Positions 1 through 57,551 of a stretch of DNA of 57,551 nucleotides are shown here, piece after piece. Every line of letters begins with the position of its first letter. Positions within the stretch are counted from its first letter, which is position 1. The DNA comes from Pseudogemmobacter bohemicus (GTDB taxonomy: Bacteria > Pseudomonadota > Alphaproteobacteria > Rhodobacterales > Rhodobacteraceae): the NCBI RefSeq assembly GCF_003290025.1, contig NZ_QNHG01000002.1:289787-347337 (forward strand), read 5' to 3'. The position numbers were made by a program, and so were the translations under genes. A model generated the notes under the pieces. The model worked only from the letters and a program-made list of their open reading frames with translations, had not been told where the DNA came from and searched no databases.

Positions 1-6
1 AGGATT

Positions 7-1278
7 ATGATGACAGAACGCCTTAACCTTTCCGATCTCAAGGCCAAGACCCCGGCCGACCTTCTCGCCATGGCCGAGGAGTGGGAGATCGAGAATGCGC
101 CCTCGATGCGCAAGGGCGAGATGATGTTCCAGATCCTCAAGGAACATGCCGAGGAAGGCTGGGAAATCGGCGGCGACGGTGTGCTTGAGGTGTTGCAGGA
201 CGGGTTCGGCTTTCTGCGCTCGCCCGAGGCCAATTACCTGCCCGGCCCCGATGATATCTATGTCTCGTCCGAGATGATCCGTCAGTTCAGCCTGCGCACC
301 GGCGATTCCATCGAAGGCGTGATCAAGGCGCCCTCGGAGAATGAGCGTTATTTCAGCCTGGTGAAATCGACCCGGATCAATTTCGACGATCCCGAGCGCG
401 CGAAGCACAAGGTGCATTTCGACAACCTGACGCCGCTTTATCCCGAAGAGCGGCTGAAGATGGAAATCGAGGATCCGACGATCAAGGACCGTTCGGCCCG
501 GATCATCGACCTGGTGGCGCCGATCGGCAAAGGCCAGCGTGCCCTGATCGTGGCCCCGCCGCGCACAGGTAAGACGGTTCTGTTGCAAAACATCGCGCGC
601 TCGGTCGCGGCGAACCACCCGGAATGCTATCTGATCGTGCTTTTGATCGACGAGCGCCCGGAAGAAGTTACCGATATGCAGCGTTCGGTGAAGGGGGAGG
701 TTGTGTCCTCGACCTTTGACGAGCCCGCGACGCGGCACGTCGCTGTTGCCGAGATGGTGATCGAGAAAGCCAAGCGGCTGGTCGAGCATAAACGCGATGT
801 GGTGATCTTGCTTGATTCGATCACCCGTCTGGGCCGCGCCTTCAATACGGTGGTGCCGAGCTCGGGCAAGGTTCTGACCGGTGGTGTCGATGCGAATGCG
901 CTGCAACGCCCGAAGCGCTTCTTCGGCGCGGCGCGGAATATCGAAGAGGGTGGTTCGCTGACCATCATCGCGACGGCCCTGATTGATACCGGCTCGCGGA
1001 TGGACGAGGTGATCTTTGAAGAGTTCAAAGGCACCGGCAACTCGGAACTGGTTCTGGATCGCAAAGTGGCCGATAAGCGTGTCTTCCCGGCGATGGATAT
1101 TCTCAAATCCGGCACCCGGAAAGAGGATCTGCTGGTCGATAAATCCGATCTGCAAAAGACCTATGTGCTGCGCCGCATCCTGAACCCGATGGGCACCACC
1201 GATGCCATCGAATTCCTGATCGGCAAGCTGAAACAGACCAAGTCGAATTCCGAGTTCTTCGATTCGATGAATACCTGA
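7..1278 (+). CDS. rho: Transcription termination factor Rho
   Basis: Hexameric RNA helicase that ends transcription at Rho-dependent sites. The 423-residue product has the usual order: an N-terminal helical and cold-shock-like RNA-binding part (DGFGFLR near residue 67), then a RecA-type ATPase with a Walker A loop (APPRTGKT, about residue 183) and a Walker B stretch ([11 protein letters not shown]). Its length is normal for the family. Two adjacent ATG codons (7 and 10) follow an AGGA, so the start is uncertain by one codon. It is the first gene of a co-oriented run with mnmE and mnmG, 35 bases upstream of mnmE. Confidence 0.97.
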
Positions 1279-1313
1279 TGATCGGTAGCTGATAAGGCGC
1301 CAGCGGGGTTGCG

Positions 1314-2594
1314 ATGGCCGATACGATCTATGCCAGCGCGACAGCCCGCGGCAGAGCCGGCGTCGCGGTTATCAGGGTTTCCGGACCGGAATCCTTTGCC
1401 ATAAGCAGGCTTCTGACAGGCGCGGCTCTAAAGCCGCGCCTTGCCAGTTTGCGCAACATCATGTGGCAAGGTGAGCATCTGGATCAAGGACTGGTATTGG
1501 GCTTTCTGGCCGAGGCCAGCTTTACCGGCGAAGAGGTGGTTGAGTTCCAGATCCATGGCGGTCTGGCTGTGGTCAATGCGGTGCTGCGGGCAATCGGCGA
1601 AACCGGGCTGGCGCGCATGGCGGAGCCCGGTGAATTCACCCGGCGCGCGCTGGATAACGGGATGCTGGATCTGACTCAGGTAGAGGGCCTCGCGGATCTT
1701 ATTGATGCCGAGACCGAATCGCAACGGAAGCAGGCGCTGCGTGTGCTCTCGGGTGGGATTGGGAAAAAGGTTGATCAATGGCGTTCCCAGCTGATCCGTG
1801 CTGCCGCGCTGATCGAGGCGACGATTGATTTCGCTGATGAGGATGTGCCGGTTGATGTGACGCCAGAGGTGCGGGAGATCCTGACAACGCTTGCCGGGCA
1901 GTTGCAGCAAGAGGCTGCGTCCGTTTCAGCCGCAGAGCGGATTCGCGAAGGCTTTGAGGTGGCGATCATTGGTCCGCCCAATGCAGGGAAATCGACGCTT
2001 TTGAACCGGTTGGCGGGGCGGGAGGCTGCGATCACCTCGGAAATCGCCGGCACGACCAGGGATGTGATCGAGGTCAGGATGGATCTTTCTGGCCTTGCGG
2101 TGACCTTGCTGGACACTGCCGGGCTGCGCGAAAGCGAGGATCCGGTCGAACGCGAGGGGATTCGCAGGGCGGTGCAACGCGCCGAAGCGGCGGATTTGCG
2201 GTTGTTCCTGGGGGTTGTCGATCAGGGTATCGCGATACGGGATGGTGATATCACCCTGAACGGCAAGGCTGATCTTGGTGCGGACGGCCCTGGTCTTGCT
2301 GTGTCCGGTCTGACCGGCGAAGGTGTTGATTCGCTTTTGCGCGAGATTACCGCGCGGCTCTCGGAAAAAGTTGCCGGAGCCGGTATCATGGTGCGCGAAA
2401 GGCATCGCAGCGCGCTGCAGCAGGGTAGTCGGACGATTGGCAATGTCCTGAACATGCTGAACCATGGTTTTTTGCCCGAAATCGTGGCAGAAGAGCTGCG
2501 TCAGGTTTTGCGCTCGCTGGATAGTCTGGTTGGCCGCGTCGATGTCGAAGAGTTGCTGGGTGAAATCTTCTCCAGCTTCTGTATCGGAAAGTGA
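1314..2594 (+). CDS. mnmE: tRNA uridine-5-carboxymethylaminomethyl modification GTPase MnmE
   Basis: GTPase that works with MnmG to put the (carboxymethyl)aminomethyl group on the wobble uridine of some tRNAs. Visible parts are the N-terminal tetrahydrofolate-binding domain, a G domain inserted in the helical domain ([11 protein letters not shown] near residue 220; [17 protein letters not shown] as the G3/switch region) and the diagnostic C-terminal CIGK tetrapeptide with its catalytic cysteine. The length of 426 residues is normal. Its stop overlaps the GTG start of mnmG by four bases (GTGA), so the two partner subunits are probably translationally coupled. Confidence 0.97.
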
Positions 2595-4471
2595 GGGTGT
2601 TTCACGTGAAACATTTTGATGTCCTTGTGGTTGGGGGTGGTCATGCGGGTGCCGAGGCGGCTGCTGCCGCGGCGCGGATAGGTGCCCGGACAGCGCTGGT
2701 GACAATGCGGGCGGATACGATTGGGGTCATGTCCTGCAATCCTGCGATTGGCGGCCTTGGTAAAGGGCATCTTGTCCGCGAAATCGATGCGATGGACGGG
2801 ATTATGGGCCGCGCCGGGGATATGGCGGGAATCCAGTACCGACTTCTGAACCGGCGCAAAGGCCCTGCGGTGCAGGGGCCACGGACCCAGGCCGACCGCA
2901 AGCTATACCGCCAGGCCGTGCAGGAGTTGCTGTCGGCTGAGCCGCAGTTGCAGATCGTAGAAGGAGAGGCCGCCGGTCTCATTATCGACAAGGCATGCGT
3001 GATTGGGCTGCGGCTGGCGGACGGGTCCGAATTGCTTGCTTCAGCTGTTGTACTGACGACCGGAACCTTTCTGAATGGTCTGATCCATATTGGTGACAAA
3101 AGCCATTCGGGCGGGCGTGTGGGTGACAAGGCCTCGGTTGCTCTGGCGCAGCAGATCCGTGATCTGGGGCTCGAGACGGGGCGGCTTAAGACTGGCACTC
3201 CGCCCAGGCTCGACGGCCGGACGATTGACTGGGCAAGGCTGGAGATGCAGCCGGCCGATGACGACCCGGTTCTGCTGTCCTTTATGAACAAGATGCCGAT
3301 TGCCAGGCAAATTTCCTGCGGGATCACCCATACATCCGGGGCCACGCATCAGATTATCCGCGACAATCTTGGCCGTTCGGCGATGTATGGCGGCCATATC
3401 GACGGTGTCGGTCCGCGCTATTGCCCCTCGATCGAGGATAAGGTGGTGCGCTTCGCCGATAAAGACAGCCATCAGGTCTTTCTGGAGCCGGAAGGCCTCG
3501 ACGATCACACCGTCTATCCGAACGGCATTTCGACCTCGCTGCCCGCAGATGTGCAGGAGGCCTATGTCCGCACCATGGTCGGACTTGAGAATGCCGCCAT
3601 TCTGCAACCCGGCTATGCGATTGAATATGACTATCTCGACCCGCGCGGGTTGAAATCGTCGCTTGAGGTCAAGGCGCTGGAAGGGCTGTATCTTGCGGGT
3701 CAGATCAATGGAACCACAGGATATGAGGAGGCTGCGGCCCAGGGCATGGTTGCCGGCCTTAACGCGGCCCGGGCGTCGAAGGGCAGGGAATCGGTGAATT
3801 TTTCGCGCAGCGACAGCTATATCGGCGTGATGATCGACGATCTGATCACCCGTGGGGTGACTGAACCTTATCGTATGTTCACGTCCCGCGCCGAATATCG
3901 GCTCAGCTTGCGGGCGGATAACGCCGATCAGCGTCTGACGCCGAAAGGGCTGGAGATTGGCTCGGTTCGCGAGGCGCGGGCGCGGGCCTTTGGTGAGAAG
4001 ATGGAGGCATTGGCGGCGGTTACCGATCTGCTGACAGGCGCCAAATTCACCCCGAAAGCGCTCTCAGCGGTGGGAATCACCGTCAGCAAGGATGGCGCTC
4101 GGCGCTCGGCCTGGGATCTGATGGCTATGCCTGATTATGACAGGTCGGTGTTGGATGGTCTTGTGCCCGGGCTTGCGGCACATCCGGAACCTGCGCGTTT
4201 GCAGGCTGAGATCGAGGCGCTTTACTCGCAATATTCCGACCGCCAGGCCGCTGCCGCAGAGGAGCTTCGTCGCCACGAGGCAATGAAGATTCCAGCCGAT
4301 TTCGACTATGCTGCTCTCTCGGGGCTATCCGCAGAGCTGACGGGAAAATTGCAGCGCAAGCGGCCGGAGACCATTCAGCATGCGCGCCAGATCGAGGGCA
4401 TGACCCCGGCTGCGATCATGCTGTTGATCGCATCGCTGCGAAAGGGCGCAGCCGGCAGACTGGCTGGGTGA
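2591..4471 (+). CDS. mnmG: tRNA uridine-5-carboxymethylaminomethyl modification enzyme MnmG
   Basis: FAD-dependent partner of MnmE in wobble-uridine modification. The N-terminus has the dinucleotide-binding signature [10 protein letters not shown], followed by family motifs such as [19 protein letters not shown]-like and GTFL segments; the 626-residue length is normal. The GTG at 2591 overlaps the mnmE stop; a second GTG at 2597 is also possible. Residues 3-8 (VFHVKH) are encoded by a perfect parS site, so the amino-terminus is partly dictated by a DNA-binding site rather than by protein function. Confidence 0.96.
2598..2613. promoter_or_regulatory. parS centromere site 1 (perfect 16-mer)
   Basis: TGTTTCACGTGAAACA, a perfect palindrome identical to the ParB-binding parS consensus. 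It sits inside the first codons of mnmG, about 2.5 kb upstream of parA. ParB nucleates here and spreads to form the partition complex. Confidence 0.93.
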
Positions 4472-4474
4472 CGC

Positions 4475-5110
4475 TTGGACAGGGATCTCTGGTTACAGCT
4501 GGGCACCAGCCCGGAATACATTGAAAAGCTTCGTCTTTTTGAGGCTTTGACACAGAAATGGACACAGCGGATAAACCTGATTGCCCGTTCGACAACCGGC
4601 GAGATCTGGTCGCGGCATATCGAAGATTCGGCACGGATCTTTCTGCTGGCGCCGGGTCAGCCCCGGCTCTGGGCGGATTTTGGTTCGGGTGGCGGATTTC
4701 CCGGGATCGTTGTGGCAGCTTTGCTTCAGGATCGCGGAGTTTCGACCCGGGTAACCCTGGTAGAATCGGATCAGCGCAAGGCAACATTCTTGCGGGAAGC
4801 GGCGCGTCAGATGGCGCTTTCTGTTGATGTAAGGGCCGAGCGGGCCGAGGCAATTGCGCCGCTTGGGGCAGATGTTGTGTCAGCCAGGGCGCTGGCCCCC
4901 TTGGATATGCTTTGTGCGATTGTCGAGCGCCATGGCTCGCCCGATACAACCTGTCTTTTCCCGAAAGGGGAAAGCTGGGCTGACGAGGTTGCTGCGGCAC
5001 AGAAAAACTGGTCCTTCGATCTGGAGGCGGCAGACGATCCGGGGCATAAAGGATCAGCCACCCTGAAACTGAGGACAGTGCGCCGTGCCAGCCGCGATTC
5101 CCAAGACTGA
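4475..5110 (+). CDS. rsmG: 16S rRNA (guanine527-N7)-methyltransferase RsmG
   Basis: S-adenosylmethionine-dependent methyltransferase for the 16S rRNA 530 loop (historically gidB). The SAM-binding motif I appears as WADFGSGGGFPG near residue 65, and LVESDQRKATFL is the following acidic loop. Its 211 residues match the family. It starts with TTG three bases after the mnmG stop. It lies in the conserved mnmG-rsmG-parA-parB order and is probably in the same operon. Confidence 0.95.
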   Translation: MDRDLWLQLGTSPEYIEKLRLFEALTQKWTQRINLIARSTTGEIWSRHIEDSARIFLLAPGQPRLWADFGSGGGFPGIVVAALLQDRGVSTRVTLVESDQRKATFLREAARQMALSVDVRAERAEAIAPLGADVVSARALAPLDMLCAIVERHGSPDTTCLFPKGESWADEVAAAQKNWSFDLEAADDPGHKGSATLKLRTVRRASRDSQD

Positions 5111-5114
5111 CGCC

Positions 5115-5900
5115 ATGCCCTTTCCGGCCCATGTCATTGCTGTTGCCAACCAGAAAGGCGGCGTTGGCAAGACCACGACCGCGATCAATCTGTCGGCTTC
5201 GCTGGCTGAACGGGGGCTCAGGATTCTGCTGGTCGATCTGGACCCGCAGGGCAATGCCTCGACCGGCCTTGGCGTTGCCACCAATGACCGAAAACTGACC
5301 ACTTACGACCTGATTCTCTCTGACGGAGCACCGGAGTCTATTATTCAGGCGACGTCGGTTAAGAATCTGTGGATCAGCCCGGCAAATTCCGACCTTGCAT
5401 CGGCCGACATTGACCTTGTGGCCAATGAAAAACGCAGTTTTCTGCTGCATGATGCGCTGCGGCACCCCGAAATCGAGGCGATGGGCTTTGATGTGGTGCT
5501 GATTGACTGTCCGCCCTCGCTGTCTTTGCTGACGGTGAATGCGCTGGTGGCGGCAAACTCGGTGCTGGTGCCGCTCCAGGCGGAGTTTTTCGCGCTGGAG
5601 GGACTGTCGCAGCTTTTGCTGACGGTGCGGGACGTGCGGCGCTCTGCCAATCCGGATCTGCGAATCGAGGGTGTGGTCCTGACCATGTATGATGGGCGCA
5701 ACAATCTGGCGCAGCAGGTCGAGAATGACGCACGCGAAAACCTTGGTGATATGGTGTTCCGCACCATTATTCCGCGCAATGTGCGGCTTTCCGAGGCCCC
5801 GTCTTATGCCAAGCCGGTGACGGAATATGATCCGGCGTCGCGCGGGGCCGAGGCTTATCGCGCGCTTGCCGAAGAAATCGCCGCGAAACTGCGGTCCTGA
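5115..5900 (+). CDS. parA: Chromosome partitioning ATPase ParA
   Basis: Deviant-Walker ATPase that moves the ParB-parS complex during origin segregation. The signature KGGVGKTTTAINL occurs about 13 residues from the chosen start, followed by DLDPQGNAST and DCPPSLSLLT. I prefer the ATG at 5115 (261 aa), just after the rsmG stop; a GTG at 5085 in the same frame would add ten residues that ParA proteins usually lack. No clear Shine-Dalgarno sequence precedes either start, consistent with coupling to rsmG. Confidence 0.96.
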   Translation: MPFPAHVIAVANQKGGVGKTTTAINLSASLAERGLRILLVDLDPQGNASTGLGVATNDRKLTTYDLILSDGAPESIIQATSVKNLWISPANSDLASADIDLVANEKRSFLLHDALRHPEIEAMGFDVVLIDCPPSLSLLTVNALVAANSVLVPLQAEFFALEGLSQLLLTVRDVRRSANPDLRIEGVVLTMYDGRNNLAQQVENDARENLGDMVFRTIIPRNVRLSEAPSYAKPVTEYDPASRGAEAYRALAEEIAAKLRS

Positions 5901-5922
5901 GAACTAGAAGAAGAGGCAGAGC

Positions 5923-6810
5923 ATGGAACGCAAAGGGCTTGGGCGTGGTCTTTCGGCATTGATGTCGGATGTGAATTTGCGTCCCGAAAGCGAAGGGCCG
6001 CGCCGGGCGGATACAAAGCTGCCTGTGGTCAAGTTGCAGCCCAATCCGGATCAGCCGCGCAAGGATTTTGACCAGGCGGCCCTTGAAGCGCTGGCCGATT
6101 CGCTGCGGCAAAAGGGTGTGATCCAGCCGCTGGTGGTGCGTCCCAGAGGGGATATTTACGAGATCGTCGCCGGTGAACGGCGTTGGCGCGCGGCGCAGAT
6201 TGCCCAGCTGCACGAAGTCCCGGTGGTTATCCGGGAGCTCGACGATACCGAAGTGCTGGAAATCGCGATCATCGAGAATATCCAGCGCGAGGATCTGAAC
6301 GCGATTGAAGAGGCACTGGGTCTGCGGCAGCTGATCGACCGTTTTGGCCATACGCAGGAAAAGGTTGCTGAGGCGCTGTCGAAAAGTCGCAGTCATGTCG
6401 CAAACCTGCTGCGGCTGCTGAATCTGCCGGATGACGTGCAGAAGATGGTGCGTGAGGGCGCGATTTCTGCGGGCCATGCACGGGCGCTGATCAATGCGCC
6501 GGAGCCGCTACGGCTGGCTCAGACGGTGGTAGCGCGCGGTTTGTCGGTGCGGGAGACCGAAAAGCTGGTTCGCGACGCTCAGGAGCCGGCGAAGGCAGCT
6601 GCGCTGGAGCGGAATAGCCCGCGTGAGAGCAGCAAGGACGCCGATACGCGGGCGCTGGAGGGTGATCTCTCGGCGCAGCTGGGTATGAGCGTCCGCATTG
6701 AGCATAAGGGGCAAGGCGGAAATCTGGTGATTTCCTATCGCGATCTGGAAGAGCTGGATCTGCTTTGCCAACTGTTGTCCTCGGGCCCTTCTGGCCTCGC
6801 CCGCGACTGA
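5923..6810 (+). CDS. parB: Chromosome partitioning protein ParB
   Basis: CTP-dependent DNA clamp that loads at parS. The N-terminus binds ParA (GLGRGLSALM), the CTPase box is ERRWRAA near residue 90, a helix-turn-helix follows (SKSRSHVANLLRLLNLP), and the C-terminal dimerisation segment ends the protein. Its 295 residues are normal. It lies 22 bases after parA with an AGAAGAGG ribosome site. Its stop directly abuts the stop of the convergent hemW gene, leaving no room for a separate terminator. Confidence 0.97.
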   Translation: MERKGLGRGLSALMSDVNLRPESEGPRRADTKLPVVKLQPNPDQPRKDFDQAALEALADSLRQKGVIQPLVVRPRGDIYEIVAGERRWRAAQIAQLHEVPVVIRELDDTEVLEIAIIENIQREDLNAIEEALGLRQLIDRFGHTQEKVAEALSKSRSHVANLLRLLNLPDDVQKMVREGAISAGHARALINAPEPLRLAQTVVARGLSVRETEKLVRDAQEPAKAAALERNSPRESSKDADTRALEGDLSAQLGMSVRIEHKGQGGNLVISYRDLEELDLLCQLLSSGPSGLARD

Positions 6811-7992
6811 TCAGGCTTCGGACAGTTCGAGAATCAGCCGGTTCAGCAAAAGCCGCCCTGTTTCAGTCGCGGCCAGTTGGTCTCCGGCCAGTCTGATAAA
6901 GTCATTCTGTTGCAGATCGTTGATTTTGCCCATGTTCAATGAGCGACCAAGCATCCGTGTATAGCGTGGCATGGACAGGCCCTCTGTCAGACGCAGGGAC
7001 ATCATCAGATATTCCAGCGCCTGATCCTGAGGTGAAATTGTTTCACGTGGAACCTCGCCGCGGCCGGTCTTGCGCAGCGATTCCAGCCAGAGCTCGGGTG
7101 ATTTGTGGCAAAGGGTGGCATGGCGCCGACCGGCGAGGGTGAGCCGCCCATGGGCGCCGGGACCGATGCCAAGATAGTCGCCCATCCGCCAATAGGTCAG
7201 ATTGTGTCGGGATTCTGAGCCCGGAAGGGCGTAGTTGGACACTTCATAGCCCATTAGCCCGGCATCGGCGCAGAGCGCAGTGGTCAGGTCATACATATCC
7301 GCCGCCAGGTCTTCGTCTGGCAGCCCGCGCAGCTTTCCGGCATCGTATAGTCTGGCGAAGACCGTGCCCTCTTCCACCGTCAGCTGGTAGAGGGAGATAT
7401 GATCTGGACCGCGGGCAAGAACATGCCGCAGCTCACCGCCCCAGGAGGCAAGGTCCTGATCCTGGCGGGCATAGATCAGATCACAGGAGGTGCGGTCAAA
7501 CAGGCTGCGCGCCAGATCAAGCGCGGCCAGCCCTTCGCTGGCGCTGTGCTGGCGGCCAAGCCGTCGCAGATCATGGTCGTTCAGCGCCTGGAGGCCCAGC
7601 GAAACCCTGTTCACGCCTGCGCTGCGGTAGCCCGAAAAGCGTGAGGCTTCGACCGAGGTGGGGTTCGCCTCAAGGGTGACCTCGAAGTCATTTGTCATCC
7701 GCCAATGGCGCGACACGCGGTCAAGGATCGCGCCTACCGTGTCCGGGTCCATCAATGATGGCGTACCGCCGCCAAAGAAGACCGAACGCAGAATGCGGCC
7801 GCCAGTTTCCTCTGCGGCCCGATCCAGCTCCTGAAGATAGGCCGCCTTCCATTCTGCCTGATCTATGGCATTGCGAACATGGCTGTTGAAATCGCAATAG
7901 GGGCATTTTGCCTTGCAGAAGGGCCAGTGGATATAGAGGGAGAAGCCTCCCTCATGCCAGTCCTCTGCCGGCTCCTGTTTCACGTGAAACAC
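6811..7992 (-). CDS. hemW: Radical SAM heme chaperone HemW (coproporphyrinogen III oxidase-like)
   Basis: Radical-SAM family member that binds heme and hands it to target proteins. The cluster ligands are C26, C30 and C33 (CKAKCPYC), followed by FFGGGTPSLM. The protein has 393 residues. It lacks the extended N-terminus of true HemN, so I call it HemW rather than an oxygen-independent coproporphyrinogen oxidase. The GTG start lies against parS site 3, and codons 2-5 (FHVK) come from that site. It overlaps the end of rdgB by 13 bases in the same direction. Confidence 0.93.
   Translation of the reverse strand: MFHVKQEPAEDWHEGGFSLYIHWPFCKAKCPYCDFNSHVRNAIDQAEWKAAYLQELDRAAEETGGRILRSVFFGGGTPSLMDPDTVGAILDRVSRHWRMTNDFEVTLEANPTSVEASRFSGYRSAGVNRVSLGLQALNDHDLRRLGRQHSASEGLAALDLARSLFDRTSCDLIYARQDQDLASWGGELRHVLARGPDHISLYQLTVEEGTVFARLYDAGKLRGLPDEDLAADMYDLTTALCADAGLMGYEVSNYALPGSESRHNLTYWRMGDYLGIGPGAHGRLTLAGRRHATLCHKSPELWLESLRKTGRGEVPRETISPQDQALEYLMMSLRLTEGLSMPRYTRMLGRSLNMGKINDLQQNDFIRLAGDQLAATETGRLLLNRLILELSEA
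7039..7054. promoter_or_regulatory. parS-like site 2 (near-consensus)
   Basis: TGTTTCACGTGGAACC differs from the perfect parS 16-mer at two positions. It lies inside the hemW coding region between the perfect sites at 2598 and 7976. It is probably a weaker ParB site. Confidence 0.75.
7976..7991. promoter_or_regulatory. parS centromere site 3 (perfect 16-mer)
   Basis: TGTTTCACGTGAAACA, identical to site 1. It covers the stop codon of rdgB and the first codons of hemW at once, so one protein-binding site constrains the ends of two genes in two frames. Confidence 0.93.
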
Positions 7993-8591
7993 TTTTCCAT
8001 CATCGCGGCGACGGCCCGCGCCCGATGGCTGATCGCATTCTTGGTCGCAGCCGACATCTCACCGAAGGTTTGCGAATGGCCGTCGGGCTGGAACATAGGG
8101 TCGTAACCATGACCTTCGATGCCGCGCCTTGGCCAGATCAACTGTCCTGGACAGCTGCCCTCGACATATTCGTCACGCCCATCCGGCCAGGCAAGTACCA
8201 GGGTACAACGGAACTGCGCCAGACGAGGCAGCGGGGCTTGCTTCTCCTCCAGCAGCGCCCAGGTCTTTTCCATTGCCATGCCGAAATCGCGGCCATTGGG
8301 TGTTTCCGCCCAGTCGGCAGTATAGACGCCGGGCGCGCCATCCAGAGCATCGACGGTCAGGCCGGAATCATCGGCCAGCGCAGGCAGGCCGGTTGCCTTC
8401 GCCGCAAAATGGGCCTTGATGCGCCCATTGCCGACAAAGCTTGTTTCGGTCTCGGCGGGTTCACCAAGACCGAATTCACCGGCGGAAATGCAGGTCACAC
8501 CCAGAGGCGCCAACAAGGTGCTGAACTCCTCCAGCTTGCCCTTGTTATGGCTCGCGATCACAAGCCGGTCGCCGGTGAATTTACGTGTCAT
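7980..8591 (-). CDS. rdgB: dITP/XTP pyrophosphatase (non-canonical purine NTPase, RdgB/HAM1 family)
   Basis: Hydrolyses dITP, XTP and related damaged purine nucleotides to monophosphates, keeping them out of DNA and RNA. The 203-residue sequence has the N-terminal signature [11 protein letters not shown] and the motif [16 protein letters not shown]. The start ATG overlaps the rph stop by four bases (ATGA), so rph and rdgB are translationally coupled. Its last codons lie within a parS site. Confidence 0.95.
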
Positions 8592-9304
8592 GCACCGATG
8601 GCCCTCTTCTGGGCTTCGACCAGGATCGCAGTGCCTTTCAGGCCAAGGCCAAGCAGCGTGGTCAGGTCTTCGACCGCAAAAGGCGCACCTTCGGCAGAGG
8701 CCTGAACCTCAACCAGCTTGCCCTTGCCGGTGATCACGAAATTGCCATCGGTGCCGGCGGCGGAATCCTCGTCATAATCGAGATCCAGCACGCTCTGTCC
8801 CGCATAAATGCCGCAGGAGATCGCCGCGACATGGTCAAGCAGAGGATCGCTGGTCACGAGACCTTTCTGCATCAGTTTGTTCATTGCCAGCCGAAGCGCC
8901 ACCCAGCCGCCCGTGATCGAGGCGCAGCGCGTGCCGCCATCGGCCTGGATCACATCGCAATCCACCGTGATCTGCCGTTCGCCAAGCGCCTGACGATCCA
9001 CCACCGCGCGCAGGCTGCGACCGATAAGGCGTTGAATCTCTTGTGTTCTGCCGGATTGCTTGCCCGAAGCGGCCTCCCGGCGCGAGCGGGTATGGGTCGA
9101 GCGCGGCAGCATGCCATATTCCGCCGTCACCCAGCCCATGCCGGAATTCCGCAGGAAGGGCGGCGGCTTGTCTTCGATGGAGGCGGTGCAAAGCACATGC
9201 GTATTGCCCATTCGGATCAGGCAGGAGCCTTCAGCGTGAAGGGATACTCCGGTTTCAATCGAAACCGAGCGGAGCTGGTCGAGTTCTCTTCCCGAGGGGC
9301 GCAT
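8588..9304 (-). CDS. rph: Ribonuclease PH
   Basis: Phosphorolytic 3' to 5' exoribonuclease that trims tRNA 3' ends. The 238-residue protein starts [14 protein letters not shown] and contains the family stretches [17 protein letters not shown] and [13 protein letters not shown] chose the ATG at 9304 because an AAAGGA lies about nine bases upstream; a TTG at 9319 in frame would add five residues. It is divergent from hrcA and heads the rph-rdgB-hemW run. Confidence 0.96.
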
Positions 9305-9410
9305 GACGGATCCTTTCAAAGATTCGCGGTCAGATATGCGCGGCCGGCCCCCGGATGCAACCCTGATCGCCGGCAGCCCGCATCACCGGCGGCAATCGGG
9401 GGCAGGCGGA

Positions 9411-9439
9411 TTGACGGCGGGCGCTATTGGTTCTTAATT
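9411..9439 (+). promoter_or_regulatory. Candidate hrcA promoter
   Basis: TTGACG (9411-9416) and TTAATT (9434-9439) are separated by 17 bases, 26 bases before the hrcA start. The -35 is good and the -10 is weak. I saw no CIRCE inverted repeat (TTAGCACTC with GAGTGCTAA) in this interval, so self-repression by HrcA at this spot is not supported. Confidence 0.35.
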
Positions 9440-9464
9440 CAAAAGAAAGACGGGCCGGGATGTA

Positions 9465-10535
9465 ATGGCGGACAGAAAAGAGCTGCTGGCGCAAATGAGT
9501 GACAGGTCGCGCGAAGTGTTCCGGCGCGTGGTCGAAGGGTATCTGGAAACCGGCGAGCCGGTTGGATCACGCACGCTTACCCGCAGCCTGAGTGAACAGA
9601 TTTCGGCGGCGACGATCCGCAATGTCATGCAGGATCTGGAATATCTTGGCCTCTTGGACAGTCCACATGTTTCGGCCGGCCGGGTGCCGACGCAACAGGG
9701 GCTGCGGCTGTTTGTGGACGGGTTCCTTGAGATCGGCATGGTCGACCAGGCGGATCGGGCGCGGATAGACGCGACACTCAGCCGGGAAGAGCAGGATGTC
9801 GGCGCCGCGCTGGATCATGTTTCGGCGGCGCTGTCCTTCCTGACCGGCGGTGCCAGCATCGTGATGACGCCGAAGCACGAATCCGCGCCAATCCGGCATA
9901 TCGAATTTGTCTCGCTCGCGGCGGATCGGGCGCTGGTGGTGTTGGTCTTTGCCGATGGTCAGGTCGAGAACCGGTTGTTCCAGCCCCCGCCTGGGCAGAC
10001 CCCTTCCTCGATGCGCGAGGCGGCGAATTTCCTCAACGCCATGGCCGAGGGGCGGACGCTCTCGGATCTGCGGCATCATATCCGCGCCGAGATCACCACG
10101 CGCAGGCAGGAGGTCGATGTGCTGGCGCGCGAGCTGGTGGAAAGCGGGCTGGCGGTCTGGGAGAATGCCGGTCTTGCCTCGGAGCGGCTGATCGTGCGGG
10201 GGCGGGCAAACCTGCTGGATACGGCAGGCTCGGAGGATGTCGACCGCATCCGCAGCCTGTTCGACGATCTGGAACGCAAGCGCGATATCGCGGAATTTCT
10301 GGAACTGGCGGATGAGGGCGACGGAGTGCGCATCTTCATCGGCTCCGAAAACAAACTCTTTTCACTTTCGGGTTCAAGTCTGGTCGTTTCCCCCTATATG
10401 AACGCCGAGCGAAAGATTATCGGTGCCGTTGGCGTGATCGGGCCGACCCGGCTGAACTATGGGCGGGTGGTGCCGATTGTGGATTACACGGCGCAGCTTG
10501 TCGGTCGGATGGTTTCTGATCGCGGGCGCGGCTGA
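9465..10535 (+). CDS. hrcA: Heat-inducible transcription repressor HrcA
   Basis: Represses chaperonin genes through the CIRCE operator when properly folded by GroEL. The N-terminal winged helix is visible (EPVGSRTLTRSLSEQISAATIRNVM), followed by the helix that reads LGLLDSPHVSAGRVPTQQGLR. The C-terminal inserted and GAF-like domains complete 356 residues, the normal length. It lies 41 bases upstream of grpE in the same direction, the usual hrcA-grpE arrangement. Confidence 0.96.
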   Translation: MADRKELLAQMSDRSREVFRRVVEGYLETGEPVGSRTLTRSLSEQISAATIRNVMQDLEYLGLLDSPHVSAGRVPTQQGLRLFVDGFLEIGMVDQADRARIDATLSREEQDVGAALDHVSAALSFLTGGASIVMTPKHESAPIRHIEFVSLAADRALVVLVFADGQVENRLFQPPPGQTPSSMREAANFLNAMAEGRTLSDLRHHIRAEITTRRQEVDVLARELVESGLAVWENAGLASERLIVRGRANLLDTAGSEDVDRIRSLFDDLERKRDIAEFLELADEGDGVRIFIGSENKLFSLSGSSLVVSPYMNAERKIIGAVGVIGPTRLNYGRVVPIVDYTAQLVGRMVSDRGRG

Positions 10536-10576
10536 GGTGGAAACGGGTTTCGACCCGAAGGAATTGAGGAGTGGTT

Positions 10577-11116
10577 ATGGCGCAGGAAGACAACGCCGCC
10601 CAGGACAATGGTGACGGGGCCGATTTGCCGGAATTCGAGGAAATCACGCTTGATGACCTGGAAGCGCTTCGGCTGGAGCGCGACGAGTTCCGTGACAAAT
10701 TCATGCGCGCACTGGCCGATGCCGAGAATTCGCGCAAACGGGCGGATCGTGACCGGCGTGAGGCGGAGCAATATGGCGGCACCCGGCTCGCCCGCGATCT
10801 TTTGCCGGTCTATGACAACCTGAACCGGGCGCTGGCGGCGATTCCGGAAGAAAGCCGCGCCGCGTCAAGCGCGCTGATCGAAGGCGTGGAGCTGACGCTG
10901 CGCGAATTGTCCAAGGTGATGGACAAGCATGGCGTCAAGGCGGTGACCCCGGCTCTGGGCGATATGTTCGATCCGCAGATGCATGAGGCAATGTTCGAGG
11001 CGCCGGTGCCGGGGACGAAAGCGGGGCAGATCATCCAGGTGATGACCGAAGGTTTCCTGCTGCATGATCGCTTGCTGCGGCCGGCGCAGGTCGGGGTTTC
11101 CTCGACGCCGGGTTGA
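10577..11116 (+). CDS. grpE: Nucleotide exchange factor GrpE
   Basis: Releases ADP from DnaK in the Hsp70 cycle. The 179-residue product has an acidic N-terminus, a coiled-coil segment (LRLERDEFRDKFMRALADAENSRKR) and the C-terminal beta domain with VVTPALGDMFDPQMHEAMF-like and GQIIQVMTEGF family sequence. The ATG at 10577 is chosen because GAGGAG lies seven bases before it; the GTG at 10571 is inside that ribosome site. Confidence 0.96.
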   Translation: MAQEDNAAQDNGDGADLPEFEEITLDDLEALRLERDEFRDKFMRALADAENSRKRADRDRREAEQYGGTRLARDLLPVYDNLNRALAAIPEESRAASSALIEGVELTLRELSKVMDKHGVKAVTPALGDMFDPQMHEAMFEAPVPGTKAGQIIQVMTEGFLLHDRLLRPAQVGVSSTPG

Positions 11117-11134
11117 TTTTCGGCCTGGCGCGTG

Positions 11135-11153
11135 GTGGGGGCCTTGCCCCCAC
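11135..11153. terminator. GC-rich hairpin between convergent grpE and mutS
   Basis: GTGGGGGC (11135-11142) and GCCCCCAC (11146-11153) form a perfect 8-bp stem around CTT, followed by ACACCCCCAGAGTATTT. It has no T-tract on the + strand. It could be a bidirectional terminator or one copy of a dispersed intergenic hairpin. Confidence 0.45.
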
Positions 11154-11182
11154 ACCCCCAGAGTATTTCAGTCAAGAGGAAG

Positions 11183-13810
11183 TCAGCTCATCAGGGCTTT
11201 GAGTTCGTAGACAAGATTGAGGGCCCCGATCGGCGTAAGCTGGTCGGGGCTTATCTCTTTCAGGCGGGCCTCAATTTCGCTCTCTTTTGTGGTCCGTGCC
11301 GGGGCGGGTGGCGGCGCCGCGCGGAAGAGGGGGAGGTCGTCGATCAGGGCGGCTTGTTTGCTGCCCTGGCGGTCGCCCTGTTCCAGCGCTTCGAGCACGG
11401 TTTTTGCGCGTTCGATGACCGAGGCGGGAAGGCCGGCGAGGCGGGCGACCTGGACGCCATAGCTGCGATCAGCGGCGCCGCGTTTGACTTCGTGTAGGAA
11501 GATCACCTCGCCTTCCCATTCGCGGACCGTCACGGTGGCGTTCTCGACTCCATCGAGTTTCGCTGAGAGCTGGGTCATCTCGTGGTAATGGGTCGCGAAG
11601 AGGGCGCGGCAGCGATTGACTTCGTGCAGATGTTCCAGCGTGGCCCAGGCGATGGAGAGCCCGTCCCAGGTAGCAGTGCCGCGGCCGATTTCGTCCAGGA
11701 TGACGAGGGCGCGGTCATCGGCCTGGTTCAGGATGGCGGCCGTTTCCACCATCTCGACCATGAAGGTTGATCGCCCGCGCGCCAGATCGTCCGAGGCACC
11801 GACGCGGCTGAAAAGCTGGCTCACGAGGCCGATATGGGCGGCCCGGGCGGGGACGAAACTGCCGGCCTGGGCCATGAGTGCGATCAGCGCATTCTGGCGC
11901 AGGAAGGTCGATTTACCCGCCATATTGGGGCCGGTCAGCAGCCAGATCGCCGGGGAATTGCCGGTGGTCAGGTCGCAGTCATTGGCGACGAAGCTCTGGC
12001 CGCCCTGGCGGCGCAGGGCGCGTTCGACCACCGGGTGGCGGCCAGCGGTGATCAGGAAGGCGCGGCTGTTGTCGATGATCGGTTCGACCCAGTCCCCCTC
12101 GGCGCTGAGATCGGCAAAGGCGGCGCAAAGGTCGATTTCAGCCAATGCGCGCGCGGCGGCTCCAATCGGTCCGGCCTGGTCGAGAATTGCACGCTTCAGG
12201 CCTTCATAGTGACGCTTTTCCAGCTCCAGCGCGTGGTTCGACGAATTCAGAATCCGTGTTTCAAGATCCGAGAGCGCCACGGTGGTAAAACGCACCTGAC
12301 CCGCCGTGGTCTGGCGATGAATAAAGAGGTCAGGATGGGCGCGGAGCTTGTCTTCATGGGTCGTGGTGACCTCGATGAAATAGCCCAGCACGTTGTTGTG
12401 CCTGATCTTCAGCGCCGGAACGCCGGCATGCTCAGAGTATTGCGCCTGCATAGCGGCGATCACACCCCGGCCTTCATCGCGCAGCTGGCGGGTCTCATCC
12501 AGTTCCCGGTCGAATCCGGTCGCGATGAAACCGCCATCGCGGGCCAGCAGCGGCGGTTCGGCGACCAGCGCCTCTTCAAGAAGGCCGACAAGGGTGTCAT
12601 GACCGCTCAGGGCGCGGGCGGCGATTTTCAGCAGGGCGGGTGCGTCCTCCAGCTTTCCGACAAGACCGGTTGCCTGGGTCAGCCCGGCGCGGATGGCGGC
12701 AAGGTCGCGCGGCCCGCCGCGATCCAGCGCAAGCCGCGACAAGGCGCGGTCCATATCGGGGACGCGGCGCAGATCCTCACGCAGATCCTCACGCAGGCGG
12801 CTTTGGTCCAGCAGGTGGCGCAGCGCATCATGGCGGGCGCGGATCACCTCCAGATCGCGGGAGGGCGAGGAAAGCCTGCGCTCCATCAGCCGTGCGCCGG
12901 GGGCGGTGACGGTGCGGTCGATGGCGGAAAGCAACGAGCCCTCGCGGCCGCCCGACAGGCTTTGGGTGATTTCCAGATTGCGCCGGGTCGAGGCGTCGAT
13001 CTGCATCGTGCCGCCAGGCAGTTCCTTGACCGGCGGTCGCAAAAGCGGCAGACGCCCCCGTTGCGTCAGGTCGAGATAGTCCACGAGGCCGCCCATCGCG
13101 GCGATCTCGGCACGGGAAAAACTGCCGAAGCCTTCCAGAGATCCGACCTGCCAGAGCGCGCAGAGCCGCTTTTCTGCGCCGGTGGAATCGAAACTGGCCC
13201 GGGCCAGCGGGGTCAGCGCGGCACCGGAATCCGTCACCAGGCCGGCGATTTCGCGCGAATCTTCATCCGGAACCAGCAGCTCTCGCGGTGAAAGCCGTGC
13301 CAGTTCAGGGCCAAGCCGCGGCAGTGGGCAGGGCATCACCCGGAACTCGCCGGTGGAGATGTCGCACCAGGCCAGCGCGCCCTCATCGCGCAGTGCCACA
13401 AAGGCAGCGAGGTAATTGTGACGTCGCGCCTCAAGCAGAGAATCCTCGGTCAGGGTGCCGGGCGTTACCAGCCGCACCACATCGCGTTTCACCACCGATT
13501 TCGAGCCGCGCTTCTTCGCTTCGGCCGGGTCTTCCAGCTGCTCGGCAATGGCGACGCGAAAGCCCTTGCGGATCAGCGTCAGCAGATAGCCCTCGGCGGC
13601 GTGATAGGGGACGCCACACATGGCAATCGGCTCGCCCTTGTGGAAGCCGCGTTTCGTCAGAGCGATATCCAGCGCCTCAGACGCCGCCAGCGCGTCGTCA
13701 AAGAACATCTCGTAGAAATCGCCCATCCGATAGAACAGCAAAGCACCCGGATTTTGCGCTTTGATTTCCAGATATTGCGCCATCATCGGCGTGACGGTTT
13801 CGTCTGACAT
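11183..13810 (-). CDS. mutS: DNA mismatch repair protein MutS
   Basis: Recognises base mismatches and small loops and recruits MutL. The mismatch-reading motif is in the N-terminus (MGDFYEMF, F32 and E34). The ATPase has [10 protein letters not shown] as Walker A and [12 protein letters not shown] as Walker B plus D-loop, and the sequence ATHYHEMT follows. Its 875 residues are the usual length for a MutS1. It converges on grpE and is divergent from the malic enzyme gene, 90-130 bases apart depending on the malic enzyme start. Confidence 0.97.
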
Positions 13811-13940
13811 GGTTCCCCCGGGCTTCCGTGCCGACCCTACAAAAACGAAGGCGTGACGAAAAGGCCATCATCCGGGCTTTTCATTTCATGCGCGGCAGGG
13901 CATGTGCAGGGTAACTTTAATTCGCAACATGGCCCCCCCG

Positions 13941-16196
13941 ATGACCCGCTCCAGAACCACGCCGGAAGAAGCGCTTGCCTATCATTTCGAACCGCGCCCG
14001 GGGAAATATGAGATCACCGCCTCGAAACCGATGGCGACGCAGCGTGATCTGTCGCTGGCTTACAGCCCGGGTGTTGCGGTGCCGGTTCAGGCCATCGCGG
14101 ATCGGCCCGAGACGGCTTATGATTATACGGTGAAGGGGAATATGGTCGCCGTTGTTTCGAACGGGACGGCCATTCTGGGGATGGGCAACCTCGGTGCGCT
14201 GGCGTCAAAGCCGGTGATGGAGGGGAAGGCGGTTCTCTTCAAACGCTTCGCCGATGTGAATGCGATTGATATCGAACTGGATACCGAAGACGCCGATGAG
14301 ATCATCAAGGCGGTCAAGCTGATGTCGCCGACCTTTGGCGGCATCAATCTGGAAGACATCAAGGCGCCGGAATGCTTTATCATCGAGCAGCGGCTGAAAG
14401 AGATCTGCGATATCCCGGTCTTCCATGACGACCAGCACGGCACGGCGGTGATCTGCGCGGCGGGGCTGATCAACGCGCTGGAGATTTCGGGCAAGAAGAT
14501 CCAGGATGTGAAGATCGTGCTGAACGGGGCAGGGGCCGCCGGGATCGCCTGTCTGGAACTGCTGAAAAGCATGGGCGCGCGGCATGAGAATTGCATCATG
14601 TGCGATACCAAGGGCGTGATTTACCAGGGCCGTACCGAGGGTATGAACCAGTGGAAATCAGCCCATGCGGTGAAGACCGATGCCCGTAGTCTTGATGAGG
14701 CGATGATCGGCGCGGATGTGTTCCTCGGCGTTTCGGCCAAGGGCGCGGTGACGCCGGAGATGGTGGCCTCGATGGCCGAAAATCCGGTGATTTTCGCGAT
14801 GGCCAACCCGGATCCCGAGATCACGCCGGAGGAGGCCCATGCGGTCCGTGCAGATGCGATCGTGGCAACCGGGCGCTCGGATTATCCGAACCAGGTCAAT
14901 AACGTGCTGGGCTTCCCCTATCTGTTCCGCGGTGCGCTGGATATTCATGCCCGCGCGATCAATGACGAGATGAAGATCGCCTGTGCCCAGGCACTGGCCA
15001 AACTCGCCCGCGAAGATGTGCCCGATGAGGTTGCGATGGCTTACGGGCGCAAGCTGTCCTTCGGGCGCGATTACATCATCCCGACGCCCTTCGATCCGCG
15101 TCTGATCTATGTGATCCCGCCCGCCGTGGCCAAGGCCGGGATGGATACCGGTGTCGCGCGGCGCCCGATCATCGACATGAAATCCTATGAGGCGAATCTC
15201 AAGGCACGGATGGATCCGACGGCCTCGATCCTCCAGGGCTTGCACGCGCGGGCGCGGCAGGCCCAGGCGCGGATGATCTTTGCCGAAGGGGATGACCCGC
15301 GTGTGTTGCGCGCGGCGGTGGCCTGGCAGCGCTCGGGCTTGGGGAAATCGCTGGTGATAGGTCGCGAAAGCGATGTGAAGGAAAAGCTGGAAGCCGCTGG
15401 CCTTGCCGATGCGGTGCGCGAGCTGGAGGTGGTGAATGCCGCCAATTCGCGCCATCTCGATCAGTATAAGGACTTTCTTTACAAACGCCTGCAACGTCAG
15501 GGCCATGACCGCCAGGATATTCACCGGATTGCCGCGCGCGACCGGCATGTCTTTGCGTCTCTGATGCTGGCGCATGGCCATGGTGACGGGCTGGTCACCG
15601 GCGCGACCCGGAAATCGGCGCATGTCCTTTCCCTGATCAACAATGTCTTTGACGCCAAGGCGGTTGATGGCGCGGTGGGGGTGACGGCGCTGCTGCATAA
15701 AGGGCGGATCGTTTTCATCACCGATACGCTGGTGCATGAATGGCCTGATGAGGAGGATCTGGCGACCATCGCGACGCGGGCCGCCGGCGTGGCACGCTCG
15801 ATGGGGGTTGATCCGCGCGTGGCTTTCGTCAGCTTCTCGACCTTTGGCTATCCGGTGTCCGAACGCGCGACCAAGATGCATCGCGCGGTTTCGGTACTGG
15901 ATAAACGGGGCGTCGATTTCGAATATGATGGCGAGATGACCGTCGATGTGGCGCTGAACCCCGATCAGATGGCGCATTACCCGTTCTGCCGCCTGACCGC
16001 GCCGGCGAATATCCTCGTTGTGCCGGCCCGGCATTCGGCCTCGATCTCGGTCAAGCTGATGCAGGAAATGGCCGGCGCCACCGTGATCGGCCCGATCCTG
16101 TCGGGGGTGAACAAACCGATCCAGATCTGTTCGACCTCGGCCACCGTCAATGACATCCTGAATATGGCGGTCATGGCGGCGTGCAAGGTCGGCTGA
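13941..16196 (+). CDS. maeB: NADP-dependent malic enzyme with C-terminal phosphotransacetylase-like domain (MaeB type)
   Basis: Converts malate to pyruvate with reduction of NADP. Residues 1 to about 430 are the malic enzyme (SLAYSPGVAVP; FHDDQHGTA; LNGAGAAGIACL). The remaining 300 or so are a phosphate acetyl/butyryltransferase-like domain (DGLVTGATRKSAHVLS) that in this family is regulatory rather than catalytic. Total is about 751 residues. The start is unclear: ATG at 13902, 13929 and 13941 are in frame and none has a strong ribosome site. I chose 13941 because conserved sequence begins there. Confidence 0.94.
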   Translation: MTRSRTTPEEALAYHFEPRPGKYEITASKPMATQRDLSLAYSPGVAVPVQAIADRPETAYDYTVKGNMVAVVSNGTAILGMGNLGALASKPVMEGKAVLFKRFADVNAIDIELDTEDADEIIKAVKLMSPTFGGINLEDIKAPECFIIEQRLKEICDIPVFHDDQHGTAVICAAGLINALEISGKKIQDVKIVLNGAGAAGIACLELLKSMGARHENCIMCDTKGVIYQGRTEGMNQWKSAHAVKTDARSLDEAMIGADVFLGVSAKGAVTPEMVASMAENPVIFAMANPDPEITPEEAHAVRADAIVATGRSDYPNQVNNVLGFPYLFRGALDIHARAINDEMKIACAQALAKLAREDVPDEVAMAYGRKLSFGRDYIIPTPFDPRLIYVIPPAVAKAGMDTGVARRPIIDMKSYEANLKARMDPTASILQGLHARARQAQARMIFAEGDDPRVLRAAVAWQRSGLGKSLVIGRESDVKEKLEAAGLADAVRELEVVNAANSRHLDQYKDFLYKRLQRQGHDRQDIHRIAARDRHVFASLMLAHGHGDGLVTGATRKSAHVLSLINNVFDAKAVDGAVGVTALLHKGRIVFITDTLVHEWPDEEDLATIATRAAGVARSMGVDPRVAFVSFSTFGYPVSERATKMHRAVSVLDKRGVDFEYDGEMTVDVALNPDQMAHYPFCRLTAPANILVVPARHSASISVKLMQEMAGATVIGPILSGVNKPIQICSTSATVNDILNMAVMAACKVG

Positions 16197-17122
16197 TGGC
16201 GGAGCCCGATCTCTCAGCCGCCCTGGCCGAGGCGCTGCCCGAATTGCGGCGCCTTCAGCGCAAGGTCTGGGTCTGGATCGCCGGGCTTGCCGCTGGTGGC
16301 TGGACGCTGATCTGGTTGCTGACCGAAGAACTGACCAGGTTCAGCATCGGCGTGCCGGTGGTGGTGGTCCTGTTCATCACCTTTATCGGCAGCGCCAGCC
16401 ACTGGCTGCGGCTGAAGCGTGAGGCTGCCTTGCTGCCTGCCGTCGCCTCGGCCTTTGGGCTGGCACATAAAAAGAAAGATCCTGAATTCATCGCGGATAT
16501 CCCGGACCAGGTCTTGCCGCAGCAGGGCCATCTGCGTGAAATCGACGATGTTTTCGCGGGTGAGTGGGCCGGCCATGCTCTGCGCTTTGCCGAGATGCAG
16601 GCCGCAAGGCTGAAAGAGATTTCACCGACCAATGCCTCGACGACGGTTTTCAGAGGGTTGGTGATCGATCTGAGCCTGTCCGAGCCGTCCCCGCCGCTCC
16701 TGGTGGCTGACAAGCATCATGTGGCGCAGGGGCAGGGCAAGGGTGAGGGGATCAGCACTGGTGGAATGACATTGCGCGAAAGCCATGATCATCTGCGGGC
16801 GGAGTATGGTCTCTGGGCCATCGGGCAGGAGCGTGAGGGGGCAAGACGCGCGTTTCTGCGCCGGATTGTGGAACTCGGCCCCGAGATTTTCGACAGGCGC
16901 GCCTTTCTCGTTGCGGCTTTGCTGCGCGATCAGCGGCTCTGGGTCTCGCTCAGCTACAGGCGGAACTTATTCCGCGCGAGCGGGCTTTTCGCCGGGCGGA
17001 AGCGAATGATGGAGGATCTGCGTCAGACGAGCGAAGAGATCGGCCTTGTGCTGCGCTTCGCGACCGAGGCGCTGAAGGCAGAGCGGGGCCTGTCCGGTCC
17101 CGCCCTGCAAGGGGTGTATTAG
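16196..17122 (+). CDS. DUF3137 family membrane protein
   Basis: Function unknown. The 308-residue protein has two adjacent hydrophobic segments near residues 28-48 and 54-70 ([30 protein letters not shown]), then a long soluble part containing [19 protein letters not shown] and [12 protein letters not shown]. That layout and those phrases suggest the DUF3137 family. The start ATG shares one base with the maeB stop (TGATG), so it is probably expressed with the malic enzyme. Its stop overlaps the end of the convergent argG by four bases. Confidence 0.75.
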
Positions 17123-18351
17123 GCCTTTTTCGCCACGCGGGCGTTGCGGGTGGCGATCAGGCGCAGGCGCAGCGCGTTCAGACGGATAAAGCCCGCCGCG
17201 TCTTTCTGATCATAGGCACCGGCATCTTCCTCGAAGGTGACGTGCTTCTCAGAATACAGCGTGTGATCCGACCAGCGGGCGACGGTGCGCGCGACACCTT
17301 TGTAAAGCTTCAGCTTCACGGTGCCCGAGACATGTTCCTGGGTCTTGTCGATCAGGGCCTGGAGCGCCTCACGCTCGGGCGAGAACCAGAAGCCGTTATA
17401 GATCAGCTCGGCATAGCGGGGCATGATCGAGTCTTTCAGATGGCCCGCGCCCGAATCCAGCGTGATCTGCTCGATGCCGCGATGGGCTTCCAGCAGGATG
17501 GTGCCGCCGGGGGTCTCGTAGACGCCGCGCGATTTCATGCCGACAAAGCGGTTCTCGACGAAATCCAGCAGACCGATGCCATGCTTGCCGCCCAGCTCAT
17601 TCAACCGGGTCAGCATGGTCGCGGGCGACAGTGCCTCGCCATTCAGCGAGACGGCATCACCCTTTTCAAAGGTGATCTCGATGAATTCCGGCGTATTCGG
17701 CGCGTCTTCGACAGCCACGATACGCGAGGCGACGTAATCGGGCGCCTCTTCGGCCGGGTTCTCCAGTACGGTGCCCTCGGACGAGGTGTGCAGCAGGTTC
17801 GCGTCAACCGAGAAGGGCGCCTCGCCGCGCTTGTTCTTCGCAACCGGGATCTGGTTCGCCTCGGCGAATTCCAGAAGTCTGGTGCGCGACGACAGATCCC
17901 ATTCCCGCCAGGGTGCGATCACGCGGATCGACGGATCCAGTGCGGCCACGCCAAGTTCGAACCGCACCTGGTCATTGCCCTTGCCGGTCGCGCCATGCGC
18001 CACTGCATCGGCGCCGGTGGTCTGGGCGATCTCAACGAGGTGTTTCGCGATCAGCGGCCGGGCGATCGAGGTGCCCAGCAGATAGAGCCCCTCATAGACC
18101 GCATTGGCGCGGAACATCGGGAAGACGAAATCGCGGACAAACTCCTCGCGCACATCCACGATATGGATGTTCTCTTCTTTGATCCCCAGCAGCAGCGCCT
18201 TCTGGCGCGCCGGTTCCAGCTCTTCGCCCTGACCGAGATCGGCGGTAAAGGTCACCACCTCACAGCCATATTCGGTTTGCAGCCATTTGAGGATGATCGA
18301 GGTGTCGAGGCCGCCCGAATAGGCAAGCACGACTTTCTGCGGCTTTTTCAT
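17119..18351 (-). CDS. argG: Argininosuccinate synthase
   Basis: ATP-dependent ligation of citrulline and aspartate, the penultimate step of arginine synthesis. The nucleotide-binding P-loop is [12 protein letters not shown] (residues 7-18), and [12 protein letters not shown] is the citrulline/ATP segment. The 410-residue length is normal. The ATG at 18351 has a GGAG about eight bases upstream; an in-frame start at 18405 would add a sequence unlike the family. It is divergent from ilvA across about 120 bases that probably hold both promoters. Confidence 0.97.
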
Positions 18352-18470
18352 GGAAGGGCTCCGTAGGTTTCGCAGGCGATTATCGCCAAACCCCCCGAAG
18401 AGCAAGCGAAGCGCGGCCGGATGGTGCCGGGCTATTGCGAAAATCGCAACTTTGCGCCAGGGCTTCTGCC

Positions 18471-19718
18471 ATGACCGATTTTGCCCAAGCCGCCGAAGCC
18501 GCCACGCGTGAGTTGCGCCAGCTGTTCCCCGAAACGCCTTTGCTGCGCAACGAACATCTGTCGTCGCGTTACGGGGCCGATATCTGGCTGAAACGCGAGG
18601 ATCTGACGCCGGTGCGCAGCTACAAACTGCGCGGCGCCTTCAACGCGATGCGCAAGGTGCGGGCGACGCAGCCGGATCAGCAGAATTTCGTCTGTGCCAG
18701 TGCGGGGAACCACGCCCAGGGGGTGGCTTTCGCCTGCCGGCATTTCGGAGTGAAGGGCATCATCTTCATGCCGGTGACGACACCGCAGCAAAAGATCGAC
18801 AAGACCAGGGTTTTTGGCGGCCCGAATGTCGAGATCGTGCTGACCGGCGACTATTTCGACCAGACGCTGGCGGCGGCCCAGGCCTTTTGCCTTGAGCGCG
18901 GCGCTTATTTCCTGGCGCCGTTTGACGATGCGGATGTGATCGAGGGTCAGGCCAGTGTCGGCGTCGAACTGCTGGAGCAGCTGGGCCGGATGCCGGATCT
19001 CGTCGTGCTGCCGGTGGGCGGTGGCGGGCTGGCGGCGGGGGTGACCTCTTACCTGCATGAGGCCTCGGCCCAGACCGAATTCCGCTTTGTCGAGCCGCTG
19101 GGCGGCGCCTGTCTTGCCGAGGCCGTGCGCCATGGCGGGCCGCAAAAGCTGGCAAAGGTGAACAGTTTTGTCGATGGGGCGGCGGTGGCGAAACTGGGTC
19201 AGATGACCTGGGAGCGGCTGAAACATGTCCGGGCCGATCAGGTGCTGCTGGCGCCGGAGGACCGGGTCTGCATCACAATGCTGGAAATGCTGAATGTCGA
19301 GGGGATCGTGCTGGAACCCGCCGGCGCGCTGTCGATTGATGTGCTGCCGGAACTGGCCGATCAGATCCGTGGCAAGACGGTGGTTTGCGTGACTTCGGGC
19401 AGCAATTTCGATTTTGAGCGCCTGCCAGAGGTCAAGGAACGCGCGCAGCGCTATGCCGGGCTGAAGAAATATTTCATCCTGCGTATGCCGCAGCGGCCTG
19501 GCGCCCTGCGGGAGTTTCTTTCGATGCTCGGCCCGGATGATGACGTGACCCGGTTCGAATATATGAAGAAATCGGCGCGGAATTTCGGCTCTATCCTGAT
19601 CGGGATCGAGACGAAAGAGCGGGGCGGCTTTGATGCTTTTACCGCGCGGATGGACGAGGCAGGCTTTGCCTATCGCGACATCACCGACGATGAGGCACTG
19701 GCCGAATTCCTTATCTGA
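18471..19718 (+). CDS. ilvA: Threonine ammonia-lyase (threonine dehydratase)
   Basis: Pyridoxal-phosphate enzyme that deaminates threonine to 2-oxobutanoate, the first committed step to isoleucine. The Schiff-base lysine is K52 in SYKLRGAF and the phosphate-binding loop is [11 protein letters not shown] single short ACT-like regulatory tail follows ([18 protein letters not shown]). Its 415 residues fit the short biosynthetic form. The ATG at 18471 is preferred; an upstream in-frame ATG at 18435 lacks a ribosome site. It overlaps the stop of the convergent Hpt gene by eight bases. Confidence 0.93.
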
Positions 19719-20139
19719 CCGCCTCTTCATCCAGCGCGGCGCGCAAGGCGAGTTTCGAGGCGTCATAGACCGCGAGGAAGATCACCGGATTCAGCGGTGT
19801 GATACGGCCACAGGCATTGCAGCGCTCGGCATCGTGGCAGATGCCGGCCAGCGCCGCGAGGCCGAGATTGAGCGCGCAGCCCTTCAGAAAATGCAGATCC
19901 TCGGCCATTTGCGGCCCAGCCCCGGCATTGACGATCCGGCTGATGACGGTATCGGTCTCATCGAGGAACAGATCGGTGATCGAGGCGAGATCCTCGCCGC
20001 CGATTTCTTCCATCAGCTCTTGCAGGCGGGCGAGGTCGATCAACCGGTCGAAATCCGGTGCCGGGTCGCAACTGCTCTGGCAAGAGGGCGTGACCCGCAG
20101 TGAAGAGGCGGGATCTGCCGCTGGGGCGATCAGGGCCAT
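19711..20139 (-). CDS. Hpt-domain (histidine phosphotransfer) protein
   Basis: Small phosphorelay intermediate. The 142-residue protein carries the Hpt signature DLHFLKGCALNLG, with the likely phospho-accepting His at H83 and the conserved K86-G87. The helical context around it (DLFLDETDTVISRI) is typical. The ATG at 20139 has AGGAAA nine bases upstream. It is divergent from the receiver-phosphatase gene 227 bases away, so the two plausibly belong to one signalling path. The substrate kinase is not visible here. Confidence 0.82.
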   Translation of the reverse strand: MALIAPAADPASSLRVTPSCQSSCDPAPDFDRLIDLARLQELMEEIGGEDLASITDLFLDETDTVISRIVNAGAGPQMAEDLHFLKGCALNLGLAALAGICHDAERCNACGRITPLNPVIFLAVYDASKLALRAALDEEAVR

Positions 20140-20260
20140 GGCTATTTCCTTTCGGGACAGAGTCGCTGAGGGCGCGGCTTTGGCCATCCTGCACGGGCCA
20201 GCCTTAACAGGAGGTAAGTGGCCGCGCATTTTTTCCGGTTTCATCTTCATCCCGGATTAA

Positions 20261-20283
20261 CCCGCAGGGGTGAAAACTGCGGG
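20261..20283. other. Small inverted repeat in the Hpt / receiver-phosphatase intergenic region
   Basis: CCCGCAG (20261-20267) and CTGCGGG (20277-20283) form a 7-bp stem in the 227-base divergent intergenic region. It may be an operator or just a stem in the 5' leader of the phosphatase mRNA. Nothing else stands out there. Confidence 0.3.
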
Positions 20284-20366
20284 TGATCATTTTTGGTGAC
20301 CCTGTGGAATGGCAGCTTCAGACCGAGGGCGATTCGCCCGATGCCGGCGCAGACCGGAGGCAACCG

Positions 20367-21614
20367 ATGGTGGACTCCATCGGCCGGGCGCCGCTTGTTC
20401 TGGTGGTCGATGACAGCCGGGCGCAGCGGCAATTGTCGTCGATGTATCTGCGGCGCTGGGGATATGAGGTGATGCAGGCCGCCAGCGCGGCCGAGGCGCT
20501 GGAGATCTGCGCCCGTGCGCCCGTCGATATGGTGATCTCCGACTGGATGATGCCGGGGATGAACGGGGTTGAATTCTGCCGCCGATTCCGGGCGCTGCCA
20601 CGGGAGACCTATGGCTATTTCATCCTGGTGACCTCGAAATCAGATAAATCCGAGGTGGCGAGAGGGCTTGAGGCCGGGGCGGATGACTTCCTGACGAAAC
20701 CCTTCAGCTCGGATGAGCTGCGCGCACGGCTGAGGGCCGGTCAGCGTATCCAGGACATGCAGGCCGAACTGGTTGGCAAGAAACGCGTGGTGCAGGAGAC
20801 GCTGGGCGAACTGCAGCGGCTTTATGATGCGCTGGATCGCGACCTGATCGAGGCGAGGAAGCTGCAAAGCACGCTGCTGCGTGACCGGCACCGGAATTTC
20901 GGCGCCTCACGCGTGGCGATGATGGTGCGGACGGCGGGGCGGATTGGCGGCGATCTGGTCGGCTGTTTCCGCCTTGATGCGCGGCGGATCGCGGTCTGGT
21001 CGGTGGATGTCTCGGGGCACGGGGTTGCCTCGGCGATGATGACGGTGCGGCTGGGTGGCTATCTGTCAGAGGGCGCGCCGGATCAGAACATCGCCTTTAC
21101 CACCGGCCTTGTCGGGCAGCGCCATATCCGCGGCCCGGCGGAACTGGCGGCGGCCTTCAACCGGCTGATGCTGGATGAATTGCAGGTCGAGCAGTATTTC
21201 ACCCTCGCCTATGCCGAGCTGGATGAGACCAACGGCGCGCTGCGCCTTGTTCAGGCCGGGCATCCGCATCCGCTGATCCTGCGGGCGGGCGGCGGGGTGG
21301 AGCGGGTGGGCCAGGGCGGGCTGCCGGTCGGGTTGATCGAGGATGCCCGCTATGAGGAGATTTCGCTGCACCTTGCGCCGGGTGACCGGCTGGTGCTGAT
21401 CTCGGATGGCGTCAGCGAATGCCCCGATCCTTCGGGCACGGAATTGGGGGAGGAGGCTGCGGCAGAGCTGATCCGGCGTGCCTCGAACCCCGATCCCGGT
21501 ATCTTGCTGGAAAACCTGGTGGCCCTTCTGGCGGAATTCGCGGGCGTCGATCAGTTTCCCGATGATGTCTCGGGGCTTGTGCTGGATTATACCGGGCCTG
21601 GTTCAGCCCGCTGA
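20367..21614 (+). CDS. Response regulator with PP2C-type (RsbU/SpoIIE) serine phosphatase output
   Basis: Receiver domain with acidic pair D15-D16, phospho-acceptor D59 (ISDWMMPG) and the switch region VTSKSDKSE. It is followed by a coiled linker near residues 140-165 and a SpoIIE-type phosphatase (DVSGHGVASAMMT; GDRLVLISDGVSEC). It has 415 residues from the ATG at 20367, which has an excellent GGAGG seven bases upstream; a GTG at 20283 is in frame but less likely. Such proteins usually dephosphorylate anti-sigma antagonists in partner switching. No STAS or kinase partner is adjacent, so the target is unknown. Confidence 0.88.
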   Translation: MVDSIGRAPLVLVVDDSRAQRQLSSMYLRRWGYEVMQAASAAEALEICARAPVDMVISDWMMPGMNGVEFCRRFRALPRETYGYFILVTSKSDKSEVARGLEAGADDFLTKPFSSDELRARLRAGQRIQDMQAELVGKKRVVQETLGELQRLYDALDRDLIEARKLQSTLLRDRHRNFGASRVAMMVRTAGRIGGDLVGCFRLDARRIAVWSVDVSGHGVASAMMTVRLGGYLSEGAPDQNIAFTTGLVGQRHIRGPAELAAAFNRLMLDELQVEQYFTLAYAELDETNGALRLVQAGHPHPLILRAGGGVERVGQGGLPVGLIEDARYEEISLHLAPGDRLVLISDGVSECPDPSGTELGEEAAAELIRRASNPDPGILLENLVALLAEFAGVDQFPDDVSGLVLDYTGPGSAR

Positions 21615-22205
21615 CAGCGCCAGCAACGCCTCATGGCGGCTGATGAAATCGCGGCGCACCTCGGCCGGCGGGCGCAGGCGGATCTCAAGCCCGCGCGCCA
21701 GAGCCGGATCGGGGCGGCCGAAGAAGCGGTTGGCCTCGGTCTCGGCAAAACCGGCGATCTGCACCGCCTCCAGCCAGGCCGAGATATTATCCGCCGCCTT
21801 GACCTGTTTCTTGATCGCGGCGGGCAGCGAGGCAGGCAGGCCAAAGCGCAGATGCACCGCCGCGGTCAGCCTGGTATCCAGCTCGCCATAGGCCGGGCCG
21901 ACCGCCGCTTTGACCGGGCTGATCATATCGCCGATCACATATTCCGGGGCGTCATGCAGCAGCGCCGCCAGCTGCCAGCGCGGCGCGATGCCGGGATTGG
22001 CGCGGGTGAAAATCGTCTCGACCAGCAGCGAGTGTTCGGCCACAGAATAGGGCCAGTCGCCGCGTGTCTGTCCGTTCCAGCGCGCCACAAAGGCAAGGCC
22101 ATGGGCGATATCGGCGATCTCGATATCCATCGGCGTCGGATCCAGCAGGTCAAGCCGGCGCCCTGAAAGCATCCTCTGCCAGGCGCGCGCCTGTTTTGCC
22201 GCCAT
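21603..22205 (-). CDS. HD-domain phosphohydrolase (YfbR-like 5'-deoxynucleotidase)
   Basis: Metal-dependent HD hydrolase, probably acting on deoxynucleoside monophosphates. The metal ligands are visible as SVAEHSLLVE (His), LAALLHDAPEYVIGD (His-Asp) and VKAADN (Asp). Its 200 residues fit the YfbR-like group. The ATG at 22205 is chosen for its AGGAGG site; a longer frame reaching 22961 only runs antisense through ahcY. It overlaps the end of the convergent phosphatase gene by 12 bases. Confidence 0.85.
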   Translation of the reverse strand: MAAKQARAWQRMLSGRRLDLLDPTPMDIEIADIAHGLAFVARWNGQTRGDWPYSVAEHSLLVETIFTRANPGIAPRWQLAALLHDAPEYVIGDMISPVKAAVGPAYGELDTRLTAAVHLRFGLPASLPAAIKKQVKAADNISAWLEAVQIAGFAETEANRFFGRPDPALARGLEIRLRPPAEVRRDFISRHEALLALSAG

Positions 22206-22349
22206 TTCCGCCTCCTGCCGCGCAGATATTACCGGATCAGACCGCTGCGCCGCGTCGTTCCGGCTGTTACCGGCCACCTGTAAAAGCACCTTATTGCCCG
22301 CTTCTGTCGCCGATGGTAAGGGGGCGCCGACAAGGTTCAGGAGAGAAGA

Positions 22350-23750
22350 ATGGCAACGGACTATATCGTCAAGGATATCGGCCTCGCGGAATTCGGCCGC
22401 AAGGAATTGATCATCGCAGAGACCGAAATGCCGGGGCTGATGTCCTGCCGTGAGGAATTCGGCGCGTCGCAGCCGCTGAAAGGCGCGCGCATTGCCGGCT
22501 CGCTCCATATGACGATCCAGACCGGCGTGCTGATCGAGACGCTGAAAGCTCTGGGCGCCGATGTCCGCTGGGCGTCGTGCAACATCTTCTCGACCCAGGA
22601 CCATGCCGCTGCGGCAATCGCAGCCTCGGGCACCCCGGTCTTTGCCGTGAAAGGCGAGAACCTGGAAGAATATTGGGAATATACCGATAAAATCTTCCAG
22701 TTCGGCGGCGAAGGCGGCACCTGCAACATGATCCTCGACGATGGCGGCGACGCCACGCTTTACATCCTGATCGGCGCCCGCGTTGAGGCAGGGGAGACCG
22801 GGCTGATCGAGAACCCCGGCTCGGAAGAGGAAATCTGCCTCTTCAACCAGATCAAAAAGCGCCTTGCCGCGACCCCCGGCTGGTTCACCAAACAACGCGC
22901 CGAGATCAAGGGCGTGTCGGAAGAAACCACCACCGGCGTGCATCGTCTTTATGAGCTGCACAAAAAGGGCCAGCTGCCCTTCCCGGCGATCAACGTCAAT
23001 GACTCGGTCACCAAGTCAAAATTCGACAATAAATACGGCTGCAAGGAATCGCTGGTCGACGGTATCCGTCGCGCCACCGACACCATGCTGGCCGGCAAAG
23101 TCGCGGTCGTCTGCGGCTATGGCGATGTGGGCAAAGGCTCGGCCGCTTCGCTGCTCGGCGCCGGCGCGCGGGTGAAAGTCACCGAAGTCGATCCGATCTG
23201 CGCGCTGCAGGCTGCGATGGACGGGTTCGAGGTCTGCACGCTCGAAGACGCGATTGCCACGGCGGATGTGTTCATCACCACCACCGGCAACAAGGACGTG
23301 ATCCGGCTGGAGCACATGCACGCCATGAAAGACATGGCGATCGTCGGCAACATTGGTCACTTCGACAATGAAATCCAGGTCGCCGCGCTGAAAAACCACA
23401 AATGGACCAATATCAAGGATCAGGTGGATATGATCGAGATGCCCTCGGGCGCCCGGATCATCCTTCTGTCGGAAGGCCGTCTGCTGAACCTCGGCAATGC
23501 GACCGGCCACCCGTCCTTCGTGATGTCGGCATCGTTCACCAACCAGACGCTGGCCCAGATCGAGCTTTGGACCAAGGGGCAGGACTACCAACCCGGCGTC
23601 TATATCCTGCCGAAAACGCTGGATGAGAAAGTGGCCCGCCTGCATCTGAAAAAGATCGGCGTGAAACTGACAGAGCTGAAGCCCGACCAGGCCGCCTATA
23701 TCGGCGTCAATGTCGATGGGCCTTACAAGGCCGAGCATTACCGCTACTGA
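22350..23750 (+). CDS. ahcY: Adenosylhomocysteinase (S-adenosyl-L-homocysteine hydrolase)
   Basis: Splits S-adenosylhomocysteine into adenosine and homocysteine, relieving inhibition of methyltransferases. The NAD-binding loop is [11 protein letters not shown] near residue 254, and conserved substrate and cofactor segments are [14 protein letters not shown] and the C-terminal [10 protein letters not shown]. Its 466 residues include the bacterial insertion. The ATG at 22350 follows AGGAGAG by six bases. I looked for a SAH riboswitch in the 144-base leader and did not recognise one. A strong terminator follows. Confidence 0.97.
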
Positions 23751-23772
23751 TCCGCACAACCTGCGGCATGCG

Positions 23773-23808
23773 CGCCCCGTCTCTTTCTGAGGCGGGGCGT
23801 CGTTTTTT
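23773..23808 (+). terminator. Rho-independent terminator of ahcY
   Basis: CGCCCCG (23773-23779) pairs with CGGGGCG (23793-23799), extendable to about 10 bp with one wobble pair, and is followed by TTTTTT at 23803-23808. Confidence 0.88.
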
Positions 23809-23891
23809 CCCATTGCCGTTTGGGGCTGACCGCCTAAACTCTGCCCCGGCCCCGCAATGCGGGGATTTCTGGGAAAATAGCGAGGACAGCT

Positions 23892-24233
23892 ATGGGCAAG
23901 CGGGATGAACTGATCGCCAAATATGCGGACGATCTGAAGACTAAATGCGGCGTGACGCCGGATCTCGACCTTCTCACCAAGGTCACCATCGGCTGTGGCC
24001 CGACCATCTACAGCGCGGATGCCTCGACCGTTGCAGCTTCTGACCCGGAAGAGCTGGCCCGCGTCAAGAACAACTTCCTCATCAAAAAGCTGGGCCTGGC
24101 CGACAGCGCCAAACTGGATGAGGGCATCAATGCCGCCATCGAGACCTATGGCAAATCCGAGCGCAACAAGTTCCGCGCCGTGTTCTATTATCTGCTGGTC
24201 AAGCATTTCGGCAAAGAAGCCGCCTATGCCTGA
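23892..24233 (+). CDS. DUF2853 family protein
   Basis: Function unknown. The compact 113-residue, probably cytosolic and mostly helical protein starts MGKRDELIAKYADDLKTKCG and ends KFRAVFYYLLVKHFGKE; these phrases match my memory of DUF2853. An ATG at 23892 follows GAGGACAGCT. It has its own unit between two strong terminators. Confidence 0.8.
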   Translation: MGKRDELIAKYADDLKTKCGVTPDLDLLTKVTIGCGPTIYSADASTVAASDPEELARVKNNFLIKKLGLADSAKLDEGINAAIETYGKSERNKFRAVFYYLLVKHFGKEAAYA

Positions 24234-24283
24234 CATCTGGTCGGGATTGTAACCGTATCAATCCGACAGATTGTCATTCCCGG

Positions 24284-24317
24284 AAAGCCGCGTCATGGTG
24301 ACGCGGCTTTCTGTTTT
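24284..24317 (+). terminator. Rho-independent terminator after the DUF2853 gene
   Basis: A perfect 12-bp stem, AAAGCCGCGTCA (24284-24295) with TGACGCGGCTTT (24299-24310) around TGG, followed by CTGTTTT. The ATG at 24295 lies inside this hairpin, which argues against using it as a start for the transporter. Confidence 0.9.
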
Positions 24318-24330
24318 CGCGCAGGTCGTC

Positions 24331-25533
24331 ATGTCCACCACCAGTCAGAGCGCCGCCCCCGTGGAATCCACGGTCGTTCCGGTCGTGTTCGCCGTCTCAA
24401 TGGGTCATTTTCTCAATGACCTGATGCAGAGCCTGATCCCGGCCTCTTTCCCGCTGTTCGAGCAGAAATTCGGGCTGAGTTTCACTCAGATCGGGCTGAT
24501 CACCCTGGTGTTCCAGGGGGTTGGCTCGATCCTGCAGCCGCTGATCGGATTTTACACCGACCGCCGGCCGATGCCCTATGCGCTGTCGGTGGGGATGTTC
24601 TCGACCGGGATCGGCCTTGTCTCGCTGGCCCATGCGACCAGTTTCGCGATGATCCTGTTCTCGGTGGCGCTGGTGGGGCTGGGTTCGGCGATTTTCCATC
24701 CGGAAAGCTCGCGCATCGCGCGGCTGGCTGCGGGGATGCGGCCGGGCTTTGCGCAAAGCCTGTTCCAGGTCGGCGGCAATGCCGGCACCGCGCTCGGGCC
24801 CCTGGCGGCGGCCTTTATCGTGATGGCCCAGGGGCAGCTTTCGATCCAGCTTTTCGCCGGTGTGGCGCTGGTGGGGATGATTCTTCTCGGCGCGGTCGGG
24901 CGCTGGTATACCCAGGTCGGCGCCGGCCGGCTGGTTGCACGCAAGACCCGGCTGCGCACCGTCGTGCCGCTGCCGCCCGAGGTGGTTCGGCGCGGCATGT
25001 TCCTTCTGATCCTCCTGATGATGTCGAAATTCATCTACTCGGTCAGCTTCTCCAGCTATTACACCTTCTACCTGATGGAGCAGTTTAAGATCACCGCCGA
25101 GAATGCGCAGATCTGCCTTTTCATCTTCCTCTCTGCGGTGGCGGCGGGGACGATCATCGGTGGCCCGATCGGCGATAAGATCGGGCGCAGAAAGGTGATC
25201 CTCTGGTCGATCTTCGGCATTCTGCCGCTGACCGTCATCCTGCCCTGGCTGCCGCTGATCCCGAATGTGATCGTGGCCTCGGTTGCCGGGCTGATGCTCG
25301 CCTCGGCCTTCCCGGCGATGGTTGTCTATGCCCAGGATCTGATGCCGCAAAATACCGGCATGGTGGCTGGGCTCCTGTTCGGCCTGGCCTTTGGCATCGC
25401 AGCCATCGGGGCGGCGGCGCTTGGGGTGCTGGCCGATCAATACGGCATCATCACTGTCTATAAGATCAGCGCCTTCCTGCCGGTGATCGGCGTGGTAGCG
25501 ATCTTCCTGCCCAATCCGCGCGTCACCCATTAA
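24331..25533 (+). CDS. Major facilitator superfamily efflux transporter (fosmidomycin-resistance Fsr-like)
   Basis: Inner-membrane transporter of 400 residues with about twelve hydrophobic segments. Phrases such as GHFLNDLMQSLIPASFPLFEQKFGLSFTQIGLI, FHPESSRIARLAAG and FAQSLFQVGGNAGTALGPL are typical of the fosmidomycin-resistance-type MFS family. The substrate cannot be read from the sequence. I start it at the ATG at 24331 because the upstream in-frame ATG at 24295 lies within a terminator hairpin. Confidence 0.85.
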   Translation: MSTTSQSAAPVESTVVPVVFAVSMGHFLNDLMQSLIPASFPLFEQKFGLSFTQIGLITLVFQGVGSILQPLIGFYTDRRPMPYALSVGMFSTGIGLVSLAHATSFAMILFSVALVGLGSAIFHPESSRIARLAAGMRPGFAQSLFQVGGNAGTALGPLAAAFIVMAQGQLSIQLFAGVALVGMILLGAVGRWYTQVGAGRLVARKTRLRTVVPLPPEVVRRGMFLLILLMMSKFIYSVSFSSYYTFYLMEQFKITAENAQICLFIFLSAVAAGTIIGGPIGDKIGRRKVILWSIFGILPLTVILPWLPLIPNVIVASVAGLMLASAFPAMVVYAQDLMPQNTGMVAGLLFGLAFGIAAIGAAALGVLADQYGIITVYKISAFLPVIGVVAIFLPNPRVTH

Positions 25534-25684
25534 AGGTGCCGGCCCATTGAACGTGTTGGATTTGCGATAAATATTGGGCGCTTCGGATTTGCCCGGGGCG
25601 CCCATTTCTGTCACAGTGATCCTGTCGGCGGCAGAAGCCCGGGACCTCAGATTTCAACACGTGCGGGGAGCATGTGGGGTGGAA

Positions 25685-25714
25685 GGAGGGTCCCGTAGGG
25701 GTGCGGGGCCCTCC
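25685..25714. terminator. Strong GC-rich hairpin between convergent transporter and EVE genes
   Basis: GGAGGGTCCCG (25685-25695) pairs with CGGGGCCCTCC (25704-25714): 11 bp with one G-T pair and an 8-base loop. It has no T-tract. It sits in the 188-base gap 25534-25721 between convergent genes and may terminate both. Nothing else is evident in that gap. Confidence 0.5.
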
Positions 25715-25721
25715 GCTTGGA

Positions 25722-26141
25722 TTACGGATCAACGCCCCCCATGCGGCAGATGATTTCCCATTCCTCGGGGCTGACCGGCTGCACCGAAAGCCGGGTATTG
25801 TTCACCAGAACCATCTTTTCCAGACCAGGTGTCACCTTGGCCTCATCCAGCGTGATGAAGCGCTTCAGGGGTTTGATCGCCCTGATCCAGACGCAGTCCC
25901 AGCGGGGGTCTTCGGTGGTGCTGTCGGGTGTGCTTTCGCGGCAGACTTCGACAATGCCGACCACTTCCTTGCCGATATTCGAGTGGTAGTAAAAGCCGCG
26001 GTCGCCGATCTTCATCGCCCGCATATTGTTGCGCGCCTGGTAGTTGCGCACGCCGTTCCATTCCTCGCCGGTCTCGCCTTTGGCGACCTGCTGATCCCAG
26101 GACCAGGTGTCGGGCTCGGATTTGAAGAGCCAGTAATTCAT
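25722..26141 (-). CDS. EVE domain protein
   Basis: EVE (PUA-like) domains bind modified bases or RNA; the biological role of stand-alone bacterial members is not settled. The 139-residue protein shows the family phrases MNYWLFKSEPDTWSW, WNGVRNYQARNNMRAM and GFYYHSN. The start ATG at 26141 overlaps the stop of the upstream YciI gene by four bases (ATGA), so it is translated from the yciI-gpsA-tsaD side operon. Confidence 0.9.
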   Translation of the reverse strand: MNYWLFKSEPDTWSWDQQVAKGETGEEWNGVRNYQARNNMRAMKIGDRGFYYHSNIGKEVVGIVEVCRESTPDSTTEDPRWDCVWIRAIKPLKRFITLDEAKVTPGLEKMVLVNNTRLSVQPVSPEEWEIICRMGGVDP

Positions 26142-26410
26142 CCGATCACCTTCTTCCATTCGCGGATGGTGACGGTGTCAAACAACCCGGCTTTGGCATA
26201 GGGGTCGGCATCGGCCCAGGCCTGCGCCTGCGCCAGATCGTCAACGGTCAGGATCACCAGGCTGCCGATCATGCCGCCATCCGCATCCAGAAACGGGCCA
26301 GCCATTTCGACAATGCCGCTTTCCGCGATCCAGGCCAGATGGGCGTCACGATTGGCCTTCCGCACCTCAATATGGCCCGCTTTGTCGATGCAGATCAGGG
26401 CTGCGCGCAT
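26138..26410 (-). CDS. YciI family protein
   Basis: Small 90-residue ferredoxin-like fold protein of the YciI (YCII/DGPF) family; members resemble muconolactone isomerase, and most have no known role. The motif AGPFLDADGGMIGSLVILTVDDLAQAQ-type sequence with a conserved His (DAHLAWI) is visible. It lies three bases after gpsA and overlaps the EVE gene by four bases. Confidence 0.85.
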   Translation of the reverse strand: MRAALICIDKAGHIEVRKANRDAHLAWIAESGIVEMAGPFLDADGGMIGSLVILTVDDLAQAQAWADADPYAKAGLFDTVTIREWKKVIG

Positions 26411-26413
26411 GTC

Positions 26414-27364
26414 TCACTCCTGTTTCAGCGGGCGCGACATCAGTTCCCTGACCGCTTCTCCCAGATTGGTTTCGCCGGCGACCAGCCGCGCGACCATAGC
26501 GGTCACCGGCATGTCGATCTCTTTTTCCTGCGCCAGCCGGACCGCCGCGAGCGCTGTGGCGAGGCCTTCGACGGTGGCCTTCGGGGCCTCGCGCCCCTGG
26601 CCAAGCGCCAGCCCATGCGAGAAATTCCGCGATTGTTCCGAGGTGCAGGTCAGGATCAGATCGCCCAGGCCCGAAAGCCCCGCCAGCGTCTCGGCGCGCG
26701 CGCCGAGCGCCACGGCGAGCCGGCTCATCTCGGCATAGCCGCGCGTGATCAGCGCCGCGCGGGCGGAATCGCCGAAACCTGCACCGATCACCACGCCTGC
26801 GGCAATCGCGATCACGTTTTTCAGCGCGCCGCCCAGCTGCACGCCGGTTACATCGTCGCTGCGGTAAAGCCGCAGCGACTGGGTGGAAAGCAGATGCTGC
26901 AGCGCCTCGGCGCGTGGGCCGTCGCAGGCCAGCGTCAGCGCGGTCGGCAGGCCGCGCGCGATATCGACGGCAAAGCTCGGGCCGGTCAGCACGGCTTTGG
27001 CGGCCAGCGCGCCGGCGGCTGTCATCACCTCGGCCGGGCCTTGCAGAGTGGTCAGGTCGATGCCCTTGGAACAGGCGACAAGATCGGTGCGCAAGAGCTG
27101 CGGCGCATCTGACAGAAAGCCGCGCATCGCCTGCATCGGCATCGCCAGCAGCACCGCCTCGCACCTCGCGAGGTCTGACAGATCATCGTGGATCGCGATG
27201 CGTTCGGGCAGCGTGATCCCCGGCAGTTTCGCCGCCTCGCGGCTTGCTCGCATCGCCTCGCGCGCGGCGGCATCCCGCGCCCAGAGCCGCACTTCGCGCC
27301 CATCGGCGGCGAGCGTCACCGCCAGCGCCGTCCCGAATGCGCCAGCGCCTGCAATTCCGATCAT
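26414..27364 (-). CDS. gpsA: Glycerol-3-phosphate dehydrogenase [NAD(P)+]
   Basis: Reduces dihydroxyacetone phosphate to sn-glycerol 3-phosphate for phospholipid synthesis. The Rossmann loop is [13 protein letters not shown] at residues 3-15. The catalytic lysine region appears as [17 protein letters not shown], and the sequence [10 protein letters not shown]-like ([15 protein letters not shown]) follows. The 316-residue length is normal. The start overlaps the tsaD stop by four bases (ATGA). Confidence 0.96.
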
Positions 27365-28443
27365 GCCTTCGCCCCCCTTTTGCCAGATCCCAGCATCGGT
27401 GCGGCGGCCTCGTCAAGCGGCCAGCGCGACCGCGCCGGCATATCCGCACCATCGGCCGCGCCCGCCAGATGGAGCTCGATCCCGGCCCAGGCGATCATGG
27501 CGCCATTATCGGTGCAAAGCCGCAGCGGAGGCGCCAGAAAGCGTGCGCCTGCGCTTTCACAAACCGTCTCTAACCTTGCCCGAATGGCCTGATTTGCCGC
27601 AACGCCGCCAGCCACGGCCAGCACGGGCGCAGGGAAGATCTCCAGCGCGCGGCGGGTCTTTTCCGCCAGAACCGAGGCCACCGCCTCCTGAAATCCGGCG
27701 CAAAGATCGCGGCGATCCTGGAGCATCAGCCCGCCTTTCTCCGTGATGATCGCATCGCGCGCGCGCAGCACGGCGGTCTTCAGCCCCGAGAAAGACAGAT
27801 CGCAGCCCGGCCGGTCCAGCAGCGGGCGCGGGAAACGGAAGCGCTTCGCATCACCCAGGGCAGCTTCGCGTTCGACATGCGGGCCACCGGGTTGCGGCAG
27901 GCCAAGGAGCTTTGCGATCTTGTCAAAAGCCTCGCCCGGGGCATCGTCGATGGTCGAACCCAGCCGGCGGAATGTCTCCGGCCCCTTGATCGCCAGAAAC
28001 TGGCAATGGCCGCCCGAGACCAGCAGCATCAGATAGGGGTAAGCGATGCCATCGGTCAGGCGCGGAGTCAGCGCATGGCCGGCCAGATGGTTGACGGCGA
28101 CCAGCGGAAGGCCGGTGGCGGCAGAAAGCCCGCGCGCCAGCATCAGCCCCGAAAGAAGCCCGCCGATCAGCCCTGGCCCTGCCGTCACCGCGATGCCGTC
28201 CAGATCCTGCATCCCCAGCCCGGCCTCGCGCAAAGCGGCTTCGACGGCATGGTCCAGCCGCTCGGCATGGGCGCGGGCGGCGATTTCGGGCACCACGCCG
28301 CCAAAGGGCGCATGGAGGGTCGCCTGGCCCTCGACCACGGAAGACAGGATCTCGGCCGCGCCTGTGGCATGGCGCCGCACGACCGCCGCTGCCGTATCAT
28401 CGCAGCTGGATTCAATCCCCAGAAAGATCGTCGTTTCCGTCAT
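27361..28443 (-). CDS. tsaD: tRNA N6-adenosine threonylcarbamoyltransferase TsaD
   Basis: Transfers the threonylcarbamoyl group to A37 of tRNAs that read ANN codons. The metal-binding histidines are in [10 protein letters not shown], the N-terminus is [15 protein letters not shown], and [11 protein letters not shown] and GVAANQAIR are ASKHA-fold nucleotide-binding motifs. Its 360 residues are normal. It heads the tsaD-gpsA-yciI-EVE run and is divergent from hemD. Confidence 0.96.
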
Positions 28444-28570
28444 GTTCCCGCCACGGTGCCTGGCTGTATCCGGGCCGCGCGGCTTGTGGCGCGGCCCCCG
28501 ATGCAGGTAGCATTGGCCCTGGCATCAGACAATGCCGGAAGACAAAGCCAGCCAGGAGAGGCCCCGGCTC

Positions 28571-29293
28571 ATGCCGCCCCAGATGATCCTGAACACCCGC
28601 CCCGAGCCGCAGGCCAGCCGTTTCGCCACTGAGCTCGGTACCGTATTCGGGGGGAGGGCCGAGGTGCTCACCGCGCCGCTGATGCGGGTGGAATTCCTGC
28701 CCCTGGCGGTCCCCAGGGGTGATTTCCAGGCGCTGGTTCTGACATCCGAGGCCGGAGCCCTGGCGGCGCAGCGGTTGCTGGATGAGGGTGAAACCCTTCC
28801 GAAACGCGCCTTCTGCGTCGGGGACCGCACGGCAGAAGTGGCCGATCAGGCCGGGTTAGAGACTGTTTCTGCCAGGGGCGATGCCGGCGATCTGGTGCGG
28901 CTGATCACCTCGCACCAGGCGGATCCGCTGCTGTATCTGCATGGCGAGGACCGCGCGGCGGATCTCCAGGCCGCGCTGGCGCCTTTGGGGCGGCGGGTGG
29001 TCTCGCTGGTGGGTTACCGCCAGCAGCCCCAGGCGCTGACTGTCGAGGCGCGTGCGGCGCTCGCCTCGGGTCGTCGGCTGATCCTGCCGCTTTTCTCGCC
29101 GCGCTCGGTGCGGATCTTTCTGGCGGAGGCGGGGGATATGCCGCTGGCGCATCTGCAGCCGGTGGTGATCAGCGAGAATGCGCGGCTGATTCTGCCCGAG
29201 CCTCTGGCCGCCCGGGCGGAACTGGCGGTGCGCCCCGACGGTCCGTCGATGATCGCAGCGATTGCGCGCTGCTTTCCTCCGCCAGTGACCTGA
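28571..29293 (+). CDS. hemD: Uroporphyrinogen-III synthase
   Basis: Cyclises hydroxymethylbilane with D-ring inversion in heme synthesis. Sequence conservation in this family is low. I rely on MILNTRPEPQASRFA at the N-terminus, VLTSEAGALAAQRL, FCVGDRTAEVA and the C-terminal RPDGPSMIAAI, plus the context upstream of mic60 and hemY. It has 240 residues from the ATG at 28571, which follows AGGAGAGG; an ATG at 28532 is also in frame. Confidence 0.85.
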   Translation: MPPQMILNTRPEPQASRFATELGTVFGGRAEVLTAPLMRVEFLPLAVPRGDFQALVLTSEAGALAAQRLLDEGETLPKRAFCVGDRTAEVADQAGLETVSARGDAGDLVRLITSHQADPLLYLHGEDRAADLQAALAPLGRRVVSLVGYRQQPQALTVEARAALASGRRLILPLFSPRSVRIFLAEAGDMPLAHLQPVVISENARLILPEPLAARAELAVRPDGPSMIAAIARCFPPPVT

Positions 29294-29394
29294 ATCTGGG
29301 GTGAACTGCGGGTTGAACAGAGGGGCCCCTGGCGCTTACCTTGCAGGCTGATCGCCATGCGCTGATCGGACCTTGACTGGCGGAGTGACCCTGA

Positions 29395-30522
29395 ATGGCA
29401 GAGGAAGAAAAGCCGGCCCCGGTTCCGGAAAATGCCGGAGCGGCAGTGCCCGAACCGGTGCTGGCGCAGGAGCCGCTGGCAGAACCCGTCGTTGAGCCAG
29501 CCCTTGCGCAAGAGGCAGGCGAGCCTGCCGATACGGGCATTCATCGCCCGCAGCCCCTTCGACGGGGCGGCTTTGTCGCGCCTTTTCTGGGCGGCGTGGC
29601 GGCCGCGGCGCTTGGCTTTGGCCTGTCGCATTTCAACGTCTTTGGCCTGCGCGCCGATCTCGATACCGCAGCGATCACCGCCGATATCGCGCGACTTGAA
29701 ACACAGATCACCAGCCAGGCCGGGACCACCGCTGCCGCTTTGGCAAAGGCCGGGGACGCGGCGGCGGCGGCCAATTCTGCGGTCGGTGCGACGGATGAAA
29801 AGCTGGCTGCTCTGGTCACGCGGCTGGATGGCCTTGACCAGCAGATCCGCGCCCAGGCCGAGGCTTTGCCCGATGGAACCATCCCGCCCGCCGCCTTTGC
29901 CGCGCTGAAAGCCGAGGTCGATGCGCTGAAAGCCGCGCCCGCCGGCCCGCTGGATGCTGATGCCTTGCGCCAGCAGATCGAGGCCGGGCTTGATGCCCGC
30001 GCGGCGGAAGTCGCGGCCGAAGCCGAACGCACGGCCGAGGCCACCCGCCAGGCCGCCCTGCACGATGCCGCCTGGATCGCGCTGAACGAGGCGGTGAAGA
30101 ACGGCCAGCCCTATGCCGATTCGCTGACGGCGCTTGGCGCGACCGGCGTGCCCGAGGCGCTGGCTGCCCATGCCGCGACCGGCCTGCCGGGCGTGACGCA
30201 ACTGACCGAGAGCTTCCCCGAAGCGGCGCGCCTCGCGCTTGAGGCCTCGCTGCGCGCCGATGAGGGCGGCGGGTTCGGCGACCGCGCGCTGTCGCTTTTG
30301 CGTGTCACCACCGGCCAGCGCTCGCTGACGCCGCAGGAGGGGCCGGATCCTGATGCCGTGCTGTCGCGCGCCGAAGCTGCCGTGCAGGCCGGCGATCTGC
30401 CGGCGGCGCTGAGCGAGTTGCAGGGCCTTCCACCCGATGGTCAGGCTGCGATGGCCCCCTGGGTGGCGCAGGCCCAGGCCCGCATTGATGCCGAAGCGGC
30501 GCTGGCCGCGCTGAAGCCGTAA
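29395..30522 (+). CDS. Alphaproteobacterial Mic60 / mitofilin-like inner membrane protein
   Basis: Probable homologue of the mitochondrial cristae-junction protein Mic60. It has a short acidic, proline-rich cytoplasmic N-terminus (residues 1-57), one transmembrane helix (FVAPFLGGVAAAALGFGL, about 62-79), a long periplasmic coiled-coil rich in Ala and Glu (about 85-235) and a C-terminal mitofilin signature region (LPAALSELQGLPPDGQAAMAPWVAQAQ). It has 375 residues. The place between hemD and hemY is where this family is found in Rhodobacter relatives. Expected role: membrane curvature and contact with the outer membrane. Confidence 0.85.
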   Translation: MAEEEKPAPVPENAGAAVPEPVLAQEPLAEPVVEPALAQEAGEPADTGIHRPQPLRRGGFVAPFLGGVAAAALGFGLSHFNVFGLRADLDTAAITADIARLETQITSQAGTTAAALAKAGDAAAAANSAVGATDEKLAALVTRLDGLDQQIRAQAEALPDGTIPPAAFAALKAEVDALKAAPAGPLDADALRQQIEAGLDARAAEVAAEAERTAEATRQAALHDAAWIALNEAVKNGQPYADSLTALGATGVPEALAAHAATGLPGVTQLTESFPEAARLALEASLRADEGGGFGDRALSLLRVTTGQRSLTPQEGPDPDAVLSRAEAAVQAGDLPAALSELQGLPPDGQAAMAPWVAQAQARIDAEAALAALKP

Positions 30523-30532
30523 GGAGGGCATC

Positions 30533-32065
30533 ATGCTCTGGTCGCTTGTCAAAATCGCCGTGTTTCTTGGTTTGGTGGCCGTGCTGGCTGTGATTGCCGG
30601 CGGGCTTTCCGAGACAGGGGGCACGGTGCGGCTCTGGGCCTTTGACCAGGAGTTCACGCTGAACCCGCTGGCGGCGCTGGTGGTGCTTTTGCTGGCGGTG
30701 GTGCTGGTCTGGCTGGGGCTGAAACTGGTCGGGCTGATCTTTGCAGTGCTGCGCTTCCTGAATGGAGACGAGACCGCGATCAGCCGCTATTTCGACCGAA
30801 ACCGCGAGCGTCGCGGCTATGCGGCTTTGTCCGAAGGGCTGATCGCGCTGGCTTCGGGCGAGCCGAACACCGCGCTGGCCCGCGCCCGCACCGCCGAGCG
30901 CCTGCTGCATAAGCCGGAACTCACGCGCCTGCTGACCGCCCAGGCCGCCGAGGCCGCCGGCGATGGCCGCGCCGCGACCGAAGCCTGGAAGACACTTCTG
31001 GGCGATGAACAGACACGCTTTGTCGCCGTGCGCGGGCTGATGCGGCAAAAGCTGGCCTCGGGCGATACTGCGACGGCGCTGAAGCTGGCGGAACAGGCGC
31101 TGGCGCTGAAGCCAAAACATTCCGAGACCCAGGATGTGTTGCTGAAGCTCCAGGCCGAGGGCGGCGACTGGTCCGGCGCGCGCGGCACGCTGTCGCGAAA
31201 GCTGCGCTCGGGGGAATTGCCGCGCTCGGTCTATCGGCGGCGCGATGCGCTGCTGGCGCTGCAAGAGGCGAAGACGGTGCTGGATGAGGGCAGCACGATC
31301 GAGGCGCGCGAGGCGGCGATCGAGGCGAACAAGCTGTCTCCGGACCTGATCCCGGCGGCGGTGATCGCCTCGCGGGCGCTGGTAGCGAAGGGCGATTCCA
31401 GGGGCGCGACCCGGGTGCTGAAAAAAGCCTGGGAGGCGCAGCCGCATCCCGATCTCGCGGCGGCCTTTGCCGCGATTGATCCCTCGGAAACGCCTGAGCA
31501 GCGGCTGAAACGGTTCCGGGTGCTGCTGGCCTCGCGCCCTGACCACGAGGAAAGCCGGCTGACCGAGGCGGAGCTATTGCTGGGCGCCGAGGATTTCCGC
31601 GCTGCGAAGGCGGCGCTGGCCACGGTGCCGGTGGATCATCCGACGCAGCGGTCGCTGGCGATCCTTGCTGCGGCCGAGCGCGGCATGGGGGCACCCGATG
31701 AAGAGGTGCGCAGGGTCCTGACCCGGGCGCTGAACGCCTCGCGCGGGCCGGAATGGGTCTGCGACAAATGCGGCACCGTTCATGCGCAATGGGTGCCGAT
31801 CTGCGCCTCGTGCAGCGGTTTCGACACCTTGTCCTGGCGCGAGCCCGAAGGCGTCCAGGGCAGCCGCCCCGCCAGCAGCGCCAGCCTCGCGCCGCTGCTT
31901 TTCGCTGCAAGCCGGCCTGCGGCCCTGTCCGATACCGTCTCATTGCCAGAACCCGAAGAGGCGGAAGTGATCGCTGCCAGCGATCCGGTGGTGTTGCCTG
32001 ATGAAGCCGAGGATATCCCCGATCACACGGTGACCCCGGATGAAATTCTGCGCCGGGCCACCTGA
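30533..32065 (+). CDS. HemY-like membrane protein with tetratricopeptide repeats and a C-terminal zinc ribbon
   Basis: Named HemY from its place in heme operons; it is not the oxygen-dependent protoporphyrinogen oxidase. Two N-terminal membrane segments (LVKIAVFLGLVAVLAVIAGG; LAALVVLLLAVVLVWLGLKL) are followed by the conserved FFNGD-like segment (FLNGDETAISRYFDR) and alpha-helical TPR-like repeats. Near residue 408 there is a four-cysteine ribbon (CDKCG then CASCSG) and an acidic low-complexity tail. It has 510 residues. It lies 10 bases after mic60, so the two are co-transcribed. Confidence 0.85.
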   Translation: MLWSLVKIAVFLGLVAVLAVIAGGLSETGGTVRLWAFDQEFTLNPLAALVVLLLAVVLVWLGLKLVGLIFAVLRFLNGDETAISRYFDRNRERRGYAALSEGLIALASGEPNTALARARTAERLLHKPELTRLLTAQAAEAAGDGRAATEAWKTLLGDEQTRFVAVRGLMRQKLASGDTATALKLAEQALALKPKHSETQDVLLKLQAEGGDWSGARGTLSRKLRSGELPRSVYRRRDALLALQEAKTVLDEGSTIEAREAAIEANKLSPDLIPAAVIASRALVAKGDSRGATRVLKKAWEAQPHPDLAAAFAAIDPSETPEQRLKRFRVLLASRPDHEESRLTEAELLLGAEDFRAAKAALATVPVDHPTQRSLAILAAAERGMGAPDEEVRRVLTRALNASRGPEWVCDKCGTVHAQWVPICASCSGFDTLSWREPEGVQGSRPASSASLAPLLFAASRPAALSDTVSLPEPEEAEVIAASDPVVLPDEAEDIPDHTVTPDEILRRAT

Positions 32066-32140
32066 GCGCGAAAAATGGGGCTACACAGCGGCGGGTTCCG
32101 ATGCTATCAGCAGCCCGGATCGGGCAGCACCCTGATCAGC

Positions 32141-32216
32141 GCCGCTGTAGCTCAGCTGGTAGAGCACGTCATTCGTAATGATGGGGTCGGGGGTTCGAGT
32201 CCCTTCAGCGGCACCA
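32141..32216 (+). tRNA. tRNA-Thr (anticodon CGT)
   Basis: A 76-base cloverleaf. Acceptor GCCGCTG pairs with CAGCGGC. The D-arm is GCTC/GAGC. The anticodon arm CGTCA/TGATG holds loop TTCGTAA with CGT at 32174-32176. The T-arm GGGGG/CCCTT has loop TTCGAGT, and CCA is encoded. It reads ACG. The gene is intact and marks the left border of the phage-derived island, a common type of integration target. Confidence 0.96.
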
Positions 32217-32238
32217 GTAACTTACTGGAATACCAGCA

Positions 32239-32268
32239 CAAAATGGCCGTCCTTCGGGGCGGCCTTTT
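32239..32268 (+). terminator. Rho-independent terminator after tRNA-Thr
   Basis: GGCCGTCC (32245-32252), loop TTCG, GGGCGGCC (32257-32264) with a run of A before and TTTT after. It can stop transcripts in both directions: the tRNA from the left and terL from the right. Confidence 0.85.
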
Positions 32269-32367
32269 GCTTTGGCAAAGTCATGGAACCACGGCGGAAC
32301 CAATTCAGAAGCGAAGCCAGCTGGGGCGTGATCGCGAACATGTGAAGCCTTCGAGGTGTCTGCTGGG

Positions 32368-33984
32368 TCAGAGAAAGGCGAAGCCGCGCCCCTCATAGGG
32401 TGATGGCGTCACCTCATTGGCGATGATTCTGCCAACCGCCATTGCGGCCGCAACCGCTCCGTCGATCCTGCCGCGCGCCTTGGCCTTGGTGAACTTCTCA
32501 TTCTCGTGGGCATCCTTCTCGCCCACCACGTTCCCGAAGCACATGCGCAGAAGCGGGCTGCCGCCGTGGCGGAACTGCCCAGACAGGATCGCCCGCTTCA
32601 GCTCCTTCACCGGCGCTGACATCGAGGCCATGCCCTGGCCGAACTGGTTTACCGTAAAGCCCTCTTCCTGAAGGGCTGTGTTAACTGCCGTCGAGTTCCA
32701 GCGGTCAATGACGACCTCCTGGACCGCGAAGCGTTCTGCCAGATCGTTCAGGTAGGAGATGACCGCCGAGTGGTCGACCACGTTGCCCGGCGTCAGGATG
32801 AGGTAGCCCTCGTCTGCCCAGCGCAGATAGTCCGCCTGATCCTTCTCGCTCTTCATGGCGATGTTCGCCTCAGGCAGGAAAAACATCGGCAGGACATCAT
32901 AGCGGCGCGCCTCACCATCACCCTCGGCGAACACCGCAACGGCGGCGGTCAGATCCTCGACGCTGGAGAGGTCAACGCCAATCCAACACGGCCGCCCCTC
33001 GAGCGCTGTGACCGGCGTCATAGCCTCAGCCCTGTCATAAACCTCCAGAGCAAGCCACGGCTCGGCCGCCCCTTCCTGCCAAAGGTTCAGGTGAAACCGT
33101 TTAAAGTCGGCGATCTCAGACGGGAAATGTTCGATCCGGCGGGATTTGGTCTGAAGCTCCTCCATCGAGAGAAAGCCCGCCTCGATGGCCGGGTTTGCCA
33201 TGCGCCAGCCCTGCTCGTCTCGCCAGTCCAGTTTCGGGTCGGCAGCCAGGATGATAGGTGCGAAGCTCGGGTCTTCGACCTCTCCGGTCGCCACCTTGTG
33301 CGAATAATTCCACATATCCCAAGCGAGCCCGCCCTGACCTTCGCCAGCGGTGGTGATGATCACGCTGAGAGGGTTCGAGCGTTTCACCATCGAGTCGGTC
33401 ACGGTCTTGAATAGTTTGCGCCCCTCGGCGGCAGGCCATGCGTGGATCTCATCGGCAAGGAAGAATGAGACGTTCAGGCCATGCTTGGAATACGCCTCGG
33501 ACGAGATTGCCTTGAGCGTGCTTTTCGACTTCGGATGGATGAGCGTCTTGCGGCTCTCGAGCGGACGGACACGCTGGCTAAGGGCTTCCTCCTGAAGCAC
33601 GAACTGATGCGCTGAGTTGAAAGCGATTCCGGCGTTCTCGCGGTCGGCCGCCGCCATGACAACCTGGCCGCCTGCCTCGGTCTCCGGCCCCATGAAATGC
33701 GCAAGGCCCAGAGCCGCCGCCAAGGTGGTCTTGGCATTGCCCCGAGGAATCCAAATGCAGGCAATCTTCACGGCCCTGCCACCATCCTCTTTGGTGGGGC
33801 CATAGATGCGCCGGATAATGGCCTCCTGAAAGGGATGCAGGGCGAAGGCGCTGCCAGCGAAATCCCCCTCCCAGAGGGTGAGGTTGCGGACGAACCGGCA
33901 CATGCGATCCGCCCGCCCCGATGGGTCGGGATAGAGCGCAGGATCGGGAATGAATATCGGCGAGCGGTCAGCTTTTCTGGTCAT
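32368..33984 (-). CDS. Phage terminase large subunit
   Basis: DNA-packaging motor. The N-terminal ATPase has Walker A PRGNAKTT (residues 80-87) and Walker B SFFLADEIH (173-181). The C-terminal RNase H-like nuclease begins at CWIGVDLSSVEDLTA and continues to a late acidic site (RGRIDGAVAAAMA). It has 538 residues, typical of HK97-type TerL. The ATG at 33984 is chosen for its AGGTGA site, 14 bases after the terS stop; an ATG at 34023 would overlap terS by 25 bases. It is the last gene of the head operon. Confidence 0.95.
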   Translation of the reverse strand: MTRKADRSPIFIPDPALYPDPSGRADRMCRFVRNLTLWEGDFAGSAFALHPFQEAIIRRIYGPTKEDGGRAVKIACIWIPRGNAKTTLAAALGLAHFMGPETEAGGQVVMAAADRENAGIAFNSAHQFVLQEEALSQRVRPLESRKTLIHPKSKSTLKAISSEAYSKHGLNVSFFLADEIHAWPAAEGRKLFKTVTDSMVKRSNPLSVIITTAGEGQGGLAWDMWNYSHKVATGEVEDPSFAPIILAADPKLDWRDEQGWRMANPAIEAGFLSMEELQTKSRRIEHFPSEIADFKRFHLNLWQEGAAEPWLALEVYDRAEAMTPVTALEGRPCWIGVDLSSVEDLTAAVAVFAEGDGEARRYDVLPMFFLPEANIAMKSEKDQADYLRWADEGYLILTPGNVVDHSAVISYLNDLAERFAVQEVVIDRWNSTAVNTALQEEGFTVNQFGQGMASMSAPVKELKRAILSGQFRHGGSPLLRMCFGNVVGEKDAHENEKFTKAKARGRIDGAVAAAMAVGRIIANEVTPSPYEGRGFAFL

Positions 33985-33998
33985 GTCTTCACCTGCGA

Positions 33999-34406
33999 TC
34001 AGGCGAGAAGCCCATCGCCCCATTTGTCTTCCTTAGGAGATTCAGCAGGCTTCGAGCCTTTTCGATGCGGGGTCAGCCTCAGCTCGGCGGCCAGCAATCG
34101 GGCTTCACGCATGGCGGCGCTCTGCATTCTGAAGGCCGGATGAGGGGCCATTCCCTTTTCGGTCTGAACCATGCGGCCATCGCGTCCCATCATTTCCTCG
34201 GCTTCGCGCACCATGCCAGCGGCGACACAATAGCTTTCCAGCATGGCGGTGGTGTCGGGCGTCAGCAGATTCCGGCTAAACAATTCAGGTGCCGCCCGCT
34301 TCCATTCAGCCTTCGCCTGTGCTGTCAGCCATGCCGGTGCCGAAGGGCATTTTCCCCGGACTGAGCCCCCATCGATTGCGGTCAGTTTTGGCTTCCGGCC
34401 CTTCAT
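33999..34406 (-). CDS. Phage terminase small subunit (P27 family)
   Basis: Recognises the packaging site and loads TerL. The N-terminus MKGRKPKLTAIDGG and the helical middle (APAWLTAQAKAEWKRAAPEL) are typical of P27-family TerS. It has 135 residues from the ATG at 34406, whose ATGA overlap with the HNH stop makes it the natural start. Other in-frame ATG codons at 34421 and 34442 are less convincing. Confidence 0.88.
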   Translation of the reverse strand: MKGRKPKLTAIDGGSVRGKCPSAPAWLTAQAKAEWKRAAPELFSRNLLTPDTTAMLESYCVAAGMVREAEEMMGRDGRMVQTEKGMAPHPAFRMQSAAMREARLLAAELRLTPHRKGSKPAESPKEDKWGDGLLA

Positions 34407-34831
34407 CCCCAGAAATCCCATTTTCCAGATGTTTGCGCGCAAGATTGAGGCGCGGGTCCGGCAGCAGGAGGGTCAAATTTCCGATCCCCCCTGGCCGGTC
34501 GACCAAAGCCGCCGTCCTCAGTCGCGGTCTTGCGGTTGTGGCAGGAGGCGCAGAGCGGCTGCCAGTTGGACCGATCCCAGAACAGCTTCTTGTCACCCTT
34601 GTGCGGCACGATGTGGTCAACCACCGTGGCGACAGCGCCGCAGGAACAGGTCGGATGCGATCCGAGAAAGCCCAGCCGCGCCTTCTCCCACTTGCTGTCA
34701 TAGCCGCGCTTGCGGGCTGTGGGGCGGGCAGCATCCACCCGGGCCTGAGCCGCAGCAGCACAGACAGGACAGCGGCGGCCGGTGAAGGACGGGTGACCGG
34801 CGGCGCAATGGCGGGGTGCAGCCCAGGGCAT
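34403..34831 (-). CDS. Phage HNH endonuclease
   Basis: Metal-dependent nuclease that works with terminase during packaging in HK97-like phages. The HNH core is ATVVDHIVPHKGD, then WQPLCASCHNRKT, with paired cysteines (CSCG; CASC) that can bind zinc. It has 142 residues. It is coupled on both sides: its ATG shares one base with the connector stop and its stop overlaps the terS start. Confidence 0.92.
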   Translation of the reverse strand: MPWAAPRHCAAGHPSFTGRRCPVCAAAAQARVDAARPTARKRGYDSKWEKARLGFLGSHPTCSCGAVATVVDHIVPHKGDKKLFWDRSNWQPLCASCHNRKTATEDGGFGRPARGDRKFDPPAAGPAPQSCAQTSGKWDFWG

Positions 34832-35379
34832 CAGAACCCCCAGACGCGATAGTTGCGGATCAGGTCATCCTCGCCCAGCGGTAGTCCAGCCACGCTCTCG
34901 CCAACGACCACGCTTTCACGGTTGGCGAAGAGATGGCCCACGCGGAGGAGGATGGCGGCGCGGATCGGCTCGGGCGTTACATTATAACTCGCCGTGAAGA
35001 TTATGCTGGCGCTGTCCGCCTCAGGCCAGTCACCAACCGGATTGATCCGGGCGACATCGCCAATCCCCCTGACACGATACATGGCGGGGGCCAGCGCCTG
35101 CTGCTCGCCATCCTTGTCCAGATAGGTGATCGAGGTCACCTCTTGGCAAGGCGGCAGGGGAAGGGTGATAGTCCCACGCAATTCATCCAGATCGAGCCGC
35201 CACACCTGAGGCATGAGGCAGCGCCCCAGATATCCATCTGGCCCATCGAGGCGCCCCACGGCGGCGGCGATCATGGCGGCAATAGAGGTATCATCATCGT
35301 CGAAGTCGACGCGCAGATGAAGCTTAGCCTCGGCCAGTAGGACCGGCATCTCGACTGAAGGGGTGATCAGGTGCAGCAT
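34831..35379 (-). CDS. Head-tail connector protein (gp6-like)
   Basis: Forms the ring below the portal where a tail attaches. The 182-residue sequence starts MLHLITPSVEMPVLLAEAKLHLRVD and has the helical and beta pattern of the HK97 gp6-like connector family (DTSIAAMIAAAVGRLDG; RAAILLRVGHLFANRE). It lies 47 bases after the capsid gene. In a satellite that borrows tails, this is the part expected to match the helper tail. Confidence 0.82.
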   Translation of the reverse strand: MLHLITPSVEMPVLLAEAKLHLRVDFDDDDTSIAAMIAAAVGRLDGPDGYLGRCLMPQVWRLDLDELRGTITLPLPPCQEVTSITYLDKDGEQQALAPAMYRVRGIGDVARINPVGDWPEADSASIIFTASYNVTPEPIRAAILLRVGHLFANRESVVVGESVAGLPLGEDDLIRNYRVWGF

Positions 35380-35426
35380 GGGGCATCCTCGTAAAGGGGA
35401 AGGGCCGGTCTCCCGGCCCCTCGGTA

Positions 35427-36557
35427 TCAGGTGATGCTGGTGGCAACCTTCAGGAGCCTGATGGCCTCGGGCTTCACCACATCGCCACCGACACGGCGGC
35501 GGGCGTGGAACCGGGTCTGGCCGGTGGTTGCCAGCGAATAGGGATCGCGCATCACTGAAAGGCTGAGGCGATCCACGATGCGATAGCCCTGCTTCAGATC
35601 ACCGAACATGATCGGCAGAGCATTCGCAGCGATGCTGGGCATATCGGGCAGCTCGACCACGGGGCGACCAAGGATCGTCGCCGGGTTCCCCTCGCTCAGG
35701 GCATCTCGCCACAGGTAATCACCGCCCGAATTCTTCAGCTTGCGAACCTCGCCGATGGTGGTGCGGTTCATGCCCCAGACCGCATTGGCGGCGTAGAAGC
35801 TGGGAAGCCCGTGGAAGAGGTTGATCAGAGCATCGGCATTGATCGCCGCCGCTGCACCACCTGCGATCTGGGGAATGTCGGTATCGGTCAGGATCCCGCC
35901 GGGTTGGCCGGTGCCGGTGCCGGTCACGAAAGCCAATCCCTCGAGCCGTCCGAACTCTTCGGCGAAATCAGCCGCCAGTTCGCCCTGGAGGTTATACTGG
36001 TTGTCCTCCAGCAGGGCGTTCGACACGTCGACGTAGCAGGCTGCCTCGTGCGGGGTGAGCGTGATCTCCCCATAGGTCGGCTGGGTCGCGGGACGGGCGC
36101 CGGTCTCGGTGACCCAGGCAGCGGTCAGGGTGCCGGTGCGCTTCGGCATCCGGGCTTCGCTGGCACCAATGGACATGACCCGGGCATGTTGGCGGATCGG
36201 CGAGAACTGAACGAGGTTTTTCACCACCTCTTTCACGAACTCGGTCGGGGCCAGATTGCCACCGCCGTTTGCCGCAAGGGTCAGGTTCTTCAGCTCGGCC
36301 CCAGCAGCGGCCTCGCCCTGGCGAACATAGGTGCCGAAGGCCTTGGCCTCGATGTTTTCCGGCTCGGCCGCTTTGGTCTGGATCAGGCCGGGGCGCGCCA
36401 GCTTCTGCTCGATGCGGCCCGCCGCCTTGGCGACATTGCCAACGCTCTCCTCCAGGGCCGTCAGCCGGGTGTCGATGCCAGCAACGGTTTCTTCCAGAAC
36501 GCCCATGCGGTCATCGTCATTTTCCGCCTCGGGGGCGGCAGTCTGTTGGTCAGCCAT
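35427..36557 (-). CDS. Major capsid protein made from an internal start (candidate second product)
   Basis: Inside the protease-capsid frame, codon 171 is ATG (36557) starting MADQQTAAPEAEND. It is preceded at eight bases by AAAAGGAGC, one of the best ribosome sites in the element. Translation from here would give a 376-residue capsid protein, the normal HK97 length, from the same message as the fusion. The frame has no stop between the parts, so both products are possible. Confidence 0.65.
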   Translation of the reverse strand: MADQQTAAPEAENDDDRMGVLEETVAGIDTRLTALEESVGNVAKAAGRIEQKLARPGLIQTKAAEPENIEAKAFGTYVRQGEAAAGAELKNLTLAANGGGNLAPTEFVKEVVKNLVQFSPIRQHARVMSIGASEARMPKRTGTLTAAWVTETGARPATQPTYGEITLTPHEAACYVDVSNALLEDNQYNLQGELAADFAEEFGRLEGLAFVTGTGTGQPGGILTDTDIPQIAGGAAAAINADALINLFHGLPSFYAANAVWGMNRTTIGEVRKLKNSGGDYLWRDALSEGNPATILGRPVVELPDMPSIAANALPIMFGDLKQGYRIVDRLSLSVMRDPYSLATTGQTRFHARRRVGGDVVKPEAIRLLKVATSIT

Positions 36558-37067
36558 GATGCTGCTCCTTTTGAAAGCCACCTTCGTGGCGGGGGTCTCG
36601 GCGGATGCCGATTTGACGCTGGTGATCCGGGCAGCAGATGCAGCGGGGATCGAGACCAGTGAGATTTCGATGAGTTCGATTTCCTTCAGGAGCCGCCCGC
36701 CGCCTGGCAGACGCTCGAAGTCGATGACGCGGTATCCGATGGACAGGCCATTGAGCGCCCCTGCTTTCAGAAGGGCGTGAGCCTCTCTGCCCTTCACCGT
36801 GTCGAGGACCAGCTGGCCGGTCACCTGAAGACCGGTTTCATCTTCCTTCAGATCGAGCCAGCGCCCGAGGGGCTGATGCGGATCATGCTGCCAGAGCATC
36901 AACGGCGCGGTGCCCGCTTCGCGATGAGCCTTCAAGCTGGCGGCATAGGCACCGGGGGCAATGATGTCGCCATGGCTGTCGGGCTTGCCGCCGAAGACAG
37001 AGGCATAGCCGGACAGAAGCCCGGCGCTGATGGTCTGAAACTTGGTCTCAATCTCAAGCCGCTCCAT
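35427..37067 (-). CDS. HK97-type prohead protease fused to major capsid protein
   Basis: One open frame of 546 residues. Residues 1-155 are the serine protease that matures proheads: LLSGYASVFG, H32 in DSHGDIIAPGAY, and the S-containing LIEISLVSIPA near 136. Residues from about 171 are the major capsid protein: a delta/scaffold coiled region to about 250, then the HK97 fold (GGNLAPTEFVKEVV; ARMPKRTGTLTAAWVTETG; FVTGTGTGQPGGIL). These are separate genes in most HK97-like phages. The ATG at 37067 follows GAGG and overlaps the portal stop by 14 bases. Confidence 0.92.
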   Translation of the reverse strand: MERLEIETKFQTISAGLLSGYASVFGGKPDSHGDIIAPGAYAASLKAHREAGTAPLMLWQHDPHQPLGRWLDLKEDETGLQVTGQLVLDTVKGREAHALLKAGALNGLSIGYRVIDFERLPGGGRLLKEIELIEISLVSIPAASAARITSVKSASAETPATKVAFKRSSIMADQQTAAPEAENDDDRMGVLEETVAGIDTRLTALEESVGNVAKAAGRIEQKLARPGLIQTKAAEPENIEAKAFGTYVRQGEAAAGAELKNLTLAANGGGNLAPTEFVKEVVKNLVQFSPIRQHARVMSIGASEARMPKRTGTLTAAWVTETGARPATQPTYGEITLTPHEAACYVDVSNALLEDNQYNLQGELAADFAEEFGRLEGLAFVTGTGTGQPGGILTDTDIPQIAGGAAAAINADALINLFHGLPSFYAANAVWGMNRTTIGEVRKLKNSGGDYLWRDALSEGNPATILGRPVVELPDMPSIAANALPIMFGDLKQGYRIVDRLSLSVMRDPYSLATTGQTRFHARRRVGGDVVKPEAIRLLKVATSIT

Positions 37068-38265
37068 TGGCGGTCCTCGCATCTTCAGTGTTCAGGGGAA
37101 GGCGGAACTGATCACCGCCGGGATACGGGGTGCGGTTCTCGGAGGCCCTGATCTCGTTCGGGGAAAGCAGGCCGTTCGTGACAGCCTGGGCATAGGCGGC
37201 GAAGCGGGCAGCCAGATCGGCACGGGCCAGATCATCCGTCAGGAACTCAGCGAAATAGACCTTCCGTTCCTCGGGCGTCAGCAAGGCGCGGCGGATGCCG
37301 GCCTCCCAGATCTTCAGCCACGGAAGCAGGGTCAGGGACAGGAACTGCTGACCCATCGCCTCGGCATTGTTATGGGTAGCGCGTTCGAGTTCCTGAAGGA
37401 GGTGCAGCGGGATCCGGAACACACGGGCGATCTCGGCGACCTGATGGCGGCGAAGCTCGAGAAACTGCATGTCAACGGCTGTGAACTGAAGCGGCGCGAA
37501 ATCCATGCCGTCTTCCAGGATCAGCGTTCGCCCGGCGTTCTCGCCACCGGCATGACCGGCGTTGAAGCTGTCGCGAAGCCGCTGCATCGCATCAGGCCCA
37601 AGGGTCTTGGAATATTTGAAAACGCCCGATGGGCGCGCGCCCTGCGAGAACAGCTTGCCCGCGTGTTGTTCCATAGCCATCGAAAGGCCGATGGCGTCCC
37701 GGGCCTGCATCACCGGCGAGAGGCCCACATTCGGCTCTGTGCCCAGGGTCTTCAGATGCAGGATGTCAGCGAAGGAATAGTCTCTAACACCGCTCTCCGA
37801 GCTGATTCTATAAGAAGGCTCCAGGGTCAGGCTGTCGGTCATAACCGTCACGGCGCGGGTGGGGATATGGATCAGTTCGGTGATCTGGCCGCCGCTGCGA
37901 TTGATGAAGGCGAAGGCGTTTCCGTGCAGGCACAGGGCGGTCTGCATCGCCAGCCGAAAGTCGGCGGCATCGGTCCATTCATTGGCCATGCCGTTCAGGA
38001 GTTCCGCCAGCGGATGGTCGGAAGCCCGATCCTTCCCGCCATCATCGGTGCGGCGGTAAAGATGCAGGGGGAGCTGCGAAACGGATTCTGCCAGCACCTT
38101 CACGGAGGCATAGACCGTGGGGCAGCGGAGCGAGGATTCAGGGGTAACAGTCACACCGGCAGCGGATGGGGCACCACCGAAGAGCGCGATCAGTTCAGGC
38201 GAAGGCTGGGCAATGCCCGCCGATTTCCTTTGGGTGCCGGAGAAATGGAAAAAACGCCTTAGCAT
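37054..38265 (-). CDS. Phage portal protein (HK97 family)
   Basis: Dodecameric channel for DNA entry. The family phrases VYASVKVLAESVSQLPLHLYR, GNAFAFINR, IPTRAVTV and DILHLKTLG, and the C-terminal VFRIPLHLLQELERATHNNAEA, are clear. It has 403 residues from the ATG at 38265 with a G-rich site upstream; an ATG at 38280 is in frame but has none. It is the first structural gene of the minus-strand head operon. Confidence 0.94.
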   Translation of the reverse strand: MLRRFFHFSGTQRKSAGIAQPSPELIALFGGAPSAAGVTVTPESSLRCPTVYASVKVLAESVSQLPLHLYRRTDDGGKDRASDHPLAELLNGMANEWTDAADFRLAMQTALCLHGNAFAFINRSGGQITELIHIPTRAVTVMTDSLTLEPSYRISSESGVRDYSFADILHLKTLGTEPNVGLSPVMQARDAIGLSMAMEQHAGKLFSQGARPSGVFKYSKTLGPDAMQRLRDSFNAGHAGGENAGRTLILEDGMDFAPLQFTAVDMQFLELRRHQVAEIARVFRIPLHLLQELERATHNNAEAMGQQFLSLTLLPWLKIWEAGIRRALLTPEERKVYFAEFLTDDLARADLAARFAAYAQAVTNGLLSPNEIRASENRTPYPGGDQFRLPLNTEDARTANGAA

Positions 38266-38348
38266 CACGCCCCCACGCATGACTGTTACAACATAACAAT
38301 TTCATGCTTAGCCGGGGTCGGAAATAATATAACACAATGGCGCGCGGA

Positions 38349-38765
38349 TCAGCTTTGCGCGGGCTTGTCCGGGCTTGCGGGAAGCGGCACCCAGCAACGG
38401 GTCAAGCCATTCCAGAGCATCCCGGTTGACCCATGCCTGTCCCAATCTGACAGCTCGGCCCATTGGGCCGGGGTCACCAGGCGGCCGCACCAGGTGCGCC
38501 AGAGGCCACCGAATGACTGTCCATAAGGGGAACAGTCAGCCGGGATACGGGGCTTCCGGTCTTCCCATTTAACCCTTTTAACCTCTTTAACCCCTTGGGG
38601 CGGACTGATGGGAGCGGGTGGAGGAGTATCAGGGATAACCGATTTAACCCTTTTAACCGATTTAACCTCTGCCGCCTCGAGCGGTGGTGGGGTTGTTGGG
38701 GTTAATGGGGTTAAATCGGGTGCCGCCTGTCCGAACTCTTGGGCGATGGTGAACCACTTGCTCAT
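38349..38765 (-). CDS. Hypothetical protein with VK repeats
   Basis: No known family recognised. The 138-residue sequence has a Pro/Thr-rich N-terminal third and repeated EVKSVKRVK / EVKRVKW stretches that directly reflect 9-base GGTTAAA-type DNA repeats, then a Trp-rich C-terminal part (GLWRTWCGRLVTPAQWAELSDWDRHG) resembling a small DNA- or protein-binding module. Its ATG overlaps the primase stop by four bases, so it is expressed with it. The coding sequence may partly serve to carry the DNA repeats. Confidence 0.6.
   Translation of the reverse strand: MSKWFTIAQEFGQAAPDLTPLTPTTPPPLEAAEVKSVKRVKSVIPDTPPPAPISPPQGVKEVKRVKWEDRKPRIPADCSPYGQSFGGLWRTWCGRLVTPAQWAELSDWDRHGSTGMLWNGLTRCWVPLPASPDKPAQS
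38568..38715. repeat. Array of TTTAACC / GGTTAAA heptamers (site A)
   Basis: TTTAACC on the + strand starts at 38568, 38578, 38586, 38643, 38652 and 38661; the complement GGTTAA(A) lies at 38699 and 38709. Spacing within each group is 8-10 bases. The array lies just downstream of the primase-helicase coding region. The same heptamer recurs at 44.5 kb. Confidence 0.75.
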
Positions 38766-41320
38766 GGCTTCTCATGCAAGGCTGGGTTCACCACGAAGCG
38801 CCTGGACGGGCGTCCGCCTTTGGGCGCGCCGGGGGTGGGGACAAGACGGATCAGGTCACCCACAGCCAAAGCATCGAGGGCGGGATCGAGCTCGGCCTTC
38901 GTCGCGATCCCGGAGCGGTCGAGGCGAAGCACATCGGTGGTGCTGAACGCCTCCCACCCCTGTTCGATGATCAGGGCCGCCAACTTACGCCCAGCGCGAT
39001 CTTCCTTGGCAATCGATCCATCGGCATAGGATCGGATTGCCATCGGCAGGAGGTAGGCCTCGATGAACCCAGCGGCCCGGCCAAAATGGTTAGGGCTGAT
39101 CTCGGTCACCTCGGGCGCGCCAGCCAGCCAGTCCAGAACAGCGAAGATGAGCGACAACCGCACCGCCATGCCCGGCAGCTTGCCGATGAAGGACAGCAAC
39201 AGGCCTTCGTGTTGGGCCTCCCAGTCCCGACACACCAACCGGAAGTCATTCAGGTGATCACGGGTCGGCTCCATGAAGGGGATGAACCACGGGCGCAGCT
39301 CGCCATCCTCATCGGCCACCATCGACAGCCCCACGAGGCGGCGAAGGGCGGATTCAATGAAGGCTGCATCCGGAACATGCTCGGGCCGCTTGATCGGCGC
39401 CGGGTTGGGCCAGATGGGGAGGAACCGGGCCAACAGGCCATCGTCATCGGTCTTCATCAGCAAGGTCTTCAGCTTGTCGGGCTGAATACCACCAGTGACG
39501 CCAATCGTCAGGCGATTGATCCAGACCGGATCACGCCCCATGCGCTCGACCGAGTATCCCTTTCCGCCATAGGCTTCGAGCCAGAACGGGCGGTCGCTAC
39601 CACCGGAATATCTGGACATGTTGCCCAGCCAGCCAGACAATTCATCCCGGAAAACCAGGGTGCCCCGGGGCTGTCCGGCGACGATCACTGCCAGCTTTTC
39701 CGTGGTCGCATCGGCAAGGGCATAGCGCGGCATTATCGGCTCGGGGCCGGGATCGGCTTCAGCGGGCTTCTGCGGGATGTCGTCACCGTCACGGATGGCG
39801 GCCTTCACCGCCTCTTTCCACGCGGACTCAGCCAGCTTTGCCACCTCGGCCGCCGCTCGCCATGCGGTCAGCCTGCCCTCGACCTCCTGGCGGCCCTCAC
39901 GCTCGACAACTTTCAGGGCAGCCATGACGGCATCAAGCCCCGGGCTTTTCCCGGCGCTCGGATTGCCGATGGCCATAGACCAGAGGATCGGCGGTTCAGA
40001 CCAGCCCTCCCAGGGCGCGACCCAGCGGGTGTTGCCGAGGAGCGCGCCGGTGACGCTCAGAAGCGCCGCAACGACATAGTCGGCGGGCGCTCCCTTGGAT
40101 TCCGCAGCCGTGCGTATCCAGCTGCACCACGCGGGTGGAAAGACCTGCTCAAGCGGCAGGGTGGGAGCCTCGGGCAAGATGGTGCGGAGATACCTCGGAT
40201 CAGGCGCCCCCCACACGGGCTCTGCATCCCTCCTGCCGGGGTTGTCCCCAGGCGCGGCCCTATCATCCCGGCGGTCAGCAGGCCGGGTATTGGTCAGGCG
40301 TGCTTCCTCGGCATATTCCCGAACAGCGGTAACGAAATCACCGCTCTTCTCATGGTGAACATAGAGGTCGAATGCATCTCCATAGCGATGGCCATCCGGA
40401 GTGGCGCGACCGACACCGGCCGCTGCATCGCTGGAGGAAAGGCTGACCCAGTATTCGCCAAAGTCTTTGGTGGCATAGCTGCCCGAGGTCTGCATGGGGC
40501 TGCGCCAATCACGGGAGCGCCCGGCCTGCTGATATCCATAGCGGGTGAACAGGTCCGCAATGGTGTGGGCCTGATTGAAATGATCGACCGGCTTGGTATC
40601 CGATCCTGCGGGCGCATTGCTCGGGCGGCGTTCACGCTCTTTGCGGGCAAACTCTTGGGCCGCGCGGATCTGGGCGCGATTTTCTTCCCGACGAATGACC
40701 ACAGGATTATCAGGATCCATGACAGCAGCCCGTCCGGCGTGCAGGCGGAACTCGTAGAACTCGCCCTTGTTGGGCAGATAGATCAACTGGCCAGGTCGGG
40801 CCAGCGCGCGATCCGGGATCAGCGTGCCTGCGCTCGCCGCTTCCAGAAGATCATAGAAAGCCATCATCGTGTCGCTGTAATCGGCGCCGGGGATGAAACC
40901 TTTGAGCGGGATCAGGGCGCGCCACTTCTTGTTGTCCTCAGTGGACGAGCGCGACGAATAGATCATGCACCGGGCGTCCGGCAGCACGGCATGGACGGTG
41001 TCCAAGATGTCGCTGAGCGCCAGATTGTTCTGGTCCACATCAATGGTTGCCCAGAAGAATTGCCCGTTCAAGCGCTGAGCCTCATGCGCGCGGGCATCGG
41101 AGCCATGGTAGGTCGACGGAATGAACCACCGGGCCTTGTCCTTCGGCACCGAGGGCGGGTTTTTCACCATGGCAAGGATCTGCTGCCCGTCCACGGTATT
41201 GTAGGGCTGACCGGCCAGCTTCGCGGGATTGGGACGGCCATCGCTCAGGGTCGGCACATGGGTATCGCTCTGGCCGAAGCCGCTGGCGAAGCTGAGAGCA
41301 GGTTTGGTCTGGGCATTCAT
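38762..41320 (-). CDS. Primase-polymerase / DUF3987 helicase-like replication protein
   Basis: Probable replication initiator of the island. The N-terminal part looks like an archaeo-eukaryotic primase-polymerase: D94 and D96 in WATIDVDQ form the metal site and SRSSTEDNKKWRALIPL (about 123-139) is the nucleotide-binding segment. The C-terminal half is a DUF3987-type ATPase with a P-loop GNPSAGKS (452-459) and LVFRDELSGWLG as Walker B. It has 852 residues. It lies between the AlpA-like gene and the head genes. Confidence 0.88.
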   Translation of the reverse strand: MNAQTKPALSFASGFGQSDTHVPTLSDGRPNPAKLAGQPYNTVDGQQILAMVKNPPSVPKDKARWFIPSTYHGSDARAHEAQRLNGQFFWATIDVDQNNLALSDILDTVHAVLPDARCMIYSSRSSTEDNKKWRALIPLKGFIPGADYSDTMMAFYDLLEAASAGTLIPDRALARPGQLIYLPNKGEFYEFRLHAGRAAVMDPDNPVVIRREENRAQIRAAQEFARKERERRPSNAPAGSDTKPVDHFNQAHTIADLFTRYGYQQAGRSRDWRSPMQTSGSYATKDFGEYWVSLSSSDAAAGVGRATPDGHRYGDAFDLYVHHEKSGDFVTAVREYAEEARLTNTRPADRRDDRAAPGDNPGRRDAEPVWGAPDPRYLRTILPEAPTLPLEQVFPPAWCSWIRTAAESKGAPADYVVAALLSVTGALLGNTRWVAPWEGWSEPPILWSMAIGNPSAGKSPGLDAVMAALKVVEREGRQEVEGRLTAWRAAAEVAKLAESAWKEAVKAAIRDGDDIPQKPAEADPGPEPIMPRYALADATTEKLAVIVAGQPRGTLVFRDELSGWLGNMSRYSGGSDRPFWLEAYGGKGYSVERMGRDPVWINRLTIGVTGGIQPDKLKTLLMKTDDDGLLARFLPIWPNPAPIKRPEHVPDAAFIESALRRLVGLSMVADEDGELRPWFIPFMEPTRDHLNDFRLVCRDWEAQHEGLLLSFIGKLPGMAVRLSLIFAVLDWLAGAPEVTEISPNHFGRAAGFIEAYLLPMAIRSYADGSIAKEDRAGRKLAALIIEQGWEAFSTTDVLRLDRSGIATKAELDPALDALAVGDLIRLVPTPGAPKGGRPSRRFVVNPALHEKP

Positions 41321-41323
41321 GGC

Positions 41324-41602
41324 TCACTCCTCCGAGGTCGAGTCGCGGAGCGGGCCAAGCTTGCCCTGCGCCCAATCATCAACCGCCACCCGGGGATAGA
41401 GCGGGGTGCGGTTCACCTTCTGAAAGGGCGGGCCGCCGCCACGGGTCGCCAAGGTGGCCAGCGTGGAGGGTGCCATGATGATCCCATGTGCCAGCTCCAG
41501 ATACTGGCTCACCTCGTCACGGCGAAGGCGGGGCTTGCGCAAGGCAGGCGGCAGGCTGATCGGGGTCGTTCCCGCAAGCGGGTTATTTTGCTCGATAGTC
41601 AT
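41324..41602 (-). CDS. Small helix-turn-helix protein (AlpA/excisionase-like)
   Basis: 92 residues with a probable MerR-type winged helix, LRRDEVSQYLELAHGI... to ...RVAVDDWAQGKLG, as found in AlpA and Xis proteins that activate satellite excision or transcription. The match is by pattern only. It lies three bases upstream of the primase gene in the same direction. Confidence 0.6.
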   Translation of the reverse strand: MTIEQNNPLAGTTPISLPPALRKPRLRRDEVSQYLELAHGIIMAPSTLATLATRGGGPPFQKVNRTPLYPRVAVDDWAQGKLGPLRDSTSEE

Positions 41603-41742
41603 TTGTTTCTCCGGCAGGAGGACGCTCGGGGAGGGCGCCTATTGGTGGTGCATGCCTAGAATCATGTGGTGGAGTAGTGAAAATCCAAAGAGGTTGATTT
41701 CAGTTATCCACAATTGCGCGACATAGGCAGAAACCCGGGCTC

Positions 41743-42327
41743 CTATTCGGCGTCCGGGGTATTCTCTTCTTTGAGTTCCGACACGATGCGATACAGCGGA
41801 CCATCGACGGCCTTCTTGACCGCATCGGCAAGCAGCCGGTGGTCAATGATAAGGCAATGGAAGCTCCCGTCTTCGCTCAGCCGATCCGTGATGTAATTCA
41901 GATCACCGCACCGAAAGACGCTACCATAAAAATTATCCGAAGGCGGCAGAGGGGCAACCAGATAGCGGCTGTTTTCTGCGCCGTGAACTCGGCTGAACAG
42001 GATCCGCTGCTTGATGCTTTCGGGCATTTCATCGCCCTCAAACTCAAATGCACCCTCCAGCTCTCCGAACTCCCGATGCATCGGAAGAAGCGAAAGTCCG
42101 GCGATGCTTTTGGCCATGGTGAGGCTGAAACCACTGGCAGAGAGCATCTTGATGATCATCAGCTCGACGATCCCGTTGAGATCGAAAACCGTCCAGCCAT
42201 CGCCCTGCCGTTCAGCAAGGATGCCACGGCGGCGCCAGTCACGTTGAACCGACACCGAGACGCCGGTGACTTCGGCAGCTTCCTTGGGCGAGAACTCCCG
42301 CCCGATAGTTGTGACAGTGTAACCCAT
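41743..42327 (-). CDS. MerR-like helix-turn-helix regulator
   Basis: 194 residues. The N-terminus is a MerR-type HTH (FSPKEAAEVTGVSVSVQRDWRRRGIL then GWTVFDLNGIVELMIIKML). The C-terminal domain is unrecognised. It lies between the small-gene ladder and the AlpA-like gene, where an island regulator is expected. Upstream are repeated TCACACGGTTTT sites that are probably its operator. Confidence 0.75.
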   Translation of the reverse strand: MGYTVTTIGREFSPKEAAEVTGVSVSVQRDWRRRGILAERQGDGWTVFDLNGIVELMIIKMLSASGFSLTMAKSIAGLSLLPMHREFGELEGAFEFEGDEMPESIKQRILFSRVHGAENSRYLVAPLPPSDNFYGSVFRCGDLNYITDRLSEDGSFHCLIIDHRLLADAVKKAVDGPLYRIVSELKEENTPDAE

Positions 42328-42351
42328 GTGCGCCTCCTGATCGTGAGATCA

Positions 42352-42390
42352 TCACACGGTTTTAAAAGCGTGTCAACGTCACACGGTTTT
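42352..42390. promoter_or_regulatory. Candidate operator of the MerR-like gene
   Basis: TCACACGGTTTT occurs twice in direct orientation (42352-42363 and 42379-42390). Between them AAAAGCGTGTCA makes the first copy half of a 24-base imperfect palindrome (42352-42375). It lies 25-63 bases upstream of the MerR-like start, a good place for autoregulation. Confidence 0.55.
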
Positions 42391-42408
42391 CATCACTCTG
42401 GGCGCCGG

Positions 42409-42639
42409 TCACCCCTCCCAGTCGGCATCATCGATTGGTGCCAACAGCGGCATCAGCATTGCCAGAACAGCTTGTAGGGGATGGGACTTGTAGAAGTGAT
42501 CCCGCCCAAACACGATTTCCGGGTTCCAGTCGTGATCCGACGCCAGGACCAGCGACTGGACGATCCCGATGGCCGCCATGAGATTGTCGGATGGCGTGTG
42601 CATCCGGACCTCAGTGAATTTGAAGGTGCTGTCGCTCAT
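42409..42639 (-). CDS. Small hypothetical protein, island ladder gene 4
   Basis: 76 residues, acidic, no family recognised (MSDSTFKFTEVRMHTPSDN at the start, a hydrophobic helix LQAVLAMLMPLLAP near the end). Its ATG overlaps the stop of the preceding small gene by four bases. It is the last member of the chain that begins at 43293. Confidence 0.6.
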   Translation of the reverse strand: MSDSTFKFTEVRMHTPSDNLMAAIGIVQSLVLASDHDWNPEIVFGRDHFYKSHPLQAVLAMLMPLLAPIDDADWEG

Positions 42640-42839
42640 GCCGCGGCCTCCGGGAGGTTGATGCTGTCGAGGTTGTGGTTCAGCTTCTCGGCCAGTTCAC
42701 CGGCCACTTGGATGAGCGCGGTGACAGCCGTGCCTTGGCCCCGTCCCTCGTTGTCGAGGATGGCGATGGCCTCGATCACACCGCACAGGGTGCAGGACAT
42801 GTCCTGTTGGTTCTGGATGTGCTGGCGAAGGGTGGTCAT
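42636..42839 (-). CDS. Small hypothetical protein, island ladder gene 3
   Basis: 67 residues, MTTLRQHIQNQQDMSCTLCG at the start, with a CxxC pair that may bind metal. No family recognised. Starts at 42839 with an ATGA overlap on the preceding gene; a longer frame to 42977 is only a shadow of that gene. Confidence 0.55.
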   Translation of the reverse strand: MTTLRQHIQNQQDMSCTLCGVIEAIAILDNEGRGQGTAVTALIQVAGELAEKLNHNLDSINLPEAAA

Positions 42840-43102
42840 GCCCTGTCCTCCTTCTTCCAGATGCCCAGACCGCGCGCCCTCTCGTGGGCTTCGTTGCCAT
42901 CGATGACGACTGCCTGCATTTCCTCTGCGACCTCCAGAGTGGTTGCGACACTCCCCAGCCTCACCGGATCGATGCATCCGCCTCCCCCATCGGCTTCGAG
43001 GGCGATCCTTGCCGTTCGGATCAGAGCGGCAACGACATAGGACAGATCACCGGCCCACTGCTCGGCCGGGAGACCTTTGAACATTTCGCGCCCAACGATC
43101 AT
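42836..43102 (-). CDS. Small hypothetical protein, island ladder gene 2
   Basis: 88 residues, predicted helical (DLSYVVAALIRTARIALEAD; LGSVATTLEVAEEMQAVVIDG). No family recognised. Coupled by four-base ATGA overlaps on both sides. Confidence 0.55.
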   Translation of the reverse strand: MIVGREMFKGLPAEQWAGDLSYVVAALIRTARIALEADGGGGCIDPVRLGSVATTLEVAEEMQAVVIDGNEAHERARGLGIWKKEDRA

Positions 43103-43293
43103 GCTGCGCCTCCGATCAGCTTCTCGATCTGGCGGCGGGCAGCACGGACATAAGACCGGAACTCGCGCTCGGTCTGGCTATAGCCGCCCGGCCGTTCGCT
43201 GGCGTCCAGGGCGAGGGAAAGGCAGTCATGGGCCTCAGCGAGGCGGGCAGAAGGCAAGCCGGTATCGGCTGCCGAAACGCAGGTGCGCGGCAT
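43099..43293 (-). CDS. Small hypothetical protein, island ladder gene 1
   Basis: 64 residues, helical, with a basic C-terminus (EFRSYVRAARRQIEKLIGG). No family recognised. First gene of the leftward chain. Its start lies 25 bases from the first copy of the repeated operator at 43318, facing the XRE-like gene. Confidence 0.55.
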   Translation of the reverse strand: MPRTCVSAADTGLPSARLAEAHDCLSLALDASERPGGYSQTEREFRSYVRAARRQIEKLIGGAA

Positions 43294-43317
43294 TGTCAGG
43301 ACTCCCGATAGGGGTTA

Positions 43318-43372
43318 TCAATACTAAAAGTATCATATTGAAGGTCGCGCCATGTCAATACTAAAAGTATCA
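43318..43372. promoter_or_regulatory. Pair of identical 18-base operators at a divergent switch
   Basis: TCAATACTAAAAGTATCA occurs at 43318-43335 and again at 43355-43372, 37 bases start to start. Each contains the palindrome ATACT-AAA-AGTAT. Copy 2 directly follows the ATG of the XRE-like gene and supplies its codons 2-7. Copy 1 lies between the divergent genes and includes a TATCAT that could be a -10 box. Most likely the XRE-like protein binds here and represses itself and the leftward operon. Confidence 0.75.
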
Positions 43373-43606
43373 ATAGAGCAGGTTAAGGCCGCGCGTGCGC
43401 TGCTCCGCTGGTCGCAGTCGGATATGGCCGAAGCCTCCGGGGTGTCCCTCCCGACCATCAAGAGGCTTGAGGCTGCGACTGGCGCCATAGGCGGGCGAGA
43501 GGAGACAGGAACCATGATCCAGGCTGCCCTCGAGGCTGCTGGTGTCATCTTCCTGGCCGATGGCGAAGAAGGCCCCGGTGTCCGGCTTCGCAAGGAGCAC
43601 TTCTGA
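43352..43606 (+). CDS. XRE-family helix-turn-helix regulator
   Basis: 84 residues; helix-turn-helix in VKAARALLRWSQSDMAEASGVSLPTIKRLEAATG, typical of small Cro/CI-type proteins. The gene begins inside an operator copy. Its stop shares a base with the start of the next gene (TGATG), so the two are coupled. It probably controls the island's lysogenic state or the membrane partner. Confidence 0.85.
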   Translation: MSILKVSIEQVKAARALLRWSQSDMAEASGVSLPTIKRLEAATGAIGGREETGTMIQAALEAAGVIFLADGEEGPGVRLRKEHF

Positions 43607-44472
43607 TGTTCTGGCGGCTCAAGATCCTCGTAGTTCGCCTAGCAATCGGGCTTGCGCTGAAACGCCCGACTCCGGACACCATACCGTTGTCAGGCGAGGA
43701 CCAGCTGCGCGCAAGAAACTACTGCCGGGCTTATATCGGCACAGTTCACACTGATCTTTATATTGCGGTCACTGGGCGCTCGCGTAAGGGCGTGACCGGG
43801 CTGCTTTGGAATGGCACGGCCCAAGGGGGCAATGTCTCATCACTACAGAACAAATTCCTTCCGTCGTATCCCGTTGTAATTCAAACATATTACGGCGAGG
43901 CTGAGATCCACTACAGCCCAGGGGTATTCCTGCTTAGCCATGTCGTCCCGCTGTCTTGGCTAAACCTCTATCGAGGGAGGTTCCTTCAGTGGATGTTTAA
44001 CCGAAAGCCCCTTGTGCGCCGTGAGCGCTATGATGTCCTGCGGTGGGCGTATGACCGAGGCCTTGCGCAAGGCACGACAGACATTAGCCCAGAGACCTTC
44101 CTGAAGGAAACGAGCAGCCTGCGCTGGATGCGGCACCCAAAGGGCGGCGAAACACTGCGCTACTACAGCCTCGTCTTCGAGTCCCTGCTTGGATCGGGAG
44201 ACCTTCAACGACCAGCAGGGCAGGGCTACAGGTTGGCACCTCAAGCGCTCGCGACCCTCTCCCGACTGGAGGAAGACAACCGGCGGCACAAGGACAACCT
44301 CCGCCAGCAATCCATCATGGCTGTGCTGACCTTTGCTCTCATACTGGTGGGGCTTCCTGCGGCGCTGGATGCGGGGCGAAAGCTGATCCGGCCTGAAGTG
44401 GAACAGCGCGACGAGCAGGCCGTCCAAGGCAGCACCACCGCTCCCACCCAGGAGGCACCGGCGCCTGACTGA
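43606..44472 (+). CDS. Hypothetical membrane-anchored protein coupled to the XRE regulator
   Basis: 288 residues, no family recognised. A hydrophobic N-terminal stretch (LKILVVRLAIGLAL) is followed by a large soluble region and a clear transmembrane helix near residues 240-260 (IMAVLTFALILVGLPAAL), with a short Gln/Thr/Pro-rich tail. AAGGAG lies nine bases before the ATG. It is the only longer gene on this strand in the island's left half. A superinfection exclusion or other lysogeny-expressed role is a guess. Confidence 0.65.
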   Translation: MFWRLKILVVRLAIGLALKRPTPDTIPLSGEDQLRARNYCRAYIGTVHTDLYIAVTGRSRKGVTGLLWNGTAQGGNVSSLQNKFLPSYPVVIQTYYGEAEIHYSPGVFLLSHVVPLSWLNLYRGRFLQWMFNRKPLVRRERYDVLRWAYDRGLAQGTTDISPETFLKETSSLRWMRHPKGGETLRYYSLVFESLLGSGDLQRPAGQGYRLAPQALATLSRLEEDNRRHKDNLRQQSIMAVLTFALILVGLPAALDAGRKLIRPEVEQRDEQAVQGSTTAPTQEAPAPD

Positions 44473-44475
44473 GCC

Positions 44476-44574
44476 GGTTAAAGGGGTTAAAAGGGTTAAA
44501 TCGGTTACCCCTGATGCTCGTTCAGCCCCGGCTCCCTCCCTCTCTGGTGGGTAAAATAGGTTAAAAGGGTTAAA
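44476..44574. repeat. Array of GGTTAAA heptamers (site B)
   Basis: GGTTAAA starts at 44476, 44485, 44494, 44559 and 44568, with a partial GGTTA at 44503: strict 9-base steps, about one helical turn minus 1.5 bases. It lies in the non-coding 44473-44711 gap. The same unit and spacing occur at 38.57-38.72 kb. Confidence 0.75.
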
Positions 44575-44647
44575 TGGGATTTCCCGGTAACCCTTCTAAC
44601 ACCCCCCTCCGTCATCCCGGCGAGCGATGGCCAAGGCTCGTTTCGCG

Positions 44648-44675
44648 TTGAATAAAGGCCCTCGCCCCATATTAT
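44648..44675 (+). promoter_or_regulatory. Candidate promoter for the 44712 gene
   Basis: TTGAAT (44648-44653) and TATTAT (44670-44675) with a 16-base spacer, 36 bases before the ATG. Confidence 0.4.
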
Positions 44676-44711
44676 CGAGCCAGTAAAGACCACGCCCGCC
44701 CTGGAGCCACC

Positions 44712-44990
44712 ATGACCGACGACACGCCCAACATTGTGCATTCTGGAAAGAGCCAGTCGGTGGTGGTCGACGGCCTTCGGTTCGACATCCAGATCTACAG
44801 GGGCGAGGACGAGAAGGACTGGATCCTTGAGGTGGTCGATACCGAGGGCACCAGCCACGTCTGGGAGGATCGGTTCGCCAGCGACCGGGACGCGCGCAAC
44901 GAGGCGATCCAAGACCTAGAGAAGCACGGTGCCAGGGCGTTCATGCGTGGCGATGAGGCGGGGAACGTGGTGCCGTTCCGGCGGGGATAA
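44712..44990 (+). CDS. Hypothetical acidic protein
   Basis: 92 residues, beta-rich then helical (VVVDGLRFDIQIYRGEDEKDWILEVVDTEG; ARNEAIQDLEKHG), ending in basic PFRRG. No family recognised. It has a GGAG site and its own candidate promoter, so it is probably a real cargo gene of the island. Confidence 0.6.
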   Translation: MTDDTPNIVHSGKSQSVVVDGLRFDIQIYRGEDEKDWILEVVDTEGTSHVWEDRFASDRDARNEAIQDLEKHGARAFMRGDEAGNVVPFRRG

Positions 44991-45169
44991 GGCCGCGTAA
45001 GGCATGATTCTCACAGGCGGGGGCACCACGAGACCGCACCTCTTGAGACGTGTTGCCGTTGGATGTAACAAGAGTGACACTAGATCTTGTCAGATCTCAT
45101 GCCGCTTCGCATGGTGTTGGTGCTGACGAGTCAAATGGATCACACTTTATGTATTCGCCGTGCGCTGTG

Positions 45170-45197
45170 TTGACACTTGTCAACGCTTTATTAGATA
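45170..45197 (+). promoter_or_regulatory. Promoter with the -35 box inside a palindrome
   Basis: TTGACACTTGTCAA (45170-45183) is an inverted repeat whose left arm is a consensus -35 (TTGACA). A TAGATA -10 lies at 45192-45197 after a 16-base spacer. The following gene starts at 45212. A repressor on the palindrome would block the promoter. The rest of 44991-45211 holds nothing recognisable. Confidence 0.6.
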
Positions 45198-45211
45198 AGA
45201 AGGCATAGACG

Positions 45212-45481
45212 TTGACGAGACCAAGGCACCCGAACAAGCACATTGAAGCGGCGGTATCCTACGCGGAAGAACGCGGATGGATCTACAAGGCACCCGGCAG
45301 CAGTGCGCATGTGTGGGGGCGGCTTCTCTGTGCCTTCTCGGATCGTGAGGGCTGTCGCGTGTCCGTGAACTCTACGCCTCGGGTGCCAGAACACCACGCG
45401 GCAAAAATAACCAAGGCCGTGTCGGCCTGTGAACATGAACACTGCCCAGATAAGAAAGGGGGCCCAGAAGATGATCTATGA
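45212..45481 (+). CDS. Small basic protein, candidate toxin of a two-gene module (HicA-like fold suspected)
   Basis: 89 residues from a TTG start with AAGAAGG ten bases upstream. The sequence RHPNKHIEAAVSYAEERGWIYKAPGSSAHVWGRLLC resembles small HicA-like proteins: an alpha-beta start and a G-S-x-H segment where HicA toxins have the catalytic His. It has two further cysteine-rich stretches. The toxin reading is inference from shape, size and the DNA-binding partner. It overlaps the next gene by 11 bases. Confidence 0.6.
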   Translation: MTRPRHPNKHIEAAVSYAEERGWIYKAPGSSAHVWGRLLCAFSDREGCRVSVNSTPRVPEHHAAKITKAVSACEHEHCPDKKGGPEDDL

Positions 45482-45989
45482 CTTTGCGTTTGTAGTTGAC
45501 GCTGACCCTCATGACGAGAGCTTCGAGGATCGCTTCATTGAGGCTGGTTGCGATGATGCAACCTTCTTTTTGCTGCGTGGAACTGCGACGATTAGCTTCG
45601 ACCGCGAGGCTTCCTCCTACAAGGAGGCCGTATTTTCTGCATACCAGCAGATTATTGCAACCGGGTCGCAAATCTTGCGCTTTGAACCAGATTTCCTCGT
45701 GAGTGCTACGGATATCGCTGAACGCAGTGGCCTCACGAAGGCAGCAGTCAGCCTTTACATAAAAGGGGAGCGCAAAGAGGGATTCCCTGCCCCTAATGCG
45801 CGGTTTCATTCATCTACTCCCCTTTGGGACTGGGTCAAGGTTTCCAAATGGCTTGTGGAACACAAGCATTTGCCAATGGAAGCGTATCGCGAGGCTTTGA
45901 TTTCCCGTATCATCAATGCTGGCGCACAGATCAATCAAGTGGATCCGGATTGCCAGTTTGATATTGCCGGAGCACTCGAGGCCGCTTGA
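45471..45989 (+). CDS. DNA-binding partner protein of the two-gene module
   Basis: 172 residues from the ATG at 45471 (MIYDFAFVVDADPHDESFED), which follows AAAGGGGG. The N-terminal half is an alpha-beta domain. The second half has a helix-turn-helix (VSATDIAERSGLTKAAVSLYIKGER) and a C-terminal helical part. In many such pairs the second gene is an antitoxin that also represses the operon, here possibly at the palindrome at 45170. A GTG at 45429 would give 14 more residues. Confidence 0.65.
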   Translation: MIYDFAFVVDADPHDESFEDRFIEAGCDDATFFLLRGTATISFDREASSYKEAVFSAYQQIIATGSQILRFEPDFLVSATDIAERSGLTKAAVSLYIKGERKEGFPAPNARFHSSTPLWDWVKVSKWLVEHKHLPMEAYREALISRIINAGAQINQVDPDCQFDIAGALEAA

Positions 45990-46013
45990 CCCACTACATT
46001 GTTCAAGCCGTCC

Positions 46014-46043
46014 AAAGCCCCAGATATTAATCTGGGGCTTTTT
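46014..46043. terminator. Strong bidirectional terminator
   Basis: A perfect 12-bp stem, AAAGCCCCAGAT (46014-46025) and ATCTGGGGCTTT (46030-46041), loop ATTA, T-run to 46043 on this strand and AAA on the other side. It lies between the two-gene module and the convergent integrase remnant. Confidence 0.9.
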
Positions 46044-46108
46044 GCGTCCGGAGCACTACGTCCAACATCCCTGACCAGAAATGAACGACCCGATATGTTT
46101 TCGGCGCA

Positions 46109-46330
46109 TCAAGCGGCCCAGTCCGGAAAGATCTCGCCCTCGACATCCTCACCCGCCAGCGCCCGCGCAATGACATCCGAGACGCGGTTCGCGGCCGAGA
46201 CAAGCGCCACATCGGCCATATGGGCATAGCGGCCCGTGACGCTGCCTGCGGTATGGCCCAGCAGCCCGGCGATGGTGAACTCGGAATAGCCCAGGGTGGT
46301 GGCCACCGAGGCGAAGGTGTGGCGCAGGGT
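46109..46330 (-). pseudogene. Tyrosine recombinase (integrase), C-terminal fragment
   Basis: Only about the last 74 codons remain. They contain the catalytic box II (LRHTFAS), the LLGHT histidine segment and the nucleophile in GRYAHM, then a normal C-terminus. Immediately upstream (46334-46336) the frame hits TAG and the sequence becomes unrelated. The N-terminal two thirds are gone, so the protein cannot be made. It ends the phage-derived island. Confidence 0.85.
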
Positions 46331-46331
46331 A

Positions 46332-46571
46332 GCCTATGTGATGATTCAAACTGATGTGCGAAATGGATTGCGCGCGCCTTCCACTGCCAGGTTCCCAAGC
46401 AGGTACAACAAAGGCACAGGGCATGTTGGTGACTGCGTTTATCAGGTCTATGGTCAGTTTGATGCCCAGAACGGTTTCGGCGCGATGCTGCGCGGCACCT
46501 TCTCCGGAACAATCCGTTACTTCCCTGAGCGTGAACAGTGGCGGACCCTAACATTGGACATAAATGGCTAG
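46332..46571 (+). pseudogene. C-terminal fragment of an unknown protein (APSTAKF-type tail domain)
   Basis: About 79 codons reading AYVMIQTDVRNGLRAPSTARFPS... to ...RYFPEREQWRTLTLDING. I know this pattern (Q-x-V-x-x-x-L-x-A-P-S-T-A-x-F-P, then DAQN-F-GA) as a C-terminal domain in assorted hypothetical proteins. The frame upstream runs antisense through the integrase remnant, so the start and N-terminus are missing. Confidence 0.6.
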
Positions 46572-46757
46572 GGCTGCGCTGCGCGCGCGGGTTAGTGCAC
46601 GGGGCGGCAAACACCACGCTGCTATACCGGCGCGGCTAAAGGGCCTGCTGTGCCGTACAACCGTTTAACATGGCAGGGTTTGGCCGGTTTAAGGGGTTAT
46701 TGCAGGTAACGGCACATAGGTGGGCCTGCAAAACCCTTTATACCCTGCAAACCAGCA

Positions 46758-46777
46758 GGGCGGGTATCGACCCGCCC
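46758..46777. terminator. Hairpin after the truncated primase gene
   Basis: GGGCGGGT, loop ATCG, ACCCGCCC: a perfect 8-bp stem 24 bases past the primase stop on the minus strand, without a T-tract. The rest of 46572-46800 shows a few GTTTAA/GGTTAT words but no gene. Confidence 0.4.
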
Positions 46778-46800
46778 GACACAGTGCAGGCAGATATGGG

Positions 46801-48789
46801 TCAGAACGGACTATCCTGCGGTTCCTCCCCGCTGGAATCGCTGACCCTATACCGCTTTACCCCGGAAGGATCGTCGATACATCTCAGAACACGGCCTCCT
46901 ACCAACCGGTCTTTGTGACGTGCGAGATACCGACCGATGCTTCTCGCGTTGAAAGTTTGCTTGAGCGTACGGTCGATAAGCGCCTGACGCAAATCAAAGA
47001 CCCTCCCACGCGAGCTCTTTCCAGCCTCTTCGCTGATTTCCGCGAGTGTCACCGCTGCTCCGCCGAGCGCATCATGCCATAGCTCAAGCAGTTCAGCGAG
47101 GTCGCCCTTACGCGGATCATCCGCGATCACCCGCTCACGGGTCACAGTCGGATCATCCTCCCCCAACCAGACCAGCGACTCGCGGACGAGGTTCCAGTCT
47201 TCGAAAGACCCCATAGGAGTTAAAGGCTGCGGCTTGCCAGCCGTCACATAGGCCCGAAGCACGGTCAGTGCAGCGGCGACAAGCTGCGGGCGCATCCGCA
47301 TGGCCTCGTCAACAGGGCTGAAACCATGTGCCTCCTGATCCGGCCGCTCCTTCCCCGTATCGATCCGGCATACGAGAGTGCGCCGCCCGAGATCCCCAAC
47401 GACTTCCAGATTGTTGCCCGTGGCCATGACGAGGGCATTGGTCGGCAGGCGTTTCACCTCAGACTTACCAAGTACGCGCGAGGCGATAACCTCCTGCGTC
47501 AGCATTGAGCACAGAGTGTCACCGCCAAGGGGACGTTCGCAATTGTCGATGACCAGCACCGCATCGCCAGCCATGAGGACGCTGGCAAGGCGTTTTTCGT
47601 CCTCTTCCGGCGTCTTCCCCTGCGAGATAATGGTAGGCTTGTAGCCTGCCGCAATAACCCCAACTGTCTCACAGAGCAGGGTTTTTCCAGATCCGGCAGT
47701 TGGCGCATCGACAGCTATCAGGGGTGCTGATGGCAAAATGCGCCTCATCACCGCCGTCAAACAAGCGGAAAGCAGGACAGCCCGGTCAGCGCGGCTTGGA
47801 AACTTATACTCGCGGAATGGTGCGTAAAGGATTTCCAGAGCCGTCTGCGCGTCCAGTTTGCTCGGAGTTTCAGGGATCACGGGAAAGACTGTCCCACCGG
47901 GATCATAGAGTAAGCCGGAAACCTGATCGTAACCGGGCGTCTGCAATATCGTACCGTCTGCCCGAATGGTAGGACATGATACCACACCGCGCAGGACCGG
48001 CGCTCTCCACTCTCCAACCCGCGCCAGCAGGGCACTTGCATGGCTCACGGGTGGGTTGATCGGCCTGTTTCCAGACTCATTCTGAAAGTACCAATCAGCG
48101 GTGCGAGCAAAGTTTTCGCGCAGCCAAGCTCCGCTAATCGGATGAATCAGCAACGCACCGCTCGGACGGGACACACCATCCTTGCCTTCGCTAAGCGGCA
48201 ATCTGAGAACCCGAACCAGATTCTCGCCGCGCTGATATACACCCAACCGACCCTTGAGCAGTGCCTCCTCAGCTTGATCCACTTCTTCCGGCAGCCGCCC
48301 ACCCTGAACAAATATCTCCGACCGTCCGTCGCTGCGCTTGCCGGGTTTCGGTTCGGCCTGACCAATCCATGCCCGCAACGTCTGTTCGAGGCCTTGCAGG
48401 CCGAGGCGATTGCAGAGTTCAGGAAGACCCCACACGGGTTCACGAGCGGCTATCCGTTCACGCGTGGCTGCCGCTTTCCCTTTACGTTTCGATGCCTCCT
48501 CGTCCCCTGCCAAGGCCGCAACTTTCTCGGTCAGCAGGTCAACAGTTTCAACATCGAGACCCGCACGGACAAGCACGCCCGAGAGGATCATGCAAATCTC
48601 ATCGCGCTGACCGGCACCAGTAGGATAGACTGCCGCAACGACCGAAAGGAAGGCGAGCAGGCCACATCGGCGCTTGAGATCGGCGGCCTCGATAGTGGGA
48701 ATCACGGCAGGGCTATCAATCCACAGAACCCGTTCGCCGCTGGCCTGCACGACTTTGCGGCTTCTGGCCGGGTCTTCGGTCGGCGGCAC
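46801..48789 (-). CDS. Primase-helicase-like ATPase, probably truncated at the N-terminus
   Basis: 662 residues from a GTG. An N-terminal helical segment (CGLLAFLSVVAAVYPTGAGQRDEICMILSGVLVRAG) is typical of the region that joins a primase domain to its helicase. Next come Walker A PTAGSGKT near residue 365, Walker B VLVIDNCE, and MATGNNLEV as sensor. A primase-polymerase domain expected before this is absent: the frame meets TAA 12 codons upstream and a gene of opposite strand begins. It is a second replication gene unrelated to the island's own. Confidence 0.75.
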   Translation of the reverse strand: MPPTEDPARSRKVVQASGERVLWIDSPAVIPTIEAADLKRRCGLLAFLSVVAAVYPTGAGQRDEICMILSGVLVRAGLDVETVDLLTEKVAALAGDEEASKRKGKAAATRERIAAREPVWGLPELCNRLGLQGLEQTLRAWIGQAEPKPGKRSDGRSEIFVQGGRLPEEVDQAEEALLKGRLGVYQRGENLVRVLRLPLSEGKDGVSRPSGALLIHPISGAWLRENFARTADWYFQNESGNRPINPPVSHASALLARVGEWRAPVLRGVVSCPTIRADGTILQTPGYDQVSGLLYDPGGTVFPVIPETPSKLDAQTALEILYAPFREYKFPSRADRAVLLSACLTAVMRRILPSAPLIAVDAPTAGSGKTLLCETVGVIAAGYKPTIISQGKTPEEDEKRLASVLMAGDAVLVIDNCERPLGGDTLCSMLTQEVIASRVLGKSEVKRLPTNALVMATGNNLEVVGDLGRRTLVCRIDTGKERPDQEAHGFSPVDEAMRMRPQLVAAALTVLRAYVTAGKPQPLTPMGSFEDWNLVRESLVWLGEDDPTVTRERVIADDPRKGDLAELLELWHDALGGAAVTLAEISEEAGKSSRGRVFDLRQALIDRTLKQTFNARSIGRYLARHKDRLVGGRVLRCIDDPSGVKRYRVSDSSGEEPQDSPF

Positions 48790-48842
48790 GAGTTCTTCCC
48801 GCTGTCGATGGGCATGGGCAGAAGGTTACTTTTTGGCTGCCG

Positions 48843-49187
48843 ATGGTCCTCGCCATCGACGAGCAGGCCAGCGCGATCTTCATCGAACCGCGCCGCAATC
48901 GTGGCTTGAACGCAGGGGGCCGCAGGTTCGCCTTCTCCATGATGCACGAGCGCATCCGTACGGCAGACGAGGACTTTGCCGAAGTGCGGTTGACCATCGC
49001 CCAGTTTGGCGACCCGTCCGATGATCGGCGCGCGGTCAGGCTCCACACGGATGAAGGGCTCGAACTCTACTCCCGCGAGGAGTTGGAGCAGATGGTGGCT
49101 TCGACCTATGAGATGTGGCGCGAGGTGCTGGAAGAACGCGAGCGCAAGGCGCGCGATCGTACGACGGGGACTGGCCCGCTGATCTGA
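48843..49187 (+). pseudogene. Hypothetical protein, probably a C-terminal fragment
   Basis: About 114 codons with protein-like sequence (RRFAFSMMHERIRTADEDFAEVRLTIAQFGD; LYSREELEQMVASTYEMWREVLEERERKARD) and a natural-looking end. The frame is open upstream (GHGQKVTFWLP before the ATG) until it meets the decapitated primase gene, and no ribosome site precedes the ATG. No family recognised. Confidence 0.5.
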
Positions 49188-49226
49188 TGCGGTCTTGCAA
49201 ATCGGCAGATGGCCCCTGCGAGACTA

Positions 49227-49270
49227 TTTCTAAACCGTAAGGTCGCGTGTTCGAATCACGCTGGAGTGCA
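49227..49270 (+). other. 3' half of a tRNA-Arg-like sequence (candidate attachment remnant)
   Basis: TTTCTAA looks like an anticodon loop with TCT. It is followed by a perfect T-arm at 49245-49261 (GCGTG, loop TTCGAAT, CACGC) and an acceptor-like TGGAGTGCA. No D-arm or 5' acceptor strand fits upstream, so it is not a functional tRNA. Such 3' fragments are left at the far end of elements that integrate in tRNA genes. It differs from the tRNA-Thr at 32.1 kb. Confidence 0.55.
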
Positions 49271-49298
49271 GATTTTCCTCTCAAGTGCTTGAAGAATT

Positions 49299-49930
49299 TC
49301 ACCTTCTGGAGAGGCTTGAGAGCAGCGGAAGATCGCTGTCGTGCGAGGCTTTGGAGATTGTCGGTCTAACGTGCCCGATGTATTTCCTTCGTTGTCCTGC
49401 GTTCATGTAGGCTTCCGGCTTTTCATTTCTAAAGAACCGAGCCTGTACCACTCTACTTCCGACCACCAGCTCAATCGGCACATTCGAGTGGTTGAACAGC
49501 TCCAGCGAGACACACCCGCGAAAGCCAGGCTGGAACATCGAATTGATGCTTATGCCGAGCCGGTGGTAGCTGCTCTGCTGATGATGTCAGCATACACGTC
49601 TGAGGGCAATCCGATGTACTCAAGAGAGGTTGCTAGGACAGTCTGCCCGGGATGGACTAGGAAAACGTCACCGAGGTCGCGTCTGGTGGACTGAAAGAAT
49701 GCTTCTGGCCCTGATCGGTTATTTTCCGGGTGTAGGCTGATACTGGGTCTTTGATTGAGGACCGAAACGAGGAAGTCATAGCCAAGGCGCAAGTCTACAG
49801 AGACCGCCCCAACCTGATCACCCCCTAGCAACGGGTCGATGAATATCTGTCCATCTTGCCCACTGTTAATCCTTGCCGTGAGCTCCTCTCTAGTTAGAAG
49901 TGACACTGTTCCATCTCTCTCTGACTTCAA
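49299..49930 (-). pseudogene. dCTP deaminase-like gene with a frameshift
   Basis: Two frames together read like dCTP deaminase/dUTPase. Part 1 (49550-49930) has VGAVSVDLRLGYDFLV, VFLVHPGQTVLATSLEYIGLPSDVYADIISR. Part 2 (49299 to about 49575) has YHRLGISINSMFQPGFRGCVSLELFNHSN, in which the Glu of LELFN matches the deaminase catalytic residue. A single missing base near 49572 would join them as SRSSYHRLG. Likely starts are TTG at 49930 or GTG at 49906. It overlaps the metallopeptidase gene by 17-41 bases. Confidence 0.75.
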
Positions 49931-50622
49931 AGTTGCGGATCGACTTTTCCACTAAGTCATTGACCGTCCTTTCGATCCCATGCACATCAACCCCATCGTC
50001 TATCCATGGCGCGGCACGGTTGTTAATCTGGTCAAACAGATAGTCCCAACCGCTAGGGAAGACGCCATAAAGCTCTGCGTCTTCTGAAAATCGGTAAGGC
50101 AGGACATCATTAAAAGGGGCTGCGAGGCTCGGCAATTTGAAGCGCTGGCTCAGCGCTGGCAGCTTTCGTACAGCCAACGTCGTTTGGAACAGACCAACCA
50201 TCGGATCTTGCTGGCCGTTAAGAAAGTGCTCGATCACCTCGACACGTCTTGCTGTCGCGGGGTGGGTGTGGCTGGCCCCATGGTCTGGTGCAATAGCCAA
50301 AAGAGACTTCCTGCTGCCCTCGCCCGTATAGCAGGTGGAAAATAGGTCCGCAAAATGCTCCATCCGATGATTCAGATTTGCTTCTCGCCAGATTGCAGGA
50401 TGCAGGTTTGCCGGAGGCGGCCCAGGCGGGGCGAGCAACAGGGAAAACTCAGATACTTTATAGTGGTGATCCACAAAGTGCCCAAGCTCATGAAAGAGCG
50501 GGATGCAGAATATTGGGCGATGCTTGAATGCCTCCGGCGCACCTATTCGGACCAAGAGGGGTGCATAACCATTTGTGTCGAATTTATCCAAGGCCCGCGC
50601 GATGTGCGACCAAAGGTCCGCA
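49890..50622 (-). pseudogene. HELGH-type zinc metallopeptidase-like gene, 5' truncated
   Basis: About 244 codons. FHELGHFVDHH is the zinc-binding HExxH helix, and HRMEHFADLFSTC supplies a likely third ligand. A long C-terminal domain follows. The frame runs on upstream to 50888 but there it is only the antisense of the Lrp fragment, so the true N-terminus was lost at about 50.62 kb. No start is visible. It overlaps the dCTP deaminase-like gene, suggesting the two were once coupled. Confidence 0.65.
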
Positions 50623-50630
50623 GGGTTGAC

Positions 50631-50855
50631 GACCGTCTGGCGGGGTTTGAACGCAGCATCCGCGATTACTCCGAGGTGGTGGATTGCTGGCTGATGACCG
50701 GCAGTTTCGACTATCTCTTGCGCGTGGCGGTGGCCGATCTGGTAGAATTCGAGACCTTTCTGACCGGCAAACTGACCAAGGTGCCCGGGGTTGCGCTGAT
50801 CGAATCCTCGATCCCGATCCGGCGGGTGAAGACGAAACTCAGCCGGATCAGCTGA
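50631..50855 (+). pseudogene. Lrp/AsnC family regulator, C-terminal fragment
   Basis: 75 codons of the RAM ligand-binding domain: DRLAGFERSIRDYSEVVDCWLMTGSFDYLLRVAVADLVEFETF to the C-terminus. The DNA-binding N-terminal half is absent; upstream sequence belongs to the metallopeptidase on the other strand. The stop forms a TCAGCTGA palindrome with the stop of the convergent LysR gene. It marks the point where chromosomal sequence resumes. Confidence 0.8.
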
Positions 50856-51741
50856 GGGATTTTCGGGTCTCGGCCACGACATAATCAATCAGGCTGCGCA
50901 CCTTGCGCGGCAGAATGCGCCCCTCTAGCCAGACCATCGAGACGGGAGAGACCGGGCCGTCATAATCTGGCAGCAGCCGCACCAGGCCCAGCGCAGCAAG
51001 GTCTGGTGCGGTGACGAAATCCGGGCAAAAGGCGATCCCCAGCCCGTCTTGCGCGAGGCCCAGCGCCACATGGGCCGAATTGACCATGAATCGCGGATGG
51101 ATCTGGGCCTCGACCGTCATGCCCTGACGCGTCAGTGGCCAGAGCGCCGGGTCATGGTGGTTGGTATCGGCAATGCAGTCGTGATGCGCCAGATCGGCCG
51201 GGCTTGCCGGAATCCCGCGCCGCGCGATGTAATCCTCGGATGCGATCAGCAGGCTGGTGATGGTGCCGATCCGCCGCTGCACCAGCAGGCGCTGGCTGGA
51301 GGTGCCGATGCGGAAGGCCACATCCACCCCCTGCGCCGCCAGATCGGCATAGGCATCATCCAGCCGCAGGTCGATCACCAGATCCGGATGCGCCAGAGCG
51401 AAACCGCGCAGCAGCGCCTGTACATGGCTCTGTCCGTAAGTCACTGGCGCCGAAACCCTGAGATTGCCGGAAAGCCCGCGTTTGCCCTCGGAAATGCCGG
51501 CCAGCATTTCGTCGAACCCGTCCAGCAGCGCCGGGGCGCGGCGCAAAAGCTCCTCCCCCTCGGGCGTGGTGCCGACGCGGCGGGTGGTGCGCTGCAAAAG
51601 CCGGACGCCCAGTCGCTCCTCCAGCCCCGCCACATATTTCGACGCCAGCCGGTTCGAGATCCCCAGCCGTTCAGCCCCCTGTGCGAAGGAGCCGGCCTGC
51701 GCCGTGGCCACAAAGGCCCTGAGCCCGTCGAGAAAATCCAT
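50848..51741 (-). CDS. LysR-family transcriptional regulator
   Basis: 297 residues. Winged helix at the N-terminus (LRAFVATAQAGSFAQGAERLGISNRLASKYVAGLEERLGVRLL) and a substrate-binding domain after residue 90. The ATG at 51741 is the conserved start; upstream in-frame codons add a non-family stretch. It is divergent from the dioxygenase gene and probably controls it through the palindromes at 51.75-51.79 kb. Confidence 0.93.
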   Translation of the reverse strand: MDFLDGLRAFVATAQAGSFAQGAERLGISNRLASKYVAGLEERLGVRLLQRTTRRVGTTPEGEELLRRAPALLDGFDEMLAGISEGKRGLSGNLRVSAPVTYGQSHVQALLRGFALAHPDLVIDLRLDDAYADLAAQGVDVAFRIGTSSQRLLVQRRIGTITSLLIASEDYIARRGIPASPADLAHHDCIADTNHHDPALWPLTRQGMTVEAQIHPRFMVNSAHVALGLAQDGLGIAFCPDFVTAPDLAALGLVRLLPDYDGPVSPVSMVWLEGRILPRKVRSLIDYVVAETRKSLS

Positions 51742-51752
51742 CTGCGCGCCCC

Positions 51753-51789
51753 ATATTGGGAACATTTCGTTCCCACTCATTCCCAATAT
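51753..51789. promoter_or_regulatory. Nested palindromes in the LysR-dioxygenase intergenic region
   Basis: ATATTGGGAA (51753-51762) and TTCCCAATAT (51780-51789) form a perfect 10-bp inverted repeat. Inside it GGGAAC-ATTTC-GTTCCC (51758-51774) forms another. It lies 12 bases upstream of the LysR start, the usual place for the regulator's own site. Confidence 0.65.
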
Positions 51790-51876
51790 TCGCCATTTAG
51801 TTCTTAAACGCCGAGGAGCATATTCCCGTCAACAGGCGAAAGACTTCGCCCCTGGCATTCCGAAAGGAGAGTTGAA

Positions 51877-52695
51877 ATGAGCTTCGCCAAAGCAATGCAG
51901 GACCTGAAAGACCGGCTCTCGGGGTCGGACCGGATGCCGCTGGTGTTTCTCGGCCACGGTTCGCCGATGAACGCGATCGAGGATAACGACTATGCCCGAT
52001 CCTGGTCGGCTCTGGGTGAAAGCCTGCCGCGGCCTCAGGCGATCCTGGTGGTTTCGGCGCATTGGATGACCAATGGCACCACGCTGGTGGATGTGTCGCG
52101 GGTGCCGCGCACCATCCATGATTTCTACGGCTTCCCGCCAGAGTTGCACGCGGTGCGATACCCCGCGCAGGGCAGCCCCGAAATCGCGCAGGAGGTGATC
52201 AGCCTGCTCGCCAGCCACCATGCCGAAGGCGATGACACCTGGGGTCTCGATCACGGTGCCTGGTCGGTGCTGGCGCATCTTTACCCCGATGCCGATGTGC
52301 CGGTCTTCCAGCTGTCCATCGACATGTCGAAAGACCTCGACTGGCATCTGACCATCGGGCGTGACCTGGCCGATCTGCGCAACAAAGGCGTGCTGATCCT
52401 TGGCTCCGGCAATGTGGTGCATAATCTGCGTACCATGCGCTGGGGTGGCAAGCCCTATGACTGGGCGCTGGAATTTGACCAGTTCTTCGCCGACCGGCTG
52501 GAGACCCGTGACTTCGCGGCGATTGCCGACCGCGCAAAGATGGGCAGCCTTTTCCGCATGGCGCAGCCGACGCCCGACCATTACCTGCCCGCGCTGACCA
52601 TTGCCGGCATCGCCGATGGCCGTGACCGGCTGAGTTTTATGAACACCTCGATCGACATTGCTTCGGTGTCGATGCGCAGCTTCATCTTCCACTGA
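51877..52695 (+). CDS. 4,5-DOPA-type extradiol ring-cleavage dioxygenase (YgiD/DODA family)
   Basis: 272 residues. Zinc or iron ligands are visible as H27 in VFLGHGSPMNA and H62 in VVSAHWMT, and LDHGAWSVL carries the conserved histidine near the active site. The ATG at 51877 follows AAAGGAGAG. It probably acts on catecholic substrates; the true substrate is unknown. First gene of a rightward run with DoxX, a glutathione transferase and a hydrolase. Confidence 0.92.
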   Translation: MSFAKAMQDLKDRLSGSDRMPLVFLGHGSPMNAIEDNDYARSWSALGESLPRPQAILVVSAHWMTNGTTLVDVSRVPRTIHDFYGFPPELHAVRYPAQGSPEIAQEVISLLASHHAEGDDTWGLDHGAWSVLAHLYPDADVPVFQLSIDMSKDLDWHLTIGRDLADLRNKGVLILGSGNVVHNLRTMRWGGKPYDWALEFDQFFADRLETRDFAAIADRAKMGSLFRMAQPTPDHYLPALTIAGIADGRDRLSFMNTSIDIASVSMRSFIFH

Positions 52696-52738
52696 TTTCC
52701 CCGCGCGCGGGCATCGCGCCGCATCAAGGACCAAAATC

Positions 52739-53140
52739 ATGCTTGACCTTACCACCGCCCCCTGGGGTGTGCTTCTGCTCCGCCTGGCTCTGGCCGCCCT
52801 GTTCTTCGCCCATCTTTATCTGAAGCTCTTCATCTTCAGACCGGCGGGCTTTGTCGGCTTTTTCAAATCCATCGGCCTGCCCGCAGGCCTTGCATATCTT
52901 ACGATCCTGGCCGAGCTGGCCGGCGCCGTGGCGTTGCTTCTGGGCATCTGGCCGCGTGTCTTCGCGCTGCTGCTGGTGCCGCTGATGCTGGGAACCATCA
53001 TCAAGGTCCACGGCCCTGCCGGTTTCTGGTTCGACCGCCCGAATGGTGGCTGGGAATATCCCGCCTTCTGGATCGTCGGCCTGATCACGCTGGCTTTGCT
53101 GGGTGACGGCCCCTGGACCCTGATCGCCAGCCCGTTCTGA
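52739..53140 (+). CDS. DoxX family membrane protein
   Basis: 133 residues with four hydrophobic helices (LLLRLALAALFFAHLYLKL; LAYLTILAELAGAVALLLGI; VFALLLVPLMLGTII; FWIVGLITLALLG), the DoxX layout. The ATG at 52739 follows AAGGA; upstream in-frame sequence is not family-like. It lies 43 bases after the dioxygenase and is probably co-transcribed. Confidence 0.88.
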   Translation: MLDLTTAPWGVLLLRLALAALFFAHLYLKLFIFRPAGFVGFFKSIGLPAGLAYLTILAELAGAVALLLGIWPRVFALLLVPLMLGTIIKVHGPAGFWFDRPNGGWEYPAFWIVGLITLALLGDGPWTLIASPF

Positions 53141-53196
53141 TCTGCTATAGGGGGAGGTGGCGCGCCCGCCTCCCCGTTTCCATGAGGAGAGACCCG

Positions 53197-54159
53197 ATGC
53201 TTGTGAACGGAAAATGGACCGAGGACTGGCAGCCTGTCCAGGCCACCGACGCCAAAGGTGGTTTCGTCCGCCAGACGTCGGGTTTCCGCAACTGGATCAC
53301 GCCGGACGGCGCTGCCGGCCCGACCGGCGAGGCCGGGTTCAAAGCCGGGGCCGGGCGTTACCATCTTTATGTCGCGCTGATCTGCCCCTGGGCCTCGCGC
53401 ACCCTGATCGGGCGCCGGCTGAAAGGCCTGGAAGAGGTCGTTTCGCTTTCCGTGGTCGAGCCCGAACTGGGCGATCAGGGCTGGCGCTTTGCGATCCCCG
53501 ACCCGGTCACTGGCGCCACCTGGATGCATGAGATCTACAGCGCCGCTGACCCCCAGGTCTCGGGTCGCGCCACGGTGCCGGTACTTTGGGACAAAAAGAC
53601 CGGCACCATCGTGAACAACGAATCCGCCGAGATCCTCAGGATGTTCAATGCGGGTTTTGGCGCGCTGGCTTCCGGCCCCGATCTTTACCCCGAACCGCTG
53701 CGCGCAGAGATCGACGCGCTGAACGAGCGCATCTATCCGCGTCTGAACAACGGCGTTTACCGCACCGGTTTCGCGACCACCCAGCTGGCTTATGAAGAGG
53801 CGTTCCAGGACGTGTTCACCCAGCTTGACGAGCTGGAAACCCGCCTGGCCTCTGCCGGGCCGTTCCTGTTGGGCGAGACTTTCACCGAGGCCGATATCCG
53901 CCTCTTCGTGACGCTGATCCGGTTCGACGCCGCCTATTACGGGCTCTTTAAGACCAACCTGCGGCGCATCGCAGATTACCCGGCGCTGTCGGCTTACCTC
54001 GCCCGGGTGATCGCGCTGCCGGGGGTGCGGGAGACCGTCTCCATCGACCATATCAAACGCGGTTACTACTCGATCAGAAAGCTGAACCCGCTGGGGATCG
54101 TGCCGGTCGGGCCTGACCTGCCGGGGATCGACCCGGTGACCCTGAAAGAGGCTCTGTGA
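53197..54159 (+). CDS. Glutathione S-transferase, glutathionyl-hydroquinone reductase type (YqjG-like)
   Basis: Reduces glutathionyl-hydroquinones formed when quinones react with glutathione. The catalytic cysteine is C63 in LICPWASRT, and TVPVLWDKKTGTIVNNESAEIL is the glutathione-binding segment. The C-terminal helical domain ends with KRGYYSIRKLNPLGIVPVGP. It has 320 residues. The ATG at 53197 is chosen for its GAGGAGAG site over an ATG at 53182. Context with a ring-cleavage dioxygenase suggests aromatic or quinone detoxification. Confidence 0.93.
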   Translation: MLVNGKWTEDWQPVQATDAKGGFVRQTSGFRNWITPDGAAGPTGEAGFKAGAGRYHLYVALICPWASRTLIGRRLKGLEEVVSLSVVEPELGDQGWRFAIPDPVTGATWMHEIYSAADPQVSGRATVPVLWDKKTGTIVNNESAEILRMFNAGFGALASGPDLYPEPLRAEIDALNERIYPRLNNGVYRTGFATTQLAYEEAFQDVFTQLDELETRLASAGPFLLGETFTEADIRLFVTLIRFDAAYYGLFKTNLRRIADYPALSAYLARVIALPGVRETVSIDHIKRGYYSIRKLNPLGIVPVGPDLPGIDPVTLKEAL

Positions 54160-54779
54160 TGGCGATTTCACTGGTTATCCTGCTGCATGGTGTCGGCAGT
54201 ATGGGCTCGAATATGGCGCCGCTGGCCTCTTACCTCGGCCGCGCTTTGCCCGGTATGGCCTTCGAGACCCCCGATGCGACCGAGCCGAATGATCTGAGTG
54301 ATTACGGTCATCAATGGTTCTCGGTTCGCGGTGTGACGGCTGAAAACCGCGCCGCCCGGGTCGAGGCCGTGCGGCCGGCTTTTGACGCGCTGATCCGCCG
54401 GCTGATTGCGAAGCACGGGCTGACGGATGCGCCGGAAAAGGTCGCCTTCCTGGGTTTTTCGCAAGGCACGATCATGGCGCTGGATGCGGTGGCCTCGGGG
54501 CGCTGGAACCCGGGCGCCGTGGCGGGGTTTTCGGGGCGGCTCGCGACCGGCGACCCGCTGATGCCCGCGCCGGATACCAGGGTGCTGCTGGTCCATGGCG
54601 ATGCCGATACCGCGATCCCGGTCAGCGAGTCTGCCAGCGCGTTTGCCCGGCTGCAGGCGGCGGGCATGGATGTCTCGCTGACGGTGTTCCCCGGACTGGG
54701 CCATTCGGTCAGCGAGGCGGGGCTGGATCTGGCGATCCGGCACCTGACGCGCCCTCTGACCGGGCCACTGATCGCCTGA
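54159..54779 (+). CDS. Alpha/beta hydrolase (phospholipase/carboxylesterase family)
   Basis: 206 residues with the nucleophile S101 in GFSQG, Asp in LLVHGDADTAIPV and His in GLGHSVSE, the catalytic triad of the esterase family. The substrate is unknown. The ATG shares one base with the transferase stop (TGATG); a GTG one codon earlier is possible. Confidence 0.9.
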   Translation: MAISLVILLHGVGSMGSNMAPLASYLGRALPGMAFETPDATEPNDLSDYGHQWFSVRGVTAENRAARVEAVRPAFDALIRRLIAKHGLTDAPEKVAFLGFSQGTIMALDAVASGRWNPGAVAGFSGRLATGDPLMPAPDTRVLLVHGDADTAIPVSESASAFARLQAAGMDVSLTVFPGLGHSVSEAGLDLAIRHLTRPLTGPLIA

Positions 54780-54781
54780 GA

Positions 54782-55837
54782 TCAGAGCGGTGACCAGTCT
54801 TCCGCCGGGCCGCTTTCCGGGATCAGATGCCAGCGGGCGCTGGTTCCGGCAAAGGCGGACTCGAACCGCGCGGGGCGCAGATCGCTGCCGGCGACCTCGC
54901 GGATGGCGATGGTGATGGTGTGGTCCGGGAAGGCACGGGCGGCCTCGCCATAGAGTTCCGGATCCTGCTCGCCGCTGTCACCGATCAGCAGAAAGCGGCG
55001 GGCGGGAAAGTCGCTCAGGATCTGCCGCAGCGTCGCGCCCTTATGCTCTGCCGTGCTGCCCTCACCGGGCAAGAGCCGGTTCCAGGTGGTGCTTTCGCGC
55101 AGGTGCAGGCTGCCCATCGGGAAGTCCTCCTCCCCGATAAACCCGAGCAGCGCCGGGGCCAGCTGGATCGGGCTTGACGACAGGTAGTGGAAGCTTGCCC
55201 CCACCTCGCGGGCCAGCCGCCGGTAAAGCGTGGCCATGCCGGGGGCGGGCTTGAACACTTCCATCAGGCTGCCGCGCAAGAGCGCACGCGTGTCGGCGAC
55301 ATTGCTGATCTTGATGGTGTCGTCGATATCCGAGATGATCGAAAGGCCTTCAGCCGCCACCAGATGGGCGATGCCGTCGAACCGCTCCTCAACCCCGCTC
55401 CGGGCGGTGTAAAAGCGGATCAGCCCGCCCTGGCCGGGCGCGGGAATCCTGATTCTTGCCGAGACGCGGCCACCGCGATCGGTGGCGGGCAGCTTGAATG
55501 CAGGAATGCCCGTGCCGTCAAAGCGGACCAGCAACTCTTTGCCGCGCTCGGAATCGGTCAGGAACCAGCGGCTGCGTTCGGTAAAAATCGCGCGGGTTTC
55601 CGGGCTTTCCGCGCCGGGATCGACGCCAAGCGCGGTGGTGAAGGCCAGCCTTGCACCGGGGCGGCGTTCGAACTCGAACACCCAGGCCTCGATACTGACC
55701 TCGACCGCGCCGAGGAGCAATTCGCGCGCATAGCCGGGCAGGAAAAGCACCGTCTCATCCGCTTTCAGCCCGCGCGCGGACAGCCGCCCGGGCAGTGCCG
55801 CCAGCCCGATCCCCGCCATAATGCTGCGCCGTGTCAT
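54782..55837 (-). CDS. App1-family phosphatidate phosphatase-like protein (DUF2183)
   Basis: 351 residues. The phosphatase motif is IISDIDDTIKIS, followed by YLSSSPIQLAP and RRFLLIGDSGEQD, the HAD-like series of this family. The N-terminus (MTRRSIMAGIGLAAL) looks like a signal, possibly twin-arginine. The ATG at 55837 is preferred among three consecutive ATG codons because GGAGGG lies nine bases before it. It converges on the hydrolase gene. Confidence 0.85.
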   Translation of the reverse strand: MTRRSIMAGIGLAALPGRLSARGLKADETVLFLPGYARELLLGAVEVSIEAWVFEFERRPGARLAFTTALGVDPGAESPETRAIFTERSRWFLTDSERGKELLVRFDGTGIPAFKLPATDRGGRVSARIRIPAPGQGGLIRFYTARSGVEERFDGIAHLVAAEGLSIISDIDDTIKISNVADTRALLRGSLMEVFKPAPGMATLYRRLAREVGASFHYLSSSPIQLAPALLGFIGEEDFPMGSLHLRESTTWNRLLPGEGSTAEHKGATLRQILSDFPARRFLLIGDSGEQDPELYGEAARAFPDHTITIAIREVAGSDLRPARFESAFAGTSARWHLIPESGPAEDWSPL

Positions 55838-55885
55838 CATCATCCACCCTCCGCCGGGGCATGATCGGCGCCGCATGGGCGCTGG

Positions 55886-57339
55886 TCAATCCGCGCTGTC
55901 ATCTGCCATCGGCAGGAAGATGCGGAAACTGGTGCCCTGGCCCTGGCGGCTGGCCACGTTCAGGCTGCCGCCCTGGCGGGTGATGAGGTTCTGGCAGATG
56001 GGCAGGCCGAGGCCGGTGCCGCCCTCGCGCCCGCGCGTGGTAAAGAACGGGTCAAAGGCGCGCTCCAGGATCGCGGCCTCCATTCCCGGGCCGTTATCTC
56101 TCAGCGTGATCACCACGCCGTCCTGCCCGTGTTCAGCGCCGTCTTCCAGTCGCAGCGTGATCTGCCCCCCTGCGGCATGGCCTGTACCGCATTCGAGATC
56201 AGGTTGATCAGCATCTGTTGCAGCTCATGCGGGTTCATCCGGATCTGGCGGGTGGAGCGGCTCTCCTCCTCCGGCACCACGCCGGAGCGGCTCAGCAGGT
56301 GGCAGATCAGCGGTTTCAGCCCCTGGATCGCGGCAGCGGGGTCGGTGCTGAGCAGCCCATCGGTGAATTCCTCGGGTCGGGCGAATTGCAACAGCTGCGC
56401 CACCAGGTTGTTGATGCGGCGGATCTGTTCGTCGATCAGCCGCAGTTCCGGCGCGGCCTCGGCCTCATGCTCGGCCAGCACCATCCGTACCACTTCCAGA
56501 TTGCCGGAAATCACCGCCAGCGGGTTGTTGATTTCATGCCTATCCCCGCCGTCACCTCGCCGATGGTGGCGAGTTTCTCGGCCAGGATCAGCTGGCGGCT
56601 GGTCGCCTGCAACGCCTGATTGGCGCGGGTCAGATCTTCTGTGCGTTCTTCGACCCGGGCATTCAGGTCCTGGTTCCGCCCGCGCAGCTCCTGCTCGCGG
56701 CATTCGAGCTGCGCCAGAAGCTGATCGAGATGGGCCGAGACAAGGGCGATTTCGCGCGCGCCGGCAACCGCGCCGGTTCGCGCGCCCATATCGCCGGCCT
56801 CGACCAGCGTGATCGTGTCGCGCATCGCGGCAATCGGGCGAAAGATGCCGCGCGCCCAGGTCAGGGCCAGCGGCACGAACAGACCGCAGACCAACAGGAA
56901 GGCGGCGCCGATCATCATCAGCGTCACCCGGCGGGCCTCGGTATAAGGCGCCTTCGGAATGCCGGCATAAAGCATCCCGACCCGGTTCCCCCGCACATCC
57001 GTCAGCGCCTCAGAGGCCGAGATATACCAGCCATTCACCACGAAGGCGGTGTCATGCCAGCCGCGCCCCTCGCCCCTCGCCCCTCGCCCGGCACCCGGGT
57101 CGGGACCTCGGCCGAGGCACGGGTGCCGATGGCGCGCGCCTCTCCGGTCGGGCGCAAAGTGGTCAATTGCGGGTATCGCCAAGGAAAAGCGAGATGATGC
57201 CGCGATTCAGCCCGTCATCCAGGGTCGCGGCCAGCGCAGTATTGCTGGCCGGATAGACCAGCGCCGAAACCTGGTCGATGAATTCTTCAGTGCGGTTCAA
57301 GAGGATACCGCCGACCAGCTTGCCTTTCATCCCGTCGGG
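55886..57339 (-). pseudogene. Sensor histidine kinase with several frameshifts and a missing 5' end
   Basis: Pieces in different frames join into one kinase. They are a sensor segment (LPDGMKGKLVGGILLNRTEEFIDQ), a membrane helix (LMMIGAAFLLVCGLFVPLAL), a HAMP region, a coiled coil (NARVEERTEDLTRANQAL), an H-box (HEINNPLAV), an N-box and a G-box (FDPFFTTR; GTGLGLPIC). Frame breaks are near 57164, in the 7-base repeat at 57064-57088, near 56536 and in a run of six G/C at 56165-56170. The gene stops matching at about 57.34 kb, where another gene begins on the other strand. It is either decayed or the sequence has indel errors. Confidence 0.78.
57064..57088. repeat. Heptanucleotide tandem repeat inside the kinase gene
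   Basis: GCCCCTC-type 7-base units repeat three times (minus strand GAGGGGC). Because 7 is not a multiple of 3, each change in copy number moves the frame. By my reading three copies are out of frame; one or four copies would join the two flanking kinase frames. Confidence 0.7.
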
Positions 57340-57340
57340 C

Positions 57341-57551
57341 AGCCTCGCGCAATATCTGGATGAGACCACGCCGAAGGATGTCACCCCGGGCCAGGTCAAT
57401 TACTGGAAGAACACGCCGAAATTCTTCATCTCCTATCTCAGGAACCAATACGGCAAACACGCCACCAAAGAGAACGACTTCGCCTTTGATCTTCTACCGA
57501 AATGGGATCGCAGCTATGATATGCTGGCCTATTTCGACATGATGTATACCC
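57341..57551 (+). CDS. Formate dehydrogenase-N-like alpha subunit, internal fragment
   Basis: An open frame running off the window end: SLAQYLDETTPKDVTPGQ, then VNYWKNTPKFFISYLRNQYG and LLPKWDRSYDMLAYFDMMYT. This resembles an internal part of the molybdopterin-containing large subunit of formate dehydrogenase-N/O. No start codon or N-terminal iron-sulfur region precedes it, so the gene begins abruptly within its middle. The rest is outside the window. Confidence 0.6.

Follow-up and report, generated by a model that had tools for sequence, protein, structure and literature searches.

A putative capsid-forming phage satellite of the cf-PICI type at a tRNA-Thr gene of Pseudogemmobacter bohemicus

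RESULTS

Genes and Features of the Element

The window, the whole stretch of 57,551 nucleotides that was analyzed, contains an element of ~14 kb extending from a tRNA-Thr(CGT) gene at 32141-32216 to approximately position 46350, with the head, packaging and replication genes forming a block on the minus strand. The features are as follows.

32141-32216, plus: tRNA-Thr(CGT), integration target on the attL side, 3' end facing the element (ARAGORN)
32368-34023, minus: terL, large terminase subunit (TerL_nuclease 3e-42, phrog_9 3e-133)
33999-34442, minus: terS, Terminase_4 family (Terminase_4 2e-20)
34403-34831, minus: HNH endonuclease of the packaging module (HNH 3e-8)
34831-35379, minus: head-tail adaptor (connector) (phrog_442 2e-27, Phage_connect_1 3e-5)
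35427-37082, minus: prohead protease (S78) and HK97-fold major capsid protein in one frame (Peptidase_S78 2e-29, Phage_capsid 7e-83)
35427-36557, minus: candidate nested capsid-only product (ATG at 36557, residue 176, with AGGAG upstream)
37054-38280, minus: portal protein (Phage_portal 3e-101)
38349-38765, minus: ORF without a family match (homologues 3' of the primase in G318, G274, G277 and L130)
38762-41320, minus: primase-helicase, N-terminal primase-like part and C-terminal DUF3987 helicase (DUF3987 1e-56)
41324-41602, minus: AlpA-like small HTH regulator (HTH_17 sub-threshold; homologues in the same place in related islands)
41743-42327, minus: MerR-type HTH regulator (family match)
42409-43293, minus: four small ORFs, 42409-42639, 42636-42977, 42836-43102 and 43099-43293 (no family assigned)
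43352-43606, plus: divergent Xre-type regulator, repressor candidate (HTH_3 5e-6; 38-63% homologues, also divergent, in several related islands)
43606-44472, plus: 288-aa protein (phrog_7611 2e-8)
44712-44990, plus: 92-aa protein (88% identical copy in genome G001, in a different island at this tRNA)
45429-45989, plus: excisionase/transcriptional regulator-like protein (phrog_2620 1e-22)
46109-46354, minus: tyrosine integrase, C-terminal remnant (homology to the same-site integrase)

The terL, terS, HNH, connector, protease-capsid, portal and primase-helicase genes named in the original prediction are all present, roughly where it placed them, with matches far above chance, and the head and packaging ORFs of the window copy are all open. 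The AlpA-like call comes from an HTH_17 match below threshold (0.008) together with counterparts of 53-68% identity in the same position in five named relatives. Mobile-element debris of other kinds lies outside the element at 46.8-50.9 kb.

The single frame for protease and capsid, singled out beforehand as notable, is less unusual than it looks because PHROGs contains a family annotated as "major head and protease protein" and because a ribosome-binding-like site (AGGAG) and an ATG are retained at the capsid start. On visual inspection, 9 of 12 rows have a Shine-Dalgarno-like site with a start at the protease/capsid junction, three of these being near-identical and one having TTG as the start; L131, L133 and L116 do not have this combination. 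One of the 12 rows, L073, has a stop in the chosen stretch. The capsid is perhaps made both as a fusion and from the nested start.

The predicted integrase end is tyrosine integrase sequence but is reduced to the last ~70 codons, with homology beginning near 46350, two stops at its 5' edge and approximately the first 80% absent from the window copy. A genome-wide search with the full same-site integrase as the query did not find the rest, matching only the C-terminal piece and two weak, unrelated integrases (26-27%). No attR or second tRNA repeat was found using exact seeds, a 3-mismatch pattern, an ungapped scan and a genome-wide 22-mer search. With the integrase broken and no attR found, the window copy is not a complete island, and for the same reasons it is probably stranded, unable to excise and spread alone, in a family that would be live elsewhere.

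No tail, baseplate, fibre, holin or lysin family was matched in Pfam or PHROGs by the scanned ORFs between 32.3 and 46.3 kb, as predicted, the sole exception being a "baseplate" line with an E value of 0.07 within the primase. The small frames, where tail or lysis genes might have been hidden, gave no such match in those scanned; ORFs 42636-42977 and 45212-45481 were compared with Pfam only and ORFs 42409-42639, 42836-43102 and 43099-43293 with PHROGs only, with overlapping alternative frames left out. The scanned window ORFs therefore lack the tail, baseplate and lysis modules of a complete tailed prophage, and none of them matches parA or repA.

The tRNA-Thr Site in Genomes of the Same Genus

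Islands are located at the same tRNA-Thr site in G001, G006 and G008, the tRNA is present without an island in G012, and 45-48-nt copies of the tRNA 3' end flank islands in two same-genus genomes. A 10.9-kb capsid-encoding island at this tRNA within the genus is unrelated to the window element, making one tRNA the meeting site of capsid-making and other satellite-like islands. Approximately 100 nt directly downstream of the tRNA are common to the empty site of G012 and the occupied sites of G001, G006 and the window, and the exact left crossover is therefore unexplained.

G007 carries a remnant at this site with a TerL 98% identical to that of the window and a visible deletion. This deletion, together with the truncated integrase, the attR that was not found and the other mobile-element debris at 46.8-50.9 kb, would fit a decayed ordinary tailed prophage from which tail and lysis genes have been deleted. 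The open head and packaging ORFs argue against such decay, as do the dN/dS values of three of them against the G007 remnant (terL 0.03, terS 0.02 and HNH 0.07); the packaging genes of the remnant are under strong purifying selection.

Complete Islands and the TerL Clade

Relatives with an intact integrase and att sites, proposed as a check on the original prediction, are found as two complete islands that have the gene order of the window and tRNA-Arg repeats. L130, from Luteovulum azotoformans, is 14,390 bp long with an exact 33-nt tRNA-Arg repeat at both ends (200 shuffles give at most 12 nt), has a TerL with 83% amino acid identity to that of the window, and gave no tail match in the ten ORFs scanned. 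L208 (G667) has 14,802 bp between copies of a 48-nt tRNA-Arg repeat, in the order full-length integrase, xre, alpA, primase N-terminal part, portal, protease-capsid, adaptor, HNH, terS, terL and tRNA-Arg. The integrase and att sites, incomplete in the window copy, are also present in four sister-clade loci. Of 200 candidate stretches the genome scan confirmed no more than 13, and it may be incomplete. A search based on the primase returned mostly loci without window-type head genes; the two parts of the primase-helicase, primase at the N terminus and helicase at the C terminus, are also found apart.

The TerL clade comprises twelve rows with support of 100/100 from several alphaproteobacterial families, placing a coherent tRNA-integrated family across them. 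(The long branches L172, L190, L083, L196 and L189 in the trees are unreliable and no claim is based on them, and the bootstrap values of the capsid tree are unsettled.) The distance from terL to a tRNA is 0.15 kb in the window and 0.11-0.52 kb in four of the six named clade loci (L129-L132), and in each of L129, L131 and L132 the one gene scanned past the tRNA appears cellular. In L133 and L139 terL is not beside a tRNA; it is followed by T7-like phage pieces, not host genes, in L133, and by a 779-aa ORF and two smaller ORFs without clear function in L139 (Azospirillum). Five tail-protein queries (three tape measures, a fibre and a distal tail protein) gave no match among ten TerL-clade loci. 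A tail module 3' of the head genes, an arrangement that would speak against a satellite, was not recognized in any close relative searched. The 2,288 phage records that match TerL all stay below 60% identity, and the phage records contain no capsid at or above 60% identity to that of the window.

These relatives bear directly on the decayed prophage. The complete att-bounded islands are equally tail-less with the same gene order, the adjoining of terL and tRNA in several hosts leaves no space for tails, and no phage record holds a close TerL or capsid, making this explanation unlikely. The relatives instead suggest a head-making satellite family, because those that are complete and att-bounded have the same tail-less content.

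A gene transfer agent (GTA), or a GTA-like domesticated head cluster, is a further candidate as many relatives have separate protease and capsid genes with a capsid ~39% identical to that of the window. One such cluster lies in the window genome itself (C1:575-578 kb), and these clusters are presumably GTAs. GTA clusters have tails and are not known to carry an integrase or primase, whereas the window unit includes a primase together with a remnant integrase and gave no tail match. Its distribution between species is patchy, its relatives lie next to tRNAs and have att repeats, and the same genome has the presumed GTA cluster at another locus. A resemblance between one cf-PICI capsid and the Rhodobacter capsulatus GTA capsid, described in the available part of PMC12846349, also favors a GTA, an identity that nevertheless has hardly any probability for the window element.

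Tape-measure Elements and Plasmid Counterparts

A tape-measure protein is encoded in more distant relatives. The group L061-L072, from same-family genomes, resembles the window element in having portal, capsid, HNH, TerS and TerL homologues (TerL 37-42% identical), with protease and capsid in one frame in several members, and differs in having extra connectors and, in 8 of 12 stretches, a tape-measure gene 3' of terL. Classification of these ~38%-identical loci as full prophages was dropped, since the ten proteins scanned included a tape measure and hardly any further tail genes, and for that reason they are termed head + tape-measure elements. The window genome has a tape measure at C4 identified by PHROGs and missed by PF10145, and the PF10145 result of no tape measure in that genome was discarded accordingly.

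Circular plasmids of 16-17.5 kb with related head modules are found in Roseomonas, Paracoccus and Methylorubrum. These plasmids, and the cf-PISP of Vibrio described in the accessible text of PMC13230959, would be expected of a mainly episomal satellite-plasmid lineage that has integrated into chromosomes secondarily. At 37-45% identity, however, the TerLs of the plasmids do not belong to the 12-row clade, and the clade members with enough context are integrated, most of them beside a tRNA, leaving an episomal origin very improbable.

DISCUSSION

The tail-less head and packaging set and the complete att-bounded relatives support the cf-PICI-like reading of the original prediction. Set against it are the incomplete window copy, the left crossover, the sub-threshold AlpA match, what follows terL in L139 and L133, the tape measure of more distant relatives and the possible incompleteness of the genome scan. 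The window element is very likely an alphaproteobacterial capsid-forming satellite of the cf-PICI type at the 3' end of tRNA-Thr(CGT), which would make its own heads and take helper tails. In the proposed working the divergent Xre repressor would silence the AlpA-primase-head operon until induction of, or infection by, a helper phage, whereupon the AlpA-like and excisionase regulators with an integrase would excise the island and the primase-helicase would replicate it. The portal, protease and capsid, all encoded by the element, would then form its own HK97-fold procapsid, the encoded TerS, TerL and HNH would package island DNA into this head, and the encoded adaptor would prepare the head for a helper-made tail. 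Such satellites matter for gene flow because own heads with borrowed tails can pass host barriers set by the helper tail. One intact island lies in L. azotoformans ka25, a strain whose genome is sequenced.

A broader reading, regarded as possible rather than probable, is that alphaproteobacteria hold a large, old radiation of head-making satellites apart from tailed phages. It would have at least three builds, namely head-only tRNA islands of the window type, tape-measure islands (L138 and L061-L072) and circular satellite-plasmids (Paracoccus, Roseomonas and Methylorubrum), with unrelated head-making satellites competing for one tRNA-Thr in the genus and the window type marked by the shared protease/capsid frame with a nested start. 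If so, the tape-measure islands might set the length of the borrowed tail, and the nested capsid start would mean that the protease-to-capsid ratio is set by translation.

An AlpA-type regulator with a primase/replication module is a defining feature of cf-PICIs, and the window element has both, with the DUF3987 match at 1e-56 and an AlpA-like HTH whose match is below threshold but whose position is conserved. The canonical cf-PICI order is terminase first, whereas the window order is portal, protease-capsid, adaptor, HNH, terS and terL, with the terminase last, beside the tRNA. Further differences are the protease and capsid in one frame, the loss of most of the integrase and attR from the window copy, and a TerL and capsid lineage found here in alphaproteobacteria only; no paper on alphaproteobacterial cf-PICIs is among the literature matches listed. 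The available excerpt of PMC10690885 describes cf-PICIs (Alqurainy et al. 2023, as cited there and in PMC11389934) as encoding their own capsid, head protease, portal and head-tail connector, and their own TerS, TerL and HNH for packaging. All of these are found in the window element, which shares with cf-PICIs the primase, an AlpA-like regulator and the lack of recognized tail or lysis genes; of the integrase the window copy has a remnant, and tRNA att repeats are seen in the two complete relatives (14.4 and 14.8 kb).

The Vibrio cf-PISP, as far as the accessible text of PMC13230959 describes it, is similar in its head/packaging set without tail genes and its PF05065 capsid; the window element differs in being chromosomal at a tRNA with no parA or repA match in the scanned ORFs, and its alphaproteobacterial plasmid counterparts are only distant relatives. 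The Streptomyces satellites MulchRoom and MiniFlayer likewise have their own capsid and packaging set, with virulent helpers, direct terminal repeats and no obvious replicase in the account given by the PMC10690885 excerpt, whereas the window element is located at a tRNA and encodes a primase-helicase.

Gene content of the probable satellite

Within its 5.6-Mb genome the window occupies G000:C2:289787-347337, and the element in it is arranged as follows.

32141-32216, tRNA-Thr(CGT), beside which the element's minus-strand genes end
minus strand, in order: AlpA-like regulator, primase-helicase, unknown ORF, portal, protease-capsid, head-tail adaptor, HNH, terS, terL
43352-43606, Xre regulator, right-hand side among small regulators
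45429-45989, excisionase/regulator-like protein, right-hand side among small regulators

Profile scans of the ORFs recover every head and packaging item of the original prediction, which had also claimed the lack of tail and lysis genes, and no tail or lysis family is matched among the element ORFs scanned with Pfam and PHROGs (42636-42977 and 45212-45481 with Pfam only; 42409-42639, 42836-43102 and 43099-43293 with PHROGs only). The predicted gene content shows an element with its own heads and its own packaging machinery. Further right, window 46801-50888 holds the remains of another mobile element, with a helicase-like protein (phrog_29234), a fragment of dCTP deaminase and a protein of 332 aa containing HELGH (phrog_24479; metalloprotease toxin-domain family sub-threshold, E 0.007). 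An Lrp/AsnC ligand-binding domain with an odd N terminus at 50355-50855 may belong to a host regulator that the insertion interrupted.

Intact relatives

Relatives with an intact integrase and attachment sites, which the original prediction had proposed to look for, are found complete in two cases. The island of Luteovulum azotoformans ka25 (L130) keeps the window gene order from a 434-aa integrase through terL to a tRNA-Arg(CCG), with identities to the window of 77-83% for portal, capsid and TerL and 46-63% for adaptor, HNH and TerS. It spans 14,390 bp and carries an exact 33-nt repeat of the tRNA 3' end on both sides, compared with a longest repeat of 12 nt in 200 shuffles; PHROGs scans of ten ORFs in it give integrase, primase/helicase or no match. 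L076 is apparently the same strain, the genes compared being identical. The second complete island (G667, L208), from an independent TerL search of 385 genomes of the class, has the same gene order, a full-length integrase, a tRNA-Arg(CCG) and a 48-nt repeat 14,802 bp apart (TerL 80%, portal 73% and capsid 55% identical to the window). That search has one further close TerL, in G498 (69%), which accompanies alpA and head genes on a contig that ends ~0.4 kb past terL. Of the 42 loci given by a viral-contig scan, four have capsids 77-78% identical to that of the window, and one genome-collection scan gives 13 named loci out of 200 candidate stretches. tRNA repeats occur in five of the eight named loci tested (L130, L134, L136, L138 and L141) and are not found in L129, L131 and L132, where the available sequence starts within the element or its integrase.

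The broken right end and the size of the insertion

At the predicted integrase end of the window copy, tyrosine-integrase sequence is present but only as a C-terminal remnant of the last ~70 codons (46109 to ~46350), to which the full same-site integrase of the congener G006 aligns over residues 345-421 of 425 only, with two stops. A search with the full G006 integrase does not find the missing part in the host's own genome sequence. Searches for another copy of the tRNA 3' end find none in the window and, at ≤2 mismatches over 22 nt, none in the genome. In G012, of the same genus, a gene matching window 54782-55876 comes ~400 nt past the tRNA, and the fetched stretch has no DNA-level match to window 32316-54769; the insertion is therefore estimated at ~22.4 kb, of which the satellite forms the left ~14 kb. 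Occupied and unoccupied sites (G012, G001, G006 and the window) resemble each other over the ~100 nt past the tRNA-Thr (32217-32315), a likeness not accounted for by a simple crossover at the tRNA end.

The tRNA-Thr site across the genus

The search covered 13 congeneric genomes, counting the window's own. G007 carries terL, terS and HNH 98-99% identical to the window, then a broken adaptor adjoining a truncated host gene. Between these copies dN/dS is 0.032 for terL, 0.016 for terS and 0.073 for HNH (137 codons): function has been maintained. The dS of terL (0.36) compared with that of a 174-codon stretch of the adjacent host gene (0.62) makes an exchange later than the species split possible. 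At a contig end of G005 the final ~97 terL codons remain (95-96%). The island of G001 is a different one that has alpA, the N-terminal part of the primase, xre and a 92-aa protein in common with the window (its far end lies beyond the sequence available). In G006 the repeats are 45 nt long and lie 9.8 kb from each other; alpA and integrase there are related, and window queries and a scan of four ORFs give no head gene. The 10.9-kb island of G008 (C4; L172 4580-15476), flanked by 48-nt tRNA-Thr repeats, encodes integrase, helicase, terL, HNH, capsid, protease and portal in another order among the part of its ORFs scanned, with a TerL 25-27% identical to that of the window; by these genes the site has a second capsid-encoding island, unrelated to that of the window.

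TerL and capsid lineage

The TerL tree places the window in a 12-row clade (support 100/100) with L073-L075, L129-L133, L139, L116 and L117, among which L073-L075 and L130 are near-identical to each other; members come from Luteovulum, Neomegalonema, Xanthobacter, Rhodoblastus, Azospirillum and Niveispirillum. Capsids appear to be swapped between elements or to evolve faster than TerL, because just a 6-row core of this clade stays together in the capsid tree (100/100). All matches among 50,697 phage records (TerL, n=2,288; capsid, n=1,144) are below 60% identity, and the clade appears to be a lineage of its own.

Genes following terL

The distance from terL to the tRNA is 0.11-0.52 kb in L129-L132, unlike L133 and L139. 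Past the tRNA, the single gene scanned per locus encodes an S58 peptidase (L129), a methyltransferase (L131) and DNA polymerase I (L132). In L133 terL is followed by pieces of a T7-like phage, and in L139 (Azospirillum) by three ORFs lacking a clear function, one of 779 aa and two smaller; one of the three weakly matches a terminase-labelled family (1e-5). A full tail module behind these head genes, which would have spoken against the original prediction, is not seen with five tape-measure, fibre and distal-tail proteins as tblastn queries, a weak test, in ten loci (L129-L133, L139, L074, L116, L208 and L209).

Elements of other kinds were also encountered. In same-family genomes (L061-L072) clustering places a tape-measure gene directly past terL in 8 of 12 fetched stretches, one confirmed by PHROGs, as also in Mesorhizobium sp. 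LHD-90 (L138 4038-19561; tRNA-Arg repeats 17,551 bp apart). With few further recognised tail genes among the part of their ORFs scanned, these are perhaps satellites setting the length of a borrowed tail. On three complete circular plasmids, portal and TerL are accompanied by further head/packaging genes without any tail-annotated gene, in annotation that is incomplete and leaves genes spanning the record start unlisted: Roseomonas mucosa pTT14-8 (L187, 16.9 kb), Paracoccus marcusii unnamed5 (L188, 17.5 kb) and Methylorubrum sp. B1-46 pB146-3 (L189, 16.1 kb). They are possible alphaproteobacterial satellite-plasmids.

Proposed working and comparison with known islands

The protease-capsid frame contains AGGAG and an ATG at 36557 (window 36555-36569) at the capsid start, and a comparable start site lies at the capsid junction in 9 of 12 usable rows, thus in most fused relatives compared. 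It probably marks a nested capsid gene, which may yield free capsid alongside the protease-capsid fusion. As in HK97-like phages, HNH alongside TerS, TerL and portal suggests cos-type cutting. Tails for its heads would have to be supplied from elsewhere. For a tailed helper prophage in the host genome, as the original prediction envisaged, tail-fibre, distal-tail and tape-measure genes are found at G000:C4:86000-118000 (L195, L196) next to a second terminase (TerL 31% identical), and this locus is a candidate helper prophage.

According to PMC10690885, capsid-forming phage-inducible islands (cf-PICIs) carry their own genes for capsid, protease, portal, connectors, TerS, TerL and HNH, take only tails from the helper and are widely distributed. 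On its gene content the window element is probably a further member of this class. Each item of the cf-PICI gene content is present in it. A complete integrase and paired attachment sites are seen in its relatives and are not found in the window copy.
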